Positions 1 through 64,000 of a stretch of DNA of 64,000 nucleotides are shown in pieces. The stretch is from an uncultured Christensenellaceae bacterium. GTDB lineage: Bacteria; Bacillota; Clostridia; Christensenellales; UBA3700. Position 1 is the first letter of the stretch. Every line of letters starts with the position of its first letter. The translations under genes were made by a program, and so were the position numbers. The notes beneath the pieces were generated by a model, which was not told the origin of the DNA, did not search any database, and was given only the letters and a program-made list of their open reading frames with translations. Location of the stretch: the NCBI GenBank assembly GCA_944380355.1, contig CALWHJ010000001.1, positions 150,739 to 214,738 of the forward strand. The letters run 5' to 3'.

Positions 1-1888
1 ATACGGTAAGGATACCGTTTTCTATTCTGTAAAGCTTGCCTTCGTAAGGAAGTACGTCAGCCATGGATACGGTGGTATCGAAGTAATACATACCCTTGAG
101 GTCGTATGCCTTAGCTTTTACATCGGGAAGCTGAGTTTCAAGAGCAGTAAGCTCGAATACATTGCCATCGTACACGTCGGTAACTACGGTAGGCTCGCCT
201 GCACTGTAGAGTACGATTTCGCCGTCAACGATATCTACGGTCTTGCCGATGTTGGCAATGCTGCCGATAGAGATAGCGAAAGTGAGGTCTACGTCATAGT
301 AGAAGCCGCCTTCGAAATAAATTGCACCGGATACTGCTACGTCTTCGATATTTTCAGCACCTACGAGGTTATCGGTAGAAGCAAATCCGTACAAACCGTT
401 GAAGTTGCCGAGTTCTGCCATAATGCCGAGTTTAGCAACGCCTGCGAGAATATCGAGCGACAAGGTATTTTTGATACCGAGTTTAACTTTTGCACTGCCT
501 TCTACGTCGATGTTGACGTTCTTGAGACCGGAGCCTTCGATTTCTTCAGCATAGGTGGATACACCGTCAACCTTATCGTATGTAGCACCTACCATATAGT
601 TGAATTCGGAGTTAGCTTTGATACCGAGTCTGCCTGCGAAGCTGAATTTGAAAGTGAGGTCACACTGATAGGTTACGGAAACTGCGCCGCCGCCTACGGG
701 AATGCTCCACGTAAACATAGGAACGTCAACGCCGCCTTCAGCGTTAGCTTCGTCCTGCATCTTAACGGTCTTTTCGATAAGTTCCGTCAAGTTGGTAACG
801 CTGGAATAGCTGTAACCAGTCTTGATATCGACGGTGGTGTCGATAACGTTGTATACGTTAGCGATAACGCCGCAATCTACCGCATTGCCTTCCATATCTG
901 CATTGATAATAGCGTCAGCGGTGATAAGAGCGTTTACGGTAACGATAAGATCGGTAGTCGCAGAATCAACTTTAACTACGCCGGGGATAGTCATCGTAAT
1001 AGCTACTTTAACAGAGCCGTCTTCAAGTCTTTCGGGTTTGATGTCAAAAGTAGGAGCCGAACCGAATACGGATACGGAAGCCATAGCGAGAGTGCTGTTT
1101 TGGAGTTCCTCCTCGATTGCCTCCTCGTCAAATTCTACCTTGCTGTCCTTGTCAAGCTCTTCGGTAGCGGATACGGAAAATTCTTCATAAACTTCGTTGA
1201 TTTGAGGTTTTACGTAATTGATGAACGTAACTGCATTCATATCGGTCTTGCTTGCGCTTTCGATTTTGTAAGCCTCTACAAGTCCGTTTTCCTCATCCTC
1301 GACCATAATTATGTCGCCTGCGTTTACGTCGACGCCGCTGGTCTGGATTTTAAGGTTTCCGTAGATTTCCTGTTCCTTACCCTCTCTGAGGACGAGCTCT
1401 TCGCTTACTTTCTCAACCTGCTTGGAGTCGAAAGTAATAAGACCGTCCACGAATTTGATATTGCTCAAAGTATCCTGGGTAATCGTAAATACAATGCTCT
1501 TAACCTTGCTATCGTAACCGCTGAAAGACAAAGATTTGTCAATGGTAATTTTGTAGATAGCACCCATCGTGTAATAACCGTTGGGGGGGTAAACCGTAAA
1601 TACGTTTTTACCGTCAGCATTGTTAGCCTTGGAAACAGTAACGTCTACCTTTTGATTGCTGACTACTGCAATTACCGAAACCTTATCGCTTATATCGGTA
1701 ACACCCTCGTCTGCAACTACGGTAAACATAATGCTCTTTTCTGCATTATTCAAAGTGGCAGTTGCACCTTGTTGGTCGCCGTCAACGGAAGTAGAGTTGT
1801 TTTTATTAACACAACCCGCTGCCATTGCCATAACCATAGCGACGATAAGAATAACGCCTACAAAGATAAGCATTTTATTCTTTCTCAT
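1..1888 (-). CDS. Large secreted lipoprotein, C-terminus off the window
   Basis: Open frame from an ATG at 1888 to the left edge without a stop, so only the first 629 codons are visible. A GGAGGA ribosome site lies 7 bases upstream. Residues 1-26 form a lipoprotein signal: MRKNK, a hydrophobic stretch, then the lipobox AMAAGC with the acylated Cys at position 26. The mature part starts with a Asn/Ser/Thr-rich linker and is otherwise beta-rich, low in Cys and acidic, with many Val/Thr/Asp. A Glu-rich patch (about residues 245-265) separates an N-terminal region from a region rich in short beta-strand-like segments. I recognise no family. It is probably an extracytoplasmic surface or binding protein; the function is unknown. 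Confidence 0.8.
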   Translation of the reverse strand, partial: MRKNKMLIFVGVILIVAMVMAMAAGCVNKNNSTSVDGDQQGATATLNNAEKSIMFTVVADEGVTDISDKVSVIAVVSNQKVDVTVSKANNADGKNVFTVYPPNGYYTMGAIYKITIDKSLSFSGYDSKVKSIVFTITQDTLSNIKFVDGLITFDSKQVEKVSEELVLREGKEQEIYGNLKIQTSGVDVNAGDIIMVEDEENGLVEAYKIESASKTDMNAVTFINYVKPQINEVYEEFSVSATEELDKDSKVEFDEEAIEEELQNSTLAMASVSVFGSAPTFDIKPERLEDGSVKVAITMTIPGVVKVDSATTDLIVTVNALITADAIINADMEGNAVDCGVIANVYNVIDTTVDIKTGYSYSSVTNLTELIEKTVKMQDEANAEGGVDVPMFTWSIPVGGGAVSVTYQCDLTFKFSFAGRLGIKANSEFNYMVGATYDKVDGVSTYAEEIEGSGLKNVNIDVEGSAKVKLGIKNTLSLDILAGVAKLGIMAELGNFNGLYGFASTDNLVGAENIEDVAVSGAIYFEGGFYYDVDLTFAISIGSIANIGKTVDIVDGEIVLYSAGEPTVVTDVYDGNVFELTALETQLPDVKAKAYDLKGMYYFDTTVSMADVLPYEGKLYRIENGILTV

Positions 1889-1938
1889 AAAAAATTCCTC
1901 CCTCTTAAAATTTTAGTATAGATACTAAATGCAAGTAT

Positions 1939-1967
1939 ATTCTATAATATTCTAAGAGGGAATTCAA
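1939..1967 (-). promoter_or_regulatory. Sigma-A-type promoter of the large lipoprotein
   Basis: On the minus strand TTGAAT (1962-1967) and TAGAAT (1939-1944) are separated by exactly 17 bases, about 50 bases before the lipoprotein start. The glmM stop lies just upstream, so this would give the lipoprotein its own transcript. Confidence 0.5.
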
Positions 1968-2031
1968 TAGATTGTTGAAAAGTTTTATTAAAAGTTTATT
2001 AAAAGTTTGTGAAAATTTTTTAATATAGCAG

Positions 2032-3324
2032 TTATAATTCTAGATTTTCCACTAACTTCGTTAAGTTATTAACAATTTCTTTAATTCTATTTTCATCTTT
2101 GTATTCGAGAGTAATTCTCAGCTTATTTTCCGTACCCGAAGGTCTGACGAGAATTCTGCCCTCGTCTTTAAACTCTTTTTTGATATCTTCGATTGCTTTT
2201 TTAAGCAATTCGCTTTTTGCTGTTTTCTCCTTGTCGGACACCTTGATTGACTTGGTAATCTGAGGTACCGTAACGGCTTTAGCCAACGCGGATAAAGGTT
2301 TTTTGCTTTCGCTGACTATTTTTGAAAGCACTACCGCCGTCTGCACGCCGTCACCCGTAGTACTCTCTGAAAGTATGAGAGTATGTCCCGAGCCTTCTCC
2401 GCCGAGGATACCTCCTTTTGCCAAAAGGTTGCGCAAAACGTACTTATCTCCGACGTCCGCTCTGTCAAAACATATGCCGCAAGCCTCGATTTCGCGCTGA
2501 ATTCCGATATTCGTCATAAGCGTGCCCGTAATAATATTGCCCTGCAAAAGTCCTTTTGATTTAAGATACTTTCCTATAACGAGTAAATTTTTGTCACCGT
2601 CGACTATTTCGCCTTTTTCGTCAAGCGCGATAAGTCTGTCCCCGTCCCCGTCAAAACTGAATGTCAAATCAAACTCTTTTGCTTTTTCCGAAAGAAGCTC
2701 TGCGTATACCGCACCGCAGTTATCGTTGATAACCGAGCCGTCAAGGCTGTCGTTGACAACGGTTACCTCTGCGCCGAGTTTACGGAAAACCTCGGGAGCG
2801 ATACGCGACGTCGCACCGTTGGAGCAGTCAAGCAAAATCTTAACGCCATTGAGATTTACGCCCTTATCTGCAAGAAAAGCTACATACTCTGCTTCGCCGT
2901 TGTCATAAGCTATTTTAGCACCGCCCTTGCGCATATAAAGCTTTCCGGATATTCTGTCCTCTATTTCTCTCTCCAGGCTTTCGCTAATCTTGTGTCCTTC
3001 TCCGTCAAACACCTTTATTCCGTTGTATTCGGGAGGATTGTGGGAAGCACTTATCACCACGCCGTAGTCGCAAGCGTGTTTTATTGCAAGATAAGCGACT
3101 CCCGCCGTAGGCATCAGCCCCAAATCGAGAATTTCGCCGCCCGCGTCGATAAAACCTTTGCAAAACGCATTCGACAAGTCTTCTCCCGAGATACGCGTAT
3201 CCCTTCCTATTACGGCACGGCACTTCTCCTTAAGCCCGCCCAAAGCGTTGCCTGCTTTATAGGCAAAGTCCTCGCTGAGTTCCTCGTATGCTATACCTCT
3301 TATTCCGTCTGTTCCGAATTTCAT
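2032..3324 (-). CDS. glmM: Phosphoglucosamine mutase
   Basis: Cytoplasmic enzyme that converts glucosamine-6-phosphate to glucosamine-1-phosphate for UDP-GlcNAc and peptidoglycan synthesis. It is full length (430 aa) with all alpha-D-phosphohexomutase signatures: FGTDGIRG at the N-terminus, the phosphoserine loop SASHNPP with Ser94, the metal loop DGDGDR, and the C-terminal phosphate loop RPSGTE. The ATG at 3324 is preferred because GAGG lies 5 bases upstream; an in-frame GTG at 3330 has no better site. It starts 7 bases past the stop of the acetyltransferase gene, so the two are co-transcribed and act in the same pathway (GlcN-6-P to GlcN-1-P to GlcNAc-1-P). Confidence 0.97.
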   Translation of the reverse strand: MKFGTDGIRGIAYEELSEDFAYKAGNALGGLKEKCRAVIGRDTRISGEDLSNAFCKGFIDAGGEILDLGLMPTAGVAYLAIKHACDYGVVISASHNPPEYNGIKVFDGEGHKISESLEREIEDRISGKLYMRKGGAKIAYDNGEAEYVAFLADKGVNLNGVKILLDCSNGATSRIAPEVFRKLGAEVTVVNDSLDGSVINDNCGAVYAELLSEKAKEFDLTFSFDGDGDRLIALDEKGEIVDGDKNLLVIGKYLKSKGLLQGNIITGTLMTNIGIQREIEACGICFDRADVGDKYVLRNLLAKGGILGGEGSGHTLILSESTTGDGVQTAVVLSKIVSESKKPLSALAKAVTVPQITKSIKVSDKEKTAKSELLKKAIEDIKKEFKDEGRILVRPSGTENKLRITLEYKDENRIKEIVNNLTKLVENLEL

Positions 3325-3331
3325 AGGCACC

Positions 3332-3937
3332 TCAATATCTGGAAGTTTTGGATTCTTTTACAATCTGACGCGACCTGCCTATAACAAAGCTGTCGTTGGG
3401 AGTTTCGTCCGTAACGGTAGTACCTGCAGCAATATAGCTGTTTGCTCTCAAAGTAACGGGGGCGATAATATTGCAGTTGGAGCCTATAAAGCAGTTATCC
3501 TCAACGGTGCTTCTGTGTTTTTTCTTACCGTCGTAGTTGACGAATATAACGCCGCAACCTACGTTACACCTTTCTCCTATGGTCACATCCCCCACATAAG
3601 CTAGATGCGAAGCCTTGGTATAATCTCCTATCACGGAATTTTTTATTTCGACAAAATCGCCTATACGGCAATGATTGCCTATGCACGCACCTTTACGCAG
3701 ATATGCGAAAGGACCTACGGTAGTATTATCGCCAACGCGCGCTTCCTCCATTACCGCCGCAGTAACTTTGGCGTTTTCACCTATGATACTGTCCGTAATA
3801 ATGCAATTGGGCATAATGACGGTACCTTTACCGATGACCGTATTGCCGATGATATTGTTGTTGGGATAAATGACGACGTCCTCGGCTATCTGTGCCTCAG
3901 GCGATATATAAGTCGTATTCTTATCAATTAAAATCAT
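3332..3937 (-). CDS. GlmU-type N-acetyltransferase domain protein (no pyrophosphorylase domain)
   Basis: Left-handed beta-helix protein of 201 aa made of hexapeptide repeats. It matches only the C-terminal half of bifunctional GlmU. The acetyltransferase signatures are present in order: the substrate-binding EIKNS lysine, the catalytic histidine in ASHLAYVGD, NYDGKKK, and the GSNCNIIAPV and AAGTTVTD acetyl-CoA-site segments. It should acetylate glucosamine-1-phosphate, the product of the adjacent glmM. The N-terminal Rossmann uridylyltransferase domain of GlmU (normally about 230 residues) is absent. UDP-GlcNAc formation would therefore need a separate uridylyltransferase elsewhere. Start chosen at the ATG 4 bases after AGGAGG; an upstream in-frame ATG at 3955 lacks such a site. 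Confidence 0.85.
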   Translation of the reverse strand: MILIDKNTTYISPEAQIAEDVVIYPNNNIIGNTVIGKGTVIMPNCIITDSIIGENAKVTAAVMEEARVGDNTTVGPFAYLRKGACIGNHCRIGDFVEIKNSVIGDYTKASHLAYVGDVTIGERCNVGCGVIFVNYDGKKKHRSTVEDNCFIGSNCNIIAPVTLRANSYIAAGTTVTDETPNDSFVIGRSRQIVKESKTSRY

Positions 3938-4289
3938 AATGCCTCCTTTTATCAATAAGCACTACATTTTATGCCTAAAATAAAAATGCAGTTACATAGT
4001 CTTAAATTATTTGTGTGTAATATAAAAATTTATATACTCAGCATTAATTTTATTATAATTAAATATTTTTATTTAAGTCAATATATTAAAAAATAATGTG
4101 ATATATTATAATTAATATCTTTTATTTTATCCTACTTAATATTGAAAATTTCCAAGCTTTTTTACAACAAATCACACAAACTTCTTATTATTGACTAAGC
4201 TTCGGAGTGCATTTTACAACATATTATCCAATAAAAAAAAGAGAGAAAATCGCATTTTCTCTCTCTGTATTTTGATATATCCACAAATG
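3938..4289. other. AT-rich intergenic stretch
   Basis: About 350 bases, strongly AT-rich, between the acetyltransferase start and the flavin reductase stop. It contains the rho-independent terminator at 4233-4263. I see no gene, tRNA or convincing riboswitch; the promoter of the glm pair must lie here but no hexamer pair stands out. Confidence 0.6.
4233..4263 (-). terminator. Rho-independent terminator after the flavin reductase gene
   Basis: A perfect 10-bp stem (4241-4250 with 4254-4263, arms GAGAGAAAAT/ATTTTCTCTC) with a 3-base loop is followed on the minus strand by eight T residues. It closes the aroF-flavin reductase transcript. Confidence 0.85.
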
Positions 4290-4793
4290 TCAATCGTTGT
4301 TTACCAAAATTTTTTCTATTTCAGCTACATACACTTCGTGATAATCGTTGTCGGGATAGCACTGAGGTATAATCTTTTTATCGTAAAAACCGTCGGGCGT
4401 CAATACCGAAGAATAGAGTTTTTTACATACAAAAGTCAATTCGGCTTCCTTGAATACGGGCGCATCGTAACCCGCCGTAAGCGTAAGATTTGCTTTTGCG
4501 ATTTTATCTTCGTCCCTGCCTGACACCTTTCCCATATATGTGAGCATATCTCTGTATTCTTCCACAAAGAAACTGAGAGACAGCGTACTGCTTTTATCTA
4601 TGAAAGTTTTCGTATAACGCTGAGGACGGATAAAAAGAAACACGACGTTTTTGTTCCATATTACACCCATACCGCCCCAAGATGCGGTCATTGCGTTCGT
4701 TTTGCCGTCCGCGCTTGCCGCTACGAGCGTCCACTGCTTGCCTATTGCATCAAATACGTTTTGCTTTAACTGTTCTGCTTTTATCTCTTTCAT
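4290..4793 (-). CDS. Flavin reductase-like (FMN-binding split-barrel) protein
   Basis: 167 aa, matching the flavoredoxin/flavin reductase-like domain family, which binds FMN and usually transfers electrons from NAD(P)H or a partner. Visible family features are the N-terminal WTLVAA strand, the NAMTASWGG loop around the flavin, and FIRPQRYTKTFI with the Arg expected near the phosphate. No membrane segment is present. It starts 8 bases after the DAHP synthase stop with the ribosome site GAGG lying in that gap, so it is the second gene of a two-gene transcript. The link to aromatic biosynthesis may be only transcriptional. The exact substrate is not predictable. Confidence 0.82.
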   Translation of the reverse strand: MKEIKAEQLKQNVFDAIGKQWTLVAASADGKTNAMTASWGGMGVIWNKNVVFLFIRPQRYTKTFIDKSSTLSLSFFVEEYRDMLTYMGKVSGRDEDKIAKANLTLTAGYDAPVFKEAELTFVCKKLYSSVLTPDGFYDKKIIPQCYPDNDYHEVYVAEIEKILVNND

Positions 4794-4800
4794 ATATACC

Positions 4801-5829
4801 TCACAGTCTGTCTGCGATATCGTATATCAAACGCTCACTCTTTTCCCATCCCAGACAAGGGTCCGTAACTGACTTTCCGTATACGCTCTCGGTAATTTTT
4901 TGATTGCCGTCCTCTATGTAAGACTCTATGAGCATACCTTTGACTATGTTTTTGATAGTATCGCTGTAATGCATATTGTTGATTATCTCGTGAGCAATTC
5001 TTATCTGCTCGATATAGTTTTTGTTGGAATTAGAGTGGTTTGTATCAATAATGATAGCAGGGTTTTGCAAGCCCTGAGCCTCATACATACTGCTGAACTT
5101 GACTATATCCTCGTAGTGATAATTCTGATGATTGTTTCCGTATACGTCTACGCTTCCTCTCAAAATTGCGTGCGCATAAGGATTGCCCTTTGTCTTGACC
5201 TGATAGTCGAGATACTTGAATTCGTTGGGAATCTGCGCCGCATAAATGGAATTGAGCGTAACGCTCATACTTCCGTTCATAGGGTTTTTGATACCTACGG
5301 GAACTTCTACACCGCTGGCTACGAGTCTGTGCTGCTGATTTTCAGACGACCTTGCACCTACTGCAACGTAAGTCAGCAAATCGTCGAGATAATGGTAATT
5401 GTCGGGATAAAGCATCTCGTCAGCCGCACTGAGTCCGCTTTCGCTTATCGCGCGGATATGCATATCTCTTATTGCCATAATACCTGCCAAGATATCCGTA
5501 ACGTTTTTGTGGGGGTCGGGGTTGTGGAGTATACCCTTGTATCCCTCGCCTCTCGTACGGGGCTTGTTGGTATAAATTCTGGGTACGATAAATATTTTAT
5601 CCTTTACTTTGTCTGCTACCTTCGCAAGACGCGCAACGTAATCGCATACCGCTTCTTCGTTATCTGCAGAGCAAGGTCCCATGATAAGCATCATTCTATT
5701 GTCCTTGCCGGCAATGATGTTGCGAGCGGTTTCGTCGCGTTCGTTTTTGAGTTTTTGATATTCGGGCTTGAGATGACTGATTTGTTTTACTTCCTCTTCG
5801 CTCAATATTTTCTTTACTTTATCAAACAT
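4801..5829 (-). CDS. aroF: 3-deoxy-7-phosphoheptulonate (DAHP) synthase, class I
   Basis: Catalyses phosphoenolpyruvate plus erythrose-4-phosphate to DAHP, the first step of the shikimate pathway. 342 aa is the usual length of AroF/AroG-type enzymes. Visible signatures are MGPCSADN (metal Cys), PRTRGEGYKG, the KNPMNGS loop, LRGS and the DTNHSNS metal segment near residue 265. The start is an ATG preceded by AAAGGTGA. The paralogue (F, G or H) and thus the feedback amino acid cannot be decided from sequence; the symbol is used in the generic sense. Confidence 0.93.
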   Translation of the reverse strand: MFDKVKKILSEEEVKQISHLKPEYQKLKNERDETARNIIAGKDNRMMLIMGPCSADNEEAVCDYVARLAKVADKVKDKIFIVPRIYTNKPRTRGEGYKGILHNPDPHKNVTDILAGIMAIRDMHIRAISESGLSAADEMLYPDNYHYLDDLLTYVAVGARSSENQQHRLVASGVEVPVGIKNPMNGSMSVTLNSIYAAQIPNEFKYLDYQVKTKGNPYAHAILRGSVDVYGNNHQNYHYEDIVKFSSMYEAQGLQNPAIIIDTNHSNSNKNYIEQIRIAHEIINNMHYSDTIKNIVKGMLIESYIEDGNQKITESVYGKSVTDPCLGWEKSERLIYDIADRL

Positions 5830-5857
5830 TTTTTCACCTTTTATTCAAACTACATAC

Positions 5858-5886
5858 ATTATAGTACAAAAGCACGGTTTAGCCAA
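5858..5886 (-). promoter_or_regulatory. Promoter of the DAHP synthase gene
   Basis: Minus-strand TTGGCT (5881-5886) and a perfect TATAAT (5858-5863) with 17-base spacing. The leader is about 25 bases, too short for an attenuator or T-box. Confidence 0.65.
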
Positions 5887-5915
5887 CTGTTTTGATATCT
5901 CTGAGCAAAGATTTA

Positions 5916-6113
5916 TTATTCTGCGTCGTAGCCCTCGTCTTTTATCTTTGCTTTTATATCGTCCAAAGAAACTCTGCTTTCGTCAAACTGTATTTCTACG
6001 CTTTCGCTCAGACGGTCGGCTTTGACAAAGCTTACTCCGTCCATTGCGCCTAAACTCTTATTGACTCTGTTTTCGCAGTGCTCGCACATCATACCTTTTA
6101 CTTTAATTTTCAT
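5916..6113 (-). CDS. Possible internal in-frame start producing a CopZ-like copper chaperone
   Basis: Inside copA, an in-frame ATG at 6113 is preceded by AAAGGAG with 6 bases spacing, as strong as any ribosome site in the window. Translation from it gives a 65-aa protein that is exactly one HMA domain, beginning MKIKVKGMMCEHC, the size and layout of CopZ chaperones. CopZ is usually a separate gene downstream of copA in Bacillota. Here the upstream stop seems lost or never present, so the domain may be made both fused and free. E. coli copA also makes a free chaperone from the same gene, by frameshifting. The site is seen; its use is inferred. Confidence 0.5.
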   Translation of the reverse strand: MKIKVKGMMCEHCENRVNKSLGAMDGVSFVKADRLSESVEIQFDESRVSLDDIKAKIKDEGYDAE

Positions 6114-8417
6114 ATTAATCTCCTTTATGCTTTCTTTTTCTTTTTCCGTATCGTTGTCTTCGCTGACATTTTCATAAGCCGCAGGACAGCTTGCTCCGCA
6201 TACGTTTTCGCTGCCTTCTTGCTCCTTGAATTTATAAAAATTCAGCCTTAAAGCGTTGCTTACCACAGATACGGACGACAAGCTCATTGCCGCTCCGCCT
6301 ATCATAGGATTCATTATTATGCCCGTAAGCGGATAAAGCACTCCGCAAGCTACGGGTATTCCTATGATATTGTATATAAACGCCCAGAAAAGATTTTGCT
6401 TTACGTTGCGCATAGTCGCTTTGGCAAGTTGAATACTGCGCACTACTCCCAAGGGACTTCCGCCTACGATTACGACCTGCCCGCTCTCTATCGCTATGTC
6501 GCTGCCGCCTCCCATAGCTATACCCACGTCGGCTTTTGCAAGCGCGGGGGCGTCGTTTATTCCGTCGCCTACCATTGCAACCTTTGCTCCCTCGCTCATA
6601 AGCTTTTCAATAACCTGACTCTTGCCCTCGGGCAAAACGTCGGCGATAACTTCGTCTATCCCCGCGCTTTTAGCGATATTCTCAGCCGTAAGAGCATTGT
6701 CGCCGCTCAAAAGCACAACTCTTATGCCCGACTTCTTAAGACTTTCAACGGCGTGCGCAGCGTCTTCCTTGATTGCATCCGCTACCGCCAATACTCCTAC
6801 TGCCTTTTTGTCAACGGCTATGATTATGACGCTTTTGCCCTGCTCGGCATACTCGCAGGCTTTTGCGCTGTAAGGCGTACTGTCGAAATCTTTAATTTTT
6901 TCCTGCATAAGTCGCGCGTTGCCCAGATATATCTCTTTGCCGTCTGCTACCGCGCTTACGCCCAGTCCCGACAAAGCCGTTACGCTTTCGACTTTTATTT
7001 GCGAAACGTCTTCCTCAATACCCTGCGCTACCGCCTGAGCAAGGGGATGCTCGCTCATAATCTCTACGGCTTTTGCCAAACCCAAAATCTTTTCTTTATT
7101 CTCAGGTACGTACACGTCAGTCAGTAAAGGTTTTCCTACCGTTATCGTACCCGTCTTGTCGAATACGACGGTATTCACTCCGCTGAGTTTTTCCAGTCCC
7201 TCTGCGTTTTTGAACAAAACTCCGCTTTTCGCTCCCCTGCCTATACCCGTGATTATTGCCGTAGGCGTTGCCAAGCCCAAAGCACAGGGACAGGCTATAA
7301 CCAATACGCCCACGAATACTTTTATTGCCATTGCGGAATTTTCTGCTATCGTCCATATTATCCCCGCAAGTACGGCAATTGCTATTACGGCAGGCACGAA
7401 AATACCCGAAACCTTATCCGCAATACGCGCTATAGGAGCCTTGGAATTTTGCGCGTCCTCGACAAGTCTTATTATATTGGCAAGTTTTGTCTTTTCTCCT
7501 ACGTTTTCCGCGATAAATTCTACCGTTGACGTGCCGTTGACGGTACCGCCGAATACGTAGTCACCCTCATTTTTGTCGGCAGGAAGACTTTCGCCCGTAA
7601 GCATACTTTCGTTGACAGACGTATGTCCTTTTGAGATTTTGCCGTCGCAACAAAAACTTTCTCCCGCTTTTACGAGTATTATGTCTCCTTCAATCACTTC
7701 TTTGACGTCAATTTCTTTCCACTCTCCCTCGCGCCATACCCAGGCAGTATCAGGCGTAAGCATGGTCAACTTTTTAATAGCCTCCCCGGTCTTTTTCAAA
7801 GACCTGCTCTCCAGCGATTTTCCAAGACATATTATCGCGATTATTACCGCCGCGCTTTCAAAATACAACTCGTGGACTGCGTGAGCGTTTCCCAGACATA
7901 TCAAAACGTAATTGTACATACTGTAAACAAATGCAGTAGTAGTACTTACCGCCACCAGAGAATCCATATTAGGTTTGAGAGTAAAAAGATTTTTAAATCC
8001 TCTCGCATAAAATCCCCAGCCCAAAATCATTACTGGCACGCATAATACAATCTGCACCGCACCGAATGCTATAGGATTTGTATCGGGAGATATGAATGAC
8101 GGATACTTTACTCCCAGCATCGCAGCCATAGAAAACACCAACAGACAAAGTGCCAGCACAAGCATTGCTATGAGCTTCTTGTCCTGAGGCTTTTTCTCCT
8201 CCTGCTTTTCGACGACAGCCTTGTATCCCGCTTTTTCTACGGCGCGCACTATATCGTCTATACTGACCTTATCCTTATCGTATTCTACTACGGCTTTTCC
8301 GCTTGCAAAATTTACGTTGCACGCGCTTACCCCGTCAAGTTTTTCTATAGCTTTTCTACAAGTTGCGGCACATACTACACACGTCATACCGCCTATGGAA
8401 AATGTAAACTTCTGCAT
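5916..8417 (-). CDS. copA: Copper-exporting P1B-type ATPase with fused C-terminal chaperone domain
   Basis: Membrane Cu(I) exporter, 833 aa. It has an N-terminal heavy-metal-associated (HMA) domain with GMTCVVC (Cys13, Cys16), then the membrane domain. The transmembrane CPC motif lies at 376-378, the TGE actuator loop is present, the phosphorylation site DKTGT has its Asp at 420, followed by the SEHPL nucleotide-domain motif and GDGINDAP. The polypeptide ends with a linker containing CGASC and a second HMA domain (about 769-833, GMMCEHC), unusual because CopA HMA domains are normally N-terminal. Start chosen at the ATG with GGAG 8 bases upstream; an upstream in-frame extension to 8546 runs through the promoter and was dropped. 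Confidence 0.95.
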   Translation of the reverse strand: MQKFTFSIGGMTCVVCAATCRKAIEKLDGVSACNVNFASGKAVVEYDKDKVSIDDIVRAVEKAGYKAVVEKQEEKKPQDKKLIAMLVLALCLLVFSMAAMLGVKYPSFISPDTNPIAFGAVQIVLCVPVMILGWGFYARGFKNLFTLKPNMDSLVAVSTTTAFVYSMYNYVLICLGNAHAVHELYFESAAVIIAIICLGKSLESRSLKKTGEAIKKLTMLTPDTAWVWREGEWKEIDVKEVIEGDIILVKAGESFCCDGKISKGHTSVNESMLTGESLPADKNEGDYVFGGTVNGTSTVEFIAENVGEKTKLANIIRLVEDAQNSKAPIARIADKVSGIFVPAVIAIAVLAGIIWTIAENSAMAIKVFVGVLVIACPCALGLATPTAIITGIGRGAKSGVLFKNAEGLEKLSGVNTVVFDKTGTITVGKPLLTDVYVPENKEKILGLAKAVEIMSEHPLAQAVAQGIEEDVSQIKVESVTALSGLGVSAVADGKEIYLGNARLMQEKIKDFDSTPYSAKACEYAEQGKSVIIIAVDKKAVGVLAVADAIKEDAAHAVESLKKSGIRVVLLSGDNALTAENIAKSAGIDEVIADVLPEGKSQVIEKLMSEGAKVAMVGDGINDAPALAKADVGIAMGGGSDIAIESGQVVIVGGSPLGVVRSIQLAKATMRNVKQNLFWAFIYNIIGIPVACGVLYPLTGIIMNPMIGGAAMSLSSVSVVSNALRLNFYKFKEQEGSENVCGASCPAAYENVSEDNDTEKEKESIKEINMKIKVKGMMCEHCENRVNKSLGAMDGVSFVKADRLSESVEIQFDESRVSLDDIKAKIKDEGYDAE

Positions 8418-8451
8418 ATCCTTTTCTCCGAAATTCCTATATGAAATTTTA

Positions 8452-8475
8452 ATCCCTACTATTTTACTAGGGTAT
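8452..8475. promoter_or_regulatory. Candidate operator of the copper ATPase gene
   Basis: Between the -10 and the copA start lies an inverted pair CCCTA...TAGGG separated by 9 bases. It is placed where a copper-responsive repressor could act. It does not match the CopY box (TACANNTGTA). A CsoR-type site is possible but not demonstrable by eye. Confidence 0.3.
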
Positions 8476-8486
8476 AGATTATTTAT

Positions 8487-8515
8487 ATAGTACAATATAA
8501 ATTTTGCTTTGTCAA
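8487..8515 (-). promoter_or_regulatory. Promoter of copA
   Basis: Perfect -35 TTGACA (8510-8515), 17-base spacer and -10 TACTAT (8487-8492) on the minus strand, about 70 bases upstream of the copA start. Confidence 0.65.
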
Positions 8516-8628
8516 TATTATTGCGTGTCATTTTATAAATAAACACTACAAGATAATAAATAACGGTATCGCCGACACGAAGAAGTTTAAAACCTCATTT
8601 AAACAAAATTCAAACCCGACCTTGCGTA

Positions 8629-8661
8629 AAAACAAAAATACGCCCCGCTATAGCGGAGCGT
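8629..8661 (-). terminator. Terminator at the end of the sugar locus
   Basis: An 11-bp, almost perfect GC-rich stem (about 8640-8661) followed on the minus strand by a T-rich tract. It lies about 35 bases after the stop of the 309-aa lipoprotein gene and ends the long minus-strand carbohydrate transcript(s). Confidence 0.8.
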
Positions 8662-8694
8662 AAATTGGATTTGTTATTCTTATTGCTTAACTTA

Positions 8695-9624
8695 TCAGTC
8701 GCCGTAGTCAAACTCTACTACCATCTCGGCAAAACCGATTACGTCAGCTTTAAGCACAAGGCTCTTGTCAACGTCGTTGTTCTGCGTGTAGTACGAAAGA
8801 ATATCTTCGTTGTAGATTTCCAAAGAGTCAACCTGCTGATTCTTCTTGGTATAAAGTACAGTCAGGCGGTCGTTGTCCATAGAATATACCTGATTCCAGT
8901 CATAGCTTATGTCTTCGCCGAAACCTGTCCAGAATTTCTTTTCAGCCGCAGCATTGGCATCTCTGGTTACCACGTTGCCGTTGCTGTCGTATACGGCTCT
9001 GGTCTCTATTCTCATAAAACGGTTGGAGAGCTTGAAGCTGTCATTGAGATAGAATCTCATACTGTCGCTTGCAGTAAGACCGTTGGCAAGAATATATTCG
9101 GAATTGATGTTGGCAAAGATGACCTCGATAGGATTGAATCCTTCGTTGAGCTGACTGTCTGCGGTAGGCTCTCCGTTGATGAGCTTGTATTCGAAAGTCT
9201 TATCTACGGTAAACTTTTCTCTATAGTTCTTTTTGTCGATATGCTTTACGTAATCTTCTCTCTTAACGTCCTTGAATACGGTAGTCTTTATCGTATAGTT
9301 TTGAGAATCTGTATACTCAACGTCGAAAGCCATAAAAGCAGTCATTTCTTCGTTATCGTCAGGCCAACCCTTAACGCTTGTCGAACCTCTGGTAATTTCT
9401 TTGGAATAGTAAGTGTATGCATATACAAAACTGGATTTCCAGCCGGTTGCAAACAATTTATCCATAAGAGTATTCAACGTTTCGGTATGTTCTGCGACTG
9501 CCGCATCGTTTTCTGCATAATACTCTTTTTCCTTTTCTTCAGCACTCTTGCAACCTACGAAAACAGTCATAAGAATGCATACCGTCAACATAAGAGATAC
9601 AATCAATATAAGTTTCTTCTTCAT
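8695..9624 (-). CDS. Lipoprotein of unknown function, co-transcribed with the sugar symporter
   Basis: 309 aa. The lipoprotein signal has the lipobox VFVGC with the Cys near residue 25, followed by a charged EEKEKE linker. The mature part is mixed alpha/beta with many Tyr, Asp and Asn residues and no metal or catalytic motif that I recognise. It starts 1 base after the symporter stop, so the two are translationally close and probably work at the same membrane. It does not resemble standard ABC solute-binding proteins in length or motif. A role in substrate capture for the locus is an inference. Confidence 0.75.
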   Translation of the reverse strand: MKKKLILIVSLMLTVCILMTVFVGCKSAEEKEKEYYAENDAAVAEHTETLNTLMDKLFATGWKSSFVYAYTYYSKEITRGSTSVKGWPDDNEEMTAFMAFDVEYTDSQNYTIKTTVFKDVKREDYVKHIDKKNYREKFTVDKTFEYKLINGEPTADSQLNEGFNPIEVIFANINSEYILANGLTASDSMRFYLNDSFKLSNRFMRIETRAVYDSNGNVVTRDANAAAEKKFWTGFGEDISYDWNQVYSMDNDRLTVLYTKKNQQVDSLEIYNEDILSYYTQNNDVDKSLVLKADVIGFAEMVVEFDYGD

Positions 9625-9625
9625 A

Positions 9626-11449
9626 TTATTTGTCCTCCTTTACGTCTTCAGCTTTTTCGCTCTTGACAGTCTTGGGCTTTGCCGTTCTCTTAGGCTTAGC
9701 GGGAGCAATGGGAGTCTCTTCAACTACGCTCTCTTGCGCTTGCTCAGAGTTTTCGCTTGCCTGAGCCTTCTCGGCTTTAGCTTTTGTCGATTTTCTCTTG
9801 GGCTTAGCGGGAGCTTCGTCAGCTACGAGAAGGCTTTCTTTAACCTCAGTCGCAGTAGCCTCCTGCTGATTTTTAGCCATTTCGACTTCTTTTTCGATGT
9901 CATCTATCGCTACCTTTTCGGCAACTACGGAATAGACGTCGGTTTCACCCTCTACGGCAAGACCTTCGAGTCTTTTTGCCTCTTCTAGACGCTTAACTGC
10001 AAGTCTGCCCTGTATCTCAGCCATCTTTTTACCGCTGAGCTTGTAGAACATAATAGGTATGATAGATACCAGGTTAAGTATAGCAGGTATAATCGTATAG
10101 ATTGCGAACAAACCGAACTTGGTGAAGTCAGACTGTACGGGCGTATGGTCGCTGAGGAAAGGAAGCGCCTGAGAGAAACCGAAGTAAACGAGCAAGTAGC
10201 TCATTACGTAATCCTTGAAACCTGAGGAAACTTTAGAACGCAAGCTCATAAGCGAGAAGGTAATACCTTCGCATCTGTCACCCGTCTTGTCTTCCCAGTA
10301 GTCGAGCGTATCGGTAGCCATAAGGTGAGGTATTACGTTGAGGATACCTACAGGAATCATCGCCGCAAACATCAGTATAGCTACGAGCCACCACCACGTG
10401 CCGCCTATCAAGTAGATAAAGAATATGATGGCAAGACCTATGGAGTGCCAGATAGTAGCGAATATAAACAGCTTTTTACTGTCCATCATCTTTCTGAGCT
10501 TAGGCGCAATCATCATACCTATCATCGACGCGATAGCACCGGGCAGAGCGAATATAATCTGCAAGGAACCGTTGTTGTATATGTAAGATACGACGTAAAT
10601 AATCATTGCGGAAACAAAGTTTCTGAAGAACGTCAGCAAGTTTGAACATATCAACAACAGGAACTGTTTGTTTTTGAACAGATATTTGAATCCTTCGAGA
10701 GTGCTGGGCGTACGGTCGGTAGGCTCGAGTCTTTCCTTGATGAACTTTGCACCGAGTAACATAAACACAGGTCCGAGAACGCCGATAACGAGTGCCATCA
10801 ACATATAAGAGTTGGGATAATCGTTTTTGGTAATGAGCAAGAACAACGTAATGAGTACAAGTGCCGACTGCTCGCCTATGCTTCCCAAAATACGGCTTAT
10901 GGAAATGATCTTTGCTCTTTCGTCGGTATTAGGGGAAGCAACGGCAGGCAAACCTTGGAGAGGAATACCGACGATTGAACCCAAAGCACTGTAAAGAAGA
11001 TATGTGATCCACATGAACGCTACCTTTGCGGTAGTTGAACCCATTGCCGAATAAATGCTGGGCATAAACATTATGATGGTCAAAACGCCCCAAGGTATAG
11101 CACCGAAGAACAAGAAAGGACGCATTTTACCCCACTTAGTTCTCGTCTTGTCGACGATAACGCCCATTGTAGGGTCATCGAGACCGTCGAAAATCTTGGA
11201 GACCAAGAACATTACGCCGACTTGCGTAGCAGGAATACTTACGCAGACGGTGTAGAAAAACAGCAAGTAGCCTTGTACAAGACCGGTTACCGCACTGGAA
11301 GCAAACTGAGCGAGAGAAAAGAATACATAATCTCTCATTTTCAGATACTTCTTGTTGGCAAGATCGTCGTCGGACATCCCGCCGGAGGGCTCTTCTTGAA
11401 TAGGCATAGCCTCATCAACAAAGCCTTCTTGTTGAACATTTTCTTCCAC
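9626..11449 (-). CDS. GPH-type sugar:cation symporter (MFS) with charged C-terminal tail
   Basis: 607 aa. Residues about 30-480 contain twelve predicted membrane helices of the glycoside-pentoside-hexuronide (GPH) symporter family, including the DDPTMGVIVDKTRTKWGKMRPF loop region near residues 90-115 typical of MelB/UidB/XynB-type carriers. It should import a glycoside, pentoside or hexuronide with Na+ or H+. The last ~120 residues are not membrane-spanning: an amphipathic stretch followed by a Lys/Ala/Glu/Pro-rich tail with repeated AKPKR elements, absent from typical family members. The start is a GTG with GGGGAGG 6 bases upstream. Hexuronide import would fit the glucuronate genes nearby. 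Confidence 0.88.
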   Translation of the reverse strand: MEENVQQEGFVDEAMPIQEEPSGGMSDDDLANKKYLKMRDYVFFSLAQFASSAVTGLVQGYLLFFYTVCVSIPATQVGVMFLVSKIFDGLDDPTMGVIVDKTRTKWGKMRPFLFFGAIPWGVLTIIMFMPSIYSAMGSTTAKVAFMWITYLLYSALGSIVGIPLQGLPAVASPNTDERAKIISISRILGSIGEQSALVLITLFLLITKNDYPNSYMLMALVIGVLGPVFMLLGAKFIKERLEPTDRTPSTLEGFKYLFKNKQFLLLICSNLLTFFRNFVSAMIIYVVSYIYNNGSLQIIFALPGAIASMIGMMIAPKLRKMMDSKKLFIFATIWHSIGLAIIFFIYLIGGTWWWLVAILMFAAMIPVGILNVIPHLMATDTLDYWEDKTGDRCEGITFSLMSLRSKVSSGFKDYVMSYLLVYFGFSQALPFLSDHTPVQSDFTKFGLFAIYTIIPAILNLVSIIPIMFYKLSGKKMAEIQGRLAVKRLEEAKRLEGLAVEGETDVYSVVAEKVAIDDIEKEVEMAKNQQEATATEVKESLLVADEAPAKPKRKSTKAKAEKAQASENSEQAQESVVEETPIAPAKPKRTAKPKTVKSEKAEDVKEDK

Positions 11450-11548
11450 TCAAAACCTCCCCTTGCAATATAATTGCATTGATTAATTTGATTATTGATT
11501 ATAGGTTTTTACCTACAAGTTTGACTTAAAATTTACCTTACCTCGTCC

Positions 11549-11577
11549 ATTATAACAAAATATAAATCTTTTATCAA
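11549..11577 (-). promoter_or_regulatory. Promoter of the symporter gene
   Basis: Minus-strand TTGATA (11572-11577) and perfect TATAAT (11549-11554) with 17-base spacing. The roughly 90-base leader contains a small palindrome (TAGGT AAAA ACCTA) that could bind a regulator. The symporter and lipoprotein genes can thus be transcribed independently of the upstream glycosidase. Confidence 0.65.
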
Positions 11578-11654
11578 ACGATAGATTATCCTTTTGCGTA
11601 AAATATTATAATTATTATTTATATTAACAAACTGCCGAGGTTACGACGCGTGCT

Positions 11655-13589
11655 TTACTTTTTCGCAAGCGTCTTTCTGAAAAAGTTACCGTCGGGATAA
11701 CTGAGCACAAACGCGCCCGTACTGCTCCACGCTTGAAGCATCGAACCGTCGGGATGTACGGGGCTGAAAAACTCGATAGGAGTGTAATTGCCCTTCTGAA
11801 TGTTGTACTCAAACCATCTCGTAAGCGGATAGATGTAATCCATTCCGTGCATAAGTTTCGCATAAGCGTAAACACAGGAAAGATAAGGCCAGTCTCCGCC
11901 GTTGTGATAATAATAAGGAAGCGAGGACTTCTGCACGATGTCTCTCGTGTTTTTGTAGAAAGGATATACGCTGAGCGTACCGAAATCGCCTGCGCCCTGC
12001 TCCTTGTTGTTTTTGCTTTCGAGGAGTCTTTCCATATTTTCGAGCACGCGCTTTGCTCTGTTGTCATCGGCGATGCCGAAGAGTACGGTGACTACGGTAT
12101 CGATGGAAAGGTTGTCTTCCACAAACTTATCGCTCTTGTAGTTGACGTACCACCCCTTCTCCTCGTCCCAGAGCAAATCGTTGATGGATTTGACTACCTT
12201 TTCGTAATGCTGAGCGTACTCCTCTGCCTTCTGCGCATTGCCGAGGCAGTTCTTGTATATTTCGCTCATGGCGAAGAGTGCCCTCGCGTAGAGCGCTTCG
12301 TCATAGGTGCAGTAGATTGATCTGAACACGTTGTCGCACCAGTCGCGTCTGTTGTATTCGCCGCCCTTGACGAGAAGTCCCGTAGAATCGGTCTCCTTCA
12401 TAAGTCTTTTGAGTACGAGATTGGCGCTGTCGATTACCTTGCCCGCTTTTACTTTTTCAGTGAGTACGGAATAGTCGCCGGTATGTACGAGATAGTCGTA
12501 GAGCATAAGCACGAAGAAGGAAGGCGAATCGTAGTGGTCGCCCCAGTAGTTCTTGAAGTTGAACTTGACTGCGGAAGGACACTGACCTTTCTTGCTGATG
12601 CCGTTGGCGAGAGTAATGATTTCGTTGCGCACGAGTTCGGGCTTGACAGGCAGTACGCTGAGCACCGTCCAATAAGCGTCGCGGTAATACGTACGCGCAG
12701 GGAACTGATATACTATGCCTGCGAGGAATCCCTTGAATTTGCCGAGTTCCTTGTAGTTGGACAAAGAAGTGTTGAGCAGGGACTTGTAGTAAGCGTTGAG
12801 GAACTTGTCTTCGAGTTTGTGAGGACAAGCGAGTTCGCTCGCATATTTGTCGCAGTCTTTGAGTGCGTTATCGAAGTTTTTGAGCGCTTCTCTGACGTCG
12901 CAGAAAGTAAAGTCGCTTCGCGTGCCTGCGCTCATTACGTATCTGAACACTCTCGTTTCACCCTTCTTGACTTCGCCGCCGTAAGAGAACTGATTGTAAA
13001 AACCTCTCTCGCTTTCGAGTCCTTCGAGAGGACAGTTGGAAGCCACGTCGATATAGAAGTCTCCCATAACGTCGCCCTTCATATAACTGAACTTTTCGCC
13101 GCTCTCCAAAGACTTTTTGTTCTTTTTGAGAAGTCCGCCGATAATCTTGGCTATATTGCCGGCAGACAGACGGTTGGCGAGAAGCTGCTGAACGTAGGAA
13201 GCGTAATCCACGCCGAAGTTGGTGACGTTGTCAAAATACAAGTCCTCTTTTGCGGTGATTTTGTTTTCTACGTAGATGCAGTTGTGAACGGTGTCGAGAA
13301 ACTGAGTTATCTCAAAATCGGCGTTCATTTCGCAAAAAGACGTAATCTGCTTTTTGCCGAGCATCTTGACCGTCTTGTCACTCATATAGCCGATAGGTTG
13401 ATGATTGATTGAAAACAAGGGATAAAAGGCGGTAAAGACGGAATATTTGTTCATTACGGCGTATTTGGAGATACCGCCTCTTCCGTCGAACTGCGCCGTG
13501 ATAAGATTGTTGGCTACGTCGTAACAAACTTTTTTGTGAAACTTTTCAGATGCTACGATTTCACCCTGTAAGCTGTACTTGACTGGCAT
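11655..13589 (-). CDS. Putative (alpha/alpha)6-barrel glycoside hydrolase
   Basis: 644 aa, no signal peptide, so cytoplasmic. The N-terminal ~230 residues look like a beta-sandwich. The C-terminal ~400 residues show the regular aromatic-rich helices of six-hairpin glycosidases. Supporting motifs are RDAYW at 303-307 (compare the RDxxW motif of trehalase, GH63 and glycogen-debranching glucosidases), the NYWGDHYDSPSFF loop, RRDWCDN and NGGDWPY near the C-terminus. The exact GH family is not certain. In context it would hydrolyse an oligosaccharide brought in by the neighbouring symporter. It starts at an ATG preceded by GGAAGG. Confidence 0.7.
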   Translation of the reverse strand: MPVKYSLQGEIVASEKFHKKVCYDVANNLITAQFDGRGGISKYAVMNKYSVFTAFYPLFSINHQPIGYMSDKTVKMLGKKQITSFCEMNADFEITQFLDTVHNCIYVENKITAKEDLYFDNVTNFGVDYASYVQQLLANRLSAGNIAKIIGGLLKKNKKSLESGEKFSYMKGDVMGDFYIDVASNCPLEGLESERGFYNQFSYGGEVKKGETRVFRYVMSAGTRSDFTFCDVREALKNFDNALKDCDKYASELACPHKLEDKFLNAYYKSLLNTSLSNYKELGKFKGFLAGIVYQFPARTYYRDAYWTVLSVLPVKPELVRNEIITLANGISKKGQCPSAVKFNFKNYWGDHYDSPSFFVLMLYDYLVHTGDYSVLTEKVKAGKVIDSANLVLKRLMKETDSTGLLVKGGEYNRRDWCDNVFRSIYCTYDEALYARALFAMSEIYKNCLGNAQKAEEYAQHYEKVVKSINDLLWDEEKGWYVNYKSDKFVEDNLSIDTVVTVLFGIADDNRAKRVLENMERLLESKNNKEQGAGDFGTLSVYPFYKNTRDIVQKSSLPYYYHNGGDWPYLSCVYAYAKLMHGMDYIYPLTRWFEYNIQKGNYTPIEFFSPVHPDGSMLQAWSSTGAFVLSYPDGNFFRKTLAKK

Positions 13590-13687
13590 AATTACCTTCC
13601 TTAAATTTGATTATTGTTCGATATTATCGATTTATGAATATTGTGACTTCTGCGCTTTGTGCGAGAGTGTAAACACGCGCCGACGCA

Positions 13688-13704
13688 CGCCGTCTTTGAC
13701 GGCG
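13688..13704. other. GC-rich hairpin between oxidoreductase and glycosidase genes
   Basis: A perfect 7-bp stem CGCCGTC/GACGGCG with a TTT loop lies within a longer imperfect GC-rich inverted repeat, in the 129-base gap after the oxidoreductase stop. There is no good T tract on the minus strand, so it may be a processing or attenuation hairpin rather than a full terminator. Confidence 0.5.
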
Positions 13705-13718
13705 CACGCCCTGCAAAT

Positions 13719-14909
13719 TTATTTCACTTCTTTTACGCTGTTCTTTTTCTCTTCTTCGATGCGCTTTTGAAGTTCTGCATAATAGAGATCTTCAAATCCT
13801 TTTTCGTCGGGAGAAACGGTTCTGCCCAACCATCCCGAGAGATGTATCGCATTGGAGAAAGTAAGTCCGTTGAGACCTTCTTCGTAGTTGCCGATGAGTT
13901 TGTCTTCGAGACCGAGCACTACTTTGGAGAAGTTGCGAATTACGTTGATGTGCTGACCTTTATCGATGAGAAGTCCTTTGAGGATTTCGCCGAGAGTAAA
14001 CTTGACGGTTATCTTCTTGTTTTTGGGCTTACCCATAAATACGGTGTTGGTCTTGGAGAATTCGGGCTCGGGCATTTCGAGTTTGGTAAATTCGAGTTTC
14101 ATGCCGAAATCGCTGCCGCCCGAAATTACCATCTTACCGCCGTCGCCGGAGATTTCCAGTCTGTTGGTACCGGGAGCGTCGTGAGTGGACGTAATGAATA
14201 CGCCCGTCGCACCGTTTTCGAAAGTACACATTGCGGTAACGTCGTTTTCGACGTTAATCTGTCTTCCGACCGTCTTTGCGACTGCGTTTACACTCGTAAT
14301 CTTGCTGTTTGCGAGCCACGTGAAGAGGTCGAGTTGGTGAGGGTCCTGATTGATGAGAACGCCGCCGCCTTCGCCTGCCCAGGTGCCTCTCCATCCGCCC
14401 TGCGAATAGTATGCCTGAGGTCTGTACCAGTTGGTGATTATCCAAACGATTCTTTTGAGTTTGCCGAGTTCGCCCGCGTCGATAATGGCCTTTGCAGCCT
14501 TATAAATCTTGCTGGTTCTCTGGTTGTAGAGCAAACCGAATTTTACGTTGGGTCTTTCCTTTTTAGCGTATTCTGCCACTTCTCTTACCGCTTTGGTATA
14601 TACGCCTGCGGGCTTGTCGCTCAAAGTATTGATATTGAGTTCGAGCGCGCGCTTTGCGATTACGGGGTGAGCGTAGTGAGGCGTATCAATGATTACGGCG
14701 TCGATGAGTCCGCTCGTGAGCATATCTTCGTAGTTGTCGAATACCTTGACCTTATCGCCGAATTTGTTTTTCGCCCATTCTCTTCTGTCTGCCGCGATAT
14801 CGCATACTGCGGCGAGAGTAGCGTTTTTGTCCATACCCGCAAACAGTTTGCTTGCGTAGCCGCTACCCTGTTTGCCTATACCTACTATTCCGTATCTGAC
14901 CTTTTGCAT
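13719..14909 (-). CDS. Gfo/Idh/MocA-family oxidoreductase (copy 1)
   Basis: 396 aa. An N-terminal Rossmann NAD(P)-binding fold begins YGIVGIGKQGSGY. A conserved catalytic-region motif reads SDKPAG where the family usually has EKP. The C-terminal alpha/beta dimer domain carries GGWRGTWAGEGGG and NQDPHQLDLF, where Lys and His form the active site. The family oxidises or reduces sugars, inositols or glycosides at one hydroxyl. It is closely similar to copy 2 (15920-17080) in the GGWR...GEGGG region, suggesting duplication. Start ATG chosen 6 bases after AAGGAGG; it lies one base beyond the stop of the isomerase gene, so the two are tightly coupled. Substrate unknown. Confidence 0.88.
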   Translation of the reverse strand: MQKVRYGIVGIGKQGSGYASKLFAGMDKNATLAAVCDIAADRREWAKNKFGDKVKVFDNYEDMLTSGLIDAVIIDTPHYAHPVIAKRALELNINTLSDKPAGVYTKAVREVAEYAKKERPNVKFGLLYNQRTSKIYKAAKAIIDAGELGKLKRIVWIITNWYRPQAYYSQGGWRGTWAGEGGGVLINQDPHQLDLFTWLANSKITSVNAVAKTVGRQINVENDVTAMCTFENGATGVFITSTHDAPGTNRLEISGDGGKMVISGGSDFGMKLEFTKLEMPEPEFSKTNTVFMGKPKNKKITVKFTLGEILKGLLIDKGQHINVIRNFSKVVLGLEDKLIGNYEEGLNGLTFSNAIHLSGWLGRTVSPDEKGFEDLYYAELQKRIEEEKKNSVKEVK

Positions 14910-14910
14910 A

Positions 14911-15885
14911 TTAAGCCTCCTTCTTTGCTTTCTTGGAATCTTTGAGCGCCTCTTCTGCGTTGGCAATCATTTGTTTGAGCGCTTCGTACTGCCAATCCAT
15001 CATCTGGCGTCTGGAAACGGGCTGAGTATGACCTATACCCTTTGCCTCGTCTATTCTGTGGAAAATCTTTCTCCACTTGTCGATATGTTCGAACTTGATG
15101 CCGAAGAACAGCCAGCCTATGCGGTGGAAAAGTTTCTTATTGTCGGCATACTTGCCCGTATGAGGCTCCATGGTCATGAAACCGTCGTAGCCTCTCTTGA
15201 CGAGGTCGTTGACAACGTTTTGATAGTCGCCTATGCCAAGACCGAGGGGTACCTCAACCTTTTCGGGAGAACAGTCTTTGACGTGATAGTATACGGTTAC
15301 GTCTTTGAGCATCTCGTATGCGGAAGGCACGTCCACTCCGCACTGTACGTAGTTGGAAGCGTCAAAGCAAAGTTGGAACTGAGGGTCGTTGATTTCCTTG
15401 TAGAGTTGGAGAACTCTCTCGGGAACGTCCGCCCAGATTCTCTTCTCGTTTTCGTGGAGAAGCACCACGTCCGTACCCTTGACTTTTTCGAGGAAGCCTC
15501 TTATTCTCTTGACCACTACGGGGAAATCCAAATCGTACTTACCGCTCAGACCTCTGAACGAAAACATACGTATGTATTTGCAGCCCATCAGCTGACAAAT
15601 CTTGACGAGTTCTTCGAGTTTTTTGAGTTGGGACTCGTAAGCCTTGTCGTCGTAAAGACCTATCTTACCGATAGGCGAGCCTATCGAAGAAAACTTCACG
15701 CCGTACTCGTCGAGCATGGGCTTGACATCCTTTTCAAACTCTTCGAGCGTGTAGTCGGCAATATTTTTGCCGTTTATTTTTCTGGGACAGAGATAACTTT
15801 CTCCGTACGCCTTGACGGTTTCGAGCTGAGTCTTCAAATCTCCGCTGACTTCGTCATAAAATCCTGAAATTTTGATATTAGCCAT
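14911..15885 (-). CDS. Sugar phosphate isomerase/epimerase-like TIM-barrel protein
   Basis: 324 aa of the xylose isomerase-like/AP endonuclease 2 TIM-barrel superfamily. The expected metal ligands appear in order: Glu in LLHENE, Asp in CFDASNY, His in YYHVKDC, and Glu in MTMEPHTG. Members isomerise or epimerise sugars, inosose and keto-sugars, and often act next to Gfo/Idh/MocA dehydrogenases as here. The protein ends in a Lys/Ala-rich tail. It is flanked on both sides by oxidoreductase genes and nearly touches the downstream one. An oxidise-then-isomerise step on one substrate is a reasonable inference; the substrate is not known. Confidence 0.87.
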   Translation of the reverse strand: MANIKISGFYDEVSGDLKTQLETVKAYGESYLCPRKINGKNIADYTLEEFEKDVKPMLDEYGVKFSSIGSPIGKIGLYDDKAYESQLKKLEELVKICQLMGCKYIRMFSFRGLSGKYDLDFPVVVKRIRGFLEKVKGTDVVLLHENEKRIWADVPERVLQLYKEINDPQFQLCFDASNYVQCGVDVPSAYEMLKDVTVYYHVKDCSPEKVEVPLGLGIGDYQNVVNDLVKRGYDGFMTMEPHTGKYADNKKLFHRIGWLFFGIKFEHIDKWRKIFHRIDEAKGIGHTQPVSRRQMMDWQYEALKQMIANAEEALKDSKKAKKEA

Positions 15886-15919
15886 AATATCCTCCCGATA
15901 TTTTTATGTATTATTCGCT

Positions 15920-17080
15920 TTAAGCGTTTGTGTTCTCTTTTTTGATTGCCGACTTTTCCTCGGCTATTTTTTTGTTGAGTGCTTTGACGTATTCTTGCGT
16001 ATCGACGGGGACTTTTACTTGAGCACCTTTCCACGCCGACATATTGATTGCGTTGATAATAGTCAATCCGTTTATTCCGTCGTTTACGTCGGCTATAAGA
16101 CGAGACTTGTCCCTCGTAGCGATAACTTCGACAAAATTGTTGAGCACTCGTGCCTGCTGACCGTTGATACCGTCGTATATGAGTCGGAAAAGTCCGTAGG
16201 AATAAGTATACTTCTTGCGCTTTTTATCTTCTCTGTTGCCGTAGTCTCTCTTTGCACGCGCGTTGACCGTGGGCTCGGGATATTTGTTGAGATAATATAT
16301 CATCTTGTGCTTGTCTATGACTATCTTACCGTTTTCGCCCGCGATCTCCAATCTGTTGGTGCCCGGCAATTCGTGCGTACTCGCCGTGAATACGCCCTCG
16401 AATCCTTCGTAACTCATTATTGCCGTAACATCGTTTTCCGTAGTGATGTCTCTGCCCACCGTCTTGCATACCGCATAGATTTGCGAAGGCATTCCTAAGA
16501 GCCACTGCCATATATCGAGTTGATGTACGCATTGATTGATGAGCGTGCCGCCGCCTTCGCCCGACCAGCTGGCTCTCCATCCGCCCATGTTGTAATAGTA
16601 CTGCGAACGGTACCAGTCCGTAACAATGAAATTTACTCTCTTTACGGGGCCTATCTTTCCCTCGTCTATAAGCTGCTTTGCTTTTGCATACATTCTGTTG
16701 GTGCGCTGATTGAGCATCATCGCGCCTATAAGGTCAGGTTTTTTTACAAGTATTTCCCGCAGGCTTTCCGCCTCTTTGACGGTTACGCTGACAGGCTTTT
16801 CTATAAGAAAATCCATATCCCTGTTTGCGCAGTCCTTCGCTATCTCGATATGAGAGTAATGAGGCGTCGCGATGATTACGCCGTCGGGCTTTTCATTATC
16901 GAGCATCTCAATTCTGTCGGTATAGCCTTTTACTTTATACTTGACGCAAAACGCGTCGAGCACGCTTTTGTCCGTATCGCACACGGCGACAAGCATAGCA
17001 TGTTTTACTACGCCTTTGAGAATATTGCGGGCGTGCCTTCCGCCCATTCTGCCTATACCGATTACCGCAAGTCTTTTCAT
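15920..17080 (-). CDS. Gfo/Idh/MocA-family oxidoreductase (copy 2)
   Basis: 386 aa. Rossmann motif VIGIGRMGGRH, catalytic-region IEKPVS, and GGWRASWSGEGGG then NQCVHQLDIW in the C-terminal domain. This pattern is shared with copy 1, so the two are recent paralogues. It ends with a Lys/Glu-rich tail. Start ATG chosen with GGAG 4 bases upstream; the frame stays open upstream to 17251 but that part overlaps the GDPD-like gene and is Arg-rich nonsense. Probably acts on a sugar or sugar derivative with NAD(P). Two such paralogues in one operon may oxidise one position and reduce another. Confidence 0.88.
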   Translation of the reverse strand: MKRLAVIGIGRMGGRHARNILKGVVKHAMLVAVCDTDKSVLDAFCVKYKVKGYTDRIEMLDNEKPDGVIIATPHYSHIEIAKDCANRDMDFLIEKPVSVTVKEAESLREILVKKPDLIGAMMLNQRTNRMYAKAKQLIDEGKIGPVKRVNFIVTDWYRSQYYYNMGGWRASWSGEGGGTLINQCVHQLDIWQWLLGMPSQIYAVCKTVGRDITTENDVTAIMSYEGFEGVFTASTHELPGTNRLEIAGENGKIVIDKHKMIYYLNKYPEPTVNARAKRDYGNREDKKRKKYTYSYGLFRLIYDGINGQQARVLNNFVEVIATRDKSRLIADVNDGINGLTIINAINMSAWKGAQVKVPVDTQEYVKALNKKIAEEKSAIKKENTNA

Positions 17081-17115
17081 ATTTCTCCGACTGTGATTGT
17101 TGTTTGAGTTGATTG

Positions 17116-17742
17116 TTACGCTTCGACGTATTTTCTCACGTCGAGAGGTCTGTTGGTAGTGATGTTGCCGTCTATCTTCTTGGCGTACTTTTTCATTACC
17201 TCTTCGTCGTCTATCGTAAATACGCTGAGTTTCAAGTCGTACTTCCTGCACTCTTCGAGAAACTCGTCGTCAATCTTGGTATACTTTATATTCAAACCCG
17301 CAAAGTGAGGATTGGAAAAACTGTCGAGAAGTTCTTTGAGCGCCTTGACGTTTTTGGTGACGTATTTCAATCCCATACGGTTGAACCAGACTTGTCCGCA
17401 GTCCACGTACTGGCTGTCGCTGAGTCTCGCTTCGCCCGTGAAAATCAGATATTCCTCGACGCCTATCTCCTTCGCAAGGGCGATTACGTCACGTATGATG
17501 CCCGTCTGTTTGAGGTCGCAGTTTATCTTGATTTTCTTCTTTTTGACGACTTCGAAAGCGTATTTCAATGTGAGTTTTTTCTTATATCCGAAAGGCGAAG
17601 GCAGATGCGAAAGATAGAGTAAATCTCCCTTCTTCCATATATCCACTTCGATGGCGTCGGCTTTGTATTTGTCGATATTGTCGAAATACGCCTGAGTATT
17701 TCGACCGGTATTCATCGCTCCGCCGTGTGCAGTAATCATCAT
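17116..17742 (-). CDS. GDPD/PLC-like TIM-barrel protein
   Basis: 208 aa, short for the family. It resembles glycerophosphodiester phosphodiesterases: an N-terminal AHGG (the family usually has HRG), the EVDIW strand with the metal-binding Glu and Asp, LSHLPSP with the second catalytic His, and a C-terminal TTNRP, as in GDPDs. INCDLKQTG replaces the usual LNIEIK segment. Replacement of the Arg next to the first His suggests a changed substrate. Start chosen at the ATG at 17742, which overlaps the PHP gene stop as ATGA with GGAG 8 bases upstream, so the two are translationally coupled. A role in releasing a phosphodiester-linked sugar is only a guess. Confidence 0.78.
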   Translation of the reverse strand: MMITAHGGAMNTGRNTQAYFDNIDKYKADAIEVDIWKKGDLLYLSHLPSPFGYKKKLTLKYAFEVVKKKKIKINCDLKQTGIIRDVIALAKEIGVEEYLIFTGEARLSDSQYVDCGQVWFNRMGLKYVTKNVKALKELLDSFSNPHFAGLNIKYTKIDDEFLEECRKYDLKLSVFTIDDEEVMKKYAKKIDGNITTNRPLDVRKYVEA

Positions 17743-19229
17743 ATCTTTTTCTCCTTGACGTATACGGGACTCGTGAGAAGCACGTCCGCGTACTTGCCCT
17801 CGGTAATTCCCGTACCTTCTATTCGCATATATCCTTCTTTTGCGAGATAAATCTCTTCTTCTATCGTCTTGCCTTCCGTATACGCGAAGTGGTAATCCTC
17901 GCACGCGCTACCAGTAACGGTAAAACTCTCCGCCTTACTGTCAAAGGGATAATCGGGGGCTTTTGCGCACGATATCTTTATCGTATATCTGCCGGGAGAA
18001 ACAGTATCTCCGATACCGTAGGAGTGTTCTCCGTCGCTCAGCGAAATATCCGCTTCCCAGCCCATTGTGATATAAGTTCTGCCGCACTCCACTGCCTGCA
18101 AAACGGCGTCGGGCGTAAGTCTGCCGTCGATTCCGAGATACGTGTACGCATACGAAGGACCACCCTCGTCGGGAGAATGCCAGTCGTAGCCGTAAAGCGC
18201 CGCGAGCCTGTATCCTTTGTCAAGCAGGGAAATCCACTCCCTTTTTGCCCACAAATCCGCGGGCGATACGTTGGGGTCGTAGTGCGACCACACTTCGTAA
18301 GAAGTGAGATAGTCCCAGTTGGTGATATGGAAGTCGTTGTGACAGCCCGCGCACAGCGGCCAGCCTATTCTCTTGGGGTGAGCGAGCGTGACTATATCCC
18401 CGCTCTGTCTCGCCTTTACTATCATGGCGTTGATGTTTTCGGGACGGATATCCAGCCAGTTGACGGGACTGTTGCCGCCGATGACTGTCAAATGTCCCCA
18501 AAACGTCGTCCATTCTATTCCGCGCGCCACGGTAAGATTGTACTTCTTGCCCCACTCCTCGACTGCCTGCACGTTGCTGATTGTGTTGTGGTCGGTAAGG
18601 CATATGGCCTTGTATCCTCTCTTGACGGCGTTTTGCACGAGTTCCTTGGGAATCATATCCCCGTCCGACGCCACCGTATGACAGTGCATTTCTACTCTCT
18701 GCCAGGTACGTTTGCCGTCGCAGGCATCGTTGACCGCGCAAAGTTCGCCGTCGTATTTCTCAACGGGGAAATTACCTTTTTCGGTATATCCGTCGACCGT
18801 AACGTCGATGTCGATATAGTCTGTTACGATGCTGTTGATGCTTGCGGTAAGCGTCCACTTGCCTGCGCGCACTCTTGTCTTTATAAAGCCGTTGGAAGAA
18901 TACTCTTCGCTGATAACATGCACTTGATCCGGCTTATGTCTGTGCTCGGTACCGAGTTGTTTTTCTCCGTCGTCGAGCGACCATGCGATATGATTGGCAA
19001 GAGGAAAATTCCTCCTTATCTCCTCATACGAAAATTCCCTGTAAGGCGCGTCCTTTTCGAGACACTCTCTCACAAGCGCCGCGCACTTCTTCTCGTCGTA
19101 TTCGTACTTGGGCGAATAAAACGTCGCGACGGTGATATATTCGAGTCCTTCGGGTACGTCGAAACTCACTCTTATATGGCTTCTCAGATCCTCGGGCAAA
19201 ACTTTGATTTTCGTATGAAAAATCTGCAT
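17739..19229 (-). CDS. PHP-domain metallohydrolase (CehA/McbA-like)
   Basis: 496 aa. Residues 1 to about 175 form a beta-rich N-terminal domain. The PHP domain starts with MHCHTVASDGD (His182, His184) and continues with LTDHNTIS, RGIEWTT, TLAHPKR and YDWHSP, supplying the metal-binding His/Asp/Glu set. About 100 C-terminal residues are again beta-rich. CehA/McbA-like PHP proteins hydrolyse ester-type bonds. No signal peptide is visible, so the protein is cytoplasmic. It overlaps the GDPD-like gene by 4 bases and follows the third oxidoreductase by 1 base. The pairing of two hydrolases with TIM-type folds with sugar oxidoreductases is unusual. Substrate unknown. Confidence 0.85.
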   Translation of the reverse strand: MQIFHTKIKVLPEDLRSHIRVSFDVPEGLEYITVATFYSPKYEYDEKKCAALVRECLEKDAPYREFSYEEIRRNFPLANHIAWSLDDGEKQLGTEHRHKPDQVHVISEEYSSNGFIKTRVRAGKWTLTASINSIVTDYIDIDVTVDGYTEKGNFPVEKYDGELCAVNDACDGKRTWQRVEMHCHTVASDGDMIPKELVQNAVKRGYKAICLTDHNTISNVQAVEEWGKKYNLTVARGIEWTTFWGHLTVIGGNSPVNWLDIRPENINAMIVKARQSGDIVTLAHPKRIGWPLCAGCHNDFHITNWDYLTSYEVWSHYDPNVSPADLWAKREWISLLDKGYRLAALYGYDWHSPDEGGPSYAYTYLGIDGRLTPDAVLQAVECGRTYITMGWEADISLSDGEHSYGIGDTVSPGRYTIKISCAKAPDYPFDSKAESFTVTGSACEDYHFAYTEGKTIEEEIYLAKEGYMRIEGTGITEGKYADVLLTSPVYVKEKKI

Positions 19230-19230
19230 A

Positions 19231-20520
19231 TTATTTCCTTATGTCGGGTATCTCGCTCATTTCGACGAGTCTGCCGCCCTCGTGTCTGGACAGTTCCGCC
19301 GCCGTAACGATTCTGTGACTTTCAATGGTATCCTTGATCCAAGTATACTGCATGGCAGGATCCTGATTGTTTGTGAGCATACCTACGGTAGCCTTGACGA
19401 TACCCTGGTCGCCGCCGTAATGTCCCTTGATAACGGGGATAATATTGACGACAATCTTCTTGGGCTTCTGACCGAAGAGTTGAAGTTTGATTACGCTGCC
19501 TCTGTCATCGGCGATGAGAATACCTTTGCTGCCTCTTATCTCAGTATGTCTGTGGTCTTTCTCGTTGAAAGCGTTGGCGGTGAGGACAATCTTGGTACCG
19601 TTTTCCATGAGCATATTGACGGTCTGGCAGTCAGCCACGTCGTTGTCGCATGCGAATACGCATCTCGCCCACTGCTTTGCTCTCGCGTCGGTTTTGAGCG
19701 CGTTGAGCACGTCCTTCTTCTTTGAAGAAGTACAGAAAGCGTATGTACCCCAAAGGAATTTTTTCTTACCTCTGCCGATAGCTTTCTTTCTTCCGAGATA
19801 CTGATGCTCGACCTCGAAGTTACAGGTCATTCTGTGGGGGCAATCAAAGCAGTTGTCGGTCGCACCCTCGGGTCTGTGTTCGTGGTTAAAGAAAGTCAGC
19901 CCGCCGTAAGAATTGAGGCTCTTGCACTTACTGCCCGTAAACCAGTACATAAGGTCCATATCGTGACAGCACTTTGCAAGAAGCATAGGAGAGGTTTCTT
20001 CTTCGCTTCTCCAGTTTCCTCTGACATAGCTGTGACAGAAGTGCCAGTAAGATATGTTTTCGTCGTGCTTGATAAGCTCGATTTCGCCCAGTACGCCCGT
20101 ATCTATCATTTCTTTAATCTTTCTGTAATAGTTGGCATATCTCAATACGTGGCAAACAAGTACTTTTCTTCCCTGTTTTCTCGCGTACTCCTCGATGTCT
20201 AGACATTCTTCGATATTAGGGCTCAAAGGTTTTTCGACGAGGATATCGTATCCCAGTTCCAAAGCCTTCATTGCGTGCTTGTAGTGGTCTCTGTCCTGAG
20301 TAGCTATAAGCATACAATCTGCGACTTTTCCGAGAGCGAAAAAGTCGTTTTCGTCCGTAAAGCACTTATCTTCGGGCACTTTCCAAAGGTCTTTCACTTT
20401 ATCGATTTTCGCCTGATATTTATCGCAAATCGCCACGATTTGCACGTCGCCTCTCTTGGCAAAATGAGTGCCGTAGTTTTTGCCTCTGCTGCCAAGTCCC
20501 AGCACTGCTATTTTCAACAT
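19231..20520 (-). CDS. Gfo/Idh/MocA-family oxidoreductase with Cys-rich insert (copy 3)
   Basis: 429 aa. Rossmann start LGLGSRGKNYG, VEKPLS, then SYWHFCHSYVRGNWR and AKCCHDMDLMYW in the catalytic half. It is a different subfamily from copies 1 and 2: after the active site comes an insertion with CFDCPHRMTC plus nearby Cys residues (about residues 235-245, with a further Cys in CVFACDN), suggesting a bound metal. It shares the operon with the PHP gene (1-base gap). Likely an NAD(P)-dependent sugar or glycoside oxidoreductase; substrate unknown. Confidence 0.88.
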   Translation of the reverse strand: MLKIAVLGLGSRGKNYGTHFAKRGDVQIVAICDKYQAKIDKVKDLWKVPEDKCFTDENDFFALGKVADCMLIATQDRDHYKHAMKALELGYDILVEKPLSPNIEECLDIEEYARKQGRKVLVCHVLRYANYYRKIKEMIDTGVLGEIELIKHDENISYWHFCHSYVRGNWRSEEETSPMLLAKCCHDMDLMYWFTGSKCKSLNSYGGLTFFNHEHRPEGATDNCFDCPHRMTCNFEVEHQYLGRKKAIGRGKKKFLWGTYAFCTSSKKKDVLNALKTDARAKQWARCVFACDNDVADCQTVNMLMENGTKIVLTANAFNEKDHRHTEIRGSKGILIADDRGSVIKLQLFGQKPKKIVVNIIPVIKGHYGGDQGIVKATVGMLTNNQDPAMQYTWIKDTIESHRIVTAAELSRHEGGRLVEMSEIPDIRK

Positions 20521-20619
20521 AAATCCCTCTTTGTCTTTCTTGTAGTAATATTAAATAACGCCGTCAAATCATTCTTCGACGGTATGTCCTCTGACATTTG
20601 TCCGAGAAACTGTCGCTTA

Positions 20620-21444
20620 TTATACTCCGGAATATGCGGAGAAACCGCCGTCGATAGGCACTACGATACCCGTAACGAATCCCGACGCGTCATTGTCGGA
20701 AAGCCACATTACGGTACCGAGGAGTTCTTCGGGTTCGCCGAATCTTCTCATAGGCGTGCCTGCGAGTATCTTGTTTGTTCTTGCGGTAGGATTGCCCTCA
20801 GCGTCGAAAAGCAAAGCTCTGTTCTGATTGGTTACGAAGAAACCGGGAGCGATTGCGTTGACTCTGATGCCTTCCTGTGCAAAGTGAACTGCAAGCCACT
20901 GAGTAAAGTTGGATACGCTTGCCTTTGCGCCCGAATATGCGGGAATTTTGGTCAAAGGTCTGAATGCGTTCATACTCGAGATATTGAGAATGATTCCTCC
21001 TCTGCCCACCATATCCTTTGCAAAAACCTGAGTGGTCAGGAAAGTTGCAAGGAAGTTGAGTTTGAATACGAAGTCTACGCCGTTTTCGTCGAGGTCGAAG
21101 AAAGATATCTTCGCTTCGTCGTCCACGTCGGCAGCATTGAAGTATTCGCTCGTAGTCGTACCCTTTGGATGATTGCCGCCCGCACCGTTGACGAGAATAT
21201 CGCACTTGCCGAGCTCTTTGTTGATTTTTTCTTTTGCCTCTTCCATAGTTTTCTTTTCGAGACAATTTACTGCATAAGCCTTTGCAATACCACCGTCATT
21301 GACGATTTCGTCTACGACTTTCTGCGCGCTCTCGAGCTTCAAATCGAGAACAGCTACCTTTGCTCCTTTCTTTGCGTATGCCTTTGCAATCGTACTGCAA
21401 AGTACGCCGCCTGCACCTGTAATTACTACTACTTTATCTTTCAT
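20620..21444 (-). CDS. uxuB: SDR-type D-mannonate oxidoreductase (fructuronate reductase)
   Basis: 274 aa short-chain dehydrogenase/reductase: TGAGGVLC nucleotide-binding glycines, NGAGG, and the catalytic Ser-Tyr-Lys (ISSM...YSGAK). Length and the NGAGGNHPKGTT segment match the SDR-type fructuronate reductase of Bacillota (B. subtilis UxuB/YjmF), not the long-chain UxuB of E. coli. It would reduce D-fructuronate to D-mannonate between the UxaC and UxuA steps, and both of those genes lie immediately upstream on the same strand. The function is inferred from family plus context; other keto-sugar reductases are possible. Confidence 0.82.
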   Translation of the reverse strand: MKDKVVVITGAGGVLCSTIAKAYAKKGAKVAVLDLKLESAQKVVDEIVNDGGIAKAYAVNCLEKKTMEEAKEKINKELGKCDILVNGAGGNHPKGTTTSEYFNAADVDDEAKISFFDLDENGVDFVFKLNFLATFLTTQVFAKDMVGRGGIILNISSMNAFRPLTKIPAYSGAKASVSNFTQWLAVHFAQEGIRVNAIAPGFFVTNQNRALLFDAEGNPTARTNKILAGTPMRRFGEPEELLGTVMWLSDNDASGFVTGIVVPIDGGFSAYSGV

Positions 21445-21555
21445 AATTTACTCACTTCCTCACTATTATTTTATTAATATTTAAATTCTGTTATTTATCA
21501 ATACTATATTAGTAGATAACGAAAACTTTGTCTACAAAATAAGCGTCCTCACTGC

Positions 21556-21580
21556 AAAATCCAAAAACAGGATTTTATTT
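21556..21580 (-). terminator. Weak hairpin after uxuA
   Basis: Arms AAAATCC/GGATTTT around a 7-base loop lie 40 bases after the uxuA stop. The stem is AT-rich and short, so it could be partial attenuation between uxuA and uxuB rather than full termination. Confidence 0.35.
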
Positions 21581-21614
21581 CGCATTTTATTCCGCTTATT
21601 CCGCGGCAGACGGA

Positions 21615-22661
21615 TTATTTATCCGCCTTTTCTACCGCTTCGATTATTCCTTGCAGATACATTGCGCCGAGAGCTCTGTCGTAGAGACCGTAACCGCCTC
21701 TGCCCGTTTCTCCCCAAATCATTCTTCCGTGGTCGGGTCTTACGTAACCGTCAAAACCGTCCTCGTGAAGAGCCTTGATGATAGCGTACATATCGAGACT
21801 TCCTTCGCTGGAGAGATGACCGCTTTCCTCAAAGCAGTGGTCGCCCGTAATCTTTATGTTTCTCAGATGTACGAAAGGCATTCTGCCCTTGCAGGTATGT
21901 ATCATATGCACGAGGTCGTTGGTCGTAGCTACGCCCAAAGAGCCTGTACAGAAAGTAATGCCGTTGGCAGGACTGTCCACTATCTTCAAAAATCTCTTGA
22001 GATTTTCCTCGTTGGTAATTACTCTGGGAAGTCCGAAAATGCCCCAAGGGGGGTCATCGGGGTGAATAGCCATTTTGATACCGCTCTCCTCGGCTACGGG
22101 AATAACTTCTTTGAGGAATACCGTCATATTCTCCCACAGTTTTTCCTCGTCGACAGCCTTGTACTGATTGAGCAAATCCTTGAGTCCTTCTTTCGTGTAG
22201 CTCGCATCCCAACCGGGAAGAGACAATTCACTCGTCAAAGGATTGAGATTGAGTACTGTCTGGTGGTCGTATGCCAAAGCGTTTGAGCCGTCCTTGAGGG
22301 GAAGAGCGAGATTGCTTCTCAGCCAGTCGAAAACGGGCATAAAGTTATAGCAAATACATTTTACTCCCGCCTTGCCGAGACGTCTTACGTTTTCCTTGTA
22401 GTTTTCTATAAGTCCGGGGGCGTTGGCGTTGCCGAGTTTTATATCCTCGTGTACGGGTACGCTTTCGACAACTTCGAAAGTCAAGCCCTTAGCTTCGATT
22501 TTCTTTTTCATAGCGAGTATGGATTCGTTGCTCCAGACTTCGCCCACGGGGGTGTCGTAAATCGCCGATACTATACCCTGAATACAAGGCACCTGTCTTA
22601 TGTAATCGAGCGTAACCTTGTCATCGTCTCCGTACCAGCGGAAAGTCATTTTGAAACTCAT
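21615..22661 (-). CDS. uxuA: Mannonate dehydratase
   Basis: 348 aa TIM-barrel protein of the UxuA family. It dehydrates D-mannonate to 2-keto-3-deoxygluconate. Recognisable parts are the N-terminal FRWYGDDDKVTL, the HPDDPPWGIFGLPR metal/substrate loop, CTGSLG, and the C-terminal RPDHGRMIWGE. Length is close to the family norm. It sits 1 base after the uxaC stop and upstream of uxuB, so pathway order and gene order agree. Cytoplasmic. Confidence 0.95.
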   Translation of the reverse strand: MSFKMTFRWYGDDDKVTLDYIRQVPCIQGIVSAIYDTPVGEVWSNESILAMKKKIEAKGLTFEVVESVPVHEDIKLGNANAPGLIENYKENVRRLGKAGVKCICYNFMPVFDWLRSNLALPLKDGSNALAYDHQTVLNLNPLTSELSLPGWDASYTKEGLKDLLNQYKAVDEEKLWENMTVFLKEVIPVAEESGIKMAIHPDDPPWGIFGLPRVITNEENLKRFLKIVDSPANGITFCTGSLGVATTNDLVHMIHTCKGRMPFVHLRNIKITGDHCFEESGHLSSEGSLDMYAIIKALHEDGFDGYVRPDHGRMIWGETGRGGYGLYDRALGAMYLQGIIEAVEKADK

Positions 22662-22662
22662 A

Positions 22663-24174
22663 TTATTCCTCCACTATATTTTTTGCATTCTGATAGCAAA
22701 GTGCCTTTGCTACGTTGATAGCGTACTTGTCTTCGCCGTCTTTCATAAGACCGCCCAAAAAGTCGCATACGATTTGTCTGTAATAGTCGTGTCTTGTATA
22801 GGACAGGAAGCTTCTGCTGTCCGTAAGCATACCTACCAGCGAGCCTACGTGAGACAATTCCGAGAGAATTTCGAGCGTCTCGTACATACCTCTCTTGTGG
22901 TCGCAGAACCACCAGCTTATACCGAGCACTACGTTTCTGAACGCTCCGCACATCGTAACCAAAGGATAGTACATTGTGGGATTGAGCGTATAGATTATTG
23001 TCTTGGGCAAAGCGTTCTGGCTGTTAAGATTGTCGATATATCTTTTTATACGAGCCACGTCGAAAGCGTCGCCTACGCAATCGAAGCCCGCGTCTCTTCC
23101 GCACTGAGCGAACATCGCGCTGTTGGAGTTTCTCGTAACGGCAAGATGCAACTGCATAACCATATTGCGTTTTGCGTACTCTTTTCCGAAGAAGTTGTAC
23201 AGATATCCCCAAAAACCGTCGTAATCCTTATCGTCGACTTCTTTGCCTTTAAGCAGATTTTTAAAGGTTTTGTCTGCGTCTTTGAAGTCTGCTATACTCT
23301 CGGGGAAGCCCTGTACGCCTACGTCGGAGAACTTACATCCGAGGGATACGAAGTAGTCCATTCTCTTTTCTACTGCTTCTTCGAGGTCGGCAAGGTCTTT
23401 TATCTTTACGCCCGCCGCGCTGCCCAGCTTGGATATGTAATCGGCGTAGTTTTTGTCCTTTGCGAGTACGATATTGTCTACTCTGAAAGAAGGAACTACC
23501 TTTGCCTTGATACCCTCGTCCTTTGCGATGAGTTCGTGATATTCGAGAGAGTCGCAGGGGTCGTCCGTCGTGGCTATGTATTCCACGTTTGCCATCGCGA
23601 TGAGTTTTCTCGGATAGAGTTGTTTGTCCGCGATAACCTTGTTTGCTTTATCCCAGATCTCCTTGGCGTTGTCCTCGTTGAGAGGCAGTGTGATACCGAA
23701 GAAAAATCCGAGTTCGAGCGCTACCCAATCCTTGATAGGATTGCCGTAAGCTTCGCCTACCGCCTTGGCAAAACGCATGAACTTGTCGTACATGTCGGCG
23801 TCGCCCGTGATATACTTTTCGTCGATGCCGTACGCTCTCATTAGACGCCACTTATAGTGGTCGCCCGCAAGCCACATTTCTCCTATGTCGCTAAAAGGCT
23901 TGTCCTCGTAAATCTCCTTGGGAGAGAGATGACAGTGATAGTCTATGATTGGCAAATCCTTGACCTCGTCATAGAGTTTGCGCGCGTACTTGCTTTTGAG
24001 TACGTCCACCAACGCGGTGCAATCCGCTTTGACGTCCTTGACTTTTTTAGTCTGCGCCGTCTTCTTTGCCGCGGTAGCCGCCTTGGCAGCCTTAGCAGCG
24101 AGTTTCTTGGTCGAAGCCGTCTTTGCTCCTGTGCTCTTTACGCTTGCAGTCTTTTTATCTTTGGACTCTGCCAC
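22663..24174 (-). CDS. uxaC: Glucuronate (uronate) isomerase with Lys/Ala-rich N-terminal extension
   Basis: Converts D-glucuronate to D-fructuronate (and galacturonate to tagaturonate). The family part begins about residue 55 with LPIIDYHCHLSP (metal His pair) and runs to the C-terminus with RHDYYRQIVCDFLG, a typical UxaC ending. In front is an extension of about 50 residues made almost only of Lys, Ala, Thr and Ser, not found in typical UxaC. Start chosen at a GTG whose GGAGGAG site is 6 bases upstream and is encoded by the Gly-Gly codons near the end of kdgK; the genes overlap by 20 bases. A TTG further upstream is less likely. Confidence 0.94.
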   Translation of the reverse strand: MAESKDKKTASVKSTGAKTASTKKLAAKAAKAATAAKKTAQTKKVKDVKADCTALVDVLKSKYARKLYDEVKDLPIIDYHCHLSPKEIYEDKPFSDIGEMWLAGDHYKWRLMRAYGIDEKYITGDADMYDKFMRFAKAVGEAYGNPIKDWVALELGFFFGITLPLNEDNAKEIWDKANKVIADKQLYPRKLIAMANVEYIATTDDPCDSLEYHELIAKDEGIKAKVVPSFRVDNIVLAKDKNYADYISKLGSAAGVKIKDLADLEEAVEKRMDYFVSLGCKFSDVGVQGFPESIADFKDADKTFKNLLKGKEVDDKDYDGFWGYLYNFFGKEYAKRNMVMQLHLAVTRNSNSAMFAQCGRDAGFDCVGDAFDVARIKRYIDNLNSQNALPKTIIYTLNPTMYYPLVTMCGAFRNVVLGISWWFCDHKRGMYETLEILSELSHVGSLVGMLTDSRSFLSYTRHDYYRQIVCDFLGGLMKDGEDKYAINVAKALCYQNAKNIVEE

Positions 24175-25180
24175 TTCCGTCTCCTCCGGCAAGTTTATTT
24201 ACTTCGTCAACGCTGATTACGTTGAAGTCGCCCTCAACAGTGTGCTTGAGACAAGATGCAGCCACAGCGAATTCGATAGCGTTTTGCGCGCCGAGATTGT
24301 TGTGCAAGCCGTATATAAGACCTGCGCCGAAACTGTCTCCGCCTCCTACTCTGTCAACGATGTCTATCATATATTTTTTGGATTTGTATACGCCGTCTTT
24401 GTCTATAAGAATTGCCGACCAGCCGTTACGCGATGCGGATACGGACTCTCTCAAAGTAAACGCAACGTATTTTACTGCGGGGAACTTTTTCATAAGCTGT
24501 CTTCCGATACTCTCGTAACCATCTACGGAAAGTACTCCCGCGTTTATATCGGTATTCTGTGCCTCGATACCGAATACGTCCTTGCTGTCCTCCTCGTTGG
24601 AGATAAGCACGTCGACGTACTTGACGAGCTTGGACATTACCTTGTTGGCTTTTTCCTTGCTCCAAAGTTTTTTGCGGTAATTGAGGTCGCAAGAAACGGT
24701 GATATTCTTTTTCTTTGCGGCTTTCAAAATCATTTCGGTGATTTCCGCAAGACTGTCGCTGACGGCGGGGGTAATGCCCGTCCAATGCAACCATTCTACT
24801 CCGTCGAAAATTTTATCCACGTCGAAGTCCTTTTTGTCTGCGGTAGCTATACTGCTTCCTGCGCGGTCGTAAATGACGTTGCTGCCTCTTTGCGAACAGC
24901 CTTTTTCGCAGAAGTAGATACCTATTCTGTCGCCGCCTCTTGCTATGTAACTCGTATCGACGCCCCATCCTCTCAGCTCTTTGATGCACTTGTCGCCGAG
25001 AGCGTTTTTGGGAAGCTTGCTTACAAACGCTACGTCTTCGCCGAATTGCGCGAGCGATACTGCTACGTTAGCTTCGCCGCCGCCGAATACTATTTCAAAA
25101 CTGTCCGCCTGCATAAAACGCTTGTAACCTACGGGTTGCAAACGCATCATTATTTCGCCTAACGTGATAATCTTAGCCAT
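24155..25180 (-). CDS. kdgK: 2-keto-3-deoxygluconate kinase
   Basis: 341 aa PfkB/ribokinase-family sugar kinase: N-terminal GEIMMRL, GGGEANVAVSLA, and the C-terminal ATP/anion-hole motif DRVGGGDSFGAGL with the catalytic Asp. In this position it should phosphorylate 2-keto-3-deoxygluconate, the product of UxuA, to KDPG, the substrate of the adjacent aldolase. It starts with a TAATG overlap with the kdgA stop, with GGAGG 9 bases upstream. The substrate is inferred from context; PfkB kinases with other sugars look similar. Confidence 0.92.
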   Translation of the reverse strand: MAKIITLGEIMMRLQPVGYKRFMQADSFEIVFGGGEANVAVSLAQFGEDVAFVSKLPKNALGDKCIKELRGWGVDTSYIARGGDRIGIYFCEKGCSQRGSNVIYDRAGSSIATADKKDFDVDKIFDGVEWLHWTGITPAVSDSLAEITEMILKAAKKKNITVSCDLNYRKKLWSKEKANKVMSKLVKYVDVLISNEEDSKDVFGIEAQNTDINAGVLSVDGYESIGRQLMKKFPAVKYVAFTLRESVSASRNGWSAILIDKDGVYKSKKYMIDIVDRVGGGDSFGAGLIYGLHNNLGAQNAIEFAVAASCLKHTVEGDFNVISVDEVNKLAGGDGSGRVQR

Positions 25181-25830
25181 TATTTTCTGCCTCCGATTAC
25201 GGACTGAACCTTGTCAACGAAAGCCTTGCATACGGCAGTAACCTTATCGTAATCTCCGGTCTTTGCGTCCTTAGTGAGGAAAGAGCCTGCTCCGACAGCA
25301 AATGCGCCTGCCTTAAACCACTCTTCGACATTCTCCGCGCTTACGCCGCCCGTAGGCATAATGTTTGCGTGAGGGAAAGGTCCCTTGAGTGCTTTGAGTC
25401 CCGCGGGTTTAGCAATGTCTCCGGGGAAGAGTTTGAGCACGTCGACACCGTATTCCATAGCCGTCTGCGCTTCGGTAGGGGTCATTACTCCCGTCATTAC
25501 GGGGATGCCGTAACGGTTGCACATTTTTACCGTTTCGATATTGAGCGAAGGACTTACGACAAATTTTGCTCCCGCAAGAATAGCAATTCTGGCAGTCTCA
25601 GGGTCGAGCACGGTGCCAGCGCCGATTACCATATCGCTGCCCTTGTATTTTTCAGTAAGACTTTTTATAAGCGAATCCGCTCCCGGTACGGTAAAAGTTA
25701 CTTCGATTATCTTGATACCGCCCTTGTAACAAGCGTCTACCGTCTTTACGGCGGTGTCGAGACTGTCGCCTCTGATGACGGCTACGACTCCCAGCTTTTC
25801 GATTGTTTCATAAATACGATACTTTTCCAT
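25180..25830 (-). CDS. kdgA: 2-keto-3-deoxy-6-phosphogluconate aldolase
   Basis: 216 aa class I aldolase of the Eda/KdgA family. It cleaves KDPG to pyruvate and glyceraldehyde-3-phosphate. Visible motifs are VAVIRG, IEVTFTVPGA, GAGTVLDPE, the Schiff-base region FVVSPS, KLFPGD and MPTGGVS. First gene of the glucuronate operon, divergent from the AraC-type regulator. Start ATG chosen with GAGGAG 4-5 bases upstream. With UxaC, UxuB, UxuA and KdgK it completes the pathway from glucuronate to central metabolism. Confidence 0.95.
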   Translation of the reverse strand: MEKYRIYETIEKLGVVAVIRGDSLDTAVKTVDACYKGGIKIIEVTFTVPGADSLIKSLTEKYKGSDMVIGAGTVLDPETARIAILAGAKFVVSPSLNIETVKMCNRYGIPVMTGVMTPTEAQTAMEYGVDVLKLFPGDIAKPAGLKALKGPFPHANIMPTGGVSAENVEEWFKAGAFAVGAGSFLTKDAKTGDYDKVTAVCKAFVDKVQSVIGGRK

Positions 25831-25882
25831 ATATCTCCTCTGTGTCCTAACGGACAGCATAAAATTTCACACACTTTCGCAG

Positions 25883-25911
25883 TCTATAATTATTATAATA
25901 TGGTCGTTCAA
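25883..25911 (-). promoter_or_regulatory. Promoter of the glucuronate operon (kdgA)
   Basis: Minus-strand TTGAAC (25906-25911) and TATAGA (25883-25888) with 17-base spacing. Both hexamers deviate from consensus, as expected for a promoter that needs an activator; the divergent AraC-type protein is the obvious candidate. Confidence 0.5.
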
Positions 25912-25942
25912 AAAAAACAATACTATTTTTGCATCAAAATTA

Positions 25943-25971
25943 TGGACAAAATAGGTTTGATGGTTTATAAT
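25943..25971 (+). promoter_or_regulatory. Promoter of the AraC-type regulator
   Basis: TGGACA (25943-25948), 17 bases, TATAAT (25966-25971). It lies back-to-back with the kdgA promoter, about 40 bases apart, so one bound regulator could control both. Confidence 0.65.
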
Positions 25972-26013
25972 ATACCTATCATCGACACAAAAGCGCAAAG
26001 GCGGAGGTTTATT

Positions 26014-26775
26014 ATGCCGTTTATCAATTACATAGGCAAGAATATGAAGACGTACGACGTCAAACAACACAAGCACAATTTCTGGGAGATTATATACTGC
26101 ACCAACGGTTCGGGCAGAATTACATTCGAGAACGGAAAACCTCTCGACTATACTCAAAACGAGGTCGTCGTCATACCCCCCAACACTCTGCACAGCAATT
26201 CTTCACAGAGCGGTTTTAAGAATATACATATGACCGTAGCGGGTTGGACGCCCAACTTCAAAGGCGCGGTAGTCATCAAGGATAACCAGCAAAAAGACTT
26301 GTACACTACGATGAATATGTGTTTCCGTCACTTCTCTCAGACGAAGTCTTGTTCGTCCAACATTATAATGTCTTTTACAGACCTTATACTCGGCTTTATA
26401 ATGCAATTTGACGGTACGCTTCAGACCAGCCACCATATCGAAACGATTGCCAACGCAATTATCGAAAACTATGCCGACCCTAACTTCAACATAGATTCCG
26501 TCTACGGTGAATTCGATTTGTCAAAGGATTACATAAGAAGACAGTTTATCAAGGAGAAAGGCATCTCTCCTCTGCAATTTCTCAACAATACTCGTATCAA
26601 CTGTGCACAGAAGCTTTTGCTGTCGCGCAACATTAACAATCTTAAAATTTACGAGATTGCGGAAAGATGCGGTTTTAACGACCAACTCTATTTCTCGAGA
26701 GTATTCAAGAAAATTGTAGGCGTAAGCCCCAAAGAGTATATAGGAGAGCCTACCAACGACCAATACAACAGCTGA
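26014..26775 (+). CDS. AraC-family transcriptional regulator
   Basis: 253 aa. The N-terminal cupin-like sensor domain (about 1-140) has the HKHNFWEI and IPPNTLH metal/ligand-site pattern. The C-terminal pair of helix-turn-helix motifs (about 150-250) has the family signature ending AERCGFNDQLYFSRVFKKIVGVSP. Start ATG at 26014 with GGAGG 6 bases upstream; the same frame is open far upstream but runs antisense through kdgA. Divergent from kdgA, so it probably activates the uronate operon in response to a uronate or oligosaccharide, and perhaps the mannosidase next door. Confidence 0.93.
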   Translation: MPFINYIGKNMKTYDVKQHKHNFWEIIYCTNGSGRITFENGKPLDYTQNEVVVIPPNTLHSNSSQSGFKNIHMTVAGWTPNFKGAVVIKDNQQKDLYTTMNMCFRHFSQTKSCSSNIIMSFTDLILGFIMQFDGTLQTSHHIETIANAIIENYADPNFNIDSVYGEFDLSKDYIRRQFIKEKGISPLQFLNNTRINCAQKLLLSRNINNLKIYEIAERCGFNDQLYFSRVFKKIVGVSPKEYIGEPTNDQYNS

Positions 26776-27134
26776 TTCAAAGTCAATTTGTATGGACGAT
26801 AAAGTTCTTGTTTACAGAGCGTTTACGCCCTTTGCAAAAACGCGACAGCTTTAGAATCTTCGGAATAAAGCTTATTATTATTTATCAGTATGATAAAATA
26901 CAATATGATAAAAATTATAAAAGACGGAAAAATTTCCGTCTTTTCGTTTTGGTGGGTGAATTATTTTTTTGCAATTTTATAAAGCCGTTTGCGCTATGAC
27001 TGTCCTAAAGATTATTACCGCTCCGAAACTCTCGCGCGCCGGATAAACTTTCCGAGCACAAAATCCGCATACACATAATCCAAGCGCAAAAACGCAGAAT
27101 TATTTTACAGAAACAATCACAAGCGCGTTATCCT
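26776..27134. other. Intergenic region between araC-type gene and mannosidase
   Basis: About 360 bases. It holds the plus-strand terminator at 26919-26950. The rest shows no gene, repeat or RNA that I can support. The two genes on either side are convergent. Confidence 0.6.
26919..26950 (+). terminator. Terminator of the AraC-type gene
   Basis: Stem AAGACGGAAA/TTTCCGTCTT around a 2-base loop (26921-26942) followed by TTTTCGTTTT on the plus strand. Confidence 0.8.
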
Positions 27135-30056
27135 TTACAACTCGAAGTAAAGAGTCTTTACTTCGTATGCGGTAAGCTTAAGATTGAGTTTGTCGAGTTT
27201 TACGCTGTTGTCTTCAAGCATATCCGTCTCGAATACCGCTTTGTATCCGAATTGAGGCGTAAGCGAAACTTTCGCATCCTTGCCGTATCTTTCCAAAAGT
27301 CTTACGACTATTCCCTTGCCGTTTTCTGATACTTTAACCGTTTCGACGATAACGTCTCCGTTGACTTGAATAATACTGTTGCTTTCTCCGCTCTCACCTA
27401 TTATCAAGGGATTGTTGTAACAATATCCTCTCTTTACGACGTCGCTATCCTGCCAGCTGCCTTCGTGAGGATAGAAGGCGTATGCAAAAGTATGACGACA
27501 CATATCGCACTCGGGGTCGGGATATTTAGGAGAACGCAAGAGATTAAGAGAGATTATTCCCTCTTTTACTCTGTATCCGTACTTACAATCGTTGATTACC
27601 GCAACGCCGTAGCCGTCCTTATCCACGTTGACGAACTTGTGCGCGCAAATCTCGAATTGCGCTCTTCTGACGGGCGTATCGTCGAGAGTGCTTCTGTCAA
27701 CGTTGCCGAACTGAATGTCGCAGTTTACGGTATCTCCGTATACCGCAGGCGCAAAATCCGCTCTGAGCATTTTATAACTTTCTCTCCACTCCGCTTCCGT
27801 CTCGAAGTTGACGAGTTTATCGCCCTGAGTAAGTATTACTTTCTGCTTGAGAAGGCTCTTTCCGTATTTATACAGACTCTCTCTTACCGCCTGTACACCG
27901 TCTACGTATGAGTTGACGGACAAAAGCTTGAAATATCCTTTTTTCATTTTGGGATAATCTATATTGATATCCCACGCATTGTAGTGCATTTTAGGGTCGC
28001 TGTATACGGTCAGCTTGTTGAGATAACCGTTGCAAAGCTCCTTGTTGCACTTTTTGTCGAAAAGCGAATTGATACTGCCGTCGGGTGCAAAAGTGATTTT
28101 TATCACATTGTTTTCAAGCACGTTGTCTTCTGCGGTAAGTTTTCCTTTTACCTCTGCCTTTTTGAGAGGTGCGACGGAATAAGCCTTTACATCCGCTTCG
28201 TACCACTCGTCGCCTTCCTTGACGTACTCTTTTCTGTCAAATCCCGCAGGATTTACCGCGCACAATTTTTTGTCTTTAGACAAAAGGGCTATGAGTTCGT
28301 CACGCATCTTTGTCACTTGTGAGTACAGCTCGGCGTATCTTTCAAGGCTTTCGTCATATACGCGCTTTATAGACGAGCCGGGTATGATATCGTGGAATTG
28401 ATACAAAAGCACCTCTTTCCATATATCTTCGAGCTTGCCGTAATCGTATTTTTTGCCGTTTGCTTTTGCTACCGCGCACAGCCATTCGACGTTGTGAAGT
28501 TCCCTCTCCATAAGTCTGTTGTACTTTTTATTTCTCGCCTGAGAAGTATAAGTACCCTGATGCTTTTCGAGATAGAGTTCGCCGTCGTATACGGGAATTA
28601 CATCCCTGCTTTCTTTGTCTATATCTTCGAAGAACTCGACTGCGGGACGTCTGACAACCTTGTCAAGTCCACTGCAGTTCTTTTCCCTCTCCGTAAACTC
28701 AATATGAGCTTCGCCGGGACCGCCGCCGCCGTCACCGATGCCGTACACGAGCAACGCCTTGTCTATCTGGTCCTTATGAGGATTGCCGTTGTCCGATTTT
28801 ACGATTGCCACAGGAGAAGCCGACGAATTGTATGTACCCTGAGGTGGCATATGCGACAGCACCTCGGAGCCGTCTATACCCTTCCAAATAAAGGTCTTGT
28901 AAGGGAATTTGTTTTGCATATTCCACGTGAGTTTTATCGTCATAAAGTATTCTCTGCCGCACTTTTTGATAATCTGCGGCAAAGACGCGGGATAACCGAA
29001 TACGTCGGGAAGCCATACCACTTTGCAATGTTTGCCGAATTCGTCCTTAAAGAATTTTTCTCCGTAAAGGAATTGTCTTATGATTGACTCGCCGCAAGGA
29101 ATGTTACAATCGTTTTCCGTCCACATTCCTCCCTGCACTTCGACGTTGCCTTTGGCAATCTGCTTTTTGAATCTGTCGTAAAGTTCGGGAGCTTCTTCCT
29201 TTACCCATTGGAAAAGCTGAGCTTGTGACGCGCCGAATTTGTATCCGGGATACTTTTCTATGTTATACAGCGCATTGGCAAAAGTACGCACGCCTTTGCG
29301 TTTTGTTTCTCTTATAGGCCACAGCCACGCAAGGTCGATATGCGCGTGTCCTATCGCGGTATATTCCGTACACTTGTCGGTCATAGGCACGGCAAGCGTA
29401 GCCGCAAGTACGGCGTGTGCGTCCTTGACGTTTTTGAGCGACAGCAAATAACTCGAATTGAGTGCTTTGTTGATTTCCTTGCAACGCTCTTTAGTGAGAT
29501 GCTTGTTTTTGCCGTAAGTCAAAAGCAACATCGTCAAAGTGAGATAATCGTAATAATATTTGAGTGCGTCGTCATTGCATATAGCTATATCCTTACGCAC
29601 GAGCTTTGCCTTTTTACCCTTGTTGAAACCGCAGTCCACAAGCAGATTAACTTCTTCTCCGCCCTCTGCTTTTGCAAACAGTTCCACGACCTGTTTGCCT
29701 TTGAGCGCCTGCACGATATCCACGGTATCCAGCACGCGGGTTATGCCCTGAGTAATCTTATCGTCTATATAAACCGCGCCTTCTCCGCTTACGTTAATAA
29801 GCGCGACTACGTGTTTGCCGGCGCAATTCTCGGGTACTTTACCGTTGAATTTGAACCAAGCGCAATCGAACTTCTCTCCCCATACGGCACCTTTTCTGAC
29901 AGGCACAAAAGTTGCCTTGTCCAAATCCTCCTTGCGGATAGGTTCTTTACTGAGCGCACCCTCGCAACTCAATTTACCGACCACCTTGTAGATTCTGTTG
30001 CTAATCTCCAGAAGTCTTGAAAGATGATGCGGGTACAATGCAATTTTTTCTATCAT
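27135..30056 (-). CDS. GH38 alpha-mannosidase
   Basis: 973 aa, the usual length of bacterial GH38 enzymes, no signal peptide, so cytoplasmic. N-terminal ~200-residue alpha-mannosidase domain, then the catalytic domain with the zinc motif HAHIDLAWLWP and the nucleophile Asp in WLPDVFGYPASLPQ, followed by the middle three-helix segment (QGTYTSQARNKKYNR region) and C-terminal beta-sandwich domains. It removes alpha-linked mannose from oligosaccharides, for example N-glycan fragments or fungal mannan. It has its own promoter and is convergent with the regulator, but lies beside the uronate locus. Start ATG preceded by AGAGGA. Confidence 0.95.
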   Translation of the reverse strand: MIEKIALYPHHLSRLLEISNRIYKVVGKLSCEGALSKEPIRKEDLDKATFVPVRKGAVWGEKFDCAWFKFNGKVPENCAGKHVVALINVSGEGAVYIDDKITQGITRVLDTVDIVQALKGKQVVELFAKAEGGEEVNLLVDCGFNKGKKAKLVRKDIAICNDDALKYYYDYLTLTMLLLTYGKNKHLTKERCKEINKALNSSYLLSLKNVKDAHAVLAATLAVPMTDKCTEYTAIGHAHIDLAWLWPIRETKRKGVRTFANALYNIEKYPGYKFGASQAQLFQWVKEEAPELYDRFKKQIAKGNVEVQGGMWTENDCNIPCGESIIRQFLYGEKFFKDEFGKHCKVVWLPDVFGYPASLPQIIKKCGREYFMTIKLTWNMQNKFPYKTFIWKGIDGSEVLSHMPPQGTYNSSASPVAIVKSDNGNPHKDQIDKALLVYGIGDGGGGPGEAHIEFTEREKNCSGLDKVVRRPAVEFFEDIDKESRDVIPVYDGELYLEKHQGTYTSQARNKKYNRLMERELHNVEWLCAVAKANGKKYDYGKLEDIWKEVLLYQFHDIIPGSSIKRVYDESLERYAELYSQVTKMRDELIALLSKDKKLCAVNPAGFDRKEYVKEGDEWYEADVKAYSVAPLKKAEVKGKLTAEDNVLENNVIKITFAPDGSINSLFDKKCNKELCNGYLNKLTVYSDPKMHYNAWDINIDYPKMKKGYFKLLSVNSYVDGVQAVRESLYKYGKSLLKQKVILTQGDKLVNFETEAEWRESYKMLRADFAPAVYGDTVNCDIQFGNVDRSTLDDTPVRRAQFEICAHKFVNVDKDGYGVAVINDCKYGYRVKEGIISLNLLRSPKYPDPECDMCRHTFAYAFYPHEGSWQDSDVVKRGYCYNNPLIIGESGESNSIIQVNGDVIVETVKVSENGKGIVVRLLERYGKDAKVSLTPQFGYKAVFETDMLEDNSVKLDKLNLKLTAYEVKTLYFEL

Positions 30057-30149
30057 AATTATCCTCTCGTTTTACTCTCTTGTTTTACTCTTTTGCGATA
30101 ACTTTTACATACGTCAACCGCCCTCGCGCTCGCGTATATTACAATTGAT

Positions 30150-30179
30150 ATTATAAACTAAATCAAATAGTATTGTCAA
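30150..30179 (-). promoter_or_regulatory. Promoter of the alpha-mannosidase gene
   Basis: Minus-strand TTGACA (30174-30179) and TATAAT (30150-30155), both perfect, with 18-base spacing. The leader is about 90 bases. Confidence 0.6.
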
Positions 30180-30315
30180 TGCGCTTTTTCAAATACCTTG
30201 AAAATTTCACCCGATTTTCTAACCGTTTTGTCCATATAATTTTTATATCGTACTATAAATCCGGCGCGAATGCAAAAAGCGCGACAATCGCGGGGGATTT
30301 TTTACAAAATATACC

Positions 30316-30344
30316 TTGACACAGCGCATTTTTAAATATATACT
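30316..30344 (+). promoter_or_regulatory. Promoter of the 337-aa lipoprotein gene
   Basis: TTGACA (30316-30321), 17 bases, TATACT (30339-30344), about 30 bases before the start codon. Confidence 0.75.
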
Positions 30345-30378
30345 TTAGATAACAAACCAACATTTTGGGAGAAGAATT

Positions 30379-31392
30379 ATGAAGAAATCTTTAATCGTTT
30401 TTGCCGTTTTGGCAATAATTTTGACAAGCTGTCTGGCTTTTACGGCCTGCTCAGACCCTCTCAACGTAACAATCGTGCCCGTCGATTACTCGGCAGTACT
30501 CAATGACTACCTCAAATATCCCGACGAAGCAAACGTAACCAGTATGCAAGCCGTAGAGAGAAACGTAGCAGATATTTATGCCGACGCTTCGCTTACCGAC
30601 GCTGAAAAAGTCGCTCAGATTATGGACAGAGCTACTTACAACGAAATGGAGTGCGAATACTTCGCATATTTTGTGGATAAGGTAGGTACTACCAACCTCG
30701 GTAATAACTCCGGTACTCTCCTCTATCAAAGACTGAGAAGGCAGAGCGATACCCTCAAGGACGACACTACCGTCAAACTGCCCGTCAACCACAACTTTGA
30801 CGCTATAGCATCCTCTTCCGTTACGGCTGCCGACATCAGATACGTTAAGGACGGCAAATACTTCAGAATGGACTGCGGCTCAAGCGATATGACTTATGAC
30901 AGCAAAACCGGTCTCGTCGTAGGAAGCAACTGGAAGAGACAAAGCCGCGGCAACTGGAACAAGACGGAAAATGCCGCTGACTCCAGAAGCTACGACGAAG
31001 CAAGAAAGATTGCTATCAATTGGAGCGCCGAAGGCATAGTCGATTCCGAAAACATTACTATTCAAAGCAAAGTAGACGAAAATACGGGTAAAGTTTATTA
31101 CGAACTTTCCTTCTCTATCGACGTTGATGTCGCTAATGCTGACAGCACCACCATCGGCAGACTAGAAAACGATAACGGCGGTAGCAATATGAAATTCGAA
31201 TACTGCAAGTTCAAAGTTCAAATTTGGGACTGCGGTCTTGCAAAATACTATGAGATAGAGGAAAGCTGGAGCGGTACCATCGTAATGTACAGCGGCTCCG
31301 CTCAGTCTGTTACCAAAGTAGTATTCAGCTACTCCGAAGCAGATATGGACGACTCCGCAAGCCTTGCTATCCGCGACTCCATAGGAGTATAA
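30379..31392 (+). CDS. Lipoprotein of unknown function
   Basis: 337 aa. The signal sequence ends in lipobox FTACSD. The mature protein is Asp/Ser/Asn-rich and mostly beta by composition, with no catalytic or transport motif that I recognise. In size, lipobox type and general composition it resembles the 309-aa lipoprotein at 8695-9624, but I cannot show homology by eye. It is a single-gene transcript with a strong promoter and a strong terminator, so probably abundantly made. Start ATG preceded by GGGAG. Confidence 0.75.
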   Translation: MKKSLIVFAVLAIILTSCLAFTACSDPLNVTIVPVDYSAVLNDYLKYPDEANVTSMQAVERNVADIYADASLTDAEKVAQIMDRATYNEMECEYFAYFVDKVGTTNLGNNSGTLLYQRLRRQSDTLKDDTTVKLPVNHNFDAIASSSVTAADIRYVKDGKYFRMDCGSSDMTYDSKTGLVVGSNWKRQSRGNWNKTENAADSRSYDEARKIAINWSAEGIVDSENITIQSKVDENTGKVYYELSFSIDVDVANADSTTIGRLENDNGGSNMKFEYCKFKVQIWDCGLAKYYEIEESWSGTIVMYSGSAQSVTKVVFSYSEADMDDSASLAIRDSIGV

Positions 31393-31430
31393 TCCCCCTC
31401 ATTCAAAACAACTCAAAAACTTAACAACTC

Positions 31431-31467
31431 AAAAAGCCGCTCTTTTTCGAGCGGCTTTTTTATTTCG
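31431..31467 (+). terminator. Strong terminator after the lipoprotein gene
   Basis: A 12-bp stem AAAAAGCCGCTC/GAGCGGCTTTTT (31431-31442, 31449-31460) followed by a T-rich run. The A-tract on the other side means it could also work weakly for nadE coming from the opposite strand. Confidence 0.88.
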
Positions 31468-31612
31468 TTTTTTTGCGTTTTGCGATTTTTATATTTAAGC
31501 TAAAAAACGGCTTCGATAAATAAATCTTTTTGAATTAATTTAAATGTATTTTTGAGTTAACTCAAATGTGTTTGGCTTTATTTATAGACTGCTTAACCAA
31601 GCTTATTCTTCC

Positions 31613-33529
31613 TTATTCTTCTCCGCCCAGCTTATCGAGCTGTTCGAGCCAAACCCTGGAACTTGCGTCACTGGGCATTCTCCAATCTCCTCTGGGAGAT
31701 AGCGTTACGCTTCCTACCTTAGGACCGTCAGGCACGCAAGACCTCTTGAATTGCTGTGAGAAAAATCTCTTATAGAAAGATTTGAGCCACTTGAGAATCG
31801 TTCCGTCTTCATACCTTCCGGCAAAAGCGTATTTTGCAAGTCTGTAAATTTTCAAAGGCTCGAACCCCCAACGTACGGCATAATAAATAAAGAAGTCGTG
31901 AAGTTCGTAAGGCCCTACTATATTTTCAGTACACTGAGATATCTCTCCGTCCTTAGTGGGCAACAATTCGGGACTGACCGGAGTATCGAGTATGTCATAC
32001 AAAGCCTTGCTTACCTTTTCTTCGCTTGCCGTATCGGCATAATACTTGACAAGATATCTTACAAGCGTTTTGGGTATAGACGCATTCACTCCGTACATTG
32101 ACATATGGTCGCCGTTGTAGGTCGCCCAACCGAGCGCAAGCTCCGACAAGTCGCCCGTACCTATTACGAGTCCGCCCGACCGGTTTGCTATATCCATCAA
32201 TACCTGTGTACGCTCTCTTGCCTGTGCGTTTTCAAAAGTTACGTCGTATTTGTCTTTTTGCTGTCCTATGTCTTCAAAGTGCTGTGTTACCGACTTTGCG
32301 ATATTGACTTCCTTAAAATCTACTCCAAGTCCTTCTGCCAGTATTTGCGCGTTGGACTTGGTACGCTTAGTCGTGCCGAAACAAGGGAGAGTTACGGCAA
32401 GCACGCTCTTTCTGTCAAGCCCCGCCATATCAGCGGCTTTAACCATTACCAAAAGCGCGAGTGCGCTGTCCAAACCGCCTGACAACCCTACTACGAGTTT
32501 CTTGCTTCCCGTATGCTTTATTCTCTTCAAAAGACCTTTTGCCTGCATAGTCAGTATGAGTTCGCATCTTTCCTTTCTCTCTTCCTCTCCGTAAGGCACG
32601 AAAGGCATATCGGAAACTTTACGCGTGAGTTTGCACTCCTCGGGTTTTTGGTCAAAGTATATTACAGCGTCCTGTTGACAGGAATATGCAGTATTGTTGC
32701 GACGCACTTCGTATGCGCACTTCTTGACGTCGATTTCGCTGATTGCCACCCCGTCTGCAAAAGGTTTGCTTTCGGCAAGTATCGAGCCGCTTTCCGCAAT
32801 GAGGTTATGCCCCGCAAAAACCACGTCCGTAGTGGATTCTCCTTCGCCCGCGTCTGCATAGACGTAACCGCAATTGAGTCTTCCCGAAAGCGATTGTACC
32901 AACAGACGGCGGTATGCGCTCTTGCCTACCACTTCGTCGCTTGCAGAAAGATTGAGTATTATTCTTGCGCCCTTAGATACAAGGTCGCACGCGGGAGGAT
33001 TAGCCACCCACATATCTTCGCATATCTCTACGCCGAAAGAATAGTCCTTGTCATAAGTATTTACGAATACGGCTTGTCCGAAAGGACAATTTCTTCCAGC
33101 AACAGTTATTTCCGAATTTACAATACCCTCTCCTGACGTGAAGTGCCTTGCCTCGTAAAACTCACCGTAGTTGGGTATATTTATCTTGGGTACTACTCCG
33201 AGAATTTCTCCTTTGTATGCCACTATAGCACAATTGAAAAGTTTTCCGAATTTTACCAAAGGCGCGCCGATTGCAAATACGATATCGTCGTTTTTCGTGT
33301 GCTGAAGCACGTAAGCCACAGCTTCGTCGGTACTTGCCAAAAGCCTGTCCTGTAACAGCAAATCTCCCACGGTATAGCCCGTAATGCAAAGCTCGGGGAA
33401 TACTGCAAGTTTAACTCCCGCCTTGACCGCACTCTTGACGCTGTCAACGGTTTTTTTAGCATTCGCAAGCGTATCACCTACCGTAATTTCAGGCGTTATT
33501 GCCGCGCATTTTATAAATCCGTCCTTCAT
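31613..33529 (-). CDS. nadE: Glutamine-hydrolysing NAD+ synthetase
   Basis: 638 aa. The N-terminal nitrilase-type glutaminase domain shows the Glu-Lys-Cys triad (FPELCITGY, VPKINIPNYG, VEICEDMW). The C-terminal synthetase domain has the PP-loop SGGLDSALAL. It amidates nicotinate adenine dinucleotide to NAD+ using glutamine. Length is normal for the two-domain form. Start ATG chosen with GGAG 6 bases upstream; a longer frame begins inside a palindrome and was rejected. Cytoplasmic single-gene unit. Confidence 0.96.
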   Translation of the reverse strand: MKDGFIKCAAITPEITVGDTLANAKKTVDSVKSAVKAGVKLAVFPELCITGYTVGDLLLQDRLLASTDEAVAYVLQHTKNDDIVFAIGAPLVKFGKLFNCAIVAYKGEILGVVPKINIPNYGEFYEARHFTSGEGIVNSEITVAGRNCPFGQAVFVNTYDKDYSFGVEICEDMWVANPPACDLVSKGARIILNLSASDEVVGKSAYRRLLVQSLSGRLNCGYVYADAGEGESTTDVVFAGHNLIAESGSILAESKPFADGVAISEIDVKKCAYEVRRNNTAYSCQQDAVIYFDQKPEECKLTRKVSDMPFVPYGEEERKERCELILTMQAKGLLKRIKHTGSKKLVVGLSGGLDSALALLVMVKAADMAGLDRKSVLAVTLPCFGTTKRTKSNAQILAEGLGVDFKEVNIAKSVTQHFEDIGQQKDKYDVTFENAQARERTQVLMDIANRSGGLVIGTGDLSELALGWATYNGDHMSMYGVNASIPKTLVRYLVKYYADTASEEKVSKALYDILDTPVSPELLPTKDGEISQCTENIVGPYELHDFFIYYAVRWGFEPLKIYRLAKYAFAGRYEDGTILKWLKSFYKRFFSQQFKRSCVPDGPKVGSVTLSPRGDWRMPSDASSRVWLEQLDKLGGEE

Positions 33530-33542
33530 ATTTAACTCCGTC

Positions 33543-33557
33543 CGACACATTGTGTCG
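33543..33557. promoter_or_regulatory. Perfect palindrome in the nadE 5' region
   Basis: CGACACA-T-TGTGTCG, perfect 7-bp arms with one central base, located 14 bases before the nadE start. The position fits a repressor site overlapping the transcription start. The regulator is unknown. Confidence 0.35.
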
Positions 33558-33588
33558 CAAAAAAATATACTAAATTATGCTCATTCAA

Positions 33589-33617
33589 TTGCATATTCAT
33601 AAGTATAAATATATAAT
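33589..33617 (+). promoter_or_regulatory. Promoter of the ABC exporter operon
   Basis: TTGCAT (33589-33594), 17 bases, TATAAT (33612-33617), about 48 bases before the first ABC gene. Confidence 0.6.
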
Positions 33618-33664
33618 ATTTTATAATAATTCTACTCGATAGTCAATTAAGGATAGCCAAATTT

Positions 33665-35413
33665 ATGTCAAATCTCTACAAATATTTGAAAAAATATAAA
33701 AAACAATTTATACTCGGCCCGACCTTCAAACTCTTCGAAGCAATCTTTGAGTTAATCGTCCCCGTCGTTATGGCTAAAATTATCGACGTTGGCATTGCCG
33801 AGCAGGACACCAAATATATACTTGTTATGGGCGGCGTACTCGTACTTCTTGCAGTTGTAGGTCTTGCATCCGCGCTCGTATGCCAATATCTCGCCACCGT
33901 TTGTTCACAAGGTTTCGGCACAGAGGTAAGGAGCGTACTTTTCGACCATATCAACTCTCTGTCAATGAACGAGATGGACAAATTCGGCGTCTCGTCTATG
34001 GTTACGCGTTTTAACAGTGACATAAATCAAATGCAACTCGGCGTAGCAATGCTCATACGTCTTGCTATACGCGCGCCTTTCCTCGTTATAGGTGCGACGG
34101 TTTCGGCAATAATCCTCAAGCCTTCGATAAGCTGGATATTCCTTGTTACCGCGCCTTTGGTAGCAATCGTACTCTACTTTATTATGTCGAAGACTATCCC
34201 CGTATATACGAAAAATCAGGCAAAACTCGATAAGATAACTTCCATTGCCCGCGAAAACTTCAGCGGTATGAGAGTTGTAAGAGCCTTTACGGAACAAGAA
34301 CGCGAACAGGAACGTTTTGAAAAATCCACCGAACAGTACGCAAGAAGCGTAATAGCAATCGGCAAAGTTTCTGCTCTGCTCAATCCTTTGACTTTCTTGA
34401 TAATCAATCTCGCTATGGTAGCAATACTCTATTTCGGCGGAAACAAAATCAACGTAAAGTCTATGACGCAAGGCGAACTTATAGCTTTTATCAACTATAT
34501 GACGCAGATATCTCTCGCACTTGTAGTCGTCGCTAATATGGTAGTACTGTTTTCCAAATCGTATGCTTCGGCAAAGCGTGTAAGCGAATTGCTTGCGACG
34601 GAGCCTGCGGTAACAGACGAAGGCAACTCCGAAGTAACTCCCGTCGAAGGTGCGCCCGCAATATCGTTCAACAACGTATCGTTCAGATACAACAACGGCG
34701 GCTTAGCGCTCAAAAATCTTTCCGTAGACGTAATGCGCGGACAGACGGTCGGCATCATAGGCGGTACGGGTAGCGGTAAATCTACAATCATAAATCTTCT
34801 TCCCCGCTTCTACGATATATCCGAAGGGGAACTCAAAATCGACGGCGTGGATATCAAAAAATATCCATTCAAACAATTGAGAGGTAAGATAGGTTTGGTA
34901 CCTCAGCAGTCTTTGTTGTTCGCGGGTACGATAAGAAGTAATATGCTGTGGCAAAAGCCCGACGCTACTGACGAGGAAATCGAAGAAGCTTTGAAAATCG
35001 CACAGGCTTACGACTTCGTAATGCAGAAAAAAGACCGTCTTGACTGCGTAGTGCAACAAAAAGGCAAAAACTTTTCGGGAGGTCAGCGTCAACGTCTTTG
35101 CATAGCCCGCGCTTTGGTAGGCAAACCCGAGATACTGATACTTGACGACAGTATGAGCGCGCTGGACTTTGCGACTGACCTTGCTTTAAGGCGCGCAATC
35201 AACAAATCTCTTCCCGCTGACACCACAAAAATAATCATTTCTCAACGCGCTACTTCGATAAAAAGCGCAGACATTATAATCGTAATGGACAAGGGTGAAC
35301 CGGTAGGTATCGGCAAACACGCCCAACTTCTCAAGTCGTGCGAAGTATACCGCGAGATATTCGAATCGCAGCAAAAAGCTCCCCACGAAAAGGAGGTAAA
35401 AAATGAAAAGTAA
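33665..35413 (+). CDS. ABC exporter half-transporter, degenerate-site subunit
   Basis: 582 aa. About 310 residues of six membrane helices (ABC exporter type 1), then the ATPase domain with Walker A GGTGSGKST, Q-loop VPQQS, signature FSGGQRQR, and Walker B LILDDSMSALD. The residue after Walker B is Asp instead of the catalytic Glu, and the H-loop reads SQRATS with Gln instead of His. This pattern marks the non-hydrolysing side of heterodimeric exporters such as TM287/288. The partner gene overlaps by 11 bases. Probably exports drugs, lipids or peptides; cargo unknown. Confidence 0.93.
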   Translation: MSNLYKYLKKYKKQFILGPTFKLFEAIFELIVPVVMAKIIDVGIAEQDTKYILVMGGVLVLLAVVGLASALVCQYLATVCSQGFGTEVRSVLFDHINSLSMNEMDKFGVSSMVTRFNSDINQMQLGVAMLIRLAIRAPFLVIGATVSAIILKPSISWIFLVTAPLVAIVLYFIMSKTIPVYTKNQAKLDKITSIARENFSGMRVVRAFTEQEREQERFEKSTEQYARSVIAIGKVSALLNPLTFLIINLAMVAILYFGGNKINVKSMTQGELIAFINYMTQISLALVVVANMVVLFSKSYASAKRVSELLATEPAVTDEGNSEVTPVEGAPAISFNNVSFRYNNGGLALKNLSVDVMRGQTVGIIGGTGSGKSTIINLLPRFYDISEGELKIDGVDIKKYPFKQLRGKIGLVPQQSLLFAGTIRSNMLWQKPDATDEEIEEALKIAQAYDFVMQKKDRLDCVVQQKGKNFSGGQRQRLCIARALVGKPEILILDDSMSALDFATDLALRRAINKSLPADTTKIIISQRATSIKSADIIIVMDKGEPVGIGKHAQLLKSCEVYREIFESQQKAPHEKEVKNEK

Positions 35414-37148
35414 AAACACTTTGACCAGACTTGTTTCTTATACCAAGCCCTACGCTTTTCTGTTGTTTATCGCCCTTTTGAGCGCAGTCGTATCCGTTGC
35501 GGTAACTCTGCTTATCCCCGTCCTCACGGGTGACGCAATCGACTATATGGTCGAAGGTGACGTAGACTTCGAAAGCGTATTCAAATACATCTATATTCTG
35601 CTCGCTCTAATAGCCGCCGGCACTCTGTTTCAATGGCTTTTGACTGCTTGTACCAACTCCCTCACTTTCCGCACTGTCAGGGATTTGAGAAACCAACTCT
35701 TCGAGCATATCAACAAGCTCCCTCTCAAGTACCTTGACTGTCAACAACAAGGAGATATCACCGCGCGCATATCCAGCGATATGGACCAAGTAAGCGAAGG
35801 ACTGTTGCAAGGCTTTACTCAGTTATTCAGCGGAGTGCTTACTATCGTAGCTACGATAGGCATACTCTTCTATCTCAACTGGATAATCGCTCTCGTAGTG
35901 CTTGTACTTACCCCTCTTTCGCTTTTCGTAGCTTCGTTTATTACAAAAAGGTCGCACTCGACCTTTGCCGCACAAGCCGTAAAAAGAGGTGAAGTAAGCG
36001 GTTACGTCGAAGAGATTTTCGCAGGTCACAAACTCGTACAGGCTTTTTCTCAGGAAGTCAGCCAGAAAAAAATATTCGACGTACACAATCAGGAACTTTA
36101 CAAGACGGGCTTCAAATCCCAATTCTACGGCGCGCTCGTCAATCCTTGCACTCGTTTTGTCAATAACCTCGTATACGCCAGCGTAGGCGTTGTAGGCGCG
36201 CTCATTGCTCTTTGGTCCGACGCTCCTATGTCGCTTTCGGCAGGACTTTTGTTTACCTGTCTTATGTACGCCAACCAGTATACCAAACCTTTTAACGAAA
36301 TTACGGGCGTCATAACCGAAATACAGTCGGCTACTGCCGCTGCAAAGAGAATATTCAAAGTACTCGACGAGCCTCAGGAAGAGAGCGACGAAAACAACGA
36401 AGTGCTCACAGATTGCGACGGAAGTCTCAAAATCGACGACGTTTACTTCAGCTATATTGCCGACAGACCTCTGATTCAAGGGCTTAATCTCGACGTAAAA
36501 CAAGGTCAGCGCATAGCTATCGTAGGACCTACGGGCTGCGGAAAAACTACCCTCATCAACCTTTTGATGAGATTCTACGACGTCAATCAGGGAAGCATAT
36601 CGATGTCGGGCAAGGACATTCGCACTATTACGAGAAAGAGCCTTAGGGATAACTACGGTATGGTGCTTCAGGACAGCTGGTTGTTTGAAGGAACTATAAA
36701 AGAAAATATCGCTTACGGCAAATGCGACGCAAGCGACGAAGAGATAATCAACGCCGCAAAACTTGCCAACGCACACGACTTTATCGACAAGTTCCCCGAT
36801 AAGTACGATACTATGCTTACGGAAAACGGCGATAACCTTTCGCAAGGTCAAAAACAGCTTTTGTGCATAGCACGAATAATGCTCACTCATCCTCCTATGC
36901 TCATACTCGACGAAGCAACCTCGTCCATAGACACCCGTACGGAGATGAAAATTCAAGACGCTTTCTACAACCTTATGCAAGGCAGAACGTCCTTTATCGT
37001 AGCGCACAGACTTTCGACCATAAGAGAATGCGACGTTATTCTCGTAATGAAAGACGGCAATATTATCGAACAGGGCAACCATAACGAACTTCTCGCAAAA
37101 AGAGGATTTTACTATACGCTGTACAACAGCCAATTCGAAAACAGCTGA
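35403..37148 (+). CDS. ABC exporter half-transporter, catalytic subunit
   Basis: 581 aa with the same layout as its partner: six membrane helices then the nucleotide-binding domain with Walker A GPTGCGKTT, signature LSQGQKQL, Walker B LILDEATSSID with the catalytic Glu, and H-loop VAHRLST. It pairs with the upstream subunit to form one consensus and one degenerate ATP site. Its start lies inside the end of the first gene, with AAAGGAGG just upstream, so the two are translated together. No accessory gene is present to reveal the cargo. Confidence 0.94.
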   Translation: MKSKNTLTRLVSYTKPYAFLLFIALLSAVVSVAVTLLIPVLTGDAIDYMVEGDVDFESVFKYIYILLALIAAGTLFQWLLTACTNSLTFRTVRDLRNQLFEHINKLPLKYLDCQQQGDITARISSDMDQVSEGLLQGFTQLFSGVLTIVATIGILFYLNWIIALVVLVLTPLSLFVASFITKRSHSTFAAQAVKRGEVSGYVEEIFAGHKLVQAFSQEVSQKKIFDVHNQELYKTGFKSQFYGALVNPCTRFVNNLVYASVGVVGALIALWSDAPMSLSAGLLFTCLMYANQYTKPFNEITGVITEIQSATAAAKRIFKVLDEPQEESDENNEVLTDCDGSLKIDDVYFSYIADRPLIQGLNLDVKQGQRIAIVGPTGCGKTTLINLLMRFYDVNQGSISMSGKDIRTITRKSLRDNYGMVLQDSWLFEGTIKENIAYGKCDASDEEIINAAKLANAHDFIDKFPDKYDTMLTENGDNLSQGQKQLLCIARIMLTHPPMLILDEATSSIDTRTEMKIQDAFYNLMQGRTSFIVAHRLSTIRECDVILVMKDGNIIEQGNHNELLAKRGFYYTLYNSQFENS

Positions 37149-37182
37149 CAAAACGCCTAACTTTGCAATTTGCATAAATCTA

Positions 37183-37211
37183 TTGATTTTTGCAAGGAAG
37201 TTATGTATAAT
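37183..37211 (+). promoter_or_regulatory. Promoter of the acetolactate synthase small-subunit gene
   Basis: TTGATT (37183-37188), 17 bases, TATAAT (37206-37211), leaving a leader of about 40 bases with no room for a T-box. Confidence 0.6.
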
Positions 37212-37258
37212 TATTATAATTTAACAAAAACGATACCACGATACTAAGAAGGTAAAAA

Positions 37259-37753
37259 ATGAAAAACATTATTTCCATAGTAGTAAAAAACAATTCCGGC
37301 GTACTCGCAAGAGTTTCGTCTTTGTTCGGAAGAAGAGGTTTCAATATTGACTCTCTCTCCGTCAGCACGACCGACGACCCTCAGATTTCGAGAATTACCG
37401 TAGTAGCCGAAAGCGACGAATACGGACTTGCTCAAATCGTAAGCCAGTCCAAAAAACTCGAAGAAACCATCAGCGTAAAAGTACTCGCAGAAAACGACAG
37501 CGTATGCAGAGAGCTTATACTCGTCAAAGTTGTTACCAAAGGCACGTTTGACAATTCTATCGTACAGCTTGCCGACGAATTCGGCGCGCTTATCCTCGAT
37601 ATCACCGCAAAGTCTATGATACTCGAACTTACGGGTACCAGCCAGAAGGTCGATAAATTTATGGACGCAATCGCAAGTCTTTGCTCTGTCAAAGATATGT
37701 CTGTAAAAAACGTGTGCCGTACAGGTATCACCGCTATCGACAGAGGCGTATAA
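37259..37753 (+). CDS. ilvN: Acetolactate synthase regulatory (small) subunit
   Basis: 164 aa. N-terminal ACT domain with the family signature NNSGVLARVSSLFGRRGFNIDSL, then the C-terminal small-subunit domain (RELILVKV onward). It activates the catalytic subunit and gives valine feedback in branched-chain amino acid synthesis. No ilvB or ilvC is in the window; it has its own promoter and terminator, so here it is an orphan gene. Start ATG with AAGAAGG upstream. The symbol could equally be ilvH. Confidence 0.94.
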   Translation: MKNIISIVVKNNSGVLARVSSLFGRRGFNIDSLSVSTTDDPQISRITVVAESDEYGLAQIVSQSKKLEETISVKVLAENDSVCRELILVKVVTKGTFDNSIVQLADEFGALILDITAKSMILELTGTSQKVDKFMDAIASLCSVKDMSVKNVCRTGITAIDRGV

Positions 37754-37833
37754 GACAGACGGATTTATCTTGCGCAAAAACGTGATAAACACGATATAAG
37801 GCAATATATACTGATAAAATATTATAAAATAAA

Positions 37834-37860
37834 GGCGGATATTATCCGCCTTGTTTATTT
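37834..37860 (+). terminator. Terminator of the acetolactate synthase small-subunit gene
   Basis: Stem GGCGGATA/TATCCGCC (within 37834-37850) followed by TTGTTTATTTT. Confidence 0.8.
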
Positions 37861-37899
37861 TCCTAAATCATATCGAAAAGGTGTTTTTCAAGCTTTCCG

Positions 37900-38508
37900 T
37901 CAAAAATACTTCTTTAGCAAATCGTCAAGCCCCAATATACTCTGTCCCATTTCTATTTCGCTCTTTGCACTGAGTTTTCTGTCTATCATATCCTGCAAAT
38001 CGCTTTTGACTTTTTTCATCTCGTCTACCTTTTTGCCCTCAATACCCGTATAAGGCAAAAAGTCGTCGTCTTCCTTATCTTCTTCTTGCACGGAAGGCGC
38101 AACTCTCTCCAGCATTATGTAGCTGTCGCACTGCTCCGCCACAAAAGAGGGGGACTGTGTTCCCATTACTACCCTTTTACCGAGTTTTTTGAGCGCGTTG
38201 ACCATCGCTATACTGTCAAGCTCGCTGCATACGATAAAAAACGCTTCTACGTTTTTGTAAGTGCAAGCTATCGTTATCGCGTCGATTACCTGACGAATAT
38301 CAACGCGAATTTTCTTGCGGTTGCTGACCGGTAAAGCCACTTCCACGCCGTAAGTCTTGATAAAATTGTTAAAGTCGTTGTTGCGCTTGTTGTTGTATCC
38401 GTAAAGCTTTGCATAGGCAATCTTGCCGTCGATTTTGTCCATCGCCTTGACAAAACTGTCATACGACAGACGCATACTGTTGAGGTCCACTAATACTGCG
38501 TAATTCAT
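37900..38508 (-). CDS. NYN-domain (PIN-like) protein
   Basis: 202 aa. The N-terminal ~130 residues fit the NYN/LabA family of PIN-fold proteins: AVLVDLNSM with the first metal-binding Asp, VDIRQVIDAITIA with the second acidic group, and FIVCSELDSIAMVNALKKLGKRV with the third. The C-terminal ~70 residues are a charged, Lys/Asp/Glu-rich helix-forming tail. Such proteins are often ribonucleases or RNA-binding; activity is not proven for most. Start ATG chosen with GGGAG 7 bases upstream. Upstream of it lie the structured repeats. Confidence 0.8.
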   Translation of the reverse strand: MNYAVLVDLNSMRLSYDSFVKAMDKIDGKIAYAKLYGYNNKRNNDFNNFIKTYGVEVALPVSNRKKIRVDIRQVIDAITIACTYKNVEAFFIVCSELDSIAMVNALKKLGKRVVMGTQSPSFVAEQCDSYIMLERVAPSVQEEDKEDDDFLPYTGIEGKKVDEMKKVKSDLQDMIDRKLSAKSEIEMGQSILGLDDLLKKYF

Positions 38509-38646
38509 AATACCGCTCCCGTAAATTTTATTTGTCCTCTTCAGTATATTATACGCTGCCCGCAAAACATCAATGTCTGCAAGGCGCGCACTTTAGTATG
38601 TATATGATTAGCTTTAAAGCTGTGATTTATTTTCTTTATTACTCAA

Positions 38647-38757
38647 TCCGTGCAAGCGCGGAGAGTGGTGTGATTTTATCTTTTCAAGGTCGCCCGCAAA
38701 GGCGCGTACTAGATGCATACTACGTGCGAGCGTGGAGATAAGTCAAAATTATTTTTC
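38647..38757 (+). repeat. Structured intergenic repeat, unit A (degenerate)
   Basis: Begins with the family core GCAAGCGCGGAGAGTGGTG (38651-38670 region) and GATTTT. An inner hairpin around TAGAT and weakly paired outer arms (TTATCT/AGATAA) follow. It is the least conserved of the four units. Confidence 0.6.
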
Positions 38758-38762
38758 CTCAC

Positions 38763-38890
38763 TACGTGCGACCGCAGAGATTGGTGCAGAGTTGCGATTT
38801 TGAAGAGAGTTCGCGAACGGAGCGTACTATACGTACGTGACTGAGCGCAACTACTCGAGCAAAATCGCAAATATGTGCCGATATATGCGG
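38763..38890 (+). repeat. Structured intergenic repeat, unit B
   Basis: Core GTGCGACCGCAGAGATTGGTG-like start (38764-38786). The outer stem is perfect, TTGCGATTTTG pairing with CAAAATCGCAA. The inner hairpin is GCGTAC-TATAC-GTACGT (38822-38838). Same orientation as the other units. Confidence 0.7.
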
Positions 38891-38905
38891 TCGCCTATAA
38901 GGCGC

Positions 38906-39736
38906 CTATCCGCGTTTGTTAAAGAACAGATACTGCTGCGCATACCCCGACATATCCTCGCCGTATATCTCCAAAAGCTCTTTTCTTATGGTTTTTACGT
39001 CAGTGCTGACATTACCGGTTATGTCGGTATATACTTTGCGTATCCAAGTATCGACGGGAAAGACGTCTTGCTTGTGATAAGCAAAAAGAAGTATGCAATC
39101 CGCTACTTTGCTTCCTACGCCCATAAGGGTACACAGCTTTTTGTTGGCTGTTATGCCGTCCATAGCGTCTATGCTTTCAAGGTCAAAGCCGTCTGCCACG
39201 CTTTTTGCCGTACTCAAAAGATATTTAGCTCTGTATCCCGCACCCAGTTTTGCATAAAACTCCTCGTCTACGCTTGCCATAGCCCGAGGTGTGGGAAATG
39301 CCTTGTAGTCCCCCATATCCCTACCGAGTGCGTCGCAAAGTCGTCGAATAATACCCTTGATACGCGGTATATGATTGTTTGCAGAGATGATAAAGCTTAT
39401 AAGTGTTTCCCACTTATTCTGATTGAGTATCCTTATTCCATAGCCGTATTCGACTGCCTCATTAAGCAAGGGTTTGTCCTTGAGACGGCTTTTTATTGCC
39501 GAGTAGTCCGTAGCGAGGTCGAAAAAACGGTAAAAATACTCTTTATTCCCCTCGTCAAATGTAATCACGGCTTTATCGTCCGTTTCTTGGACAAAACAAC
39601 GCTTGTCGTCGGAGTACACCTCGTACCGACCGTCGGGCAAGAGAAAATATCTGAATATCTGCCCGCAGTCGAGTATGTGGCGTATGTTGAAGTCCTTTAA
39701 GTCCGTTAATATTATACTATCCGTATTTGATGACAT
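38906..39736 (-). CDS. 8-oxoguanine DNA glycosylase, OGG1-type
   Basis: 276 aa. The N-terminal beta domain carries CGQIFRYF (the OGG1 family CGQ-F-RW region). A helix-hairpin-helix with MGVGSKVADCI contains the catalytic Lys, and FPVDTWI contains the catalytic Asp. It excises 8-oxoguanine from DNA and nicks the abasic site. Length fits bacterial OGG1 homologues found in Clostridia. Start ATG preceded by AAAGG. The gene is divergent from rplU and has the repeat units at its 3' side. Confidence 0.92.
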   Translation of the reverse strand: MSSNTDSIILTDLKDFNIRHILDCGQIFRYFLLPDGRYEVYSDDKRCFVQETDDKAVITFDEGNKEYFYRFFDLATDYSAIKSRLKDKPLLNEAVEYGYGIRILNQNKWETLISFIISANNHIPRIKGIIRRLCDALGRDMGDYKAFPTPRAMASVDEEFYAKLGAGYRAKYLLSTAKSVADGFDLESIDAMDGITANKKLCTLMGVGSKVADCILLFAYHKQDVFPVDTWIRKVYTDITGNVSTDVKTIRKELLEIYGEDMSGYAQQYLFFNKRG

Positions 39737-39926
39737 TTTCGTACCTTTTAGAGCTTTTTGTCTAATTTTATCATATCTTCAGCCTTTTTTCAAACGTTGA
39801 GAGCCAACTGCTCGAATATAGTCAGCATAGTACATATTTATGCCGTATTTTTCTTTGCGAAAAGCAAGTTTTTAAATAAAAATACGCTATTTGCGTTTAT
39901 ATTTATATAAAACCGGTATTTTTTTG

Positions 39927-39956
39927 TTGACATTTGCTTTATACGTATGGTAATAT
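39927..39956 (+). promoter_or_regulatory. Promoter of the rplU-prp-rpmA operon
   Basis: Perfect TTGACA (39927-39932), 18 bases, TAATAT (39951-39956), about 80 bases before the L21 start. Confidence 0.65.
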
Positions 39957-40035
39957 TATCAACGAGCCGCGTGAAAAGGGTACCAAAGAGTCTATGACCA
40001 CCCCATCAGCGAGACTGGTAAGAGGAGGTATTTCA
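39957..40035 (+). ncRNA. L21 leader-type regulatory RNA
   Basis: The 80-base leader of rplU contains the block GACCACCCCATCAGCGAGAC (about 39996-40016) and GC-containing helices before the AGGAGG site. Position and this block resemble the ribosomal L21 leader found in Bacillota, through which L21 represses its own operon. The assignment is from memory of that family, not from a model search. Confidence 0.5.
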
Positions 40036-40341
40036 ATGTACGCAATCGTTTTGACAGGTGGCAAGCAATACAAAGTTGCCGAAGGCGAAACCATCAAGGT
40101 TGAAAAGCTCGACGCAGAAGTCGGCGCAAACGTTGATTTGGAAGTAGTTATGGTAAGCAACGACGGTAAGGTTTCTTGCGGAAAAGACGTGGCTAAGGCA
40201 AAGGTTGTTGCTAAGGTCGTTGCTCAGGACAAGGCTAAGAAAATCGTAGTTTTCAAGTATAAGTCCAAGAAGAATGAGCGCAAGCGTCAGGGTCACAGAC
40301 AGCCCTTCACTGCTTTGAAGATAGAATCTATTAAGGCATAA
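40036..40341 (+). CDS. rplU: Ribosomal protein L21 (bL21)
   Basis: 101 aa, full length: [14 protein letters not shown] at the start, [20 protein letters not shown] at the C-terminus where it contacts 23S rRNA. Start ATG after AGGAGG (7 bases). The same frame is open upstream through the leader, but this start gives the conserved N-terminus. First gene of rplU-prp-rpmA; its stop overlaps the prp start as TAATG. Confidence 0.98.
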
Positions 40342-40670
40342 TGACCAAAGTTATCGTAACAAAACACGGCAATAGCATCGTAGAGATAGAATGTGACGGA
40401 CACACGGGTTACGGAGTACACGGCGAAGACGTGGTATGCTCTGCACTCTCGTCGGTAGTACAAACCGCGGTACTCGGACTTTTTCAGGTAGCGGGTGTCA
40501 ACGTAGACTACAAGGTCAACGGCAAAAAAGGATATCTCAAGGCTTCCCTCCCCAGGGATTTGGACGATGCCACAAGGCACGACTGTGACGTAATACTCAA
40601 TACTATGTTGTTGGGAATAACGGATTTACACGAAGGCTTTTCTGATTTTATAGAATTGGAGGTAAAGTAA
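40341..40670 (+). CDS. prp: Ribosomal-processing cysteine protease Prp
   Basis: 109 aa. Contains the conserved GHTGY motif with the catalytic His and the DVVCSALS motif with the catalytic Cys. Prp removes the N-terminal extension of L27, whose gene lies 1 base downstream and carries exactly such an extension, so enzyme and substrate are both present. Translationally coupled to rplU. Confidence 0.96.
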
Positions 40671-40671
40671 T

Positions 40672-40947
40672 ATGTTTATTAATATTCAGTTATTTGCTCA
40701 CAAAAAGGGTGTTGGTAGCTCGAGAAACGGCAGAGACTCCGAATCCAAAAGACTCGGACCCAAGAGAGCTGACGGTCAATTCGTATTGGCAGGCAACATT
40801 CTCGTAAGACAAAGAGGAACGAAGTTCCACGTTGGCAACAACGTAGGCATCGGAAAGGACGATACCCTCTATGCTCTTATCGACGGCGTTGTAAGATTCG
40901 AACGCAAGGGCAAGGACAAAAAGCAAGTCAGCGTATACGCTAAATAA
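40672..40947 (+). CDS. rpmA: Ribosomal protein L27 (bL27) with Prp-cleaved extension
   Basis: 91 aa. The N-terminus [17 protein letters not shown] contains the Bacillota-type extension ending in NIQLF, cut by Prp to expose AHKKG, which reaches the peptidyl-transferase centre. The rest ([27 protein letters not shown] region) is typical. Start ATG follows GGAGG. Confidence 0.98.
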
Positions 40948-40965
40948 TTGCAAAATTAAAAATCA

Positions 40966-40993
40966 AGGGACTCGAAAGAGTCCCTTTTTTTAT
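40966..40993 (+). terminator. Terminator of rplU-prp-rpmA
   Basis: Stem AGGGACTC/GAGTCCCT with a GAAA tetraloop (40966-40985) and seven T residues. Confidence 0.92.
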
Positions 40994-41110
40994 TGTTTTT
41001 TAACGCGAGAATAATTAACTCTGCCGTAAATAAAAGCGTAAAAAATGCCCTGCTCCTTCTGTGCAAACGTCGCCGATAAGCGAAATATGTGCCGCTATTG
41101 TTCTCCAATC

Positions 41111-41215
41111 CTTACGAGCGCGGAGAGTGGTGTAGATTTTTGTTTTTTCTAAACCGAGCGCGACAGGCGCATACTTTGCGTATGTAACTAAAAAACGAAA
41201 GGCGCACCGCGAACA
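41111..41215 (+). repeat. Structured intergenic repeat, unit C
   Basis: Core ACGAGCGCGGAGAGTGGTG at 41114-41132. The inner hairpin is GCATAC-TTTGC-GTATGT (41169-41185), in which both strands differ from units B and D but pairing is kept. The outer arms GTTTTTT and AAAAAAC also pair. Confidence 0.7.
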
Positions 41216-41259
41216 AAAGAACATACGGAAACGCCTTATTTACCTATTAATTACCAACT

Positions 41260-41396
41260 CCGTGCGAGCGCGGAGAGTGGTGCGATTTTGCGAATTTTAA
41301 GAGAGTTCGCGAGCGGAGCGTACTTGCCGTACGTGACCGAGCGTAACTGCTCGCAAAAATTCGTAAAGGCGCGCCGCTATACGCGCTCGCCTATTA
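41260..41396 (+). repeat. Structured intergenic repeat, unit D
   Basis: Best-preserved unit. Core GCGAGCGCGGAGAGTGGTG (41264-41282). Outer stem CGAATTTT/AAAATTCG (41291-41298, 41356-41363), middle stem GCGAGC/GCTCGC (41309-41314, 41349-41354), inner stem GCGTAC/GTACGT with the 5-base loop TTGCC. Confidence 0.75.
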
Positions 41397-41402
41397 GGTC
41401 GC

Positions 41403-42893
41403 CTAATAAAGCATCTTAGCATTATTCGGCAAATCCAACACCGCCCCGTGTAATACCTTGACTTCAAACTTTTCGATATGCATATGCTCGTCGCTTCGGA
41501 TATAGATACGGCGGTCGCGCCACTCGCCCGCACATTCTTTCTCGAGAAGGCGGTAAGCAAAGAGTTTGTGGCTTACGCTGGGAGCAAGCGTGACAAGTAC
41601 AGCTTTGTTGTCCTTGCAGGCAAAAACGTCGTTGAGATAATTCTTAAGACGTGCCGCCATTACTTCGTCACTCAATACATAGCCGTCACCGTTGCAATAA
41701 GGGCAAGTCTGAAGCATTACGCTCTCGAGCATACTTCTCGTCTTTTTGCGGGTCAGCTCGACAAGTCCTAAAGGAGTCATTCCTATAAGCGAAGTTTTGG
41801 TCCTGTCTTTTGCAAGATACTCCTGCAATACGTCAAGCACTTTTTGAGAATGCTCGGGATTTTCCATATCAATAAAGTCTATGATTACGATACCGCCGAT
41901 ATTGCGCACTCTGAGCTGTCTTGCAATTTCCTTTGCGGCAATGCAATTGGTATCGAATACCGTCTGTTCGAGGTTTTTCTCGCCTACGTATTTACCGGTA
42001 TTGACGTCTATCACTGTCAAAGCTTCTGTACGGTCTATTATGAGATAGGCACCGTTTTCGAGTACGACTTTTCTCTGCAAAAGCGCGGTAATCTGCTTGG
42101 TAATACCGTACTTTTTCTGCATATTCTCCTTGCCCTCGTAAAGCACGAACAAATCGGGCTTTTTCTCGTTGAGCGAGGAAAAGGCAATCTTGAATTCTTC
42201 GAGAAGCTTTTTATCATTGATAATAATATGGTCTACATCGTCTCTCAACATATCTCTGACCGCTCTTATGGCTACGCCCTCTTCTTTGTACAAAAGCGAG
42301 CCTGCCGGCTTTGTATTGTTGAGCTGTTTTATTTTGTTCCACTTTTCGACAAGGTCGGCAATCTCTTCTTTGATTTCCTCTTTTGTGCAATCGACCGACT
42401 GAGTACGGAAAATCAGTCCGTATCCCTCGGGCTTAACTTCTGCGGCAAAATCGAGAAGTTTTTGTTTGACCTTTTCGTCGGTAATTTTACGGCTTACCCC
42501 CACGTAATCAATTTGGGGCATAAGCACGACACCTCTTCCGGGAAGAGTGATATTCATAGTAATGCGCGCGCCCTTAGAGCCGAATTGCTCCTTGGTAACC
42601 TGACACATTATCGTATCTCCCGCCCTGAGATTGAGTTTTTTATCTGTTACGTCCTTGAGTATTTCCACGTACTCGAGCGTATCACCCGCGTAAAGAAAAG
42701 CGTTTTTCTCCAGACCTATATTTACGAAAGCCGCCTGCATACCGTTGAGTACGTTTTGCACTTTGCCCTTGTAGATATTACCTACAAGTCGCGTCATATT
42801 TTTACGCTCTACCCAAAATTCTACAAGCTCGCCGTCGGCAACTATACACACCTGCGTATCGCTGGGATTTACGCTTATAAGTATGTCTTTCAT
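41403..42893 (-). CDS. rng: Ribonuclease E/G family protein
   Basis: 496 aa, RNase G size. S1-like RNA-binding domain at about 35-110 (GNIYKGKVQNVLNGMQAAFVNIG region). The catalytic DNase I-like part has ALTVIDVNTG and IVIIDFIDM, which supply the two metal-binding Asp residues. The zinc-link CPYCNGDG appears near residue 395. It cleaves single-stranded RNA, matures rRNA and starts mRNA decay. It overlaps the upstream DUF2344 gene by 4 bases. In other Clostridia rng is followed in the same direction by rplU; here that block is turned round. Confidence 0.95.
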   Translation of the reverse strand: MKDILISVNPSDTQVCIVADGELVEFWVERKNMTRLVGNIYKGKVQNVLNGMQAAFVNIGLEKNAFLYAGDTLEYVEILKDVTDKKLNLRAGDTIMCQVTKEQFGSKGARITMNITLPGRGVVLMPQIDYVGVSRKITDEKVKQKLLDFAAEVKPEGYGLIFRTQSVDCTKEEIKEEIADLVEKWNKIKQLNNTKPAGSLLYKEEGVAIRAVRDMLRDDVDHIIINDKKLLEEFKIAFSSLNEKKPDLFVLYEGKENMQKKYGITKQITALLQRKVVLENGAYLIIDRTEALTVIDVNTGKYVGEKNLEQTVFDTNCIAAKEIARQLRVRNIGGIVIIDFIDMENPEHSQKVLDVLQEYLAKDRTKTSLIGMTPLGLVELTRKKTRSMLESVMLQTCPYCNGDGYVLSDEVMAARLKNYLNDVFACKDNKAVLVTLAPSVSHKLFAYRLLEKECAGEWRDRRIYIRSDEHMHIEKFEVKVLHGAVLDLPNNAKMLY

Positions 42894-43537
42894 CTGAGCA
42901 CTTCCTCCACGTCGCGAAAACTTCCATTATCTCTCACAAGCTGAGCGGTACGGAAGATATCGTTGATTTTGATATCGCAACCGAATTTACCGTTGATATG
43001 TCTTATTACGTCGTCGCATCTTAGGTTGGTATTGCCGGTAGCCAAACGCATACAGAGCGTATCGTCCTCGACTTTTAAAGCATATACCATAGGTGCGATA
43101 TCTTTTTTTATAACTTCGCCCTTTTTATTTACGTCTATAAAATAGCTTTGACTTTCAGCGATTTTTTCAATCTCCTTAGAAAGAGATTGCGAGCTTTTTA
43201 CCCTGTAATCGCTTGCCGTAACGATTGCAGCTATATTGGGGTTTTTATCCTTATAAAAACTTTCTACGGCACGCATACCCACGGGCATAGAAGCATTGTA
43301 TCTCTTCAAAAACTCGTCCTTGTCTATTCCGCTGCATTCGACTCCAAAGTACTCCGCGAGGGATTGCACTCCTAGCGGAACGGGAGTAGAGGTATAAGTG
43401 AGCATATGCGGGATAAATCCTTGCGAATACTTTACGTCGATTTTTGCTCTCTTGAGTCCTCTTTGAAGCACTCTTAAAATATCTTTCTGCGAAACGTAGC
43501 TTACGTCGTCCACCTTGTAATGTCTGAGTATTATCAT
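42890..43537 (-). CDS. TIGR03936-type radical-SAM-associated protein (DUF2344)
   Basis: 215 aa. N-terminal segment ILRHYKVDDVSYVSQKDILRVLQRGLKRAKIDVKYSQGF is typical of the DUF2344/TIGR03936 family, found next to or fused with TIGR03960 radical SAM proteins in Clostridia. The family's biochemical function is unknown, probably tRNA or ribosome related given its constant neighbours rng and rplU. It overlaps the radical SAM gene by 4 bases and rng by 4 bases, so all three are coupled. Confidence 0.88.
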   Translation of the reverse strand: MIILRHYKVDDVSYVSQKDILRVLQRGLKRAKIDVKYSQGFIPHMLTYTSTPVPLGVQSLAEYFGVECSGIDKDEFLKRYNASMPVGMRAVESFYKDKNPNIAAIVTASDYRVKSSQSLSKEIEKIAESQSYFIDVNKKGEVIKKDIAPMVYALKVEDDTLCMRLATGNTNLRCDDVIRHINGKFGCDIKINDIFRTAQLVRDNGSFRDVEEVLR

Positions 43538-45279
43538 TTAAAGCACCTCGCAAACTTATTCGCACCGCAGCCGTTGCACTTGCCTATGCAATTGGGCGTA
43601 GTCTTGCCTTCGTAAGCAAGATGACGTTCTTTGAGAAGATAGCTTTTTTTGACGCCGTTGTCTATTATATCCCACGGCAAGGTTTCGTCTTCTTTAAAGC
43701 CGTTGAGGAATTTTTTATAGTCGACATTCGTTTCTTCAAAAGCTTTTATCCACTTATCGTAGTCGAAATTTTCGCTCCAGCTGTCGAATACGCATCCCAG
43801 TTCGTACGCTCTGACAACTGCACGCGCTATCGACTCGTCGCCTCTTGCCAGTACCGCTTCGATGACGGAAGCTTTCGCGTCGTGCCAACTGTACTTGACG
43901 TTTTTTATACGCAGGTTATCCTTGAGAAAATCTTGTTTTCTGTACATCTCCTCGATAGGAATCTGCGCTTCCCATTGAAAAGGCGTAAGCGGCTTGGGAA
44001 TGAATACCGAAGTGGAAACTACGATATTCAAAAGCTTCGATTTGCCGTACTTATAGTGCAATTGTTTGACGAGTTTTACTATATCGACTATGCCTTGCAA
44101 GTCCTCGTCTGTTTCCGTGGGAAGTCCCGTAATAAAATACAGCTTTACGTTTTTGACGCCGTACTTCAATGCCGCCGTAAGAGAAGTCAATATATCTTCC
44201 TCGGATATGTTTTTATTTATTACGTTGCGAAGTCTTTGAGTGCCCGCCTCGGGCGCAAACGTAAGCGACGCGCCCTGCATATCTTCGTATATCTCCGCTT
44301 CGAAACTGTCAAGTCGCAATGACGGCAAAGCAAGTTTTACCTTGCGCTTGTCCGCCTCCTCTTTTATCCTTGCAACGAGTTCCTTGAGCTGAGAATAATC
44401 CGACGTGCTAAGACTTGACAGACTGAGTTCGTCATAGCCTGTGTTGTCCATAAGCTCTGTAGCATATCTCACGAGCGTATCGACTTTTCTCTCTCTTATA
44501 GGTCTGTAATAAAATCCTGCCTGACAAAATCTGCAGCCGTTGGCGCAGCCTCTGAAAAGTTCGATAGTCGAACGGTCGTGAACTATCTCGCAATTGGGAA
44601 CAAGAATTTTCGTGGGAAAATACGCCTTGTCCAAATCTTCGAGGACGGCTCTTTTGACGGGATTATTGAGCGAAGGCACGTATACGCCGTTAAGTTTGGT
44701 CGCACGCTCCAGAAACTCTTTTTTGGAAAGCTTCTGACGTTTGCAAAGCGTATGAAGTTCTACGAGTTCCTTGAGGTTTTTCTCTCCCTCGCCTATCAGC
44801 ACCGCGTCGAAAAAAGGCGCGAAAGGCATAGGATTGACTACGCAAGGTCCGCCCGCTACTATAGGAGGATATTCCTCTCCTCTGTCTTTAGCGTAATAAG
44901 GGATGCCCATCAAATCGAGCATATAAGCAATATTGGTAAACTGAAGTTCGAATTGTACGGAAAATCCTATAAGGTCAAAGGTCTTGACGTCTCTTTTCGT
45001 TTCGATGGAAAACAAAGGCAGATTGTTGATTTTCAGCTGCTGAGCCATATCGACGTCGGGAGCGTAACACCTCTCGCATACTACCCCGTCGGTATCGTTG
45101 AGCATATGATACAGAATTCTCGTGCCTATATTGGACATACCCACTTCGTATTTGTCGCAAAAACAAAGACATACCCTTTCTTCGCAAGGCTTGTCCATAT
45201 CGGGCAGATTGTATTCTCCTCCCACGTATCTCGCGGGCTTTTGTACTTTCAATAAAATATCTTTGAGTTTATCCTGCAT
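43534..45279 (-). CDS. TIGR03960-type radical SAM protein
   Basis: 581 aa. An N-terminal B12-binding-like domain (about 20-190) is followed by the radical SAM core with the 4Fe-4S motif RGCANGCRFC (CxxxCxxC). The C-terminal CIGKCNGCGANKFARC adds four more Cys, perhaps a second cluster. The family always occurs with the TIGR03936 protein encoded next. The substrate is unknown; because of the fixed link with ribosomal genes, RNA or protein modification is the usual suggestion. Confidence 0.92.
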   Translation of the reverse strand: MQDKLKDILLKVQKPARYVGGEYNLPDMDKPCEERVCLCFCDKYEVGMSNIGTRILYHMLNDTDGVVCERCYAPDVDMAQQLKINNLPLFSIETKRDVKTFDLIGFSVQFELQFTNIAYMLDLMGIPYYAKDRGEEYPPIVAGGPCVVNPMPFAPFFDAVLIGEGEKNLKELVELHTLCKRQKLSKKEFLERATKLNGVYVPSLNNPVKRAVLEDLDKAYFPTKILVPNCEIVHDRSTIELFRGCANGCRFCQAGFYYRPIRERKVDTLVRYATELMDNTGYDELSLSSLSTSDYSQLKELVARIKEEADKRKVKLALPSLRLDSFEAEIYEDMQGASLTFAPEAGTQRLRNVINKNISEEDILTSLTAALKYGVKNVKLYFITGLPTETDEDLQGIVDIVKLVKQLHYKYGKSKLLNIVVSTSVFIPKPLTPFQWEAQIPIEEMYRKQDFLKDNLRIKNVKYSWHDAKASVIEAVLARGDESIARAVVRAYELGCVFDSWSENFDYDKWIKAFEETNVDYKKFLNGFKEDETLPWDIIDNGVKKSYLLKERHLAYEGKTTPNCIGKCNGCGANKFARCFK

Positions 45280-45286
45280 AATATAC

Positions 45287-46225
45287 CTACATTACCAAAG
45301 CCGCGGCACCCATAAATTCTGCACTCTCGCCCAGTTTTGCGCTGACTACGTCGACGTAGGGATAAAAGCCGTTGTTGTCTATATATTCATTGAGTTTCTT
45401 TTTTACGGGAAGAGTGAGAGCCGCGCCTTCGTTGGCAATTCCTCCGCCTATTATGAAAGCCTGAGGGTGAAGTATGTTGGTAAGACCTATAAGTCCGTAA
45501 GTCACGTAATCGATATATCTCTCGATAAGAGAAGCGGCTACCTTGTCTCCCTTTCGTGCCGCAATGAATGCGGATTTTCCGCTTATTCCATCTTTGCAGA
45601 CTTCTGCCAGTATGCCGTCGGGATTTTTTCTTACTGCTTCTCTTGTCTGTCTGACGAATGCCTTTGCCGAAGCAAAAGTCTCCCAACAGCCTCTGTTTCC
45701 GCAGGCACATTTTTCTCCGTCCACGCTGATACCCATATGTCCGGCTTCCGCACCCGCGCAACCCAGACCTTCGAACAGCTTTCCGTCAAGAATAATACCC
45801 GAGCCTATGCCCGTGCCGAGAGTGATATACACGAGATTCTTATAATTGCGACCGCTTCCGAAACGCTGTTCGCCGAGAGCAGCGCAGTTGGCGTCGTTGC
45901 ATACCTTGCAGGGCTTACCCGTAAGATTGGTCACGTCTCCCGCAAGTTCTACCCCTTTCCAGTTGAGCGTCGAACAGGACATTACAAGTCCCGCTCTCGA
46001 GTTGCAAATACCCGGCACGCCTATACCTATGCCGGAGATATCGTCGGTATAAATACCCGCTTGTTCGCAAAGCACTCCTATGTTGCTTATAATCTCCAAA
46101 AGCACGGCGTCATAACCACGCTCTTGTTCGGTTTTGTAAGACATAGAGGACAGTACGCGACCGAAATCGTCGACAATGCCCATTTTGATATTTTTCCCGC
46201 CTATATCAACTCCGACATAATTCAT
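45287..46225 (-). CDS. ROK-family sugar kinase (glucokinase-like)
   Basis: 312 aa. N-terminal phosphate loop GVDIGGKNIKMG, GVPGICN, GTGIGSGIILDG, AEAGHMGIS and the ROK zinc motif CACGNRGCWETF. No N-terminal helix-turn-helix, so an enzyme rather than a repressor. Probably phosphorylates glucose or a related hexose. It separates the SpoIVFB-like gene from the radical SAM gene, an insertion compared with the usual Clostridia order. Confidence 0.92.
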   Translation of the reverse strand: MNYVGVDIGGKNIKMGIVDDFGRVLSSMSYKTEQERGYDAVLLEIISNIGVLCEQAGIYTDDISGIGIGVPGICNSRAGLVMSCSTLNWKGVELAGDVTNLTGKPCKVCNDANCAALGEQRFGSGRNYKNLVYITLGTGIGSGIILDGKLFEGLGCAGAEAGHMGISVDGEKCACGNRGCWETFASAKAFVRQTREAVRKNPDGILAEVCKDGISGKSAFIAARKGDKVAASLIERYIDYVTYGLIGLTNILHPQAFIIGGGIANEGAALTLPVKKKLNEYIDNNGFYPYVDVVSAKLGESAEFMGAAALVM

Positions 46226-46322
46226 AGTCTACCTCAACCGTCTAAGAATCAGATATAAACCAGTATATCAAAAATAGCGGATATTTGCAAGGTATTTATA
46301 TATAAATATAGCCGACGAGAGG

Positions 46323-47177
46323 TTAATCGTCGGCTGACTTGTCATCGCGCATAGCATTAAGCGCGCGAATAACGGGTGTGGACAGTTCGTTGGCAATACA
46401 GAGTTTTCCGAGCGTTTTTTCGCTGATACTGTCTATCTCCTCTCCCTGCTCGTCGACTATTATGAAAAAACAAGCCGTATCTTTGCCCACATAGGTCAGC
46501 AACCTGACCAAAGAGGTATTGCCCGACACATATACGGTTTTTTCTATCAAGCCACCCGAATAGTCCTTTACCAAAGGAGTATTTTTGGTGATATGGTAAT
46601 AGCTCTCGCCCCCTCCTTTGACTACTCCGCCGAACAACAGAAAAATACCGAAAACGGGAAGCGTTACGTTGAGAGTAACCACCGCCAATACAATACCGAG
46701 TATTGTCATTGCAGCTCCCGCCGCAATTGTCATTACGCGTATAATTTTTACGGCTCTGATTTTGTTTTTGGCAAAACTTACCACCACCCTGCTACCGTCG
46801 AGAGGATAAAAAGGCAAAAGGTTTACAAGACCTAACGCAAGAGAGGCAAGACAAATATCCTGCGTATAGTTGTAGACCTCGGGAATTACCCACCAAGCCG
46901 CCACGACGAAAGTGGAAAACGCGATATTGAAAAAAGGAGCAGCCAGCGCGATAAGAATATTATCGCTGTCGCTGTACTCCTCTTTGCAATCGACTACGCC
47001 GCCGTAAGGCATTACGGTAATAACTCCTGCCGCGTAGCCTCTTAGCTTAGCCATTCTGTTGTGCGCGATTTCGTGCGCGACCACTCCGATGAGATAACCG
47101 CACAATAATTCAAATCTGCCAAGCACGACAAAAAACGCCGCCAGCAGAAAAAACAGAGGATGAAACTTGATTTTCAA
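46323..47177 (-). CDS. M50 site-2-type membrane protease (SpoIVFB-like)
   Basis: 284 aa membrane metalloprotease. Zinc motif HEIAH about residue 35, several membrane helices, the second motif LLPFYPLDGSR with the metal Asp, and a C-terminal ~90-residue CBS-like domain. In spore formers SpoIVFB cleaves pro-sigma-K; similar proteases occur in non-sporulating lineages. Position next to minD/minE and the radical SAM pair supports SpoIVFB orthology. The gene just upstream is in the spoIVFA position but encodes only 60 aa. Confidence 0.88.
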   Translation of the reverse strand: MKIKFHPLFFLLAAFFVVLGRFELLCGYLIGVVAHEIAHNRMAKLRGYAAGVITVMPYGGVVDCKEEYSDSDNILIALAAPFFNIAFSTFVVAAWWVIPEVYNYTQDICLASLALGLVNLLPFYPLDGSRVVVSFAKNKIRAVKIIRVMTIAAGAAMTILGIVLAVVTLNVTLPVFGIFLLFGGVVKGGGESYYHITKNTPLVKDYSGGLIEKTVYVSGNTSLVRLLTYVGKDTACFFIIVDEQGEEIDSISEKTLGKLCIANELSTPVIRALNAMRDDKSADD

Positions 47178-47360
47178 TTAAAGACCCATCTGAATGATTC
47201 TCGATATCATTACGCCGCAGCTTATGCCCACGCATATTATGGCCTGAACGATGAGAAGGTCCAGAACGCCCGCTTTCTTCTTTTTGCTTGCAGGCTTACG
47301 GGTAATGTTTTCGTTGGGGAAAGAAACGCTTTCGGTAATTTTGCAATCGTCGTATTTCAT
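47178..47360 (-). CDS. Small single-pass membrane protein in the spoIVFA position
   Basis: 60 aa, real ribosome site AGGAG 7 bases upstream. Residues 1-30 are polar, with KPASKKKK next to the membrane, and residues about 32-52 form one membrane helix (LLIVQAIICVGISCGVM region). The stop is immediately followed by the protease start, so the two are coupled. SpoIVFA, which normally occupies this position, is a membrane protein of roughly 200 or more residues with a LytM-type domain; this one would keep only the membrane anchor part. It may hold or inhibit the protease. No clear homologue recognised. Confidence 0.7.
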   Translation of the reverse strand: MKYDDCKITESVSFPNENITRKPASKKKKAGVLDLLIVQAIICVGISCGVMISRIIQMGL

Positions 47361-47431
47361 TGTTACACTCCTACTTCACAAGATTAGTATATCTTATTAA
47401 GTTAAGGCGTGCGATATGACAAAAATATCAA

Positions 47432-47665
47432 TTAAATAACTTGCGGCGCGCTTATATTGTTTGCCTTAGCCGATACGTTGACTTGATATTCTCCGCTGTC
47501 GAGAATATCTATATTGACACTGACATCGCCCACGATGTTCATATAGTAGCTCAAAAGCGTGCGTAAATCTCCTTCGAGTGCCTTTGAAAGTCCTTCGTAA
47601 GCGTAAATCTTATCTTGAAGCAATACTTTTTTTAATCTCTTTGCAATCTGCTTGCTCTCGTTCAT
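47432..47665 (-). CDS. minE: Cell division topological specificity factor MinE
   Basis: 77 aa. Fits MinE: N-terminal amphipathic/MinD-binding part (AKRLKKVLLQDK) and the C-terminal dimer domain (DVSVNIDILDSGEYQVNVSA). It drives MinD off the membrane, giving oscillation. It starts 10 bases after the minD stop. MinC, the FtsZ inhibitor that MinD carries, is not encoded in this cluster. Confidence 0.9.
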   Translation of the reverse strand: MNESKQIAKRLKKVLLQDKIYAYEGLSKALEGDLRTLLSYYMNIVGDVSVNIDILDSGEYQVNVSAKANNISAPQVI

Positions 47666-47674
47666 ACTTACTCC

Positions 47675-48463
47675 TTACAGTCCCGATACCAACCGTCTGA
47701 TTCTTCCGAAAAATCCTCTGTATGCCCTTTCAACGTCATAAATCCGAAAACTGTTGTTGATGATATTCATAGCAATCATATCTATCGAATCTCTGGACGA
47801 CGAGCGGTTAAGGCCTATGCGTCCTAGCTGAGAATATACGGTGATAGCGTCGTCTTCGGGCACCGCGCCTATTAGCGGAGCGCGCAAAATACGCGCAATT
47901 TCGCTCGCGCTCATCATCTTGCCTCTTGCGACAAAATCTCCTCGTACGCGGTTTATTACGAGATTGATAGAATTGAGTTTGTAGCTTCTTAGCAAAGCCA
48001 GTACCTTGTCTGCATCTCTTATTGCCGACACGTGAGGAGTAGTTACCACTATAGCTTCGTCGGCACAGCTTACCGCCCTGTGAAAACCGGCGTCTATGCC
48101 CGCGGGACAGTCTATGAGTATGTAATCAAACAGATTTTCCACTCTGCCTACCATCTCTTTGAAGGCTTGCGCCGTTATCTTCTGATTGTCGTAAGCGTGC
48201 GCCGACGGCAAAAGATAAAGACTGCTCGCGTCCTCTTGCAAAAGAGCTTGATTTATATGGCATTTATTCTCTATTACGTCCGCCATATCGTAGATTACTC
48301 TGCTTTCCATTCCCATTACCACGTCGAGGTTGTTGAGTCCTACGTCCCCGTCAATCATAAGAACGTTTTTGCCTTTGTTGGCAAGACATATTCCCAGACT
48401 TGCGAGAATACTTGTTTTTCCCACTCCGCCTTTGCCCGACGTCAAAACTATTTTCCGTGCCAT
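47675..48463 (-). CDS. minD: Septum-site determining ATPase MinD
   Basis: 262 aa. Deviant Walker A GKGGVGKTS at residue 9, DGDVGLNNLD, DCPAGID, and a C-terminal amphipathic helix (FFGRIRRLVSGL) that targets the membrane when ATP is bound. With MinE it forms the division-site positioning system. Start ATG preceded by AAGGAG. Confidence 0.96.
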   Translation of the reverse strand: MARKIVLTSGKGGVGKTSILASLGICLANKGKNVLMIDGDVGLNNLDVVMGMESRVIYDMADVIENKCHINQALLQEDASSLYLLPSAHAYDNQKITAQAFKEMVGRVENLFDYILIDCPAGIDAGFHRAVSCADEAIVVTTPHVSAIRDADKVLALLRSYKLNSINLVINRVRGDFVARGKMMSASEIARILRAPLIGAVPEDDAITVYSQLGRIGLNRSSSRDSIDMIAMNIINNSFRIYDVERAYRGFFGRIRRLVSGL

Positions 48464-48631
48464 TTATCTCTCCTTAAATCAACCGACAAAAGTATTATAA
48501 AACCCGTGAAATCGAATAATATGGATATTTTTGTAGCACGTGTACGATAATTGTCAAATATCAGTTGAGAAAATGCTTTTTCAAGTATGTCGATAATATT
48601 TTATAAAACAGCTTCAGAAACAAAATAAGCA

Positions 48632-48657
48632 CAAAAAAAGTCGCACAAGCGACTTTT
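48632..48657 (-). terminator. Terminator after mreB
   Basis: Stem AAAAGTCGC/GCGACTTTT with an ACAA loop (48636-48657) and T residues on the minus strand. It separates the maf-mreB transcript from minD-minE. Confidence 0.82.
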
Positions 48658-48714
48658 GAATTTTTATCTGAAAACTGTTGTCTTTTGAGGCAAATCTTTT
48701 CGTATGCGATTGGA

Positions 48715-49725
48715 TTATTTATAATTGATTACGTTGAGCATTTTTGCAAAGTCGGTACTGTTTTCGAGAAAATACATACCTCCTCTCGAAACGACAGTCT
48801 GAGGGTCGTCCACCTTGTAATAACGCATCTGCATAAACTTGGATATATAGTTGCCCAGTCCCGTGAGGTTTGCACCGCCTCCGCAAAGTACTATGCCTTC
48901 TTGTAAAATATCTTCTGCCAAAACGTCGGGTATCTGGAAAGACATATTGTATATGATATGCAAAAGGTCAATGATATGAGGCTCGATTACGCTTCTGATT
49001 TCTCTCGAATGTATTACCTCGCTTTCCGCTCTTTGGCTACCGACTTTACGCACGTTTACACGCATTGACATATTGTTGTTGTCATACATACTGCCGAGGT
49101 CGCGTTTTATCTTTTCGGCAAGATTGAAAGATATGGTCGAGCCCAGCTCCGTAACCATATAATCTGCGATAGCTTTCGTGAGTTTATCTCCTCCGATATC
49201 TACCGAGCAACCTGCGACTATTCCGTCGCGTCCCACTACCGCTATCTCCGTCTTAGAACTGCCTATATCGACGATAAAATGTCCTCTTCCGAAACCCAAA
49301 GCACCTGCAACCGCAAGAGGAGATTCGATAATGCTGACTTCGTTGGCGCCTGCGAGATTGAGGGCTTTTTCAATGTCTTTTTTCTCAGTAAGGCTTATGC
49401 CGCAGCCTACGCTTACCAAAGCTTTTATTTTGGGTTTTAGCACCGCATTACCGGGAAGGCATCTGGAGATATAGTCCTTGAGCATACATACGCACGCTCT
49501 TTCGTTGGTGATGACTCCGCCGTCTATGGTGTTGAGTATCTGACAGCCGGGAACGGGCTGACGCAAATATCTCTCTACGCCCTTGCCGCTCTCGAGCAAA
49601 GTCATTTTGTTGTTTTTAGTGGCAACGACTACTCGTGACTCGTCGTTGACGACCAGTCCGCTTCCTATCTTGTGAATACTTGTTTTGCTGCTGCCCAAAT
49701 CTATTGACAATTCTATAGGTTTCAT
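48715..49725 (-). CDS. mreB: MreB/Mbl-type bacterial actin
   Basis: 336 aa actin-fold ATPase: phosphate 1 loop IDLGSSKTSI, phosphate 2 loop VDIGSSKTEIAVV and the adenosine motif CGGGANLTGL. These loops deviate from classical MreB (DLGTANT, DIGGGTTD), so it is a divergent member. It overlaps maf as ATGA. In Bacillus and Clostridia mreB is followed by mreC and mreD; here a terminator follows instead. Probably organises cell-wall elongation with partners encoded elsewhere, or has a specialised role. Confidence 0.87.
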   Translation of the reverse strand: MKPIELSIDLGSSKTSIHKIGSGLVVNDESRVVVATKNNKMTLLESGKGVERYLRQPVPGCQILNTIDGGVITNERACVCMLKDYISRCLPGNAVLKPKIKALVSVGCGISLTEKKDIEKALNLAGANEVSIIESPLAVAGALGFGRGHFIVDIGSSKTEIAVVGRDGIVAGCSVDIGGDKLTKAIADYMVTELGSTISFNLAEKIKRDLGSMYDNNNMSMRVNVRKVGSQRAESEVIHSREIRSVIEPHIIDLLHIIYNMSFQIPDVLAEDILQEGIVLCGGGANLTGLGNYISKFMQMRYYKVDDPQTVVSRGGMYFLENSTDFAKMLNVINYK

Positions 49726-50285
49726 ATTCTCTCCTGTGCGCCGAGCAGGCGATTGAGAAGTTTTTTCAGTTTTTCGACGGGAAGCCCGACGATATTAGAA
49801 TAGCTTCCCTTGTATGAGGCTACTGCCTGCTTGTCCTGTATGCCGTACGCGCCCGCTTTGTCCATCGGGCTGCCTGTCGCGATATATGCGTCTATTTCGT
49901 CATCGCTGAGCGTATTGAATCTGACCGACGACTTGTCCGCAAAGGTATAAACCCGACCTTTGAAGTAAACCGCCACACCCGTATAAACGTAATGCTTTTT
50001 CCCGCTGAGTTCTCTTAGAATACGTCTTGCGTCCTCTTTATCGCGCGGTTTACCGTAAAATTTTCCGGCTCTGTATACTAGCGTATCGGCAGATACGGCA
50101 AGTACGTCGGCATAAAGAGAAGGTAAGCTGCCGAGTTTCAAAAGCGCAAGCTCAACTGCCCTCTTTGCAGGACGTCTTTGCGTGCTGACTTCGTCGACGT
50201 TTTGCGCCATTATCTCGAAGTCGCTTATCAGCTCTTTTAAAAGCTCTCTCCTTCTGGGAGATTGCGATGCAAGTATCACTTTCAT
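49722..50285 (-). CDS. maf: Maf-family nucleotide pyrophosphatase
   Basis: 187 aa. Family start VILASQSPRRRELL, conserved VDE, SADTLVY (catalytic Asp) and GAYGIQDKQA. Maf proteins hydrolyse dTTP, UTP and modified nucleotides and are linked to septum formation. Start ATG chosen at the conserved N-terminus; its ribosome site is weak. First gene of a maf-mreB transcript, matching the Bacillus/Clostridia order. Confidence 0.94.
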   Translation of the reverse strand: MKVILASQSPRRRELLKELISDFEIMAQNVDEVSTQRRPAKRAVELALLKLGSLPSLYADVLAVSADTLVYRAGKFYGKPRDKEDARRILRELSGKKHYVYTGVAVYFKGRVYTFADKSSVRFNTLSDDEIDAYIATGSPMDKAGAYGIQDKQAVASYKGSYSNIVGLPVEKLKKLLNRLLGAQERI

Positions 50286-50310
50286 ATCTTTGACGTCCGT
50301 CCTCTTAAAT

Positions 50311-50339
50311 ATTCTATCATAAAATGCAAAGCGTTTCAA
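50311..50339 (-). promoter_or_regulatory. Promoter of maf-mreB
   Basis: Minus-strand TTGAAA (50334-50339), 17 bases, TAGAAT (50311-50316), leaving a leader of about 20 bases. Confidence 0.6.
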
Positions 50340-50354
50340 CACTTTTAACCACAA

Positions 50355-50382
50355 ATAAAACGGGCAGACCTGCGTCCGCCCG
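50355..50382 (-). terminator. Terminator of the ppx/gppA-type gene
   Basis: GC-rich imperfect stem CGGGCGGAC...GTCTGCCCG (50361-50382) followed on the minus strand by TTTTATTT. Confidence 0.75.
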
Positions 50383-50408
50383 CGTTGTAATCCGTTATAG
50401 CTTGTCCT

Positions 50409-51938
50409 TTAGAGTATCTGCAAGTTTTTCTTGTAGGCTCTTCTGAAGTCTTGTACCGCCGTCATAGCGTCCTTTATTTCCAGCGAGCAATCGTGTCCCT
50501 CGCTGTCCGTCTTCATAATTACGCTGTCTCCGAGTACGTCGCAATCGATATTTTTGATTACGCTGGACATACTTCTGTCAAAGCTCTCGGCAATTCTTAC
50601 GATTACGCCGAGCTTGAGAATTGCGTCGAAGTCTTCCTCCGTAAGCATATCCTTGTATCTCATAAACTCAACGGTATTGATATCTCCCTTTCTGTGCATA
50701 GACGCAACGAAAGCCGCCATTACGAGGTCCTTGTGAGATATTCCGTAAAGGTTGGAGTTGAGAATAACGTAACTCGAATGTTTGTGGTGGTCGTAGTACT
50801 TTATTCTGTTGCCCGTATCGTGGAGCATTGCAGCCGTACGCAAAACTTTTACGTAAGCTCTGGGCAGTTTGTGAAGCACCTTGAGCTGTTTGAAAAGCTG
50901 TATTGACAAATTGTATACCTGCTCTGCGTGCTGGATATTCTCGCCGAAGAAGTTGAGCAGAGAGTATATGCTGTGTCCCAAAACGTCGGAGATAGGTTTT
51001 TCGTTTGTAGAAGGTACGGCATACTTGAACATCGCGCCTTCTCTCAATCCGCTACCCGATATTACTATTTCCTCTGCGTTGATTGCCTTGATAACTTCGC
51101 TTATTGCTGCAAGCGCGGCAGGGAAAATGTCCGCACGTACGCTCGAAAGACCTTTTATTTTCATCGTCTTGTCAAGCTCTAGTGAACGGATATTCGTATA
51201 AATGCTGTTGAATTCGCTCTTGCCTACAACGTAATTGTGTGCCATAGAAAGAGGATATTTCTTGAGCATTCTGCTGATTTTTCCTATGTTTCTGAAAGAA
51301 CCGCCTACTCCGATGAGCTTGGTATCGGGCATAATATCCTTGAGCCAGTCAATCTTTTCGAGTTCTTCTCTGACATACTTCTCTATCATCTGAGACTTTT
51401 CTTGAGGAGATAGCCCTTCCTGCTTGACCATATCTGTCAAAACTACCGAGCCGAAAGGCAGAGTAACTGTATTGAGAATACTTTTTCTGTTGTAATAGAT
51501 AAGCTGCGTACTGCCGCCGCCTATATCCATTATAAGACCTCTGGGGATATCCATCGAATTGATTACACCCTGATATACCAGTTGAGCTTCCTCTTCGTTG
51601 GTCAAAACCTTGAGGTCGATACCGGTATATGCGTGAATCTCGTCGAGAAAACTCCTCTGATTTTTAGCTTTTCTGACCGCAGCCGTAGCGTAAGCGTAAA
51701 TATGACTTACGTTGTTGGCGTCGCAAAGACGTCTGAACATAATAAGCGTCTTTTTTGTCTGGTCAATTCTTGCAGGCTGAAGGCAACGGTCGACTTCCAT
51801 ATCCTGAGCAAGTCTTACCGTTTCTTTTATATCGTCCACAACCTGAAAATAACCGCCCTTGAGTATATCGACCAACACGAGACGAGTCGAGTTGCTACCC
51901 AAGTCGATTATCGCAATCTTATCCATATCTTTTTCCAT
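50409..51938 (-). CDS. Ppx/GppA exopolyphosphatase with C-terminal HD domain
   Basis: 509 aa. The N-terminal half is the actin-like Ppx/GppA phosphatase domain (IDLGSNSTRLVLVD, GGGSTQLIYY). The C-terminal ~200 residues are an HD-type domain with LHDTGNRI and the HHKHS segment. It hydrolyses polyphosphate or the 5' phosphate of pppGpp; sequence cannot tell which. The start has AAGGAAG 5 bases upstream. Confidence 0.92.
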   Translation of the reverse strand: MEKDMDKIAIIDLGSNSTRLVLVDILKGGYFQVVDDIKETVRLAQDMEVDRCLQPARIDQTKKTLIMFRRLCDANNVSHIYAYATAAVRKAKNQRSFLDEIHAYTGIDLKVLTNEEEAQLVYQGVINSMDIPRGLIMDIGGGSTQLIYYNRKSILNTVTLPFGSVVLTDMVKQEGLSPQEKSQMIEKYVREELEKIDWLKDIMPDTKLIGVGGSFRNIGKISRMLKKYPLSMAHNYVVGKSEFNSIYTNIRSLELDKTMKIKGLSSVRADIFPAALAAISEVIKAINAEEIVISGSGLREGAMFKYAVPSTNEKPISDVLGHSIYSLLNFFGENIQHAEQVYNLSIQLFKQLKVLHKLPRAYVKVLRTAAMLHDTGNRIKYYDHHKHSSYVILNSNLYGISHKDLVMAAFVASMHRKGDINTVEFMRYKDMLTEEDFDAILKLGVIVRIAESFDRSMSSVIKNIDCDVLGDSVIMKTDSEGHDCSLEIKDAMTAVQDFRRAYKKNLQIL

Positions 51939-51976
51939 ATTCGCTTCCTTGTGTCTAAATATTGTTTACCGCACTC

Positions 51977-52005
51977 ATTATAGCATACAAAAACCGCTTT
52001 TACAA
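51977..52005 (-). promoter_or_regulatory. Promoter of the ppx/gppA-type gene
   Basis: Minus-strand TTGTAA (52000-52005), 17 bases, TATAAT (51977-51982), about 32 bases upstream of the likely transcription start-to-ATG leader. Confidence 0.55.
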
Positions 52006-52152
52006 TACCCATTTTTTAAAATCTATGCAAAAAAACGGCTTAAAATTCTGAAGTTTTGTAATATATCAATAGGCGTAACAGCAACACGCCTTTTATAAGG
52101 AGTGACGATTAACTTATGTTTTATACATATCACTATGCGACATCGGTCGATT

Positions 52153-52668
52153 TTATTTTCTGCACCGACTGTGCAACTCAGTATTGCAATCCTGAGAAAA
52201 CTCCGATTTGAGATTTTCGGCGTACTTTTCGAGATAGTATTTGATTTCGTCCATAGCTCTGTGATATTCGTCCTGATTTTTTATTAACACAGGGTCGGGA
52301 ATCGCCTTGTATTCCCCCGTAGCGAGCGTAGACAAAAGCGCAAATTTCTTGTGATATTTAAGAGGCAAAAAAACTTTGTTTGAGCGCGTCATTCCTATGA
52401 TTATATCGGCTTGACCAAAGTATTTTCTGCCCCGCCCGTATTTAAAGAGAGGTACGTGCGCGTCTATCTCCTCCTCAGTAAATCCCTCTCTCAGCAAAGC
52501 GGTTTTCGCTTTGGAATTTATGTGAAAGGACTTATTGAATACCGCCGCACTCTTAATCCACGTAATATTTTTGCTAAGTACCCCGTCATTGTCGGCGATA
52601 CGTCTGAAAACATACTCGCAATATGGGCTTCGGCATATATTTGACATACAAACAAACAAAATCTTCAT
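52153..52668 (-). CDS. Low-molecular-weight protein tyrosine phosphatase
   Basis: 171 aa. P-loop CMSNICRSP at residues 7-15 supplies the catalytic Cys and Arg, and IPDPVL near residue 126 the general acid Asp. Family members dephosphorylate tyrosine or arginine residues. The frame ends with a Cys-containing tail. It stands alone, with a weak hairpin (AGGCGT/ACGCCT near 52075-52093) after it. No kinase is nearby. Confidence 0.9.
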   Translation of the reverse strand: MKILFVCMSNICRSPYCEYVFRRIADNDGVLSKNITWIKSAAVFNKSFHINSKAKTALLREGFTEEEIDAHVPLFKYGRGRKYFGQADIIIGMTRSNKVFLPLKYHKKFALLSTLATGEYKAIPDPVLIKNQDEYHRAMDEIKYYLEKYAENLKSEFSQDCNTELHSRCRK

Positions 52669-52734
52669 ACACTATATTCTAGCATACAAAGATTTTGCTT
52701 TCAATAGAAAATATCACGATTTGCCTTATATCGC

Positions 52735-54006
52735 TCAATTTATATATCCCAGCAACAAAGTCTTTATGTCATTGAGCAACGCTCTTATTCTCCTTTCGTC
52801 TTCGTCATTGCACTTTTGCGCTATGCACAAGGTAGGCACGCCGTCAAAGGTCGTGGACGTAAGCTGAATATAAGGTTTGTATTTTGTTGCACCCGTGATA
52901 AACGCGTCGGTGCATTTTGCGCCGTCGTACGCAGTTATCTCCTCTGTGATTATTCCTGTGTTTGACATACCTATAAGAGGGTTTTCGTATCCTATTTTTA
53001 TTACAAACTCGGCTATCGAGAATGGAAACAGTCTGAAAGCCAACGCCATCAAAGGCAATCCGTAAAGTCCGCAGAATTTATCTTCTTTAGCTTTTGAGGT
53101 TACCTCACACACTGCTTTCAGCACCTCCTCGAAACTTCCGTCAGCCATTTCCAGCACGCAAGGCATAAAGCCGGTGAGATTAGTCAACTCCTCCGAATCG
53201 TTGTCTGCCATATGGTATCTGAGATTTTTCATATTGGTTACGGCAAGACGCGAATCCTTTCCGTCTATATACTTGCAGATGCACTTTGCGTATGCCGCAA
53301 GAAAAATATCGTTTACGGTTGCGCCGTCAGTCTTTGCCTTAGCCCTCATCTTAGAAAATTCTTCTTTTGTAAACTTAATAAGATTGAATCTCGTGGTGCA
53401 ATCATTTCCGTCCGTGAAAGAAAACTTGTTTTTAATACCGGTACGCGATACGTTGACGTAGAGTTTTTTTGCTTTCTTTCTGTCCTCTTCGCTCATATCT
53501 TTATAAAGCTGTGTGTAGCTTCTGGTACCGTGCTTCAACTCAAGTCCGCTCAAATCCTTGCCCGAGCCGAGAAGATTGTATGCCTCGGTGAGCTTGCCTA
53601 AAAAATATTTCAAATCTCCGCCGTCAAGGCACATATGGTTGACTATTACGGACAAAGCGCATTTATTGCCTGATATATGGAGGATTATCTCAAACTGTTT
53701 TTTCTCTCCTACGGCAATCTCTTTTGCGAGCGCGGCGTGTACGCTTTTTTGCAAATCGTCGCAGACTACGTGCCCTACGCATTCGCTTTCGGTCAATTCG
53801 TTGACTTTCCAATAGGGGCTAAAGGGATTGCTTTTAAATGTCGATTTAAGCACCGGGTATTCGTTTACAAGGCGGTATACGGATTTCTTGAGATATCCCA
53901 AATTGAGTACGCCGTCAAAATAAAGTGCGGCATGTACCATTCTGTCATAATAATTTCTGAAAATATACTGGACCTTATCCCAGATTTCAGCTTTTAATTT
54001 TCTCAT
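52735..54006 (-). CDS. Condensation/acyltransferase-fold protein
   Basis: 423 aa. The HxxxD motif occurs as NHMCLDGG near residue 140, within the two-lobed chloramphenicol acetyltransferase-like fold of NRPS condensation domains, PapA5 and wax-ester synthases. No carrier protein, adenylation or other NRPS gene is near. The closest genes are a lipid kinase and a phosphatase, so acyl transfer to a small alcohol or lipid is possible. It begins with an amphipathic segment and has no signal peptide. Substrate unknown. Confidence 0.8.
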   Translation of the reverse strand: MRKLKAEIWDKVQYIFRNYYDRMVHAALYFDGVLNLGYLKKSVYRLVNEYPVLKSTFKSNPFSPYWKVNELTESECVGHVVCDDLQKSVHAALAKEIAVGEKKQFEIILHISGNKCALSVIVNHMCLDGGDLKYFLGKLTEAYNLLGSGKDLSGLELKHGTRSYTQLYKDMSEEDRKKAKKLYVNVSRTGIKNKFSFTDGNDCTTRFNLIKFTKEEFSKMRAKAKTDGATVNDIFLAAYAKCICKYIDGKDSRLAVTNMKNLRYHMADNDSEELTNLTGFMPCVLEMADGSFEEVLKAVCEVTSKAKEDKFCGLYGLPLMALAFRLFPFSIAEFVIKIGYENPLIGMSNTGIITEEITAYDGAKCTDAFITGATKYKPYIQLTSTTFDGVPTLCIAQKCNDEDERRIRALLNDIKTLLLGYIN

Positions 54007-54284
54007 AACGACCTCTCATAATTTTCTCACAACCATTTCCCTGATTTGCCGACGTAAAGTCGTAAATCAACTTCAATATATTATAGAGATATTAAAAAAA
54101 AGTAAAAAAATCAAACTGATTTATAACTTTTCCAAATAAAACTTTCTAATTTTTTATAATTTATCTCTTTTATATATAATTTTTATATATAATTATTAAT
54201 CAATATAATATACTTAACACAATATTTATTTATAAACAAAAAAAAAGAGGAAGCTTTTCTGCTTTCTCTTTTCTTTTGCTAATT
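54007..54284. other. AT-rich gap before the acyltransferase gene
   Basis: About 280 bases of very AT-rich sequence between the lipid kinase stop and the acyltransferase start. It holds the terminator at 54238-54270; I see nothing else. Confidence 0.5.
54238..54270 (-). terminator. Terminator of the lipid kinase gene
   Basis: Ten-bp stem AAGAGGAAGC/GCTTTCTCTT (54245-54270) with one non-Watson-Crick pair, and a long T run on the minus strand. Confidence 0.7.
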
Positions 54285-55205
54285 TTATTGTACTGCTTCT
54301 TCTATGCCTTGTGGCACTAAGAATCTTACTGCCTGCTGTAAAATTTCCACTTCGAATCTACCGCCTTCGATTATCTCGCCGTCAAGGCTGATAGGAAAAT
54401 CAGGCTTCTGTGCGATTATCTCTACTTTTTTTGCTTGTCTGTACTTTAGTACATTCACCAATGAAGCGTCATCGAGATGCAAGCCGTTTTTATAAGTGTT
54501 GATAAGTTTTATAAACTTAAGGCGCGATACGGGATTTATACAGCACACTTCCATAAGTCCGTCGTTGTTCTTTGAACGGGGAGCGCATTTATACGAGCCG
54601 CCCACGTACTTGCCGTTGGTAACCGTACATAGCAAAATGCACTTTTTGTTGAGTTCTTCGCCGTCAGCAATAACTCTGCATTTGTTTTTCATAGCAGTCA
54701 TCAGTGCTACGAAAACGCCTGTATTGTACGCATTTTTTCCGCCGATAACTTTTTTGTATTTGACATTTGTCATCGTCTTAGCCACTTTACTGTCAAAACC
54801 GAAGTGACAGGCGTTGACGGCATAACGGTCTCCTACTTTGATGATATCGATTTTATCCTCTTTGCCGTTGAGCATTTTGTCAAAGTCGAGGAAGTAGCTC
54901 TTGTCGCCGTAATACTTTACGTAATCGTTTCCGCTGCCGCAGGGATATACGCTGAGTACTGCATTTGGATGTCCCACGCAACCGCTCGCTACTTCGTTGA
55001 GAGTACCGTCTCCTCCGCAGGATATAAAGAGTAAATCCTCCTTACTCTCCTCGCAACGCTGAGATACGTACTTAGTAGCGTCTCCTTTGCATTTGGTCAC
55101 GTAAATTTCGTAATCTTCGATATTTTTTTCTATAAGTTTCTTTTGGATATCCTTCTCGCAGTTTCTGGCACCTGCGGAAGGATTGACAATAAATATTTTT
55201 TTCAT
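54285..55205 (-). CDS. Diacylglycerol kinase-family lipid kinase
   Basis: 306 aa. DAGK catalytic domain: IVNPSAGAR at the start, SCGGDGTLNEV nucleotide loop near residue 60, PCGSGNDYVK, and the C-terminal FPISLDGE. It phosphorylates diacylglycerol or a similar lipid at the membrane (DagK/YegS family). Start ATG at 55205 places the conserved strand right at the N-terminus; an in-frame upstream ATG would add 9 residues. Confidence 0.92.
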   Translation of the reverse strand: MKKIFIVNPSAGARNCEKDIQKKLIEKNIEDYEIYVTKCKGDATKYVSQRCEESKEDLLFISCGGDGTLNEVASGCVGHPNAVLSVYPCGSGNDYVKYYGDKSYFLDFDKMLNGKEDKIDIIKVGDRYAVNACHFGFDSKVAKTMTNVKYKKVIGGKNAYNTGVFVALMTAMKNKCRVIADGEELNKKCILLCTVTNGKYVGGSYKCAPRSKNNDGLMEVCCINPVSRLKFIKLINTYKNGLHLDDASLVNVLKYRQAKKVEIIAQKPDFPISLDGEIIEGGRFEVEILQQAVRFLVPQGIEEAVQ

Positions 55206-55304
55206 CTTTCTCACTATCCAATTTTTTTGCACGCGAAAAGACTATGCAACGTATATATTTTATACTATTGCATACCGCGTGTCAACTGATTTTTTTTACG
55301 CCCC

Positions 55305-55772
55305 TTACTGGTTGGCTTTCTCCATATCTATTGCGATAGCGAGAAGCATTACGTCGAGAGCGTGCTCAGGATTGGAAATATTGAGCGTATAAACGTCGAA
55401 AAGATTGATTACGTGCTTGCTGAGAGACGCAATTATATTATTATTCTGGTCAACTACGGTGTAATTCCAGCCGAAGAAATCGCCGTCTACTTTCCAGTTG
55501 TTGAAGTCAATCTTGAACTTATCTCCGAATAACTTAATACCTTTTTTGATGCGGCCTACTTCTTTTCCGCCCTTGAAAATTCTGAATGTAGGGAAAATAT
55601 CTATCAATTTTCCTTTGACCGCGCCCAACTCGTTGCCGGCAGCGTCTCTGACCACAAACTTTTTAGGTATTGTAAATTTACCCTGGACATCATACACTTC
55701 GTTGTTGTCCTGGTCATACACTTTGTATCTTCCCAAAATAGTAAGTGCTTTTTGTTTGAATGTCAAAATCAT
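55305..55772 (-). CDS. LURP-one-related (tubby C-terminal-like) protein
   Basis: 155 aa, all-beta, repeating strands such as YDVQGKFTI, FRIFKGGKEVG and WNYTVVDQNNN ending in the hydrophobic helix ALDVMLLAIAIDM. This matches the LURP-one/YxjI family with the tubby-like beta-barrel around a central helix. Function is unknown in bacteria; membrane phosphoinositide-like or scramblase roles have been proposed for relatives. Start ATG follows a good AGGAGG. Confidence 0.8.
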   Translation of the reverse strand: MILTFKQKALTILGRYKVYDQDNNEVYDVQGKFTIPKKFVVRDAAGNELGAVKGKLIDIFPTFRIFKGGKEVGRIKKGIKLFGDKFKIDFNNWKVDGDFFGWNYTVVDQNNNIIASLSKHVINLFDVYTLNISNPEHALDVMLLAIAIDMEKANQ

Positions 55773-55836
55773 ATTTTTCCTCCTGTCAATTTAAAGCCTA
55801 GCGGGCTCTAAACCCCTTTAATATATTTTTTATTCC

Positions 55837-56736
55837 TCAGAAACGTCTTGTATGCTCCCGAGAAAAACTTTTCCTCTTGCGTAATTTCTCTGCAGTCTCA
55901 TCAATGTCATTTTGAGAGACATATCCCTTAAGGTTCAATTTTTTCATAGTGAATCCGTCAAGTTTTACGTCGACGCTGCCTAATTCTACGTTACGGTTTG
56001 CTCCGTGATAGTCCGTGCCTCCCGTCGCTATAAGCCCGTATCTTTTTGCAAGCTCTTTGAGCGTAGCGCACGTAGAAGCGTCGTGCACGGGATAGTATAC
56101 TTCGATGCCCTCTAGTCCGAAAGGTTTAAGCCCTTCGATAAGAGGTTTTATCTTACCCTGCTGCAAAAACCTGAGCGGATGAGCGATTACGGGCAACCCC
56201 TTTGCCTGTTTTATAAGCTCGACGCCCTGCATAGGCGTAATTCTCTTTGACGGATAATATGCCTTACCGTTGGCTCCCAGATACCTGTCGAATGCCTCGG
56301 GTATGCTTGCGGAAAAGCCCTGCGCAACCATAAGTTTTGCTATATGCAATCTGCCAACGCTCGCACTGTCCGAAGGCAAACTATCCCTGTCGAGTTTTAT
56401 TCCCAGCTGATACAGTCTGTCCAGTATAAGCCCCGCTCTTTCCTTACGCTTTTTCTCAAAATAGTCGAGTTTCTCGAGAAGCTGAGCATTCTCAGGGTCG
56501 AAGCAGTATCCCAAAACGTGTATTTCGCAAGAGGCAAAAGTAGACAGTTCTACGCCGTTGATATACGTAATCCCGCATTTTTCCGCATAGTCGCCCAAGT
56601 CCTTTATCGCCCCTATACAGTCGTGGTCGGTAATGGACATTATTCCGATACCGAGTTGCTTTGCCTTATCGACAATATCTCTCGGCGAATCGGTGCCGTC
56701 GCTCAATACGCTGTGTATGTGCAAATCTGTCTTCAA
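55837..56736 (-). CDS. PHP-domain phosphoesterase (RNase AM/TrpH-like)
   Basis: 299 aa. PHP motifs in order: HIHSVLSDGTD, SITDHDCIGA, NGVELST, AHPLR and GGTDYHG, together making the trinuclear metal site. It belongs to the YciV/TrpH-like group, members of which act as 5'-3' exoribonucleases or 3',5'-nucleotide phosphatases. The start is a TTG overlapping the rmuC stop (TTGA), with GGAGG 4-5 bases upstream. Distinct from the CehA-like PHP protein in the sugar locus. Confidence 0.88.
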   Translation of the reverse strand: MKTDLHIHSVLSDGTDSPRDIVDKAKQLGIGIMSITDHDCIGAIKDLGDYAEKCGITYINGVELSTFASCEIHVLGYCFDPENAQLLEKLDYFEKKRKERAGLILDRLYQLGIKLDRDSLPSDSASVGRLHIAKLMVAQGFSASIPEAFDRYLGANGKAYYPSKRITPMQGVELIKQAKGLPVIAHPLRFLQQGKIKPLIEGLKPFGLEGIEVYYPVHDASTCATLKELAKRYGLIATGGTDYHGANRNVELGSVDVKLDGFTMKKLNLKGYVSQNDIDETAEKLRKRKSFSREHTRRF

Positions 56737-58136
56737 CTTTCCTCCTCCGACGCTACCTGTTCGATAAGATTGTCTTCCTGTACGGGAGCGGGCAACTCGT
56801 CGCCCACTTTTCTTAGTCTGCCTATAATTTTTTCGTTACGCTTTTCCACGTCCTCGACGGTATCGACTACGAGTTTGGCATTGCGTTTGATTTTGGTAAT
56901 AAGGTCGGTATACCTTTCAAAATCTTTTCTGAAGCGCTGAAGTTCCTTGACTATTTCTCCGCTCTTTTTCTGTATCTTAAGCGTGGTAAAGCCCGTCTGT
57001 AAACTATTGAGAAGCGCAGTTATGGTAGTAGGTCCGCATACGGTTACTTTGCAATCGTTTTGCAGGCTTGCCGTAAACGCGCTGTCTTTGACTATCTCGG
57101 CATACAATCCCTCGGTAGGCAAATACATAATAGCAAAATTCGTCGTTACAGGCGGCTTGACATACTTTGAAGATATGCTTTTGGCTTGTTTTTTGACTTC
57201 GTCAAACAATGCCTTTCTCGCTTTTTCCGTACTCTCCGCATTGCCTTCCTCGCTAATCTCGACAAGCTGTGTATATCTGTCGAGAGGGAACTTTGAGTCG
57301 ATAGGCAAATATACCTGCTCTTCACCGCTGTTTCCGGGCATTACTATTACGAAGTCAACTGCCTCCTGAGAAGTACGGCTGAGCTGCACCTGTTTGCGGT
57401 ATTGCTCGGGAGAAAGTATCTGGTCAAGCAAACTCTCGAGCGCGACTTCTCCCCAACCGCCTCTCGTCTTGACGTTGGAAAAGACCTTGTTGAGATTGGT
57501 TACTTTTGTGGACAAGTCCTTCATTTCGCCAAATCCCTGTTGTACTTTATCCAGTCTGTCGTTGACTATCTCGAAAGCGTTTTTGATACGCGTATCGAGC
57601 GTTGACGTGAGTTTTTCGTCTACGGTGTTACGCATCAGTTCAAGCTGCTTATCGTTGTTTTCCCTTACGTTAGTCAGCTGTTTTTCGTTGTCGGCACGCA
57701 TATCTTTGAGTGACTTGTCGATTTCCTCTTTCATACTTCTCAAAGACTTGTCCGTATCTTCTCTCATCATACCCGTAGCGTACTTCATCTCGCCTCGGAT
57801 TGCCTCGAGCTGTTCTTTGGTAGTCCTCAGGTTGTCGTCAAGCGTGGACTTGAACTGCTTCATATAGTTGTCGAGCATAGGTATAAACGTACTGTTTGAC
57901 GCATTGAAAGCCGACGTGAACGACGATACTATATTGGCTCCCTCTCTCGAGGTGTGTTCGTTGACGAGGTTCTTGACCTCGTTGAGATTGTTGTTGAGAT
58001 TGTCTATCTCTTCGAGTAATTCTCCTTTTTCCGCGCCCTTTTCTTTTCGGACTATTTTAGCAAGCACTACCGCGCCGATAATTACGGATACAAATCCGCA
58101 TACGCACGCGATAATAGCAATAATCAATTCAATCAT
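56733..58136 (-). CDS. rmuC: DNA recombination protein RmuC
   Basis: 467 aa. N-terminal membrane helix, a long coiled coil of about 170 residues (heptad-like KSLRSMKEEIDKSLKDMRADNE region) and the C-terminal RmuC nuclease-like domain (GGWGEVALESLLDQIL, LPIDSKFPLD, YLPTEGLYAE). RmuC limits inversions at short inverted repeats. It overlaps cca by 8 bases and the PHP gene by 4. Confidence 0.94.
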   Translation of the reverse strand: MIELIIAIIACVCGFVSVIIGAVVLAKIVRKEKGAEKGELLEEIDNLNNNLNEVKNLVNEHTSREGANIVSSFTSAFNASNSTFIPMLDNYMKQFKSTLDDNLRTTKEQLEAIRGEMKYATGMMREDTDKSLRSMKEEIDKSLKDMRADNEKQLTNVRENNDKQLELMRNTVDEKLTSTLDTRIKNAFEIVNDRLDKVQQGFGEMKDLSTKVTNLNKVFSNVKTRGGWGEVALESLLDQILSPEQYRKQVQLSRTSQEAVDFVIVMPGNSGEEQVYLPIDSKFPLDRYTQLVEISEEGNAESTEKARKALFDEVKKQAKSISSKYVKPPVTTNFAIMYLPTEGLYAEIVKDSAFTASLQNDCKVTVCGPTTITALLNSLQTGFTTLKIQKKSGEIVKELQRFRKDFERYTDLITKIKRNAKLVVDTVEDVEKRNEKIIGRLRKVGDELPAPVQEDNLIEQVASEEES

Positions 58137-59484
58137 TCTTCTTTTCCTTCTCCATTTTAAGGCGTTGTTTCTTCGCCTCTTTCAACATACTCCCTCTTTC
58201 GTTTGCAATAAGTCCGTCGACAGACAACTTCACCAGTCTGTCAAGTTCCTCTCCTATCTCTCGACCGCCGTATCCGAGCGTTTGCAAATCCCTGCCGTTG
58301 ACGGATAACATCGAAACGTTAAATGCCGTATTCTGCGCTTGCATATTCTTATATATACCGCGCATCTTCTCAGCCGTACGCGAATATTCGTAATATCCCG
58401 TACCTATGCTGTCCGCGTCGAACAAAGCAATCATATCGTCGATTATATCGTAATATTTTGCTATGAACCGTCTGTATTTGACGTCGCGTGCGTTTCCGTT
58501 GACGTCAAACATATGCCCGCCCACAAGCCTCGATATCCTGTCTATCTCTTTGAGCGGATATTTGTATCTGGTCATAATTGCGCGCGTCATTGCTTCACCT
58601 ACCGAAGCGTGCATATAAGTATTGCCGTCCTCGCGCTTGCACTTAGCTTTAGCTATATCGTGGAAGAGGCCTGCAAGCCTTATACCGACGGGACAGTTTT
58701 CGACAACCTTGAATATGTGTTCGAGTACGTCGTATTTGTGAAACTCGCTCTTTTGCGGTTCCTTGTCGTTGTCGGCAAGTTCGGGCAATATAATTTTCAA
58801 TACTCCTGCCTCATTCATAAGCTTTAAGGCATTGTAGCAGTATGCGCCCGCAAGAAGCTTATCCAACTCGTCCCTGATACGCTCTACGGATATATCCGTA
58901 AGATTATTTTTTAGTCTTTTCGCGCTCTCGTAAGTATCCTCGTCTATGCCGTATCCCAGCACCGAGGCAAACCTGAACAAGCGCATTATTCTCAGACCGT
59001 CCTCAGACAGCACTTTTTCCGAAGCTACCGTAGTAGAAAGCACTTTGTTTTTCACGTCTTGCTGACCGTTCAAAGGGTCGACGAGCCGACCTTTGAGAAT
59101 ATCGAAGTACATTGCGTTGCACTTGAAGTCGCGTCTGCAAGCGTCGGTATAAATATCATTGGTAAATTCCACTTTCAAAGGCGTATGCTCTCCGCTTCCT
59201 TTGGGATAGCTGTCCGTCCTGAAAGTAGTATATTCGTAATGCCTTCCGTCGCCTTTTACGACTACGGTACCCAGTCTCGGGGAAGCCGAATGTACGCAAA
59301 AGCCGCTGCCGTCCAGAATTTCGGCAAGTTCGTCGGGAAGCACTGCGCCCGCCAAGTCTATATCGTAAAACTCCGCACCTCTGATGCTGTCTCTTACGCA
59401 ACCGCCTACTGCGTAAAGAGGTTTGTCAGAGGGAAAAAGCTTTGCCAGTTTTGTAAGCTCTTCGCTTTGCAATCGTGAAAACAA
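58129..59484 (-). CDS. cca: CCA tRNA nucleotidyltransferase with HD domain
   Basis: 451 aa. Nucleotidyltransferase head with GGCVRDS and the metal Asp pair in YDIDLAG. RRDFKCNAMYFD and the neck helix (RIMRLFRFASVLG) follow. A C-terminal HD domain with LFHDIAKAKC is present. Adds or repairs CCA at tRNA 3' ends; class II without a poly(A)-specific signature that I can separate. Start is a TTG with GAGG 6 bases upstream. Part of tilS-hpt-cca-rmuC-PHP. Confidence 0.92.
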   Translation of the reverse strand: MFSRLQSEELTKLAKLFPSDKPLYAVGGCVRDSIRGAEFYDIDLAGAVLPDELAEILDGSGFCVHSASPRLGTVVVKGDGRHYEYTTFRTDSYPKGSGEHTPLKVEFTNDIYTDACRRDFKCNAMYFDILKGRLVDPLNGQQDVKNKVLSTTVASEKVLSEDGLRIMRLFRFASVLGYGIDEDTYESAKRLKNNLTDISVERIRDELDKLLAGAYCYNALKLMNEAGVLKIILPELADNDKEPQKSEFHKYDVLEHIFKVVENCPVGIRLAGLFHDIAKAKCKREDGNTYMHASVGEAMTRAIMTRYKYPLKEIDRISRLVGGHMFDVNGNARDVKYRRFIAKYYDIIDDMIALFDADSIGTGYYEYSRTAEKMRGIYKNMQAQNTAFNVSMLSVNGRDLQTLGYGGREIGEELDRLVKLSVDGLIANERGSMLKEAKKQRLKMEKEKKND

Positions 59485-59494
59485 CCGCCACCTC

Positions 59495-60019
59495 TCAGCT
59501 CAATTCGAGAACGCCTATATACGGCAGGTTACGGTACTTTTCGTCATAGTCGAGACCGTATCCCACAACAAATTCGTCGGGTATGGAATATCCTATATAG
59601 TCGGCTTCGAAGTCTGTTTGCCTTCTGGAAGGCTTGTCCAGAAAGGCGCATACTCTTATGCTCTTGGCTCCCCTGTGCTCCAAAAGCGCGGTAAGCGACT
59701 TCATAGTATTTCCACTGTCGATAATATCCTCTATTATGAGCACGTCTTTGTCGCATATATCGTGCGACATATCCTTTTTGATTTTTACGTTTCCGCTCGA
59801 ACTCATGCCCGACCCGTAACTCGACACCGCCATAGTATCGAAACGTATAGGGAGTTTGATTTTTCTCACCAAATCTCCGTAAAAGATTATCGAGCCTTTG
59901 AGTATAGCTACTACGATAGGCTCCTTGCCCTCGTAATCTTTTTCTATTTGCGCGCCCAATTCGGCTACGCGCTTTGCTATCTTTTCTTCGTCTATAAGTA
60001 CTTTAGTTATCCTTTCCAT
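59495..60019 (-). CDS. hpt: Hypoxanthine phosphoribosyltransferase
   Basis: 174 aa. PRPP motif LIIEDIIDSGNTM near residue 95 and the N-terminal VAILKGSIIFYGDL. Salvages hypoxanthine and guanine to IMP and GMP. Overlaps the end of tilS by 17 bases with GAGG 6 bases upstream. The tilS-hpt pair is conserved in Bacillota, though the usual ftsH does not follow. Confidence 0.96.
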   Translation of the reverse strand: MERITKVLIDEEKIAKRVAELGAQIEKDYEGKEPIVVAILKGSIIFYGDLVRKIKLPIRFDTMAVSSYGSGMSSSGNVKIKKDMSHDICDKDVLIIEDIIDSGNTMKSLTALLEHRGAKSIRVCAFLDKPSRRQTDFEADYIGYSIPDEFVVGYGLDYDEKYRNLPYIGVLELS

Positions 60020-61319
60020 ATCCTTCCTCTAAGAGCGTTTTTCTTACCGTAATATATGCGATACGCACCGTATTGTCGTCAATCTTTACAGCGTCTGCTA
60101 TCTCGTATTCGGGCAAGAGTAAAACTTCTTTGTCTTTTGCTATGACAATCGCATTGTCCCTGAGTCTGCGGGCAAGCTTAATATCCGTAAAATAATCTCC
60201 CAGACTCTTTTTTGCGCCTTTGTATCTTCTGAAAGAATCTCCCTCTCGTCTGTTGCGTATATCTGCGTCTATCAGTTTGTCGAGGTCGCATCTCAGTGCG
60301 CCTGAGATTTCGTCGGGCGATACTACAAGCGTTCTGCCGTCCAAACCGTATTCTCCGTAACCCGTTATGCTTCCGCGGTAGTTTGTTTTTTCGTCGAGGG
60401 CAAGCGTAATGCCGTCAGTCTCTTTGTATGCCGTAAGAGAGAAAGGAAGATTTACGCTCGCTCCGCTCTGTCTACCCGCTAGCGCAATAACGCTGTCTAT
60501 ATGCTTTGCCGTCAAATCCACTCTGGTGGTTATTTTGTCGACGGCATTGATAACCGTCTGCGAAGCTATGACTTTGTCGCGTTTGAATACTCTGTCGGGA
60601 ATAAAAACAGCTCGGTTTTTCACTTCAAAATCTCTGCTTTGCGAATCTATATACCCGAATATTTCTCTGGCCCTCTCCCCCAGTCTCAGAATATTGTTTT
60701 CGAAATTGGGATAGGCTTGGGATATCAGAGGTATTATCTCGTGCCTTATTTTGTTGCGGGTATAGTCAACGCAAAAATTAGTACTGTCTTCCACGTAAGG
60801 TATTTCGTTTTGCTTTACGTATCTGTCGATATCTTTTCTTGTTACGTGCAGATAAGGTCTTAACAGAACGCCGTCGTCAAAATCCATACCGCGCAATCCT
60901 CTAATGCCGCTTCCTCTGAACACGTGCATCAAAATGCTTTCTGTCTGGTCATCGCAATGGTGCGCCGTAACGACTCTCTGCGCTCTGCCTAAAGCAACTA
61001 AGTCTTGAAAAATCTGTCTGCGCCGTATGCGCGCTCCTTGCTCTACCGTATAGCCGTTGGCAGTACAAAATGCGGGAATGTCTTCTTCGTACACCTCGCA
61101 CTCGACGTCGTGCTTTTTGCAAAAATCCGACACGAAATCTCTGTCTCTTTCGCCCTCTTTTCCTCTTAAGTTGTGATGTACGGTAATGACAAAAAAAGTT
61201 CCTTTAGCGAAATTGTTCAAATAATAATGCAACAGAGACATAGAGTCCTTGCCTCCGCTGACAGCCAAAGCAACCCTGTCGAATTGTCTCAATCCGTCTT
61301 TTTCGATACCGTCCAGCAT
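60003..61319 (-). CDS. tilS: tRNA(Ile)-lysidine synthetase
   Basis: 438 aa. N-terminal PP-loop ATPase with AVSGGKDSMSLLHYY, HHNLRG and HHCDDQTES. C-terminal TilS domains (residues about 350-438). Changes C34 of tRNA-Ile(CAU) to lysidine so it reads AUA. The start at 61319 is chosen because the -10 element ends only 7 bases before this ATG; the alternative ATG at 61346 would lie within the promoter. Confidence 0.94.
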   Translation of the reverse strand: MLDGIEKDGLRQFDRVALAVSGGKDSMSLLHYYLNNFAKGTFFVITVHHNLRGKEGERDRDFVSDFCKKHDVECEVYEEDIPAFCTANGYTVEQGARIRRRQIFQDLVALGRAQRVVTAHHCDDQTESILMHVFRGSGIRGLRGMDFDDGVLLRPYLHVTRKDIDRYVKQNEIPYVEDSTNFCVDYTRNKIRHEIIPLISQAYPNFENNILRLGERAREIFGYIDSQSRDFEVKNRAVFIPDRVFKRDKVIASQTVINAVDKITTRVDLTAKHIDSVIALAGRQSGASVNLPFSLTAYKETDGITLALDEKTNYRGSITGYGEYGLDGRTLVVSPDEISGALRCDLDKLIDADIRNRREGDSFRRYKGAKKSLGDYFTDIKLARRLRDNAIVIAKDKEVLLLPEYEIADAVKIDDNTVRIAYITVRKTLLEEGYGKDN

Positions 61320-61325
61320 ATTTGT

Positions 61326-61354
61326 ATTATAATATAAAATATACAATAAATCAA
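61326..61354 (-). promoter_or_regulatory. Promoter of tilS giving a leaderless mRNA
   Basis: Minus-strand TTGATT (61349-61354), 17 bases, perfect TATAAT (61326-61331). The tilS ATG begins 7 bases after the -10, exactly where transcription should start, and there is no ribosome site. Predicted leaderless transcript. Confidence 0.6.
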
Positions 61355-61473
61355 TATCTTTGCAAAATTAGACTGCTAAAAATAATTGCCAAGGTACTCT
61401 TTGTGACGAAAAATACAAAAAACTGTCCGAATCTTAACAAAAATAAAATCTTGAATAAATTGCAATATATTAT

Positions 61474-61502
61474 TTGAAAAAATAAAAGTAATGTGTTATA
61501 CT
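61474..61502 (+). promoter_or_regulatory. Promoter of tRNA-Ser
   Basis: TTGAAA (61474-61479), 17 bases, TATACT (61497-61502), about 35 bases upstream of the tRNA. Confidence 0.7.
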
Positions 61503-61541
61503 CATTAATGTTGACACAAAAACAGCAGTCAAACACAATAC

Positions 61542-61632
61542 GGAGACGTATCGAAGTGGTCGTAACGGGACTGACTCGAAATCAGTTGTACCGTTCTCGG
61601 TACCGTGGGTTCGAATCCCACCGTCTCCGCCA
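61542..61632 (+). tRNA. tRNA-Ser (CGA anticodon)
   Basis: 91 bases including an encoded CCA. Acceptor arms GGAGACG/CGTCTCC, anticodon stem ACTGA/TCAGT with loop CTCGAAA (anticodon 61577-61579), long variable arm GTACCG/CGGTAC typical of class II Ser tRNA, T stem GTGGG/CCCAC with loop TTCGAAT. Reads UCG codons. Confidence 0.96.
61612..61632 (+). repeat. 21-bp tRNA 3'-end sequence, copy within the tRNA
   Basis: Last 21 bases of the tRNA (T loop to CCA), present again unchanged at 61803-61823 in the same orientation. Tyrosine integrases commonly use tRNA 3' ends as attachment sites, so this pair is a candidate att repeat. Confidence 0.6.
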
Positions 61633-61667
61633 CATCAAGGCAGTTTGCCTATATACAAACAAAAAGA

Positions 61668-61693
61668 CGAGAGAAAACCTCTCGCCTTTTTTT
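61668..61693 (+). terminator. tRNA-Ser terminator
   Basis: Stem CGAGAG/CTCTCG with a 5-base loop, then CC and seven T residues. Confidence 0.85.
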
Positions 61694-61802
61694 GTTTTAC
61701 TTCTTGGCAACTGCCTTGCCAGCTTCACGGCTGGACAGTCCGAAATAGTGACGCTCGCTTTCTCCGCTCCGCTAGCTCGCTATTCCGTCGCTTCGCTCCT
61801 TA

Positions 61803-61823
61803 CGAATCCCACCGTCTCCGCCA
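61803..61823 (+). repeat. 21-bp tRNA 3'-end duplicate outside the tRNA
   Basis: Exact copy of the tRNA-Ser terminal 21 bases including CCA, 191 bp downstream and not attached to any tRNA body. Reads as a leftover attachment site or the junction of an integrated element. Confidence 0.65.
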
Positions 61824-61862
61824 AACAGAGTCGCGTTCGAACCCGCGGCTCTGTTATTTTTG
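61824..61862 (+). terminator. Terminator directly after the att-like copy
   Basis: Long stem AACAGAG+TCGCG/CGCGG+CTCTGTT (61824-61855) and ATTTTTGT. Confidence 0.75.
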
Positions 61863-61872
61863 TATTAAAGGA

Positions 61873-61971
61873 GTTGCCGGTATCATAATCGATACCGAAG
61901 TTTATGTTCCCCAATGGTCTGACTTCTACTTGACACAGAAAAGAGATGAACACGGTTTTTACACAAAATAG
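61873..61971 (+). pseudogene. Short gene remnant without a start codon
   Basis: A 32-codon frame ending at TAG 61969-61971, with protein-like composition (IDTEVYVPQWSDFYL segment), AAAGGAG just upstream and a terminator just downstream, but no ATG, GTG or TTG in frame. Probably the tail of a lost gene; the identity is unknown. Confidence 0.25.
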
Positions 61972-61993
61972 ACGGCTTATGTCGTCTATTTTG
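61965..61993 (+). terminator. Terminator after the gene remnant
   Basis: Perfect 10-bp stem AAAATAGACG/CGTCTATTTT (61965-61974, 61983-61992), with T residues in and after the second arm. Confidence 0.7.
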
Positions 61994-62095
61994 TTTGCAT
62001 TAAAACTTGTTTTTTGCTACAACTCAATTATCTGATGGTTTTTCTTGTAACATTATTATGATCGAAGGCAAATATAGTAAAACTTCATCTAAATC

Positions 62096-62124
62096 TTGAT
62101 TTTAACGCGATCATATGATATACT
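62096..62124 (+). promoter_or_regulatory. Promoter of the GH39-like gene
   Basis: TTGATT (62096-62101), 17 bases, TATACT (62119-62124), 17 bases before the start codon, which is preceded by GGAGG. Confidence 0.55.
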
Positions 62125-62140
62125 TTTTACGGAGGCGTCA

Positions 62141-63919
62141 ATGAACGATACCGTTAAAAAAGTCATAGCCGCATTATCTGTCGCTGTAATCGTATTGACC
62201 ATATTACTGGGAGGTGCCATAGCGGTTTCCGTAATCGTTGTTTCGCTCGGGCGCAGCGACGGTACTGCGTGGTTTTACGTAGACGGCACGCTTTATCGTG
62301 CCGTTAAAGTCGAAAACGGCACCGTGAGCTGTCCCGATGTACCTACGGTCGCGGGCACGGTATTTGACGGTTGGTACTCCGACGCTGACTACACCGGACA
62401 AAAAACGACCTTTCCCGCACTTATCGACGGCGACACGGCATTCTATGCGCGACGCATACCTTTCTCCGAAGCCGACAACGATTATATGTCCGCATCGATT
62501 GCGATCGACGGATCCGTTGTCGTTGCCGATAAAATGAAGCCTGTTCACGGTATCAATAACGGTCCTGTAAACGGTATCGGAATATTCGATGAGCCGTATA
62601 TCGACGCTTCGGAATATTTTGCGAATATGGGAGCTCCTTTCGTACGTTTGCATGACACGGAATATCCGTTCGGAAGAGACTGCTATGTCGACATACACTG
62701 CGTCTTCCCCGACTTTTCAGCCGATGAAAAGGACATAACCAACTACGACTTCGATAAGACGGATGAATACGTGCGATCGATACTTACCGCCGTACCGGAT
62801 GCCGAGATCATTTACCGCTTAGGAGAAAGCATAGACCATACGCGCTCAGGCGGTTATACCGTAGTCCCGGAAGACATTGCCAAGTGGGCAAATATCTGCA
62901 CGGAAGTCGTACGTCACTATTTTTACGAGTATGGCATTCGCTTTTACGAGATCTGGAACGAACCCGATCAAGAGGCAATGTGGAACGGCACTCCCGAACA
63001 GTATTACGAATTATATCGCGTAACTGCGCAGACCATCCGGGAAGAATTCGGGGAGCAAGTCAAAATCGGAGGACCGGCGCTTGCGACAAGTACTACCGAA
63101 ACCATCGGGGCTTTTCTTAACGCCGTCGATGGCTATCCTCTGGATTTTTTGTCCGTTCATGCCTATTGTAACGATCCTGAACAATACAACTCCGATCAGT
63201 ATTCCGTTTTTAAGGATATGCTCGCGGAACACGGCTATACAAATGCGTTGCTCATACTTGACGAATGGAATTTCGTATCGGGATGGGACGAAGGATCTCT
63301 CGCTGACAGCTACCGCCTTATTTCTTCGAACAAATCCGGGGCGTATATTGCCGCCTCGCTGATCGCTCTCCAAAATTCGGCTGTCGACGCCGCTTTGTAC
63401 TACGATTCGCAGATGACCGGTATGTGGTGCGGTCTTTACTACAAACCGTACTTCGATATCGGCAACGAAAGTCTTTCCGAATTGATCGAAGCGTATATGG
63501 CAGGTGGCGCGGAGGCATTGAATTCTTTTATGCGCGAGCTGCTCGAAGTATACAAAGACGAACAATTACAACCGCTATCAGGCACGTATGCGATGAGCGC
63601 ATATGATCGACTCTATTCGATGACTTCCCCTATGCAACTCAGCGTCACTACGTCCGAGCATGGATTGTGGGCGATCGCGGTCACCGATATATCAGATGGA
63701 ACAACCGGGATGCTTGTTTCCAACTGCGCCGACACGGGTAAAAATATCGTGACAAACATCAGCGGCGCGGATATTCCGAACGGAACTGTCGTATCGGGTA
63801 CTGTTTGGGAATGCTCTGCCGACGGAAAGCCGCTCGCTGCAACCGTTACGGATGGCACGGCGGTATTTGCCTTGGGACCGTATTCATTCGCCTATTTCGA
63901 AGTACAGGCGGAGCGCTGA
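62141..63919 (+). CDS. Membrane-anchored GH39-like glycoside hydrolase
   Basis: 592 aa. Residues about 7-36 form one N-terminal membrane helix. Residues about 45-90 resemble a single Listeria/Bacteroides repeat (FDGWYSDADYTG pattern). The main body is a TIM barrel with the GH39-like acid/base motif EIWNEPD (Glu274), FLSVHAY, and the putative nucleophile in ILDEWN (Glu375). The C-terminal ~120 residues are a beta domain. Such enzymes act on xylosides, iduronides or related sugars outside the cell. Codon use and GATC content differ from all upstream genes (CGN arginines, many GATC), so the gene looks transferred. Start ATG has GGAGG 5 bases upstream. Confidence 0.82.
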   Translation: MNDTVKKVIAALSVAVIVLTILLGGAIAVSVIVVSLGRSDGTAWFYVDGTLYRAVKVENGTVSCPDVPTVAGTVFDGWYSDADYTGQKTTFPALIDGDTAFYARRIPFSEADNDYMSASIAIDGSVVVADKMKPVHGINNGPVNGIGIFDEPYIDASEYFANMGAPFVRLHDTEYPFGRDCYVDIHCVFPDFSADEKDITNYDFDKTDEYVRSILTAVPDAEIIYRLGESIDHTRSGGYTVVPEDIAKWANICTEVVRHYFYEYGIRFYEIWNEPDQEAMWNGTPEQYYELYRVTAQTIREEFGEQVKIGGPALATSTTETIGAFLNAVDGYPLDFLSVHAYCNDPEQYNSDQYSVFKDMLAEHGYTNALLILDEWNFVSGWDEGSLADSYRLISSNKSGAYIAASLIALQNSAVDAALYYDSQMTGMWCGLYYKPYFDIGNESLSELIEAYMAGGAEALNSFMRELLEVYKDEQLQPLSGTYAMSAYDRLYSMTSPMQLSVTTSEHGLWAIAVTDISDGTTGMLVSNCADTGKNIVTNISGADIPNGTVVSGTVWECSADGKPLAATVTDGTAVFALGPYSFAYFEVQAER

Positions 63920-64000
63920 TTCATCCTTTTGCGATCATTTAAATGCTGCTTGAGAATTTCCCATATCTTCAGAAGTTTGATTTTAGAGAAGGCTTCTTTT

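Follow-up and report, generated by a model that had tools for sequence, protein, structure and literature searches.

Why is the tetramer GATC nearly missing from most of this locus and frequent close to its end? The window, that is, the whole 64,000-base stretch analysed here, contains 28 GATC sites by exact count. Twelve lie in positions 1–62,000 (949, 10907, 11006, 11362, 12319, 13787, 16343, 18926, 19187, 19336, 19359 and 23656) and 16 between 62,060 and 63,933, the same numbers that the original prediction had read by eye before ~62,000 and in 62,050–63,950. The expectations attached to them need correction: trinucleotide counts give 175.9 sites for 1–62,000 instead of ~240, a value that would need all four bases to be equally frequent, and 12.6 for 62,001–64,000 instead of ~8, with observed/expected ratios of 0.07 and 1.27. 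When tetramers are set against this Markov-type expectation, as had been proposed, GATC ranks lowest of all 256 in 1–62,000, followed by four further palindromes: GGCC (15 observed, 125.7 expected), whose rarity had also been noticed, CATG (21, 94.4), CTAG (16, 68.7) and CCGG (61, 159.6). The lowest ratio among the 240 non-palindromic tetramers is 0.41. GATC is far below the avoidance cut-off of 0.78 given by Rusinov et al. 2015 (PMC4687349), a threshold applied in this work to the Markov expectation and not to the Kr formula of that paper.

The change in GATC density had been described as a sharp break at 62 kb, beyond which the DNA has a different history. The different history is borne out, but it belongs to a single, likely imported gene. 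The GATC-rich part is an island of ~1.9 kb, the 2-kb bin directly after the window holds 0 GATC and the remainder of the contig is also low, so a boundary between two regions at 62 kb is rejected. In a wider sample of 614,632 bases (38% of the genome) there are 123 GATC against 1628 expected (ratio 0.08), and 60 of the 123 sit in eight small islands. For two of these other islands, structured RNA such as rRNA was rejected as the cause, since an Rfam search of two 20-kb stretches returned 0 matches. The explanation preferred here, with a probability of about three in four, is that the near-absence of GATC in the sampled parts of the genome results from selection by successive GATC-cutting restriction-modification systems and that the GATC-rich 2 kb is a GH39-like gene, recently imported from a relative in which GATC is not purged.

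Codon or amino-acid usage does not account for the depletion; codon strand bias had already been discounted, GATC being its own reverse complement. In 34 ORFs hand-picked from 141 listed ORFs, 11 GATC are found against 127.1 under a synonymous-codon null, and the minimum of 100 shuffles is 105. The 22 ORFs outside the uronate-catabolism cluster contain 0 GATC against 75.6 and 3 CATG against 105, while the ORFs within the cluster contain 11 GATC against 52.4 and 16 CATG against 56.1. These cluster sites, the sole GATC among the tested ORFs, are 11 of the 12 early ones and span 10,907–23,656. The cluster may be an older import that has been purged in part.

A predicted DpnII-type GATC system is presently encoded elsewhere in the genome, as the search proposed with the original prediction has revealed, with the nuclease and methyltransferases in adjacent genes. 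The Dam-family methyltransferase matches TIGR00571 (3e-92) and the DpnM structure 2dpm (8.1e-59 over residues 56–355); the neighbouring DpnII-family nuclease is full length (PF04556, 8.6e-107, profile positions 1–277 of 278). The third gene, a 249-aa ORF matching PF01555 in two stretches (2.9e-28), may correspond to DpnA. The three genes together have 8 GATC against about 8.5 expected, small numbers that give no sign of an old residence. The sister genome G010 (96% complete) is equally purged, with 3 GATC against 51 expected in the 20 kb sampled, and gave no match when searched for the methyltransferase and DpnII nuclease families. Since the resident genes are not GATC-poor and the sister is just as purged, it is unlikely that the present copy brought about the purge in full.

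Aligned positions in same-genus relatives (14 compared, alignments from 7) reveal how the sites were lost. None of the 48 GATC sites of the relatives is kept in this genome, where 13–40% of aligned sites are kept for non-avoided palindromes. The changes are spread over the four positions as 22:21:11:26 and include transitions and transversions, with GGTC (7), GATT (6), GATA (3), GACC (2) and GAGC (2) as replacement words. Because a DpnII-type system is encoded, no aligned site is kept and all four positions change, the cause with the best support is that the genome was long exposed to enzymes cutting at GATC. The restriction exposure proposed originally is upheld to that extent, and the purge is likely the record of earlier systems. 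Unprotected GATC sites would have been selected against by successive restriction-modification systems through the cutting of under-methylated chromosomal sites, and earlier GATC systems may have been gained and lost before the present copy arrived.

Such losses are concentrated in one order. Extreme loss of tetramer palindromes is seen in 23 of 30 usable relatives from the host's own order, in 2 of 17 from other orders of the class and in 1 of 34 from the rest of the phylum, and the sites lost differ between lineages of the order. Each relative is represented by a single stretch no longer than 20 kb; those that fell short of 9 kb once N had been taken out were discarded (30 of 38 fetched were used for the order, 17 of 20 for the class, 34 of 40 for the phylum), one further order genome yielded no stretch, and the stretches of G006, G007, G010 and G015 were taken around a neighbour gene and are not blind picks. 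As 13 of the 30 order genomes belong to the host's own genus, they are not independent. This order-wide concentration agrees with systems being gained and lost often. Absence of break repair was rejected as the source of strong selection: the AddA model matched in 40 of 40 genomes, though in only 5 over the cut-off, and the host's match is below it but inside a 1189-aa open frame.

Several observations count against the preferred explanation. Besides the GATC content of the resident genes and the lack of a matching system in G010, nuclease presence is no significant predictor of the purge: among 37 genomes the four carriers have GATC levels of 0.08, 0.31, 0.14 and 0.41, against a median of 0.40 in the other 33 (p = 0.085). 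CATG is strongly lost in this genome, in which no ICEA (NlaIII-type) nuclease was found. Among 40 genomes the two ICEA carriers have CATG ratios of 0.02 and 0.00, the second from only 7.7 kb, and 0.00 is also seen in short stretches of two genomes with no ICEA match.

The island itself consists of a GH39-like gene with a predicted promoter (Table 1), likely a recent import from another bacterium, since near-identical copies occur in three other MAGs (L020, L021 and L022; 97–98% DNA identity) with unlike flanks. The left edge of the unit, 62,092, is identical in all four copies; on the right, similarity stops near the stop codon in L022, continues past it to 63,948 in L020, and in L021 the contig ends within the gene. 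The mechanical ORF begins at 62,096, and the homologue P0001, like the protein from the likely start, has 592 aa. The product is a predicted sugar-cutting enzyme: PF01229 scores 62.8 bits against a cut-off of 26 over profile positions 108–232 of 472, PDB entries 5z3k (1.4e-19) and 1px8 (1.3e-17) match, a Flg_new segment lies at the N-terminus, and the protein has WNEP and LDEWN motifs, candidates for the two catalytic glutamates of the family. The donor may be a member of the same order that avoids GGCC but not GATC. One GATC site present in the other three copies is lost here; as GATC losses are not yet visible in the gene, the rate of purging is not measurable from it.

The place of insertion can be recognised in the sister genome. 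The G010 locus is syntenic with both flanks, which are themselves GATC-purged, and carries a different gene between them; its match at the left neighbour is 96.2% identical over 4632 bases. To the right, the last 26 bases of the 81-base piece lie beyond the window, and in L020 this piece is located 0.92 kb further on, where the ORF counterpart of the likely regulator matches HTH_11 weakly, under the cut-off. The locus does not have the form of an integrative element at a tRNA gene, as the copy of the tRNA end (near 61,801–61,823) stands before the GH39 unit instead of framing it, and inspection by eye of the ORFs in 60–64 kb of the window and the next 6 kb brought no integrase to light. Viral contigs searched with six peptide patterns gave no relative of the gene, and the 33 plasmid records that matched were all below 60% identity, none covering more than 80% of the query.

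Table 1. Features of the window, with the evidence for each.
Feature	Position	Strand	Evidence
GATC-purged chromosome; GGCC, CATG, CTAG, CCGG also depleted	1..62000	none	counts, codon-preserving null; likewise depleted on either side of the window
Uronate-catabolism gene cluster (UxaC, UxuA, KDPG aldolase family, PfkB, MFS_2, MocA-type oxidoreductases)	9626..25860	-	family matches
tilS-like gene, left neighbour of the GH39 unit, conserved in sister G010	60003..61346	-	PF01171; homologues named TilS
tRNA-Ser (CGA)	61542..61632	+	ARAGORN
Dispersed repeat family member; tail is a copy of the tRNA-Ser 3' end	61694..61823	none	tRNA-like tail read from sequence
GATC island, 16 sites	62060..63936	none	exact counts
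Unit common to L020, L021, L022	62092..63921	+	blastn
Predicted promoter: TTGATT (62096-62101), 17 bases, TATACT (62119-62124)	62096..62124	+	read by eye from sequence
GH39-like glycosidase gene, 592 aa, likely start 62,141	62141..63919	+	Pfam, PDB matches, homologue P0001
Start of likely regulator gene, cut short; first part of 81-base piece	63946..64000	-	comparison with L020

Other explanations can be weighed against these data. An unlikely one is that exchange of DNA among relatives with different enzymes, more than self-cutting, drives the purge. Site-free alleles would pass the restriction barriers of neighbours, recombination would spread site-free versions of shared genes, and sites would be retained in genes from outside. 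Rusinov et al. 2015 (PMC4687349) suggest that GATC avoidance eases strain-to-strain exchange. The fall to zero in ordinary genes with sites retained in likely imports, the equally purged sister in which no GATC system was found and the purging of different sites in different lineages of the order all speak for this filter; the same counts are explained by self-cutting. That all of the purging is the work of the resident DpnII-type system is improbable. This reading gains from the nuclease and methyltransferases lying side by side in the genome, and is opposed by the GATC content of its own genes, by G010 and by the distribution of the nuclease, which is found in 4 of 40 relatives searched, whereas GATC is below 0.2 in 7 of 30 usable ones, of which one (G025) has it.

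That GATC is removed by mutation linked to methylation or repair, with no part played by selection, is very improbable; such a process would suit the CATG losses, which are skewed (C-to-T and the complementary change make up 27 of the 47 single changes listed), but not the GATC changes, with their spread over positions and types. The chance that the depletion is an artefact of composition, codon usage or library is practically negligible: Markov and synonymous-codon nulls fail to produce it, other letters replace the sites at aligned places and a second species is alike. It is quite improbable that a false join in the assembly of the MAG, with no insertion at all, placed the GH39 gene here. 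The gene recurs across metagenomes (the P0001 cluster has 565 member sequences, the longest contig being 2146 bases), the L021 contig ends inside it and all copies come from MAGs; both flanks are purged and match the same place in G010, and therefore a false join would have to return to the same genome and the same place.

In returning to successive GATC-cutting systems as the preferred cause, a wider picture may be put forward tentatively: the order would live under rotating strong restriction enzymes, each lineage erasing its own set of four-base palindromes to near zero, as phages do, so that site-free DNA would serve as a passport among kin and leftover sites as a dated label of imports. 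The near-zero purges within one order would make it a natural experiment on the effect of restriction on the chromosomes of hosts, and the order could show why the response is far stronger in some lineages. Here, purges of several palindromes, GATC among them, differ among lineages of one order in cellular genomes. GATC density flags likely imported genes almost as yes or no, and one island reveals a single-gene transfer that GC alone (0.48 in the island against 0.44) would hardly show.

Compared with the Streptococcus DpnII system, the predicted system of this genome has a Dam-family methyltransferase whose closest PDB entry is DpnM, a DpnII-family nuclease and a further N6/N4-type methyltransferase in adjacent genes, but its Dam-family methyltransferase has 355 aa with an extra N-terminal stretch, against 284 residues in 2dpm. 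A predicted counterpart of MspI (CCGG) is a 275-aa ORF that matches PF09208 and PDB 1sa3/1yfi and has a C5 methyltransferase nearby; unlike in MspI, an additional N6/N4-type methyltransferase lies in between. The GH39-like protein resembles GH39 beta-xylosidases in its family and structure matches and differs in the partly matched profile, the Flg_new segment and its spread as a bare promoter-plus-gene unit. Site avoidance is already known: Rusinov et al. 2015 (PMC4687349) report under-representation of the palindromes that orthodox Type II systems recognise, even where the system is absent but occurs in relatives, and the present case is alike in both respects. Set against that work, the depth and concentration found here are unusual: GATC stands at 0.08 across the sampled 38% of the genome, 22 ORFs have none where 75.6 are expected, several sites are purged together and strong purges are clustered in one order.

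The window covers bases 150,739–214,738 of a contig 291,897 bases long; the genome has 1,597,742 bases on 17 contigs. An exact count gives 28 GATC sites. Trinucleotide counts predict 175.9 for bases 1–62,000, where only 12 lie, and 12.6 for the last 2 kb, where there are 16, at 62,060–63,933, so the near absence over 62 kb and the rich final 2 kb of the original prediction both hold. The break between two regions that it placed at 62 kb does not: in 2-kb bins over contig bases 110,739–291,897, GATC stays near zero both before and after the last 2 kb of the window, and the rich part is an island. GATC is the scarcest tetramer in 1–62,000, followed by four further palindromes, GGCC (also predicted to be rare), CATG, CTAG and CCGG; among tetramers that are not palindromes the lowest is at 0.41 of expectation. 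In a 614,632-base sample of the genome there are 123 GATC vs 1628 expected (0.08), GGCC stands at 0.14, CATG at 0.22, CCGG at 0.34 and CTAG at 0.38, and the remaining 11 palindromes range from 0.75 to 1.09.

Coding constraints do not account for the depth of the purge. Measured against 100 synonymous-codon shuffles of 34 ORFs, the 22 that lie outside the uronate-catabolism cluster held 0 GATC vs 75.6, 3 CATG vs 105.1 and 8 GGCC vs 60.2; CCGG reached 0.76 under this null, so its depletion there is mild. Inside the uronate cluster, the remaining 12 ORFs held 11 GATC vs 52.4, and 16 CATG compared with 3 in the other 22. All 11 GATC of the tested ORFs thus lie in this cluster, a third of that coding DNA, which suggests an older import, partly purged. 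Comparison with seven relatives of the same genus (30 local alignments, 38.5 kb) shows the loss directly. None of 48 GATC sites of the relatives is kept here and 1 of 65 CATG sites is, compared with 13–40% for non-avoided palindromes (lowest CGCG, 6/45, and TTAA, 16/93; GTAC, 44/111). Changes fall on GATC positions 1 to 4 in 22, 21, 11 and 26 cases, giving GGTC, GATT, GATA, GACC, GAGC and others, which points to selection on sites rather than to a single type of mutation. Losses of CATG are tilted toward C-to-T products.

Nearly half of the sampled GATC sites (60/123) sit in eight islands of at least 4 sites each, the largest by site number being that of the GH39-like glycosidase gene, with 16. 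An Rfam scan of two 20-kb stretches, run for two of the other islands, gave no match to a structured RNA. This patch is one ORF, and the gene was likely imported. Its unit recurs in four other MAGs, at 98.3% (L020), 96.8% (L022), 96.8% (L021) and 69.7% (L023) DNA identity, with flank GC of 0.30–0.33 in L020, 0.48–0.49 in L022, 0.58 in L021 (one side only) and 0.56–0.57 in L023. The window, L020, L021 and L022 share a left edge at 62,092, 4 bases before a -35 box predicted by eye. On the right, L022 diverges from the window copy a few bases past the stop and L020 continues to 63,948; an 81-base piece comes next here, but in L020 only after another 0.92 kb, which looks like the loss of a piece from the copy here. 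Thirteen of 16 GATC positions are common to these four copies, and one site of the other three has been lost in the window, so the purge of this gene has hardly begun. Under the codon null the ORF has 14 GATC vs 6.7 and 0 GGCC vs 6.3, which fits a putative donor that would avoid GGCC and not GATC; the L023 flanks show this pattern (GATC 93 vs 67 expected, GGCC 4 vs 49). The L022 copy may lie in a mobile element; the ORFs before it resemble, by eye, what we take to be large serine recombinases.

The insertion lies between tRNA-Ser and the right neighbour gene. In the sister species G010 that neighbour follows after 3.3 kb, and in another relative, G015, it is preceded by a copy of the 130-base repeat found here and then by a different short stretch. 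Given these different contents, the interval is taken, from sequence comparison, as a spot of varying content. The repeat has matches in 16 of 17 genus genomes and 16 matches here, some clustered; the copy in G015 is 100% identical, beside a neighbour gene that is 76% identical.

Coordinates of features in the window, in other genomes and at the restriction-modification locus
Feature	Location	Remarks
Uronate cluster	window 9626–25860 (-)	holds 2 GATC islands
130-base repeat	window 61694–61823	ends in copy of tRNA-Ser 3' end
GH39-like ORF	window, likely start 62,141	592 aa, as is homologue P0001; matches GH39 (Pfam) and, at 1.4e-19 at best, structures of GH39 type
802-aa ORF, repeat protein by eye	L037 (G010) 13139–15547	between tRNA-Ser and right neighbour, where window has GH39 gene
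Serine-recombinase-like ORFs (by eye), GH39 gene, then radical-SAM-like ORF (by eye)	L022 1015–8861
ORF after GH39 gene	L020 8005–8832	looks like joined pieces of two genes; only a weak HTH_11 match, below cut-off
MspI-like nuclease	C2 60–69 kb	PF09208 5.9e-29; PDB 1sa3 8.2e-36
N6/N4-type MTase, C5 MTase, GmrSD_N protein	C2 60–69 kb	with MspI-like nuclease
Dam-family MTase, DpnII-family nuclease, another N6/N4-type MTase	C2 60–69 kb	after GmrSD_N group; whole locus holds 2 GATC islands
Three further GATC islands (contents named by eye)		ABC-transporter pair; membrane decarboxylase-like ORF; region before large ATPase-like ORF

Extreme purging of palindromes is common in the order. Each genome was sampled in a single stretch and scored for any palindrome, CTAG excepted, at less than 0.2 of expectation where that expectation was 10 or more. 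Such a palindrome was present in 23 of the order's 30 usable relatives, compared with 2 of 17 genomes belonging to the class but not to this order and 1 of 34 from the rest of the phylum (Fisher p = 2.8e-10 vs phylum and 3.6e-5 vs class; these overstate the significance because related genomes are not independent). With GGCC left out, the counts are 14/30, 0/17 and 1/34. GGCC has a median of 0.09 and a maximum of 0.56 in the 21 genomes of the bacterium's own family; 6 of 11 genomes from other families of the order have a low palindrome, and 7 of the 30 relatives have none. The sets of purged palindromes vary between relatives: GTAC is at 0.00 in G023, CCGG at 0.05 in G030, AGCT at 0.03–0.09 in G001, G031 and G038, CATG at 0.02 in G001, and ACGT and GCGC at 0.03–0.04 in G006. 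The named homologues seen for the window's TilS-like protein belong to Clostridia, Clostridiales and Christensenellales MAGs. No report of such order-wide purging in this group was found in searches of a paper library; a rumen study describes Christensenellales with high viral gene counts (PMC13356809).

Long exposure to a GATC-cutting restriction system, one of the two causes originally proposed, finds partial support. A genome search with PF02086, PF00145 and PF01555 gave matches at the C2 locus only (GC of bins 0.30–0.38), and genes of the kind sought, for a predicted GATC restriction-modification system, are there, a Dam-family methyltransferase with a DpnII-family nuclease; with the MspI-like nuclease, GATC and CCGG thus each have a predicted enzyme. 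The complete loss of aligned GATC sites agrees with such exposure. The resident system fits less well as its source. Its three genes carry 8 GATC vs about 8.5 expected, so the predicted DpnII-type copy is likely young; GATC in the MspI-like part is below expectation. G010, 96–97% identical where stretches align, has 3 GATC vs 51 expected in 20 kb and gave no PF02086 or PF04556 match in a genome 96% complete, where a gap is possible. A simple link is also counted against by the 4 carriers of a DpnII nuclease among 40 searched, whose GATC is not significantly lower than that of the others (p = 0.085). The genome has no ICEA match though CATG is depleted. An ICEA (NlaIII-type) nuclease is present in two relatives, G001 (L132) and G036 (L131), with CATG at 0.02 and 0.00 of expectation and a Dam-family methyltransferase within about 1 kb of it.

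With G010 equally purged in the 20 kb sampled and the three DpnII-type genes here not poor in GATC, the copy seen now is likely younger than the purge. The same situation is described by Rusinov et al. 2015, who report traces of lost restriction-modification systems (PMC4687349).
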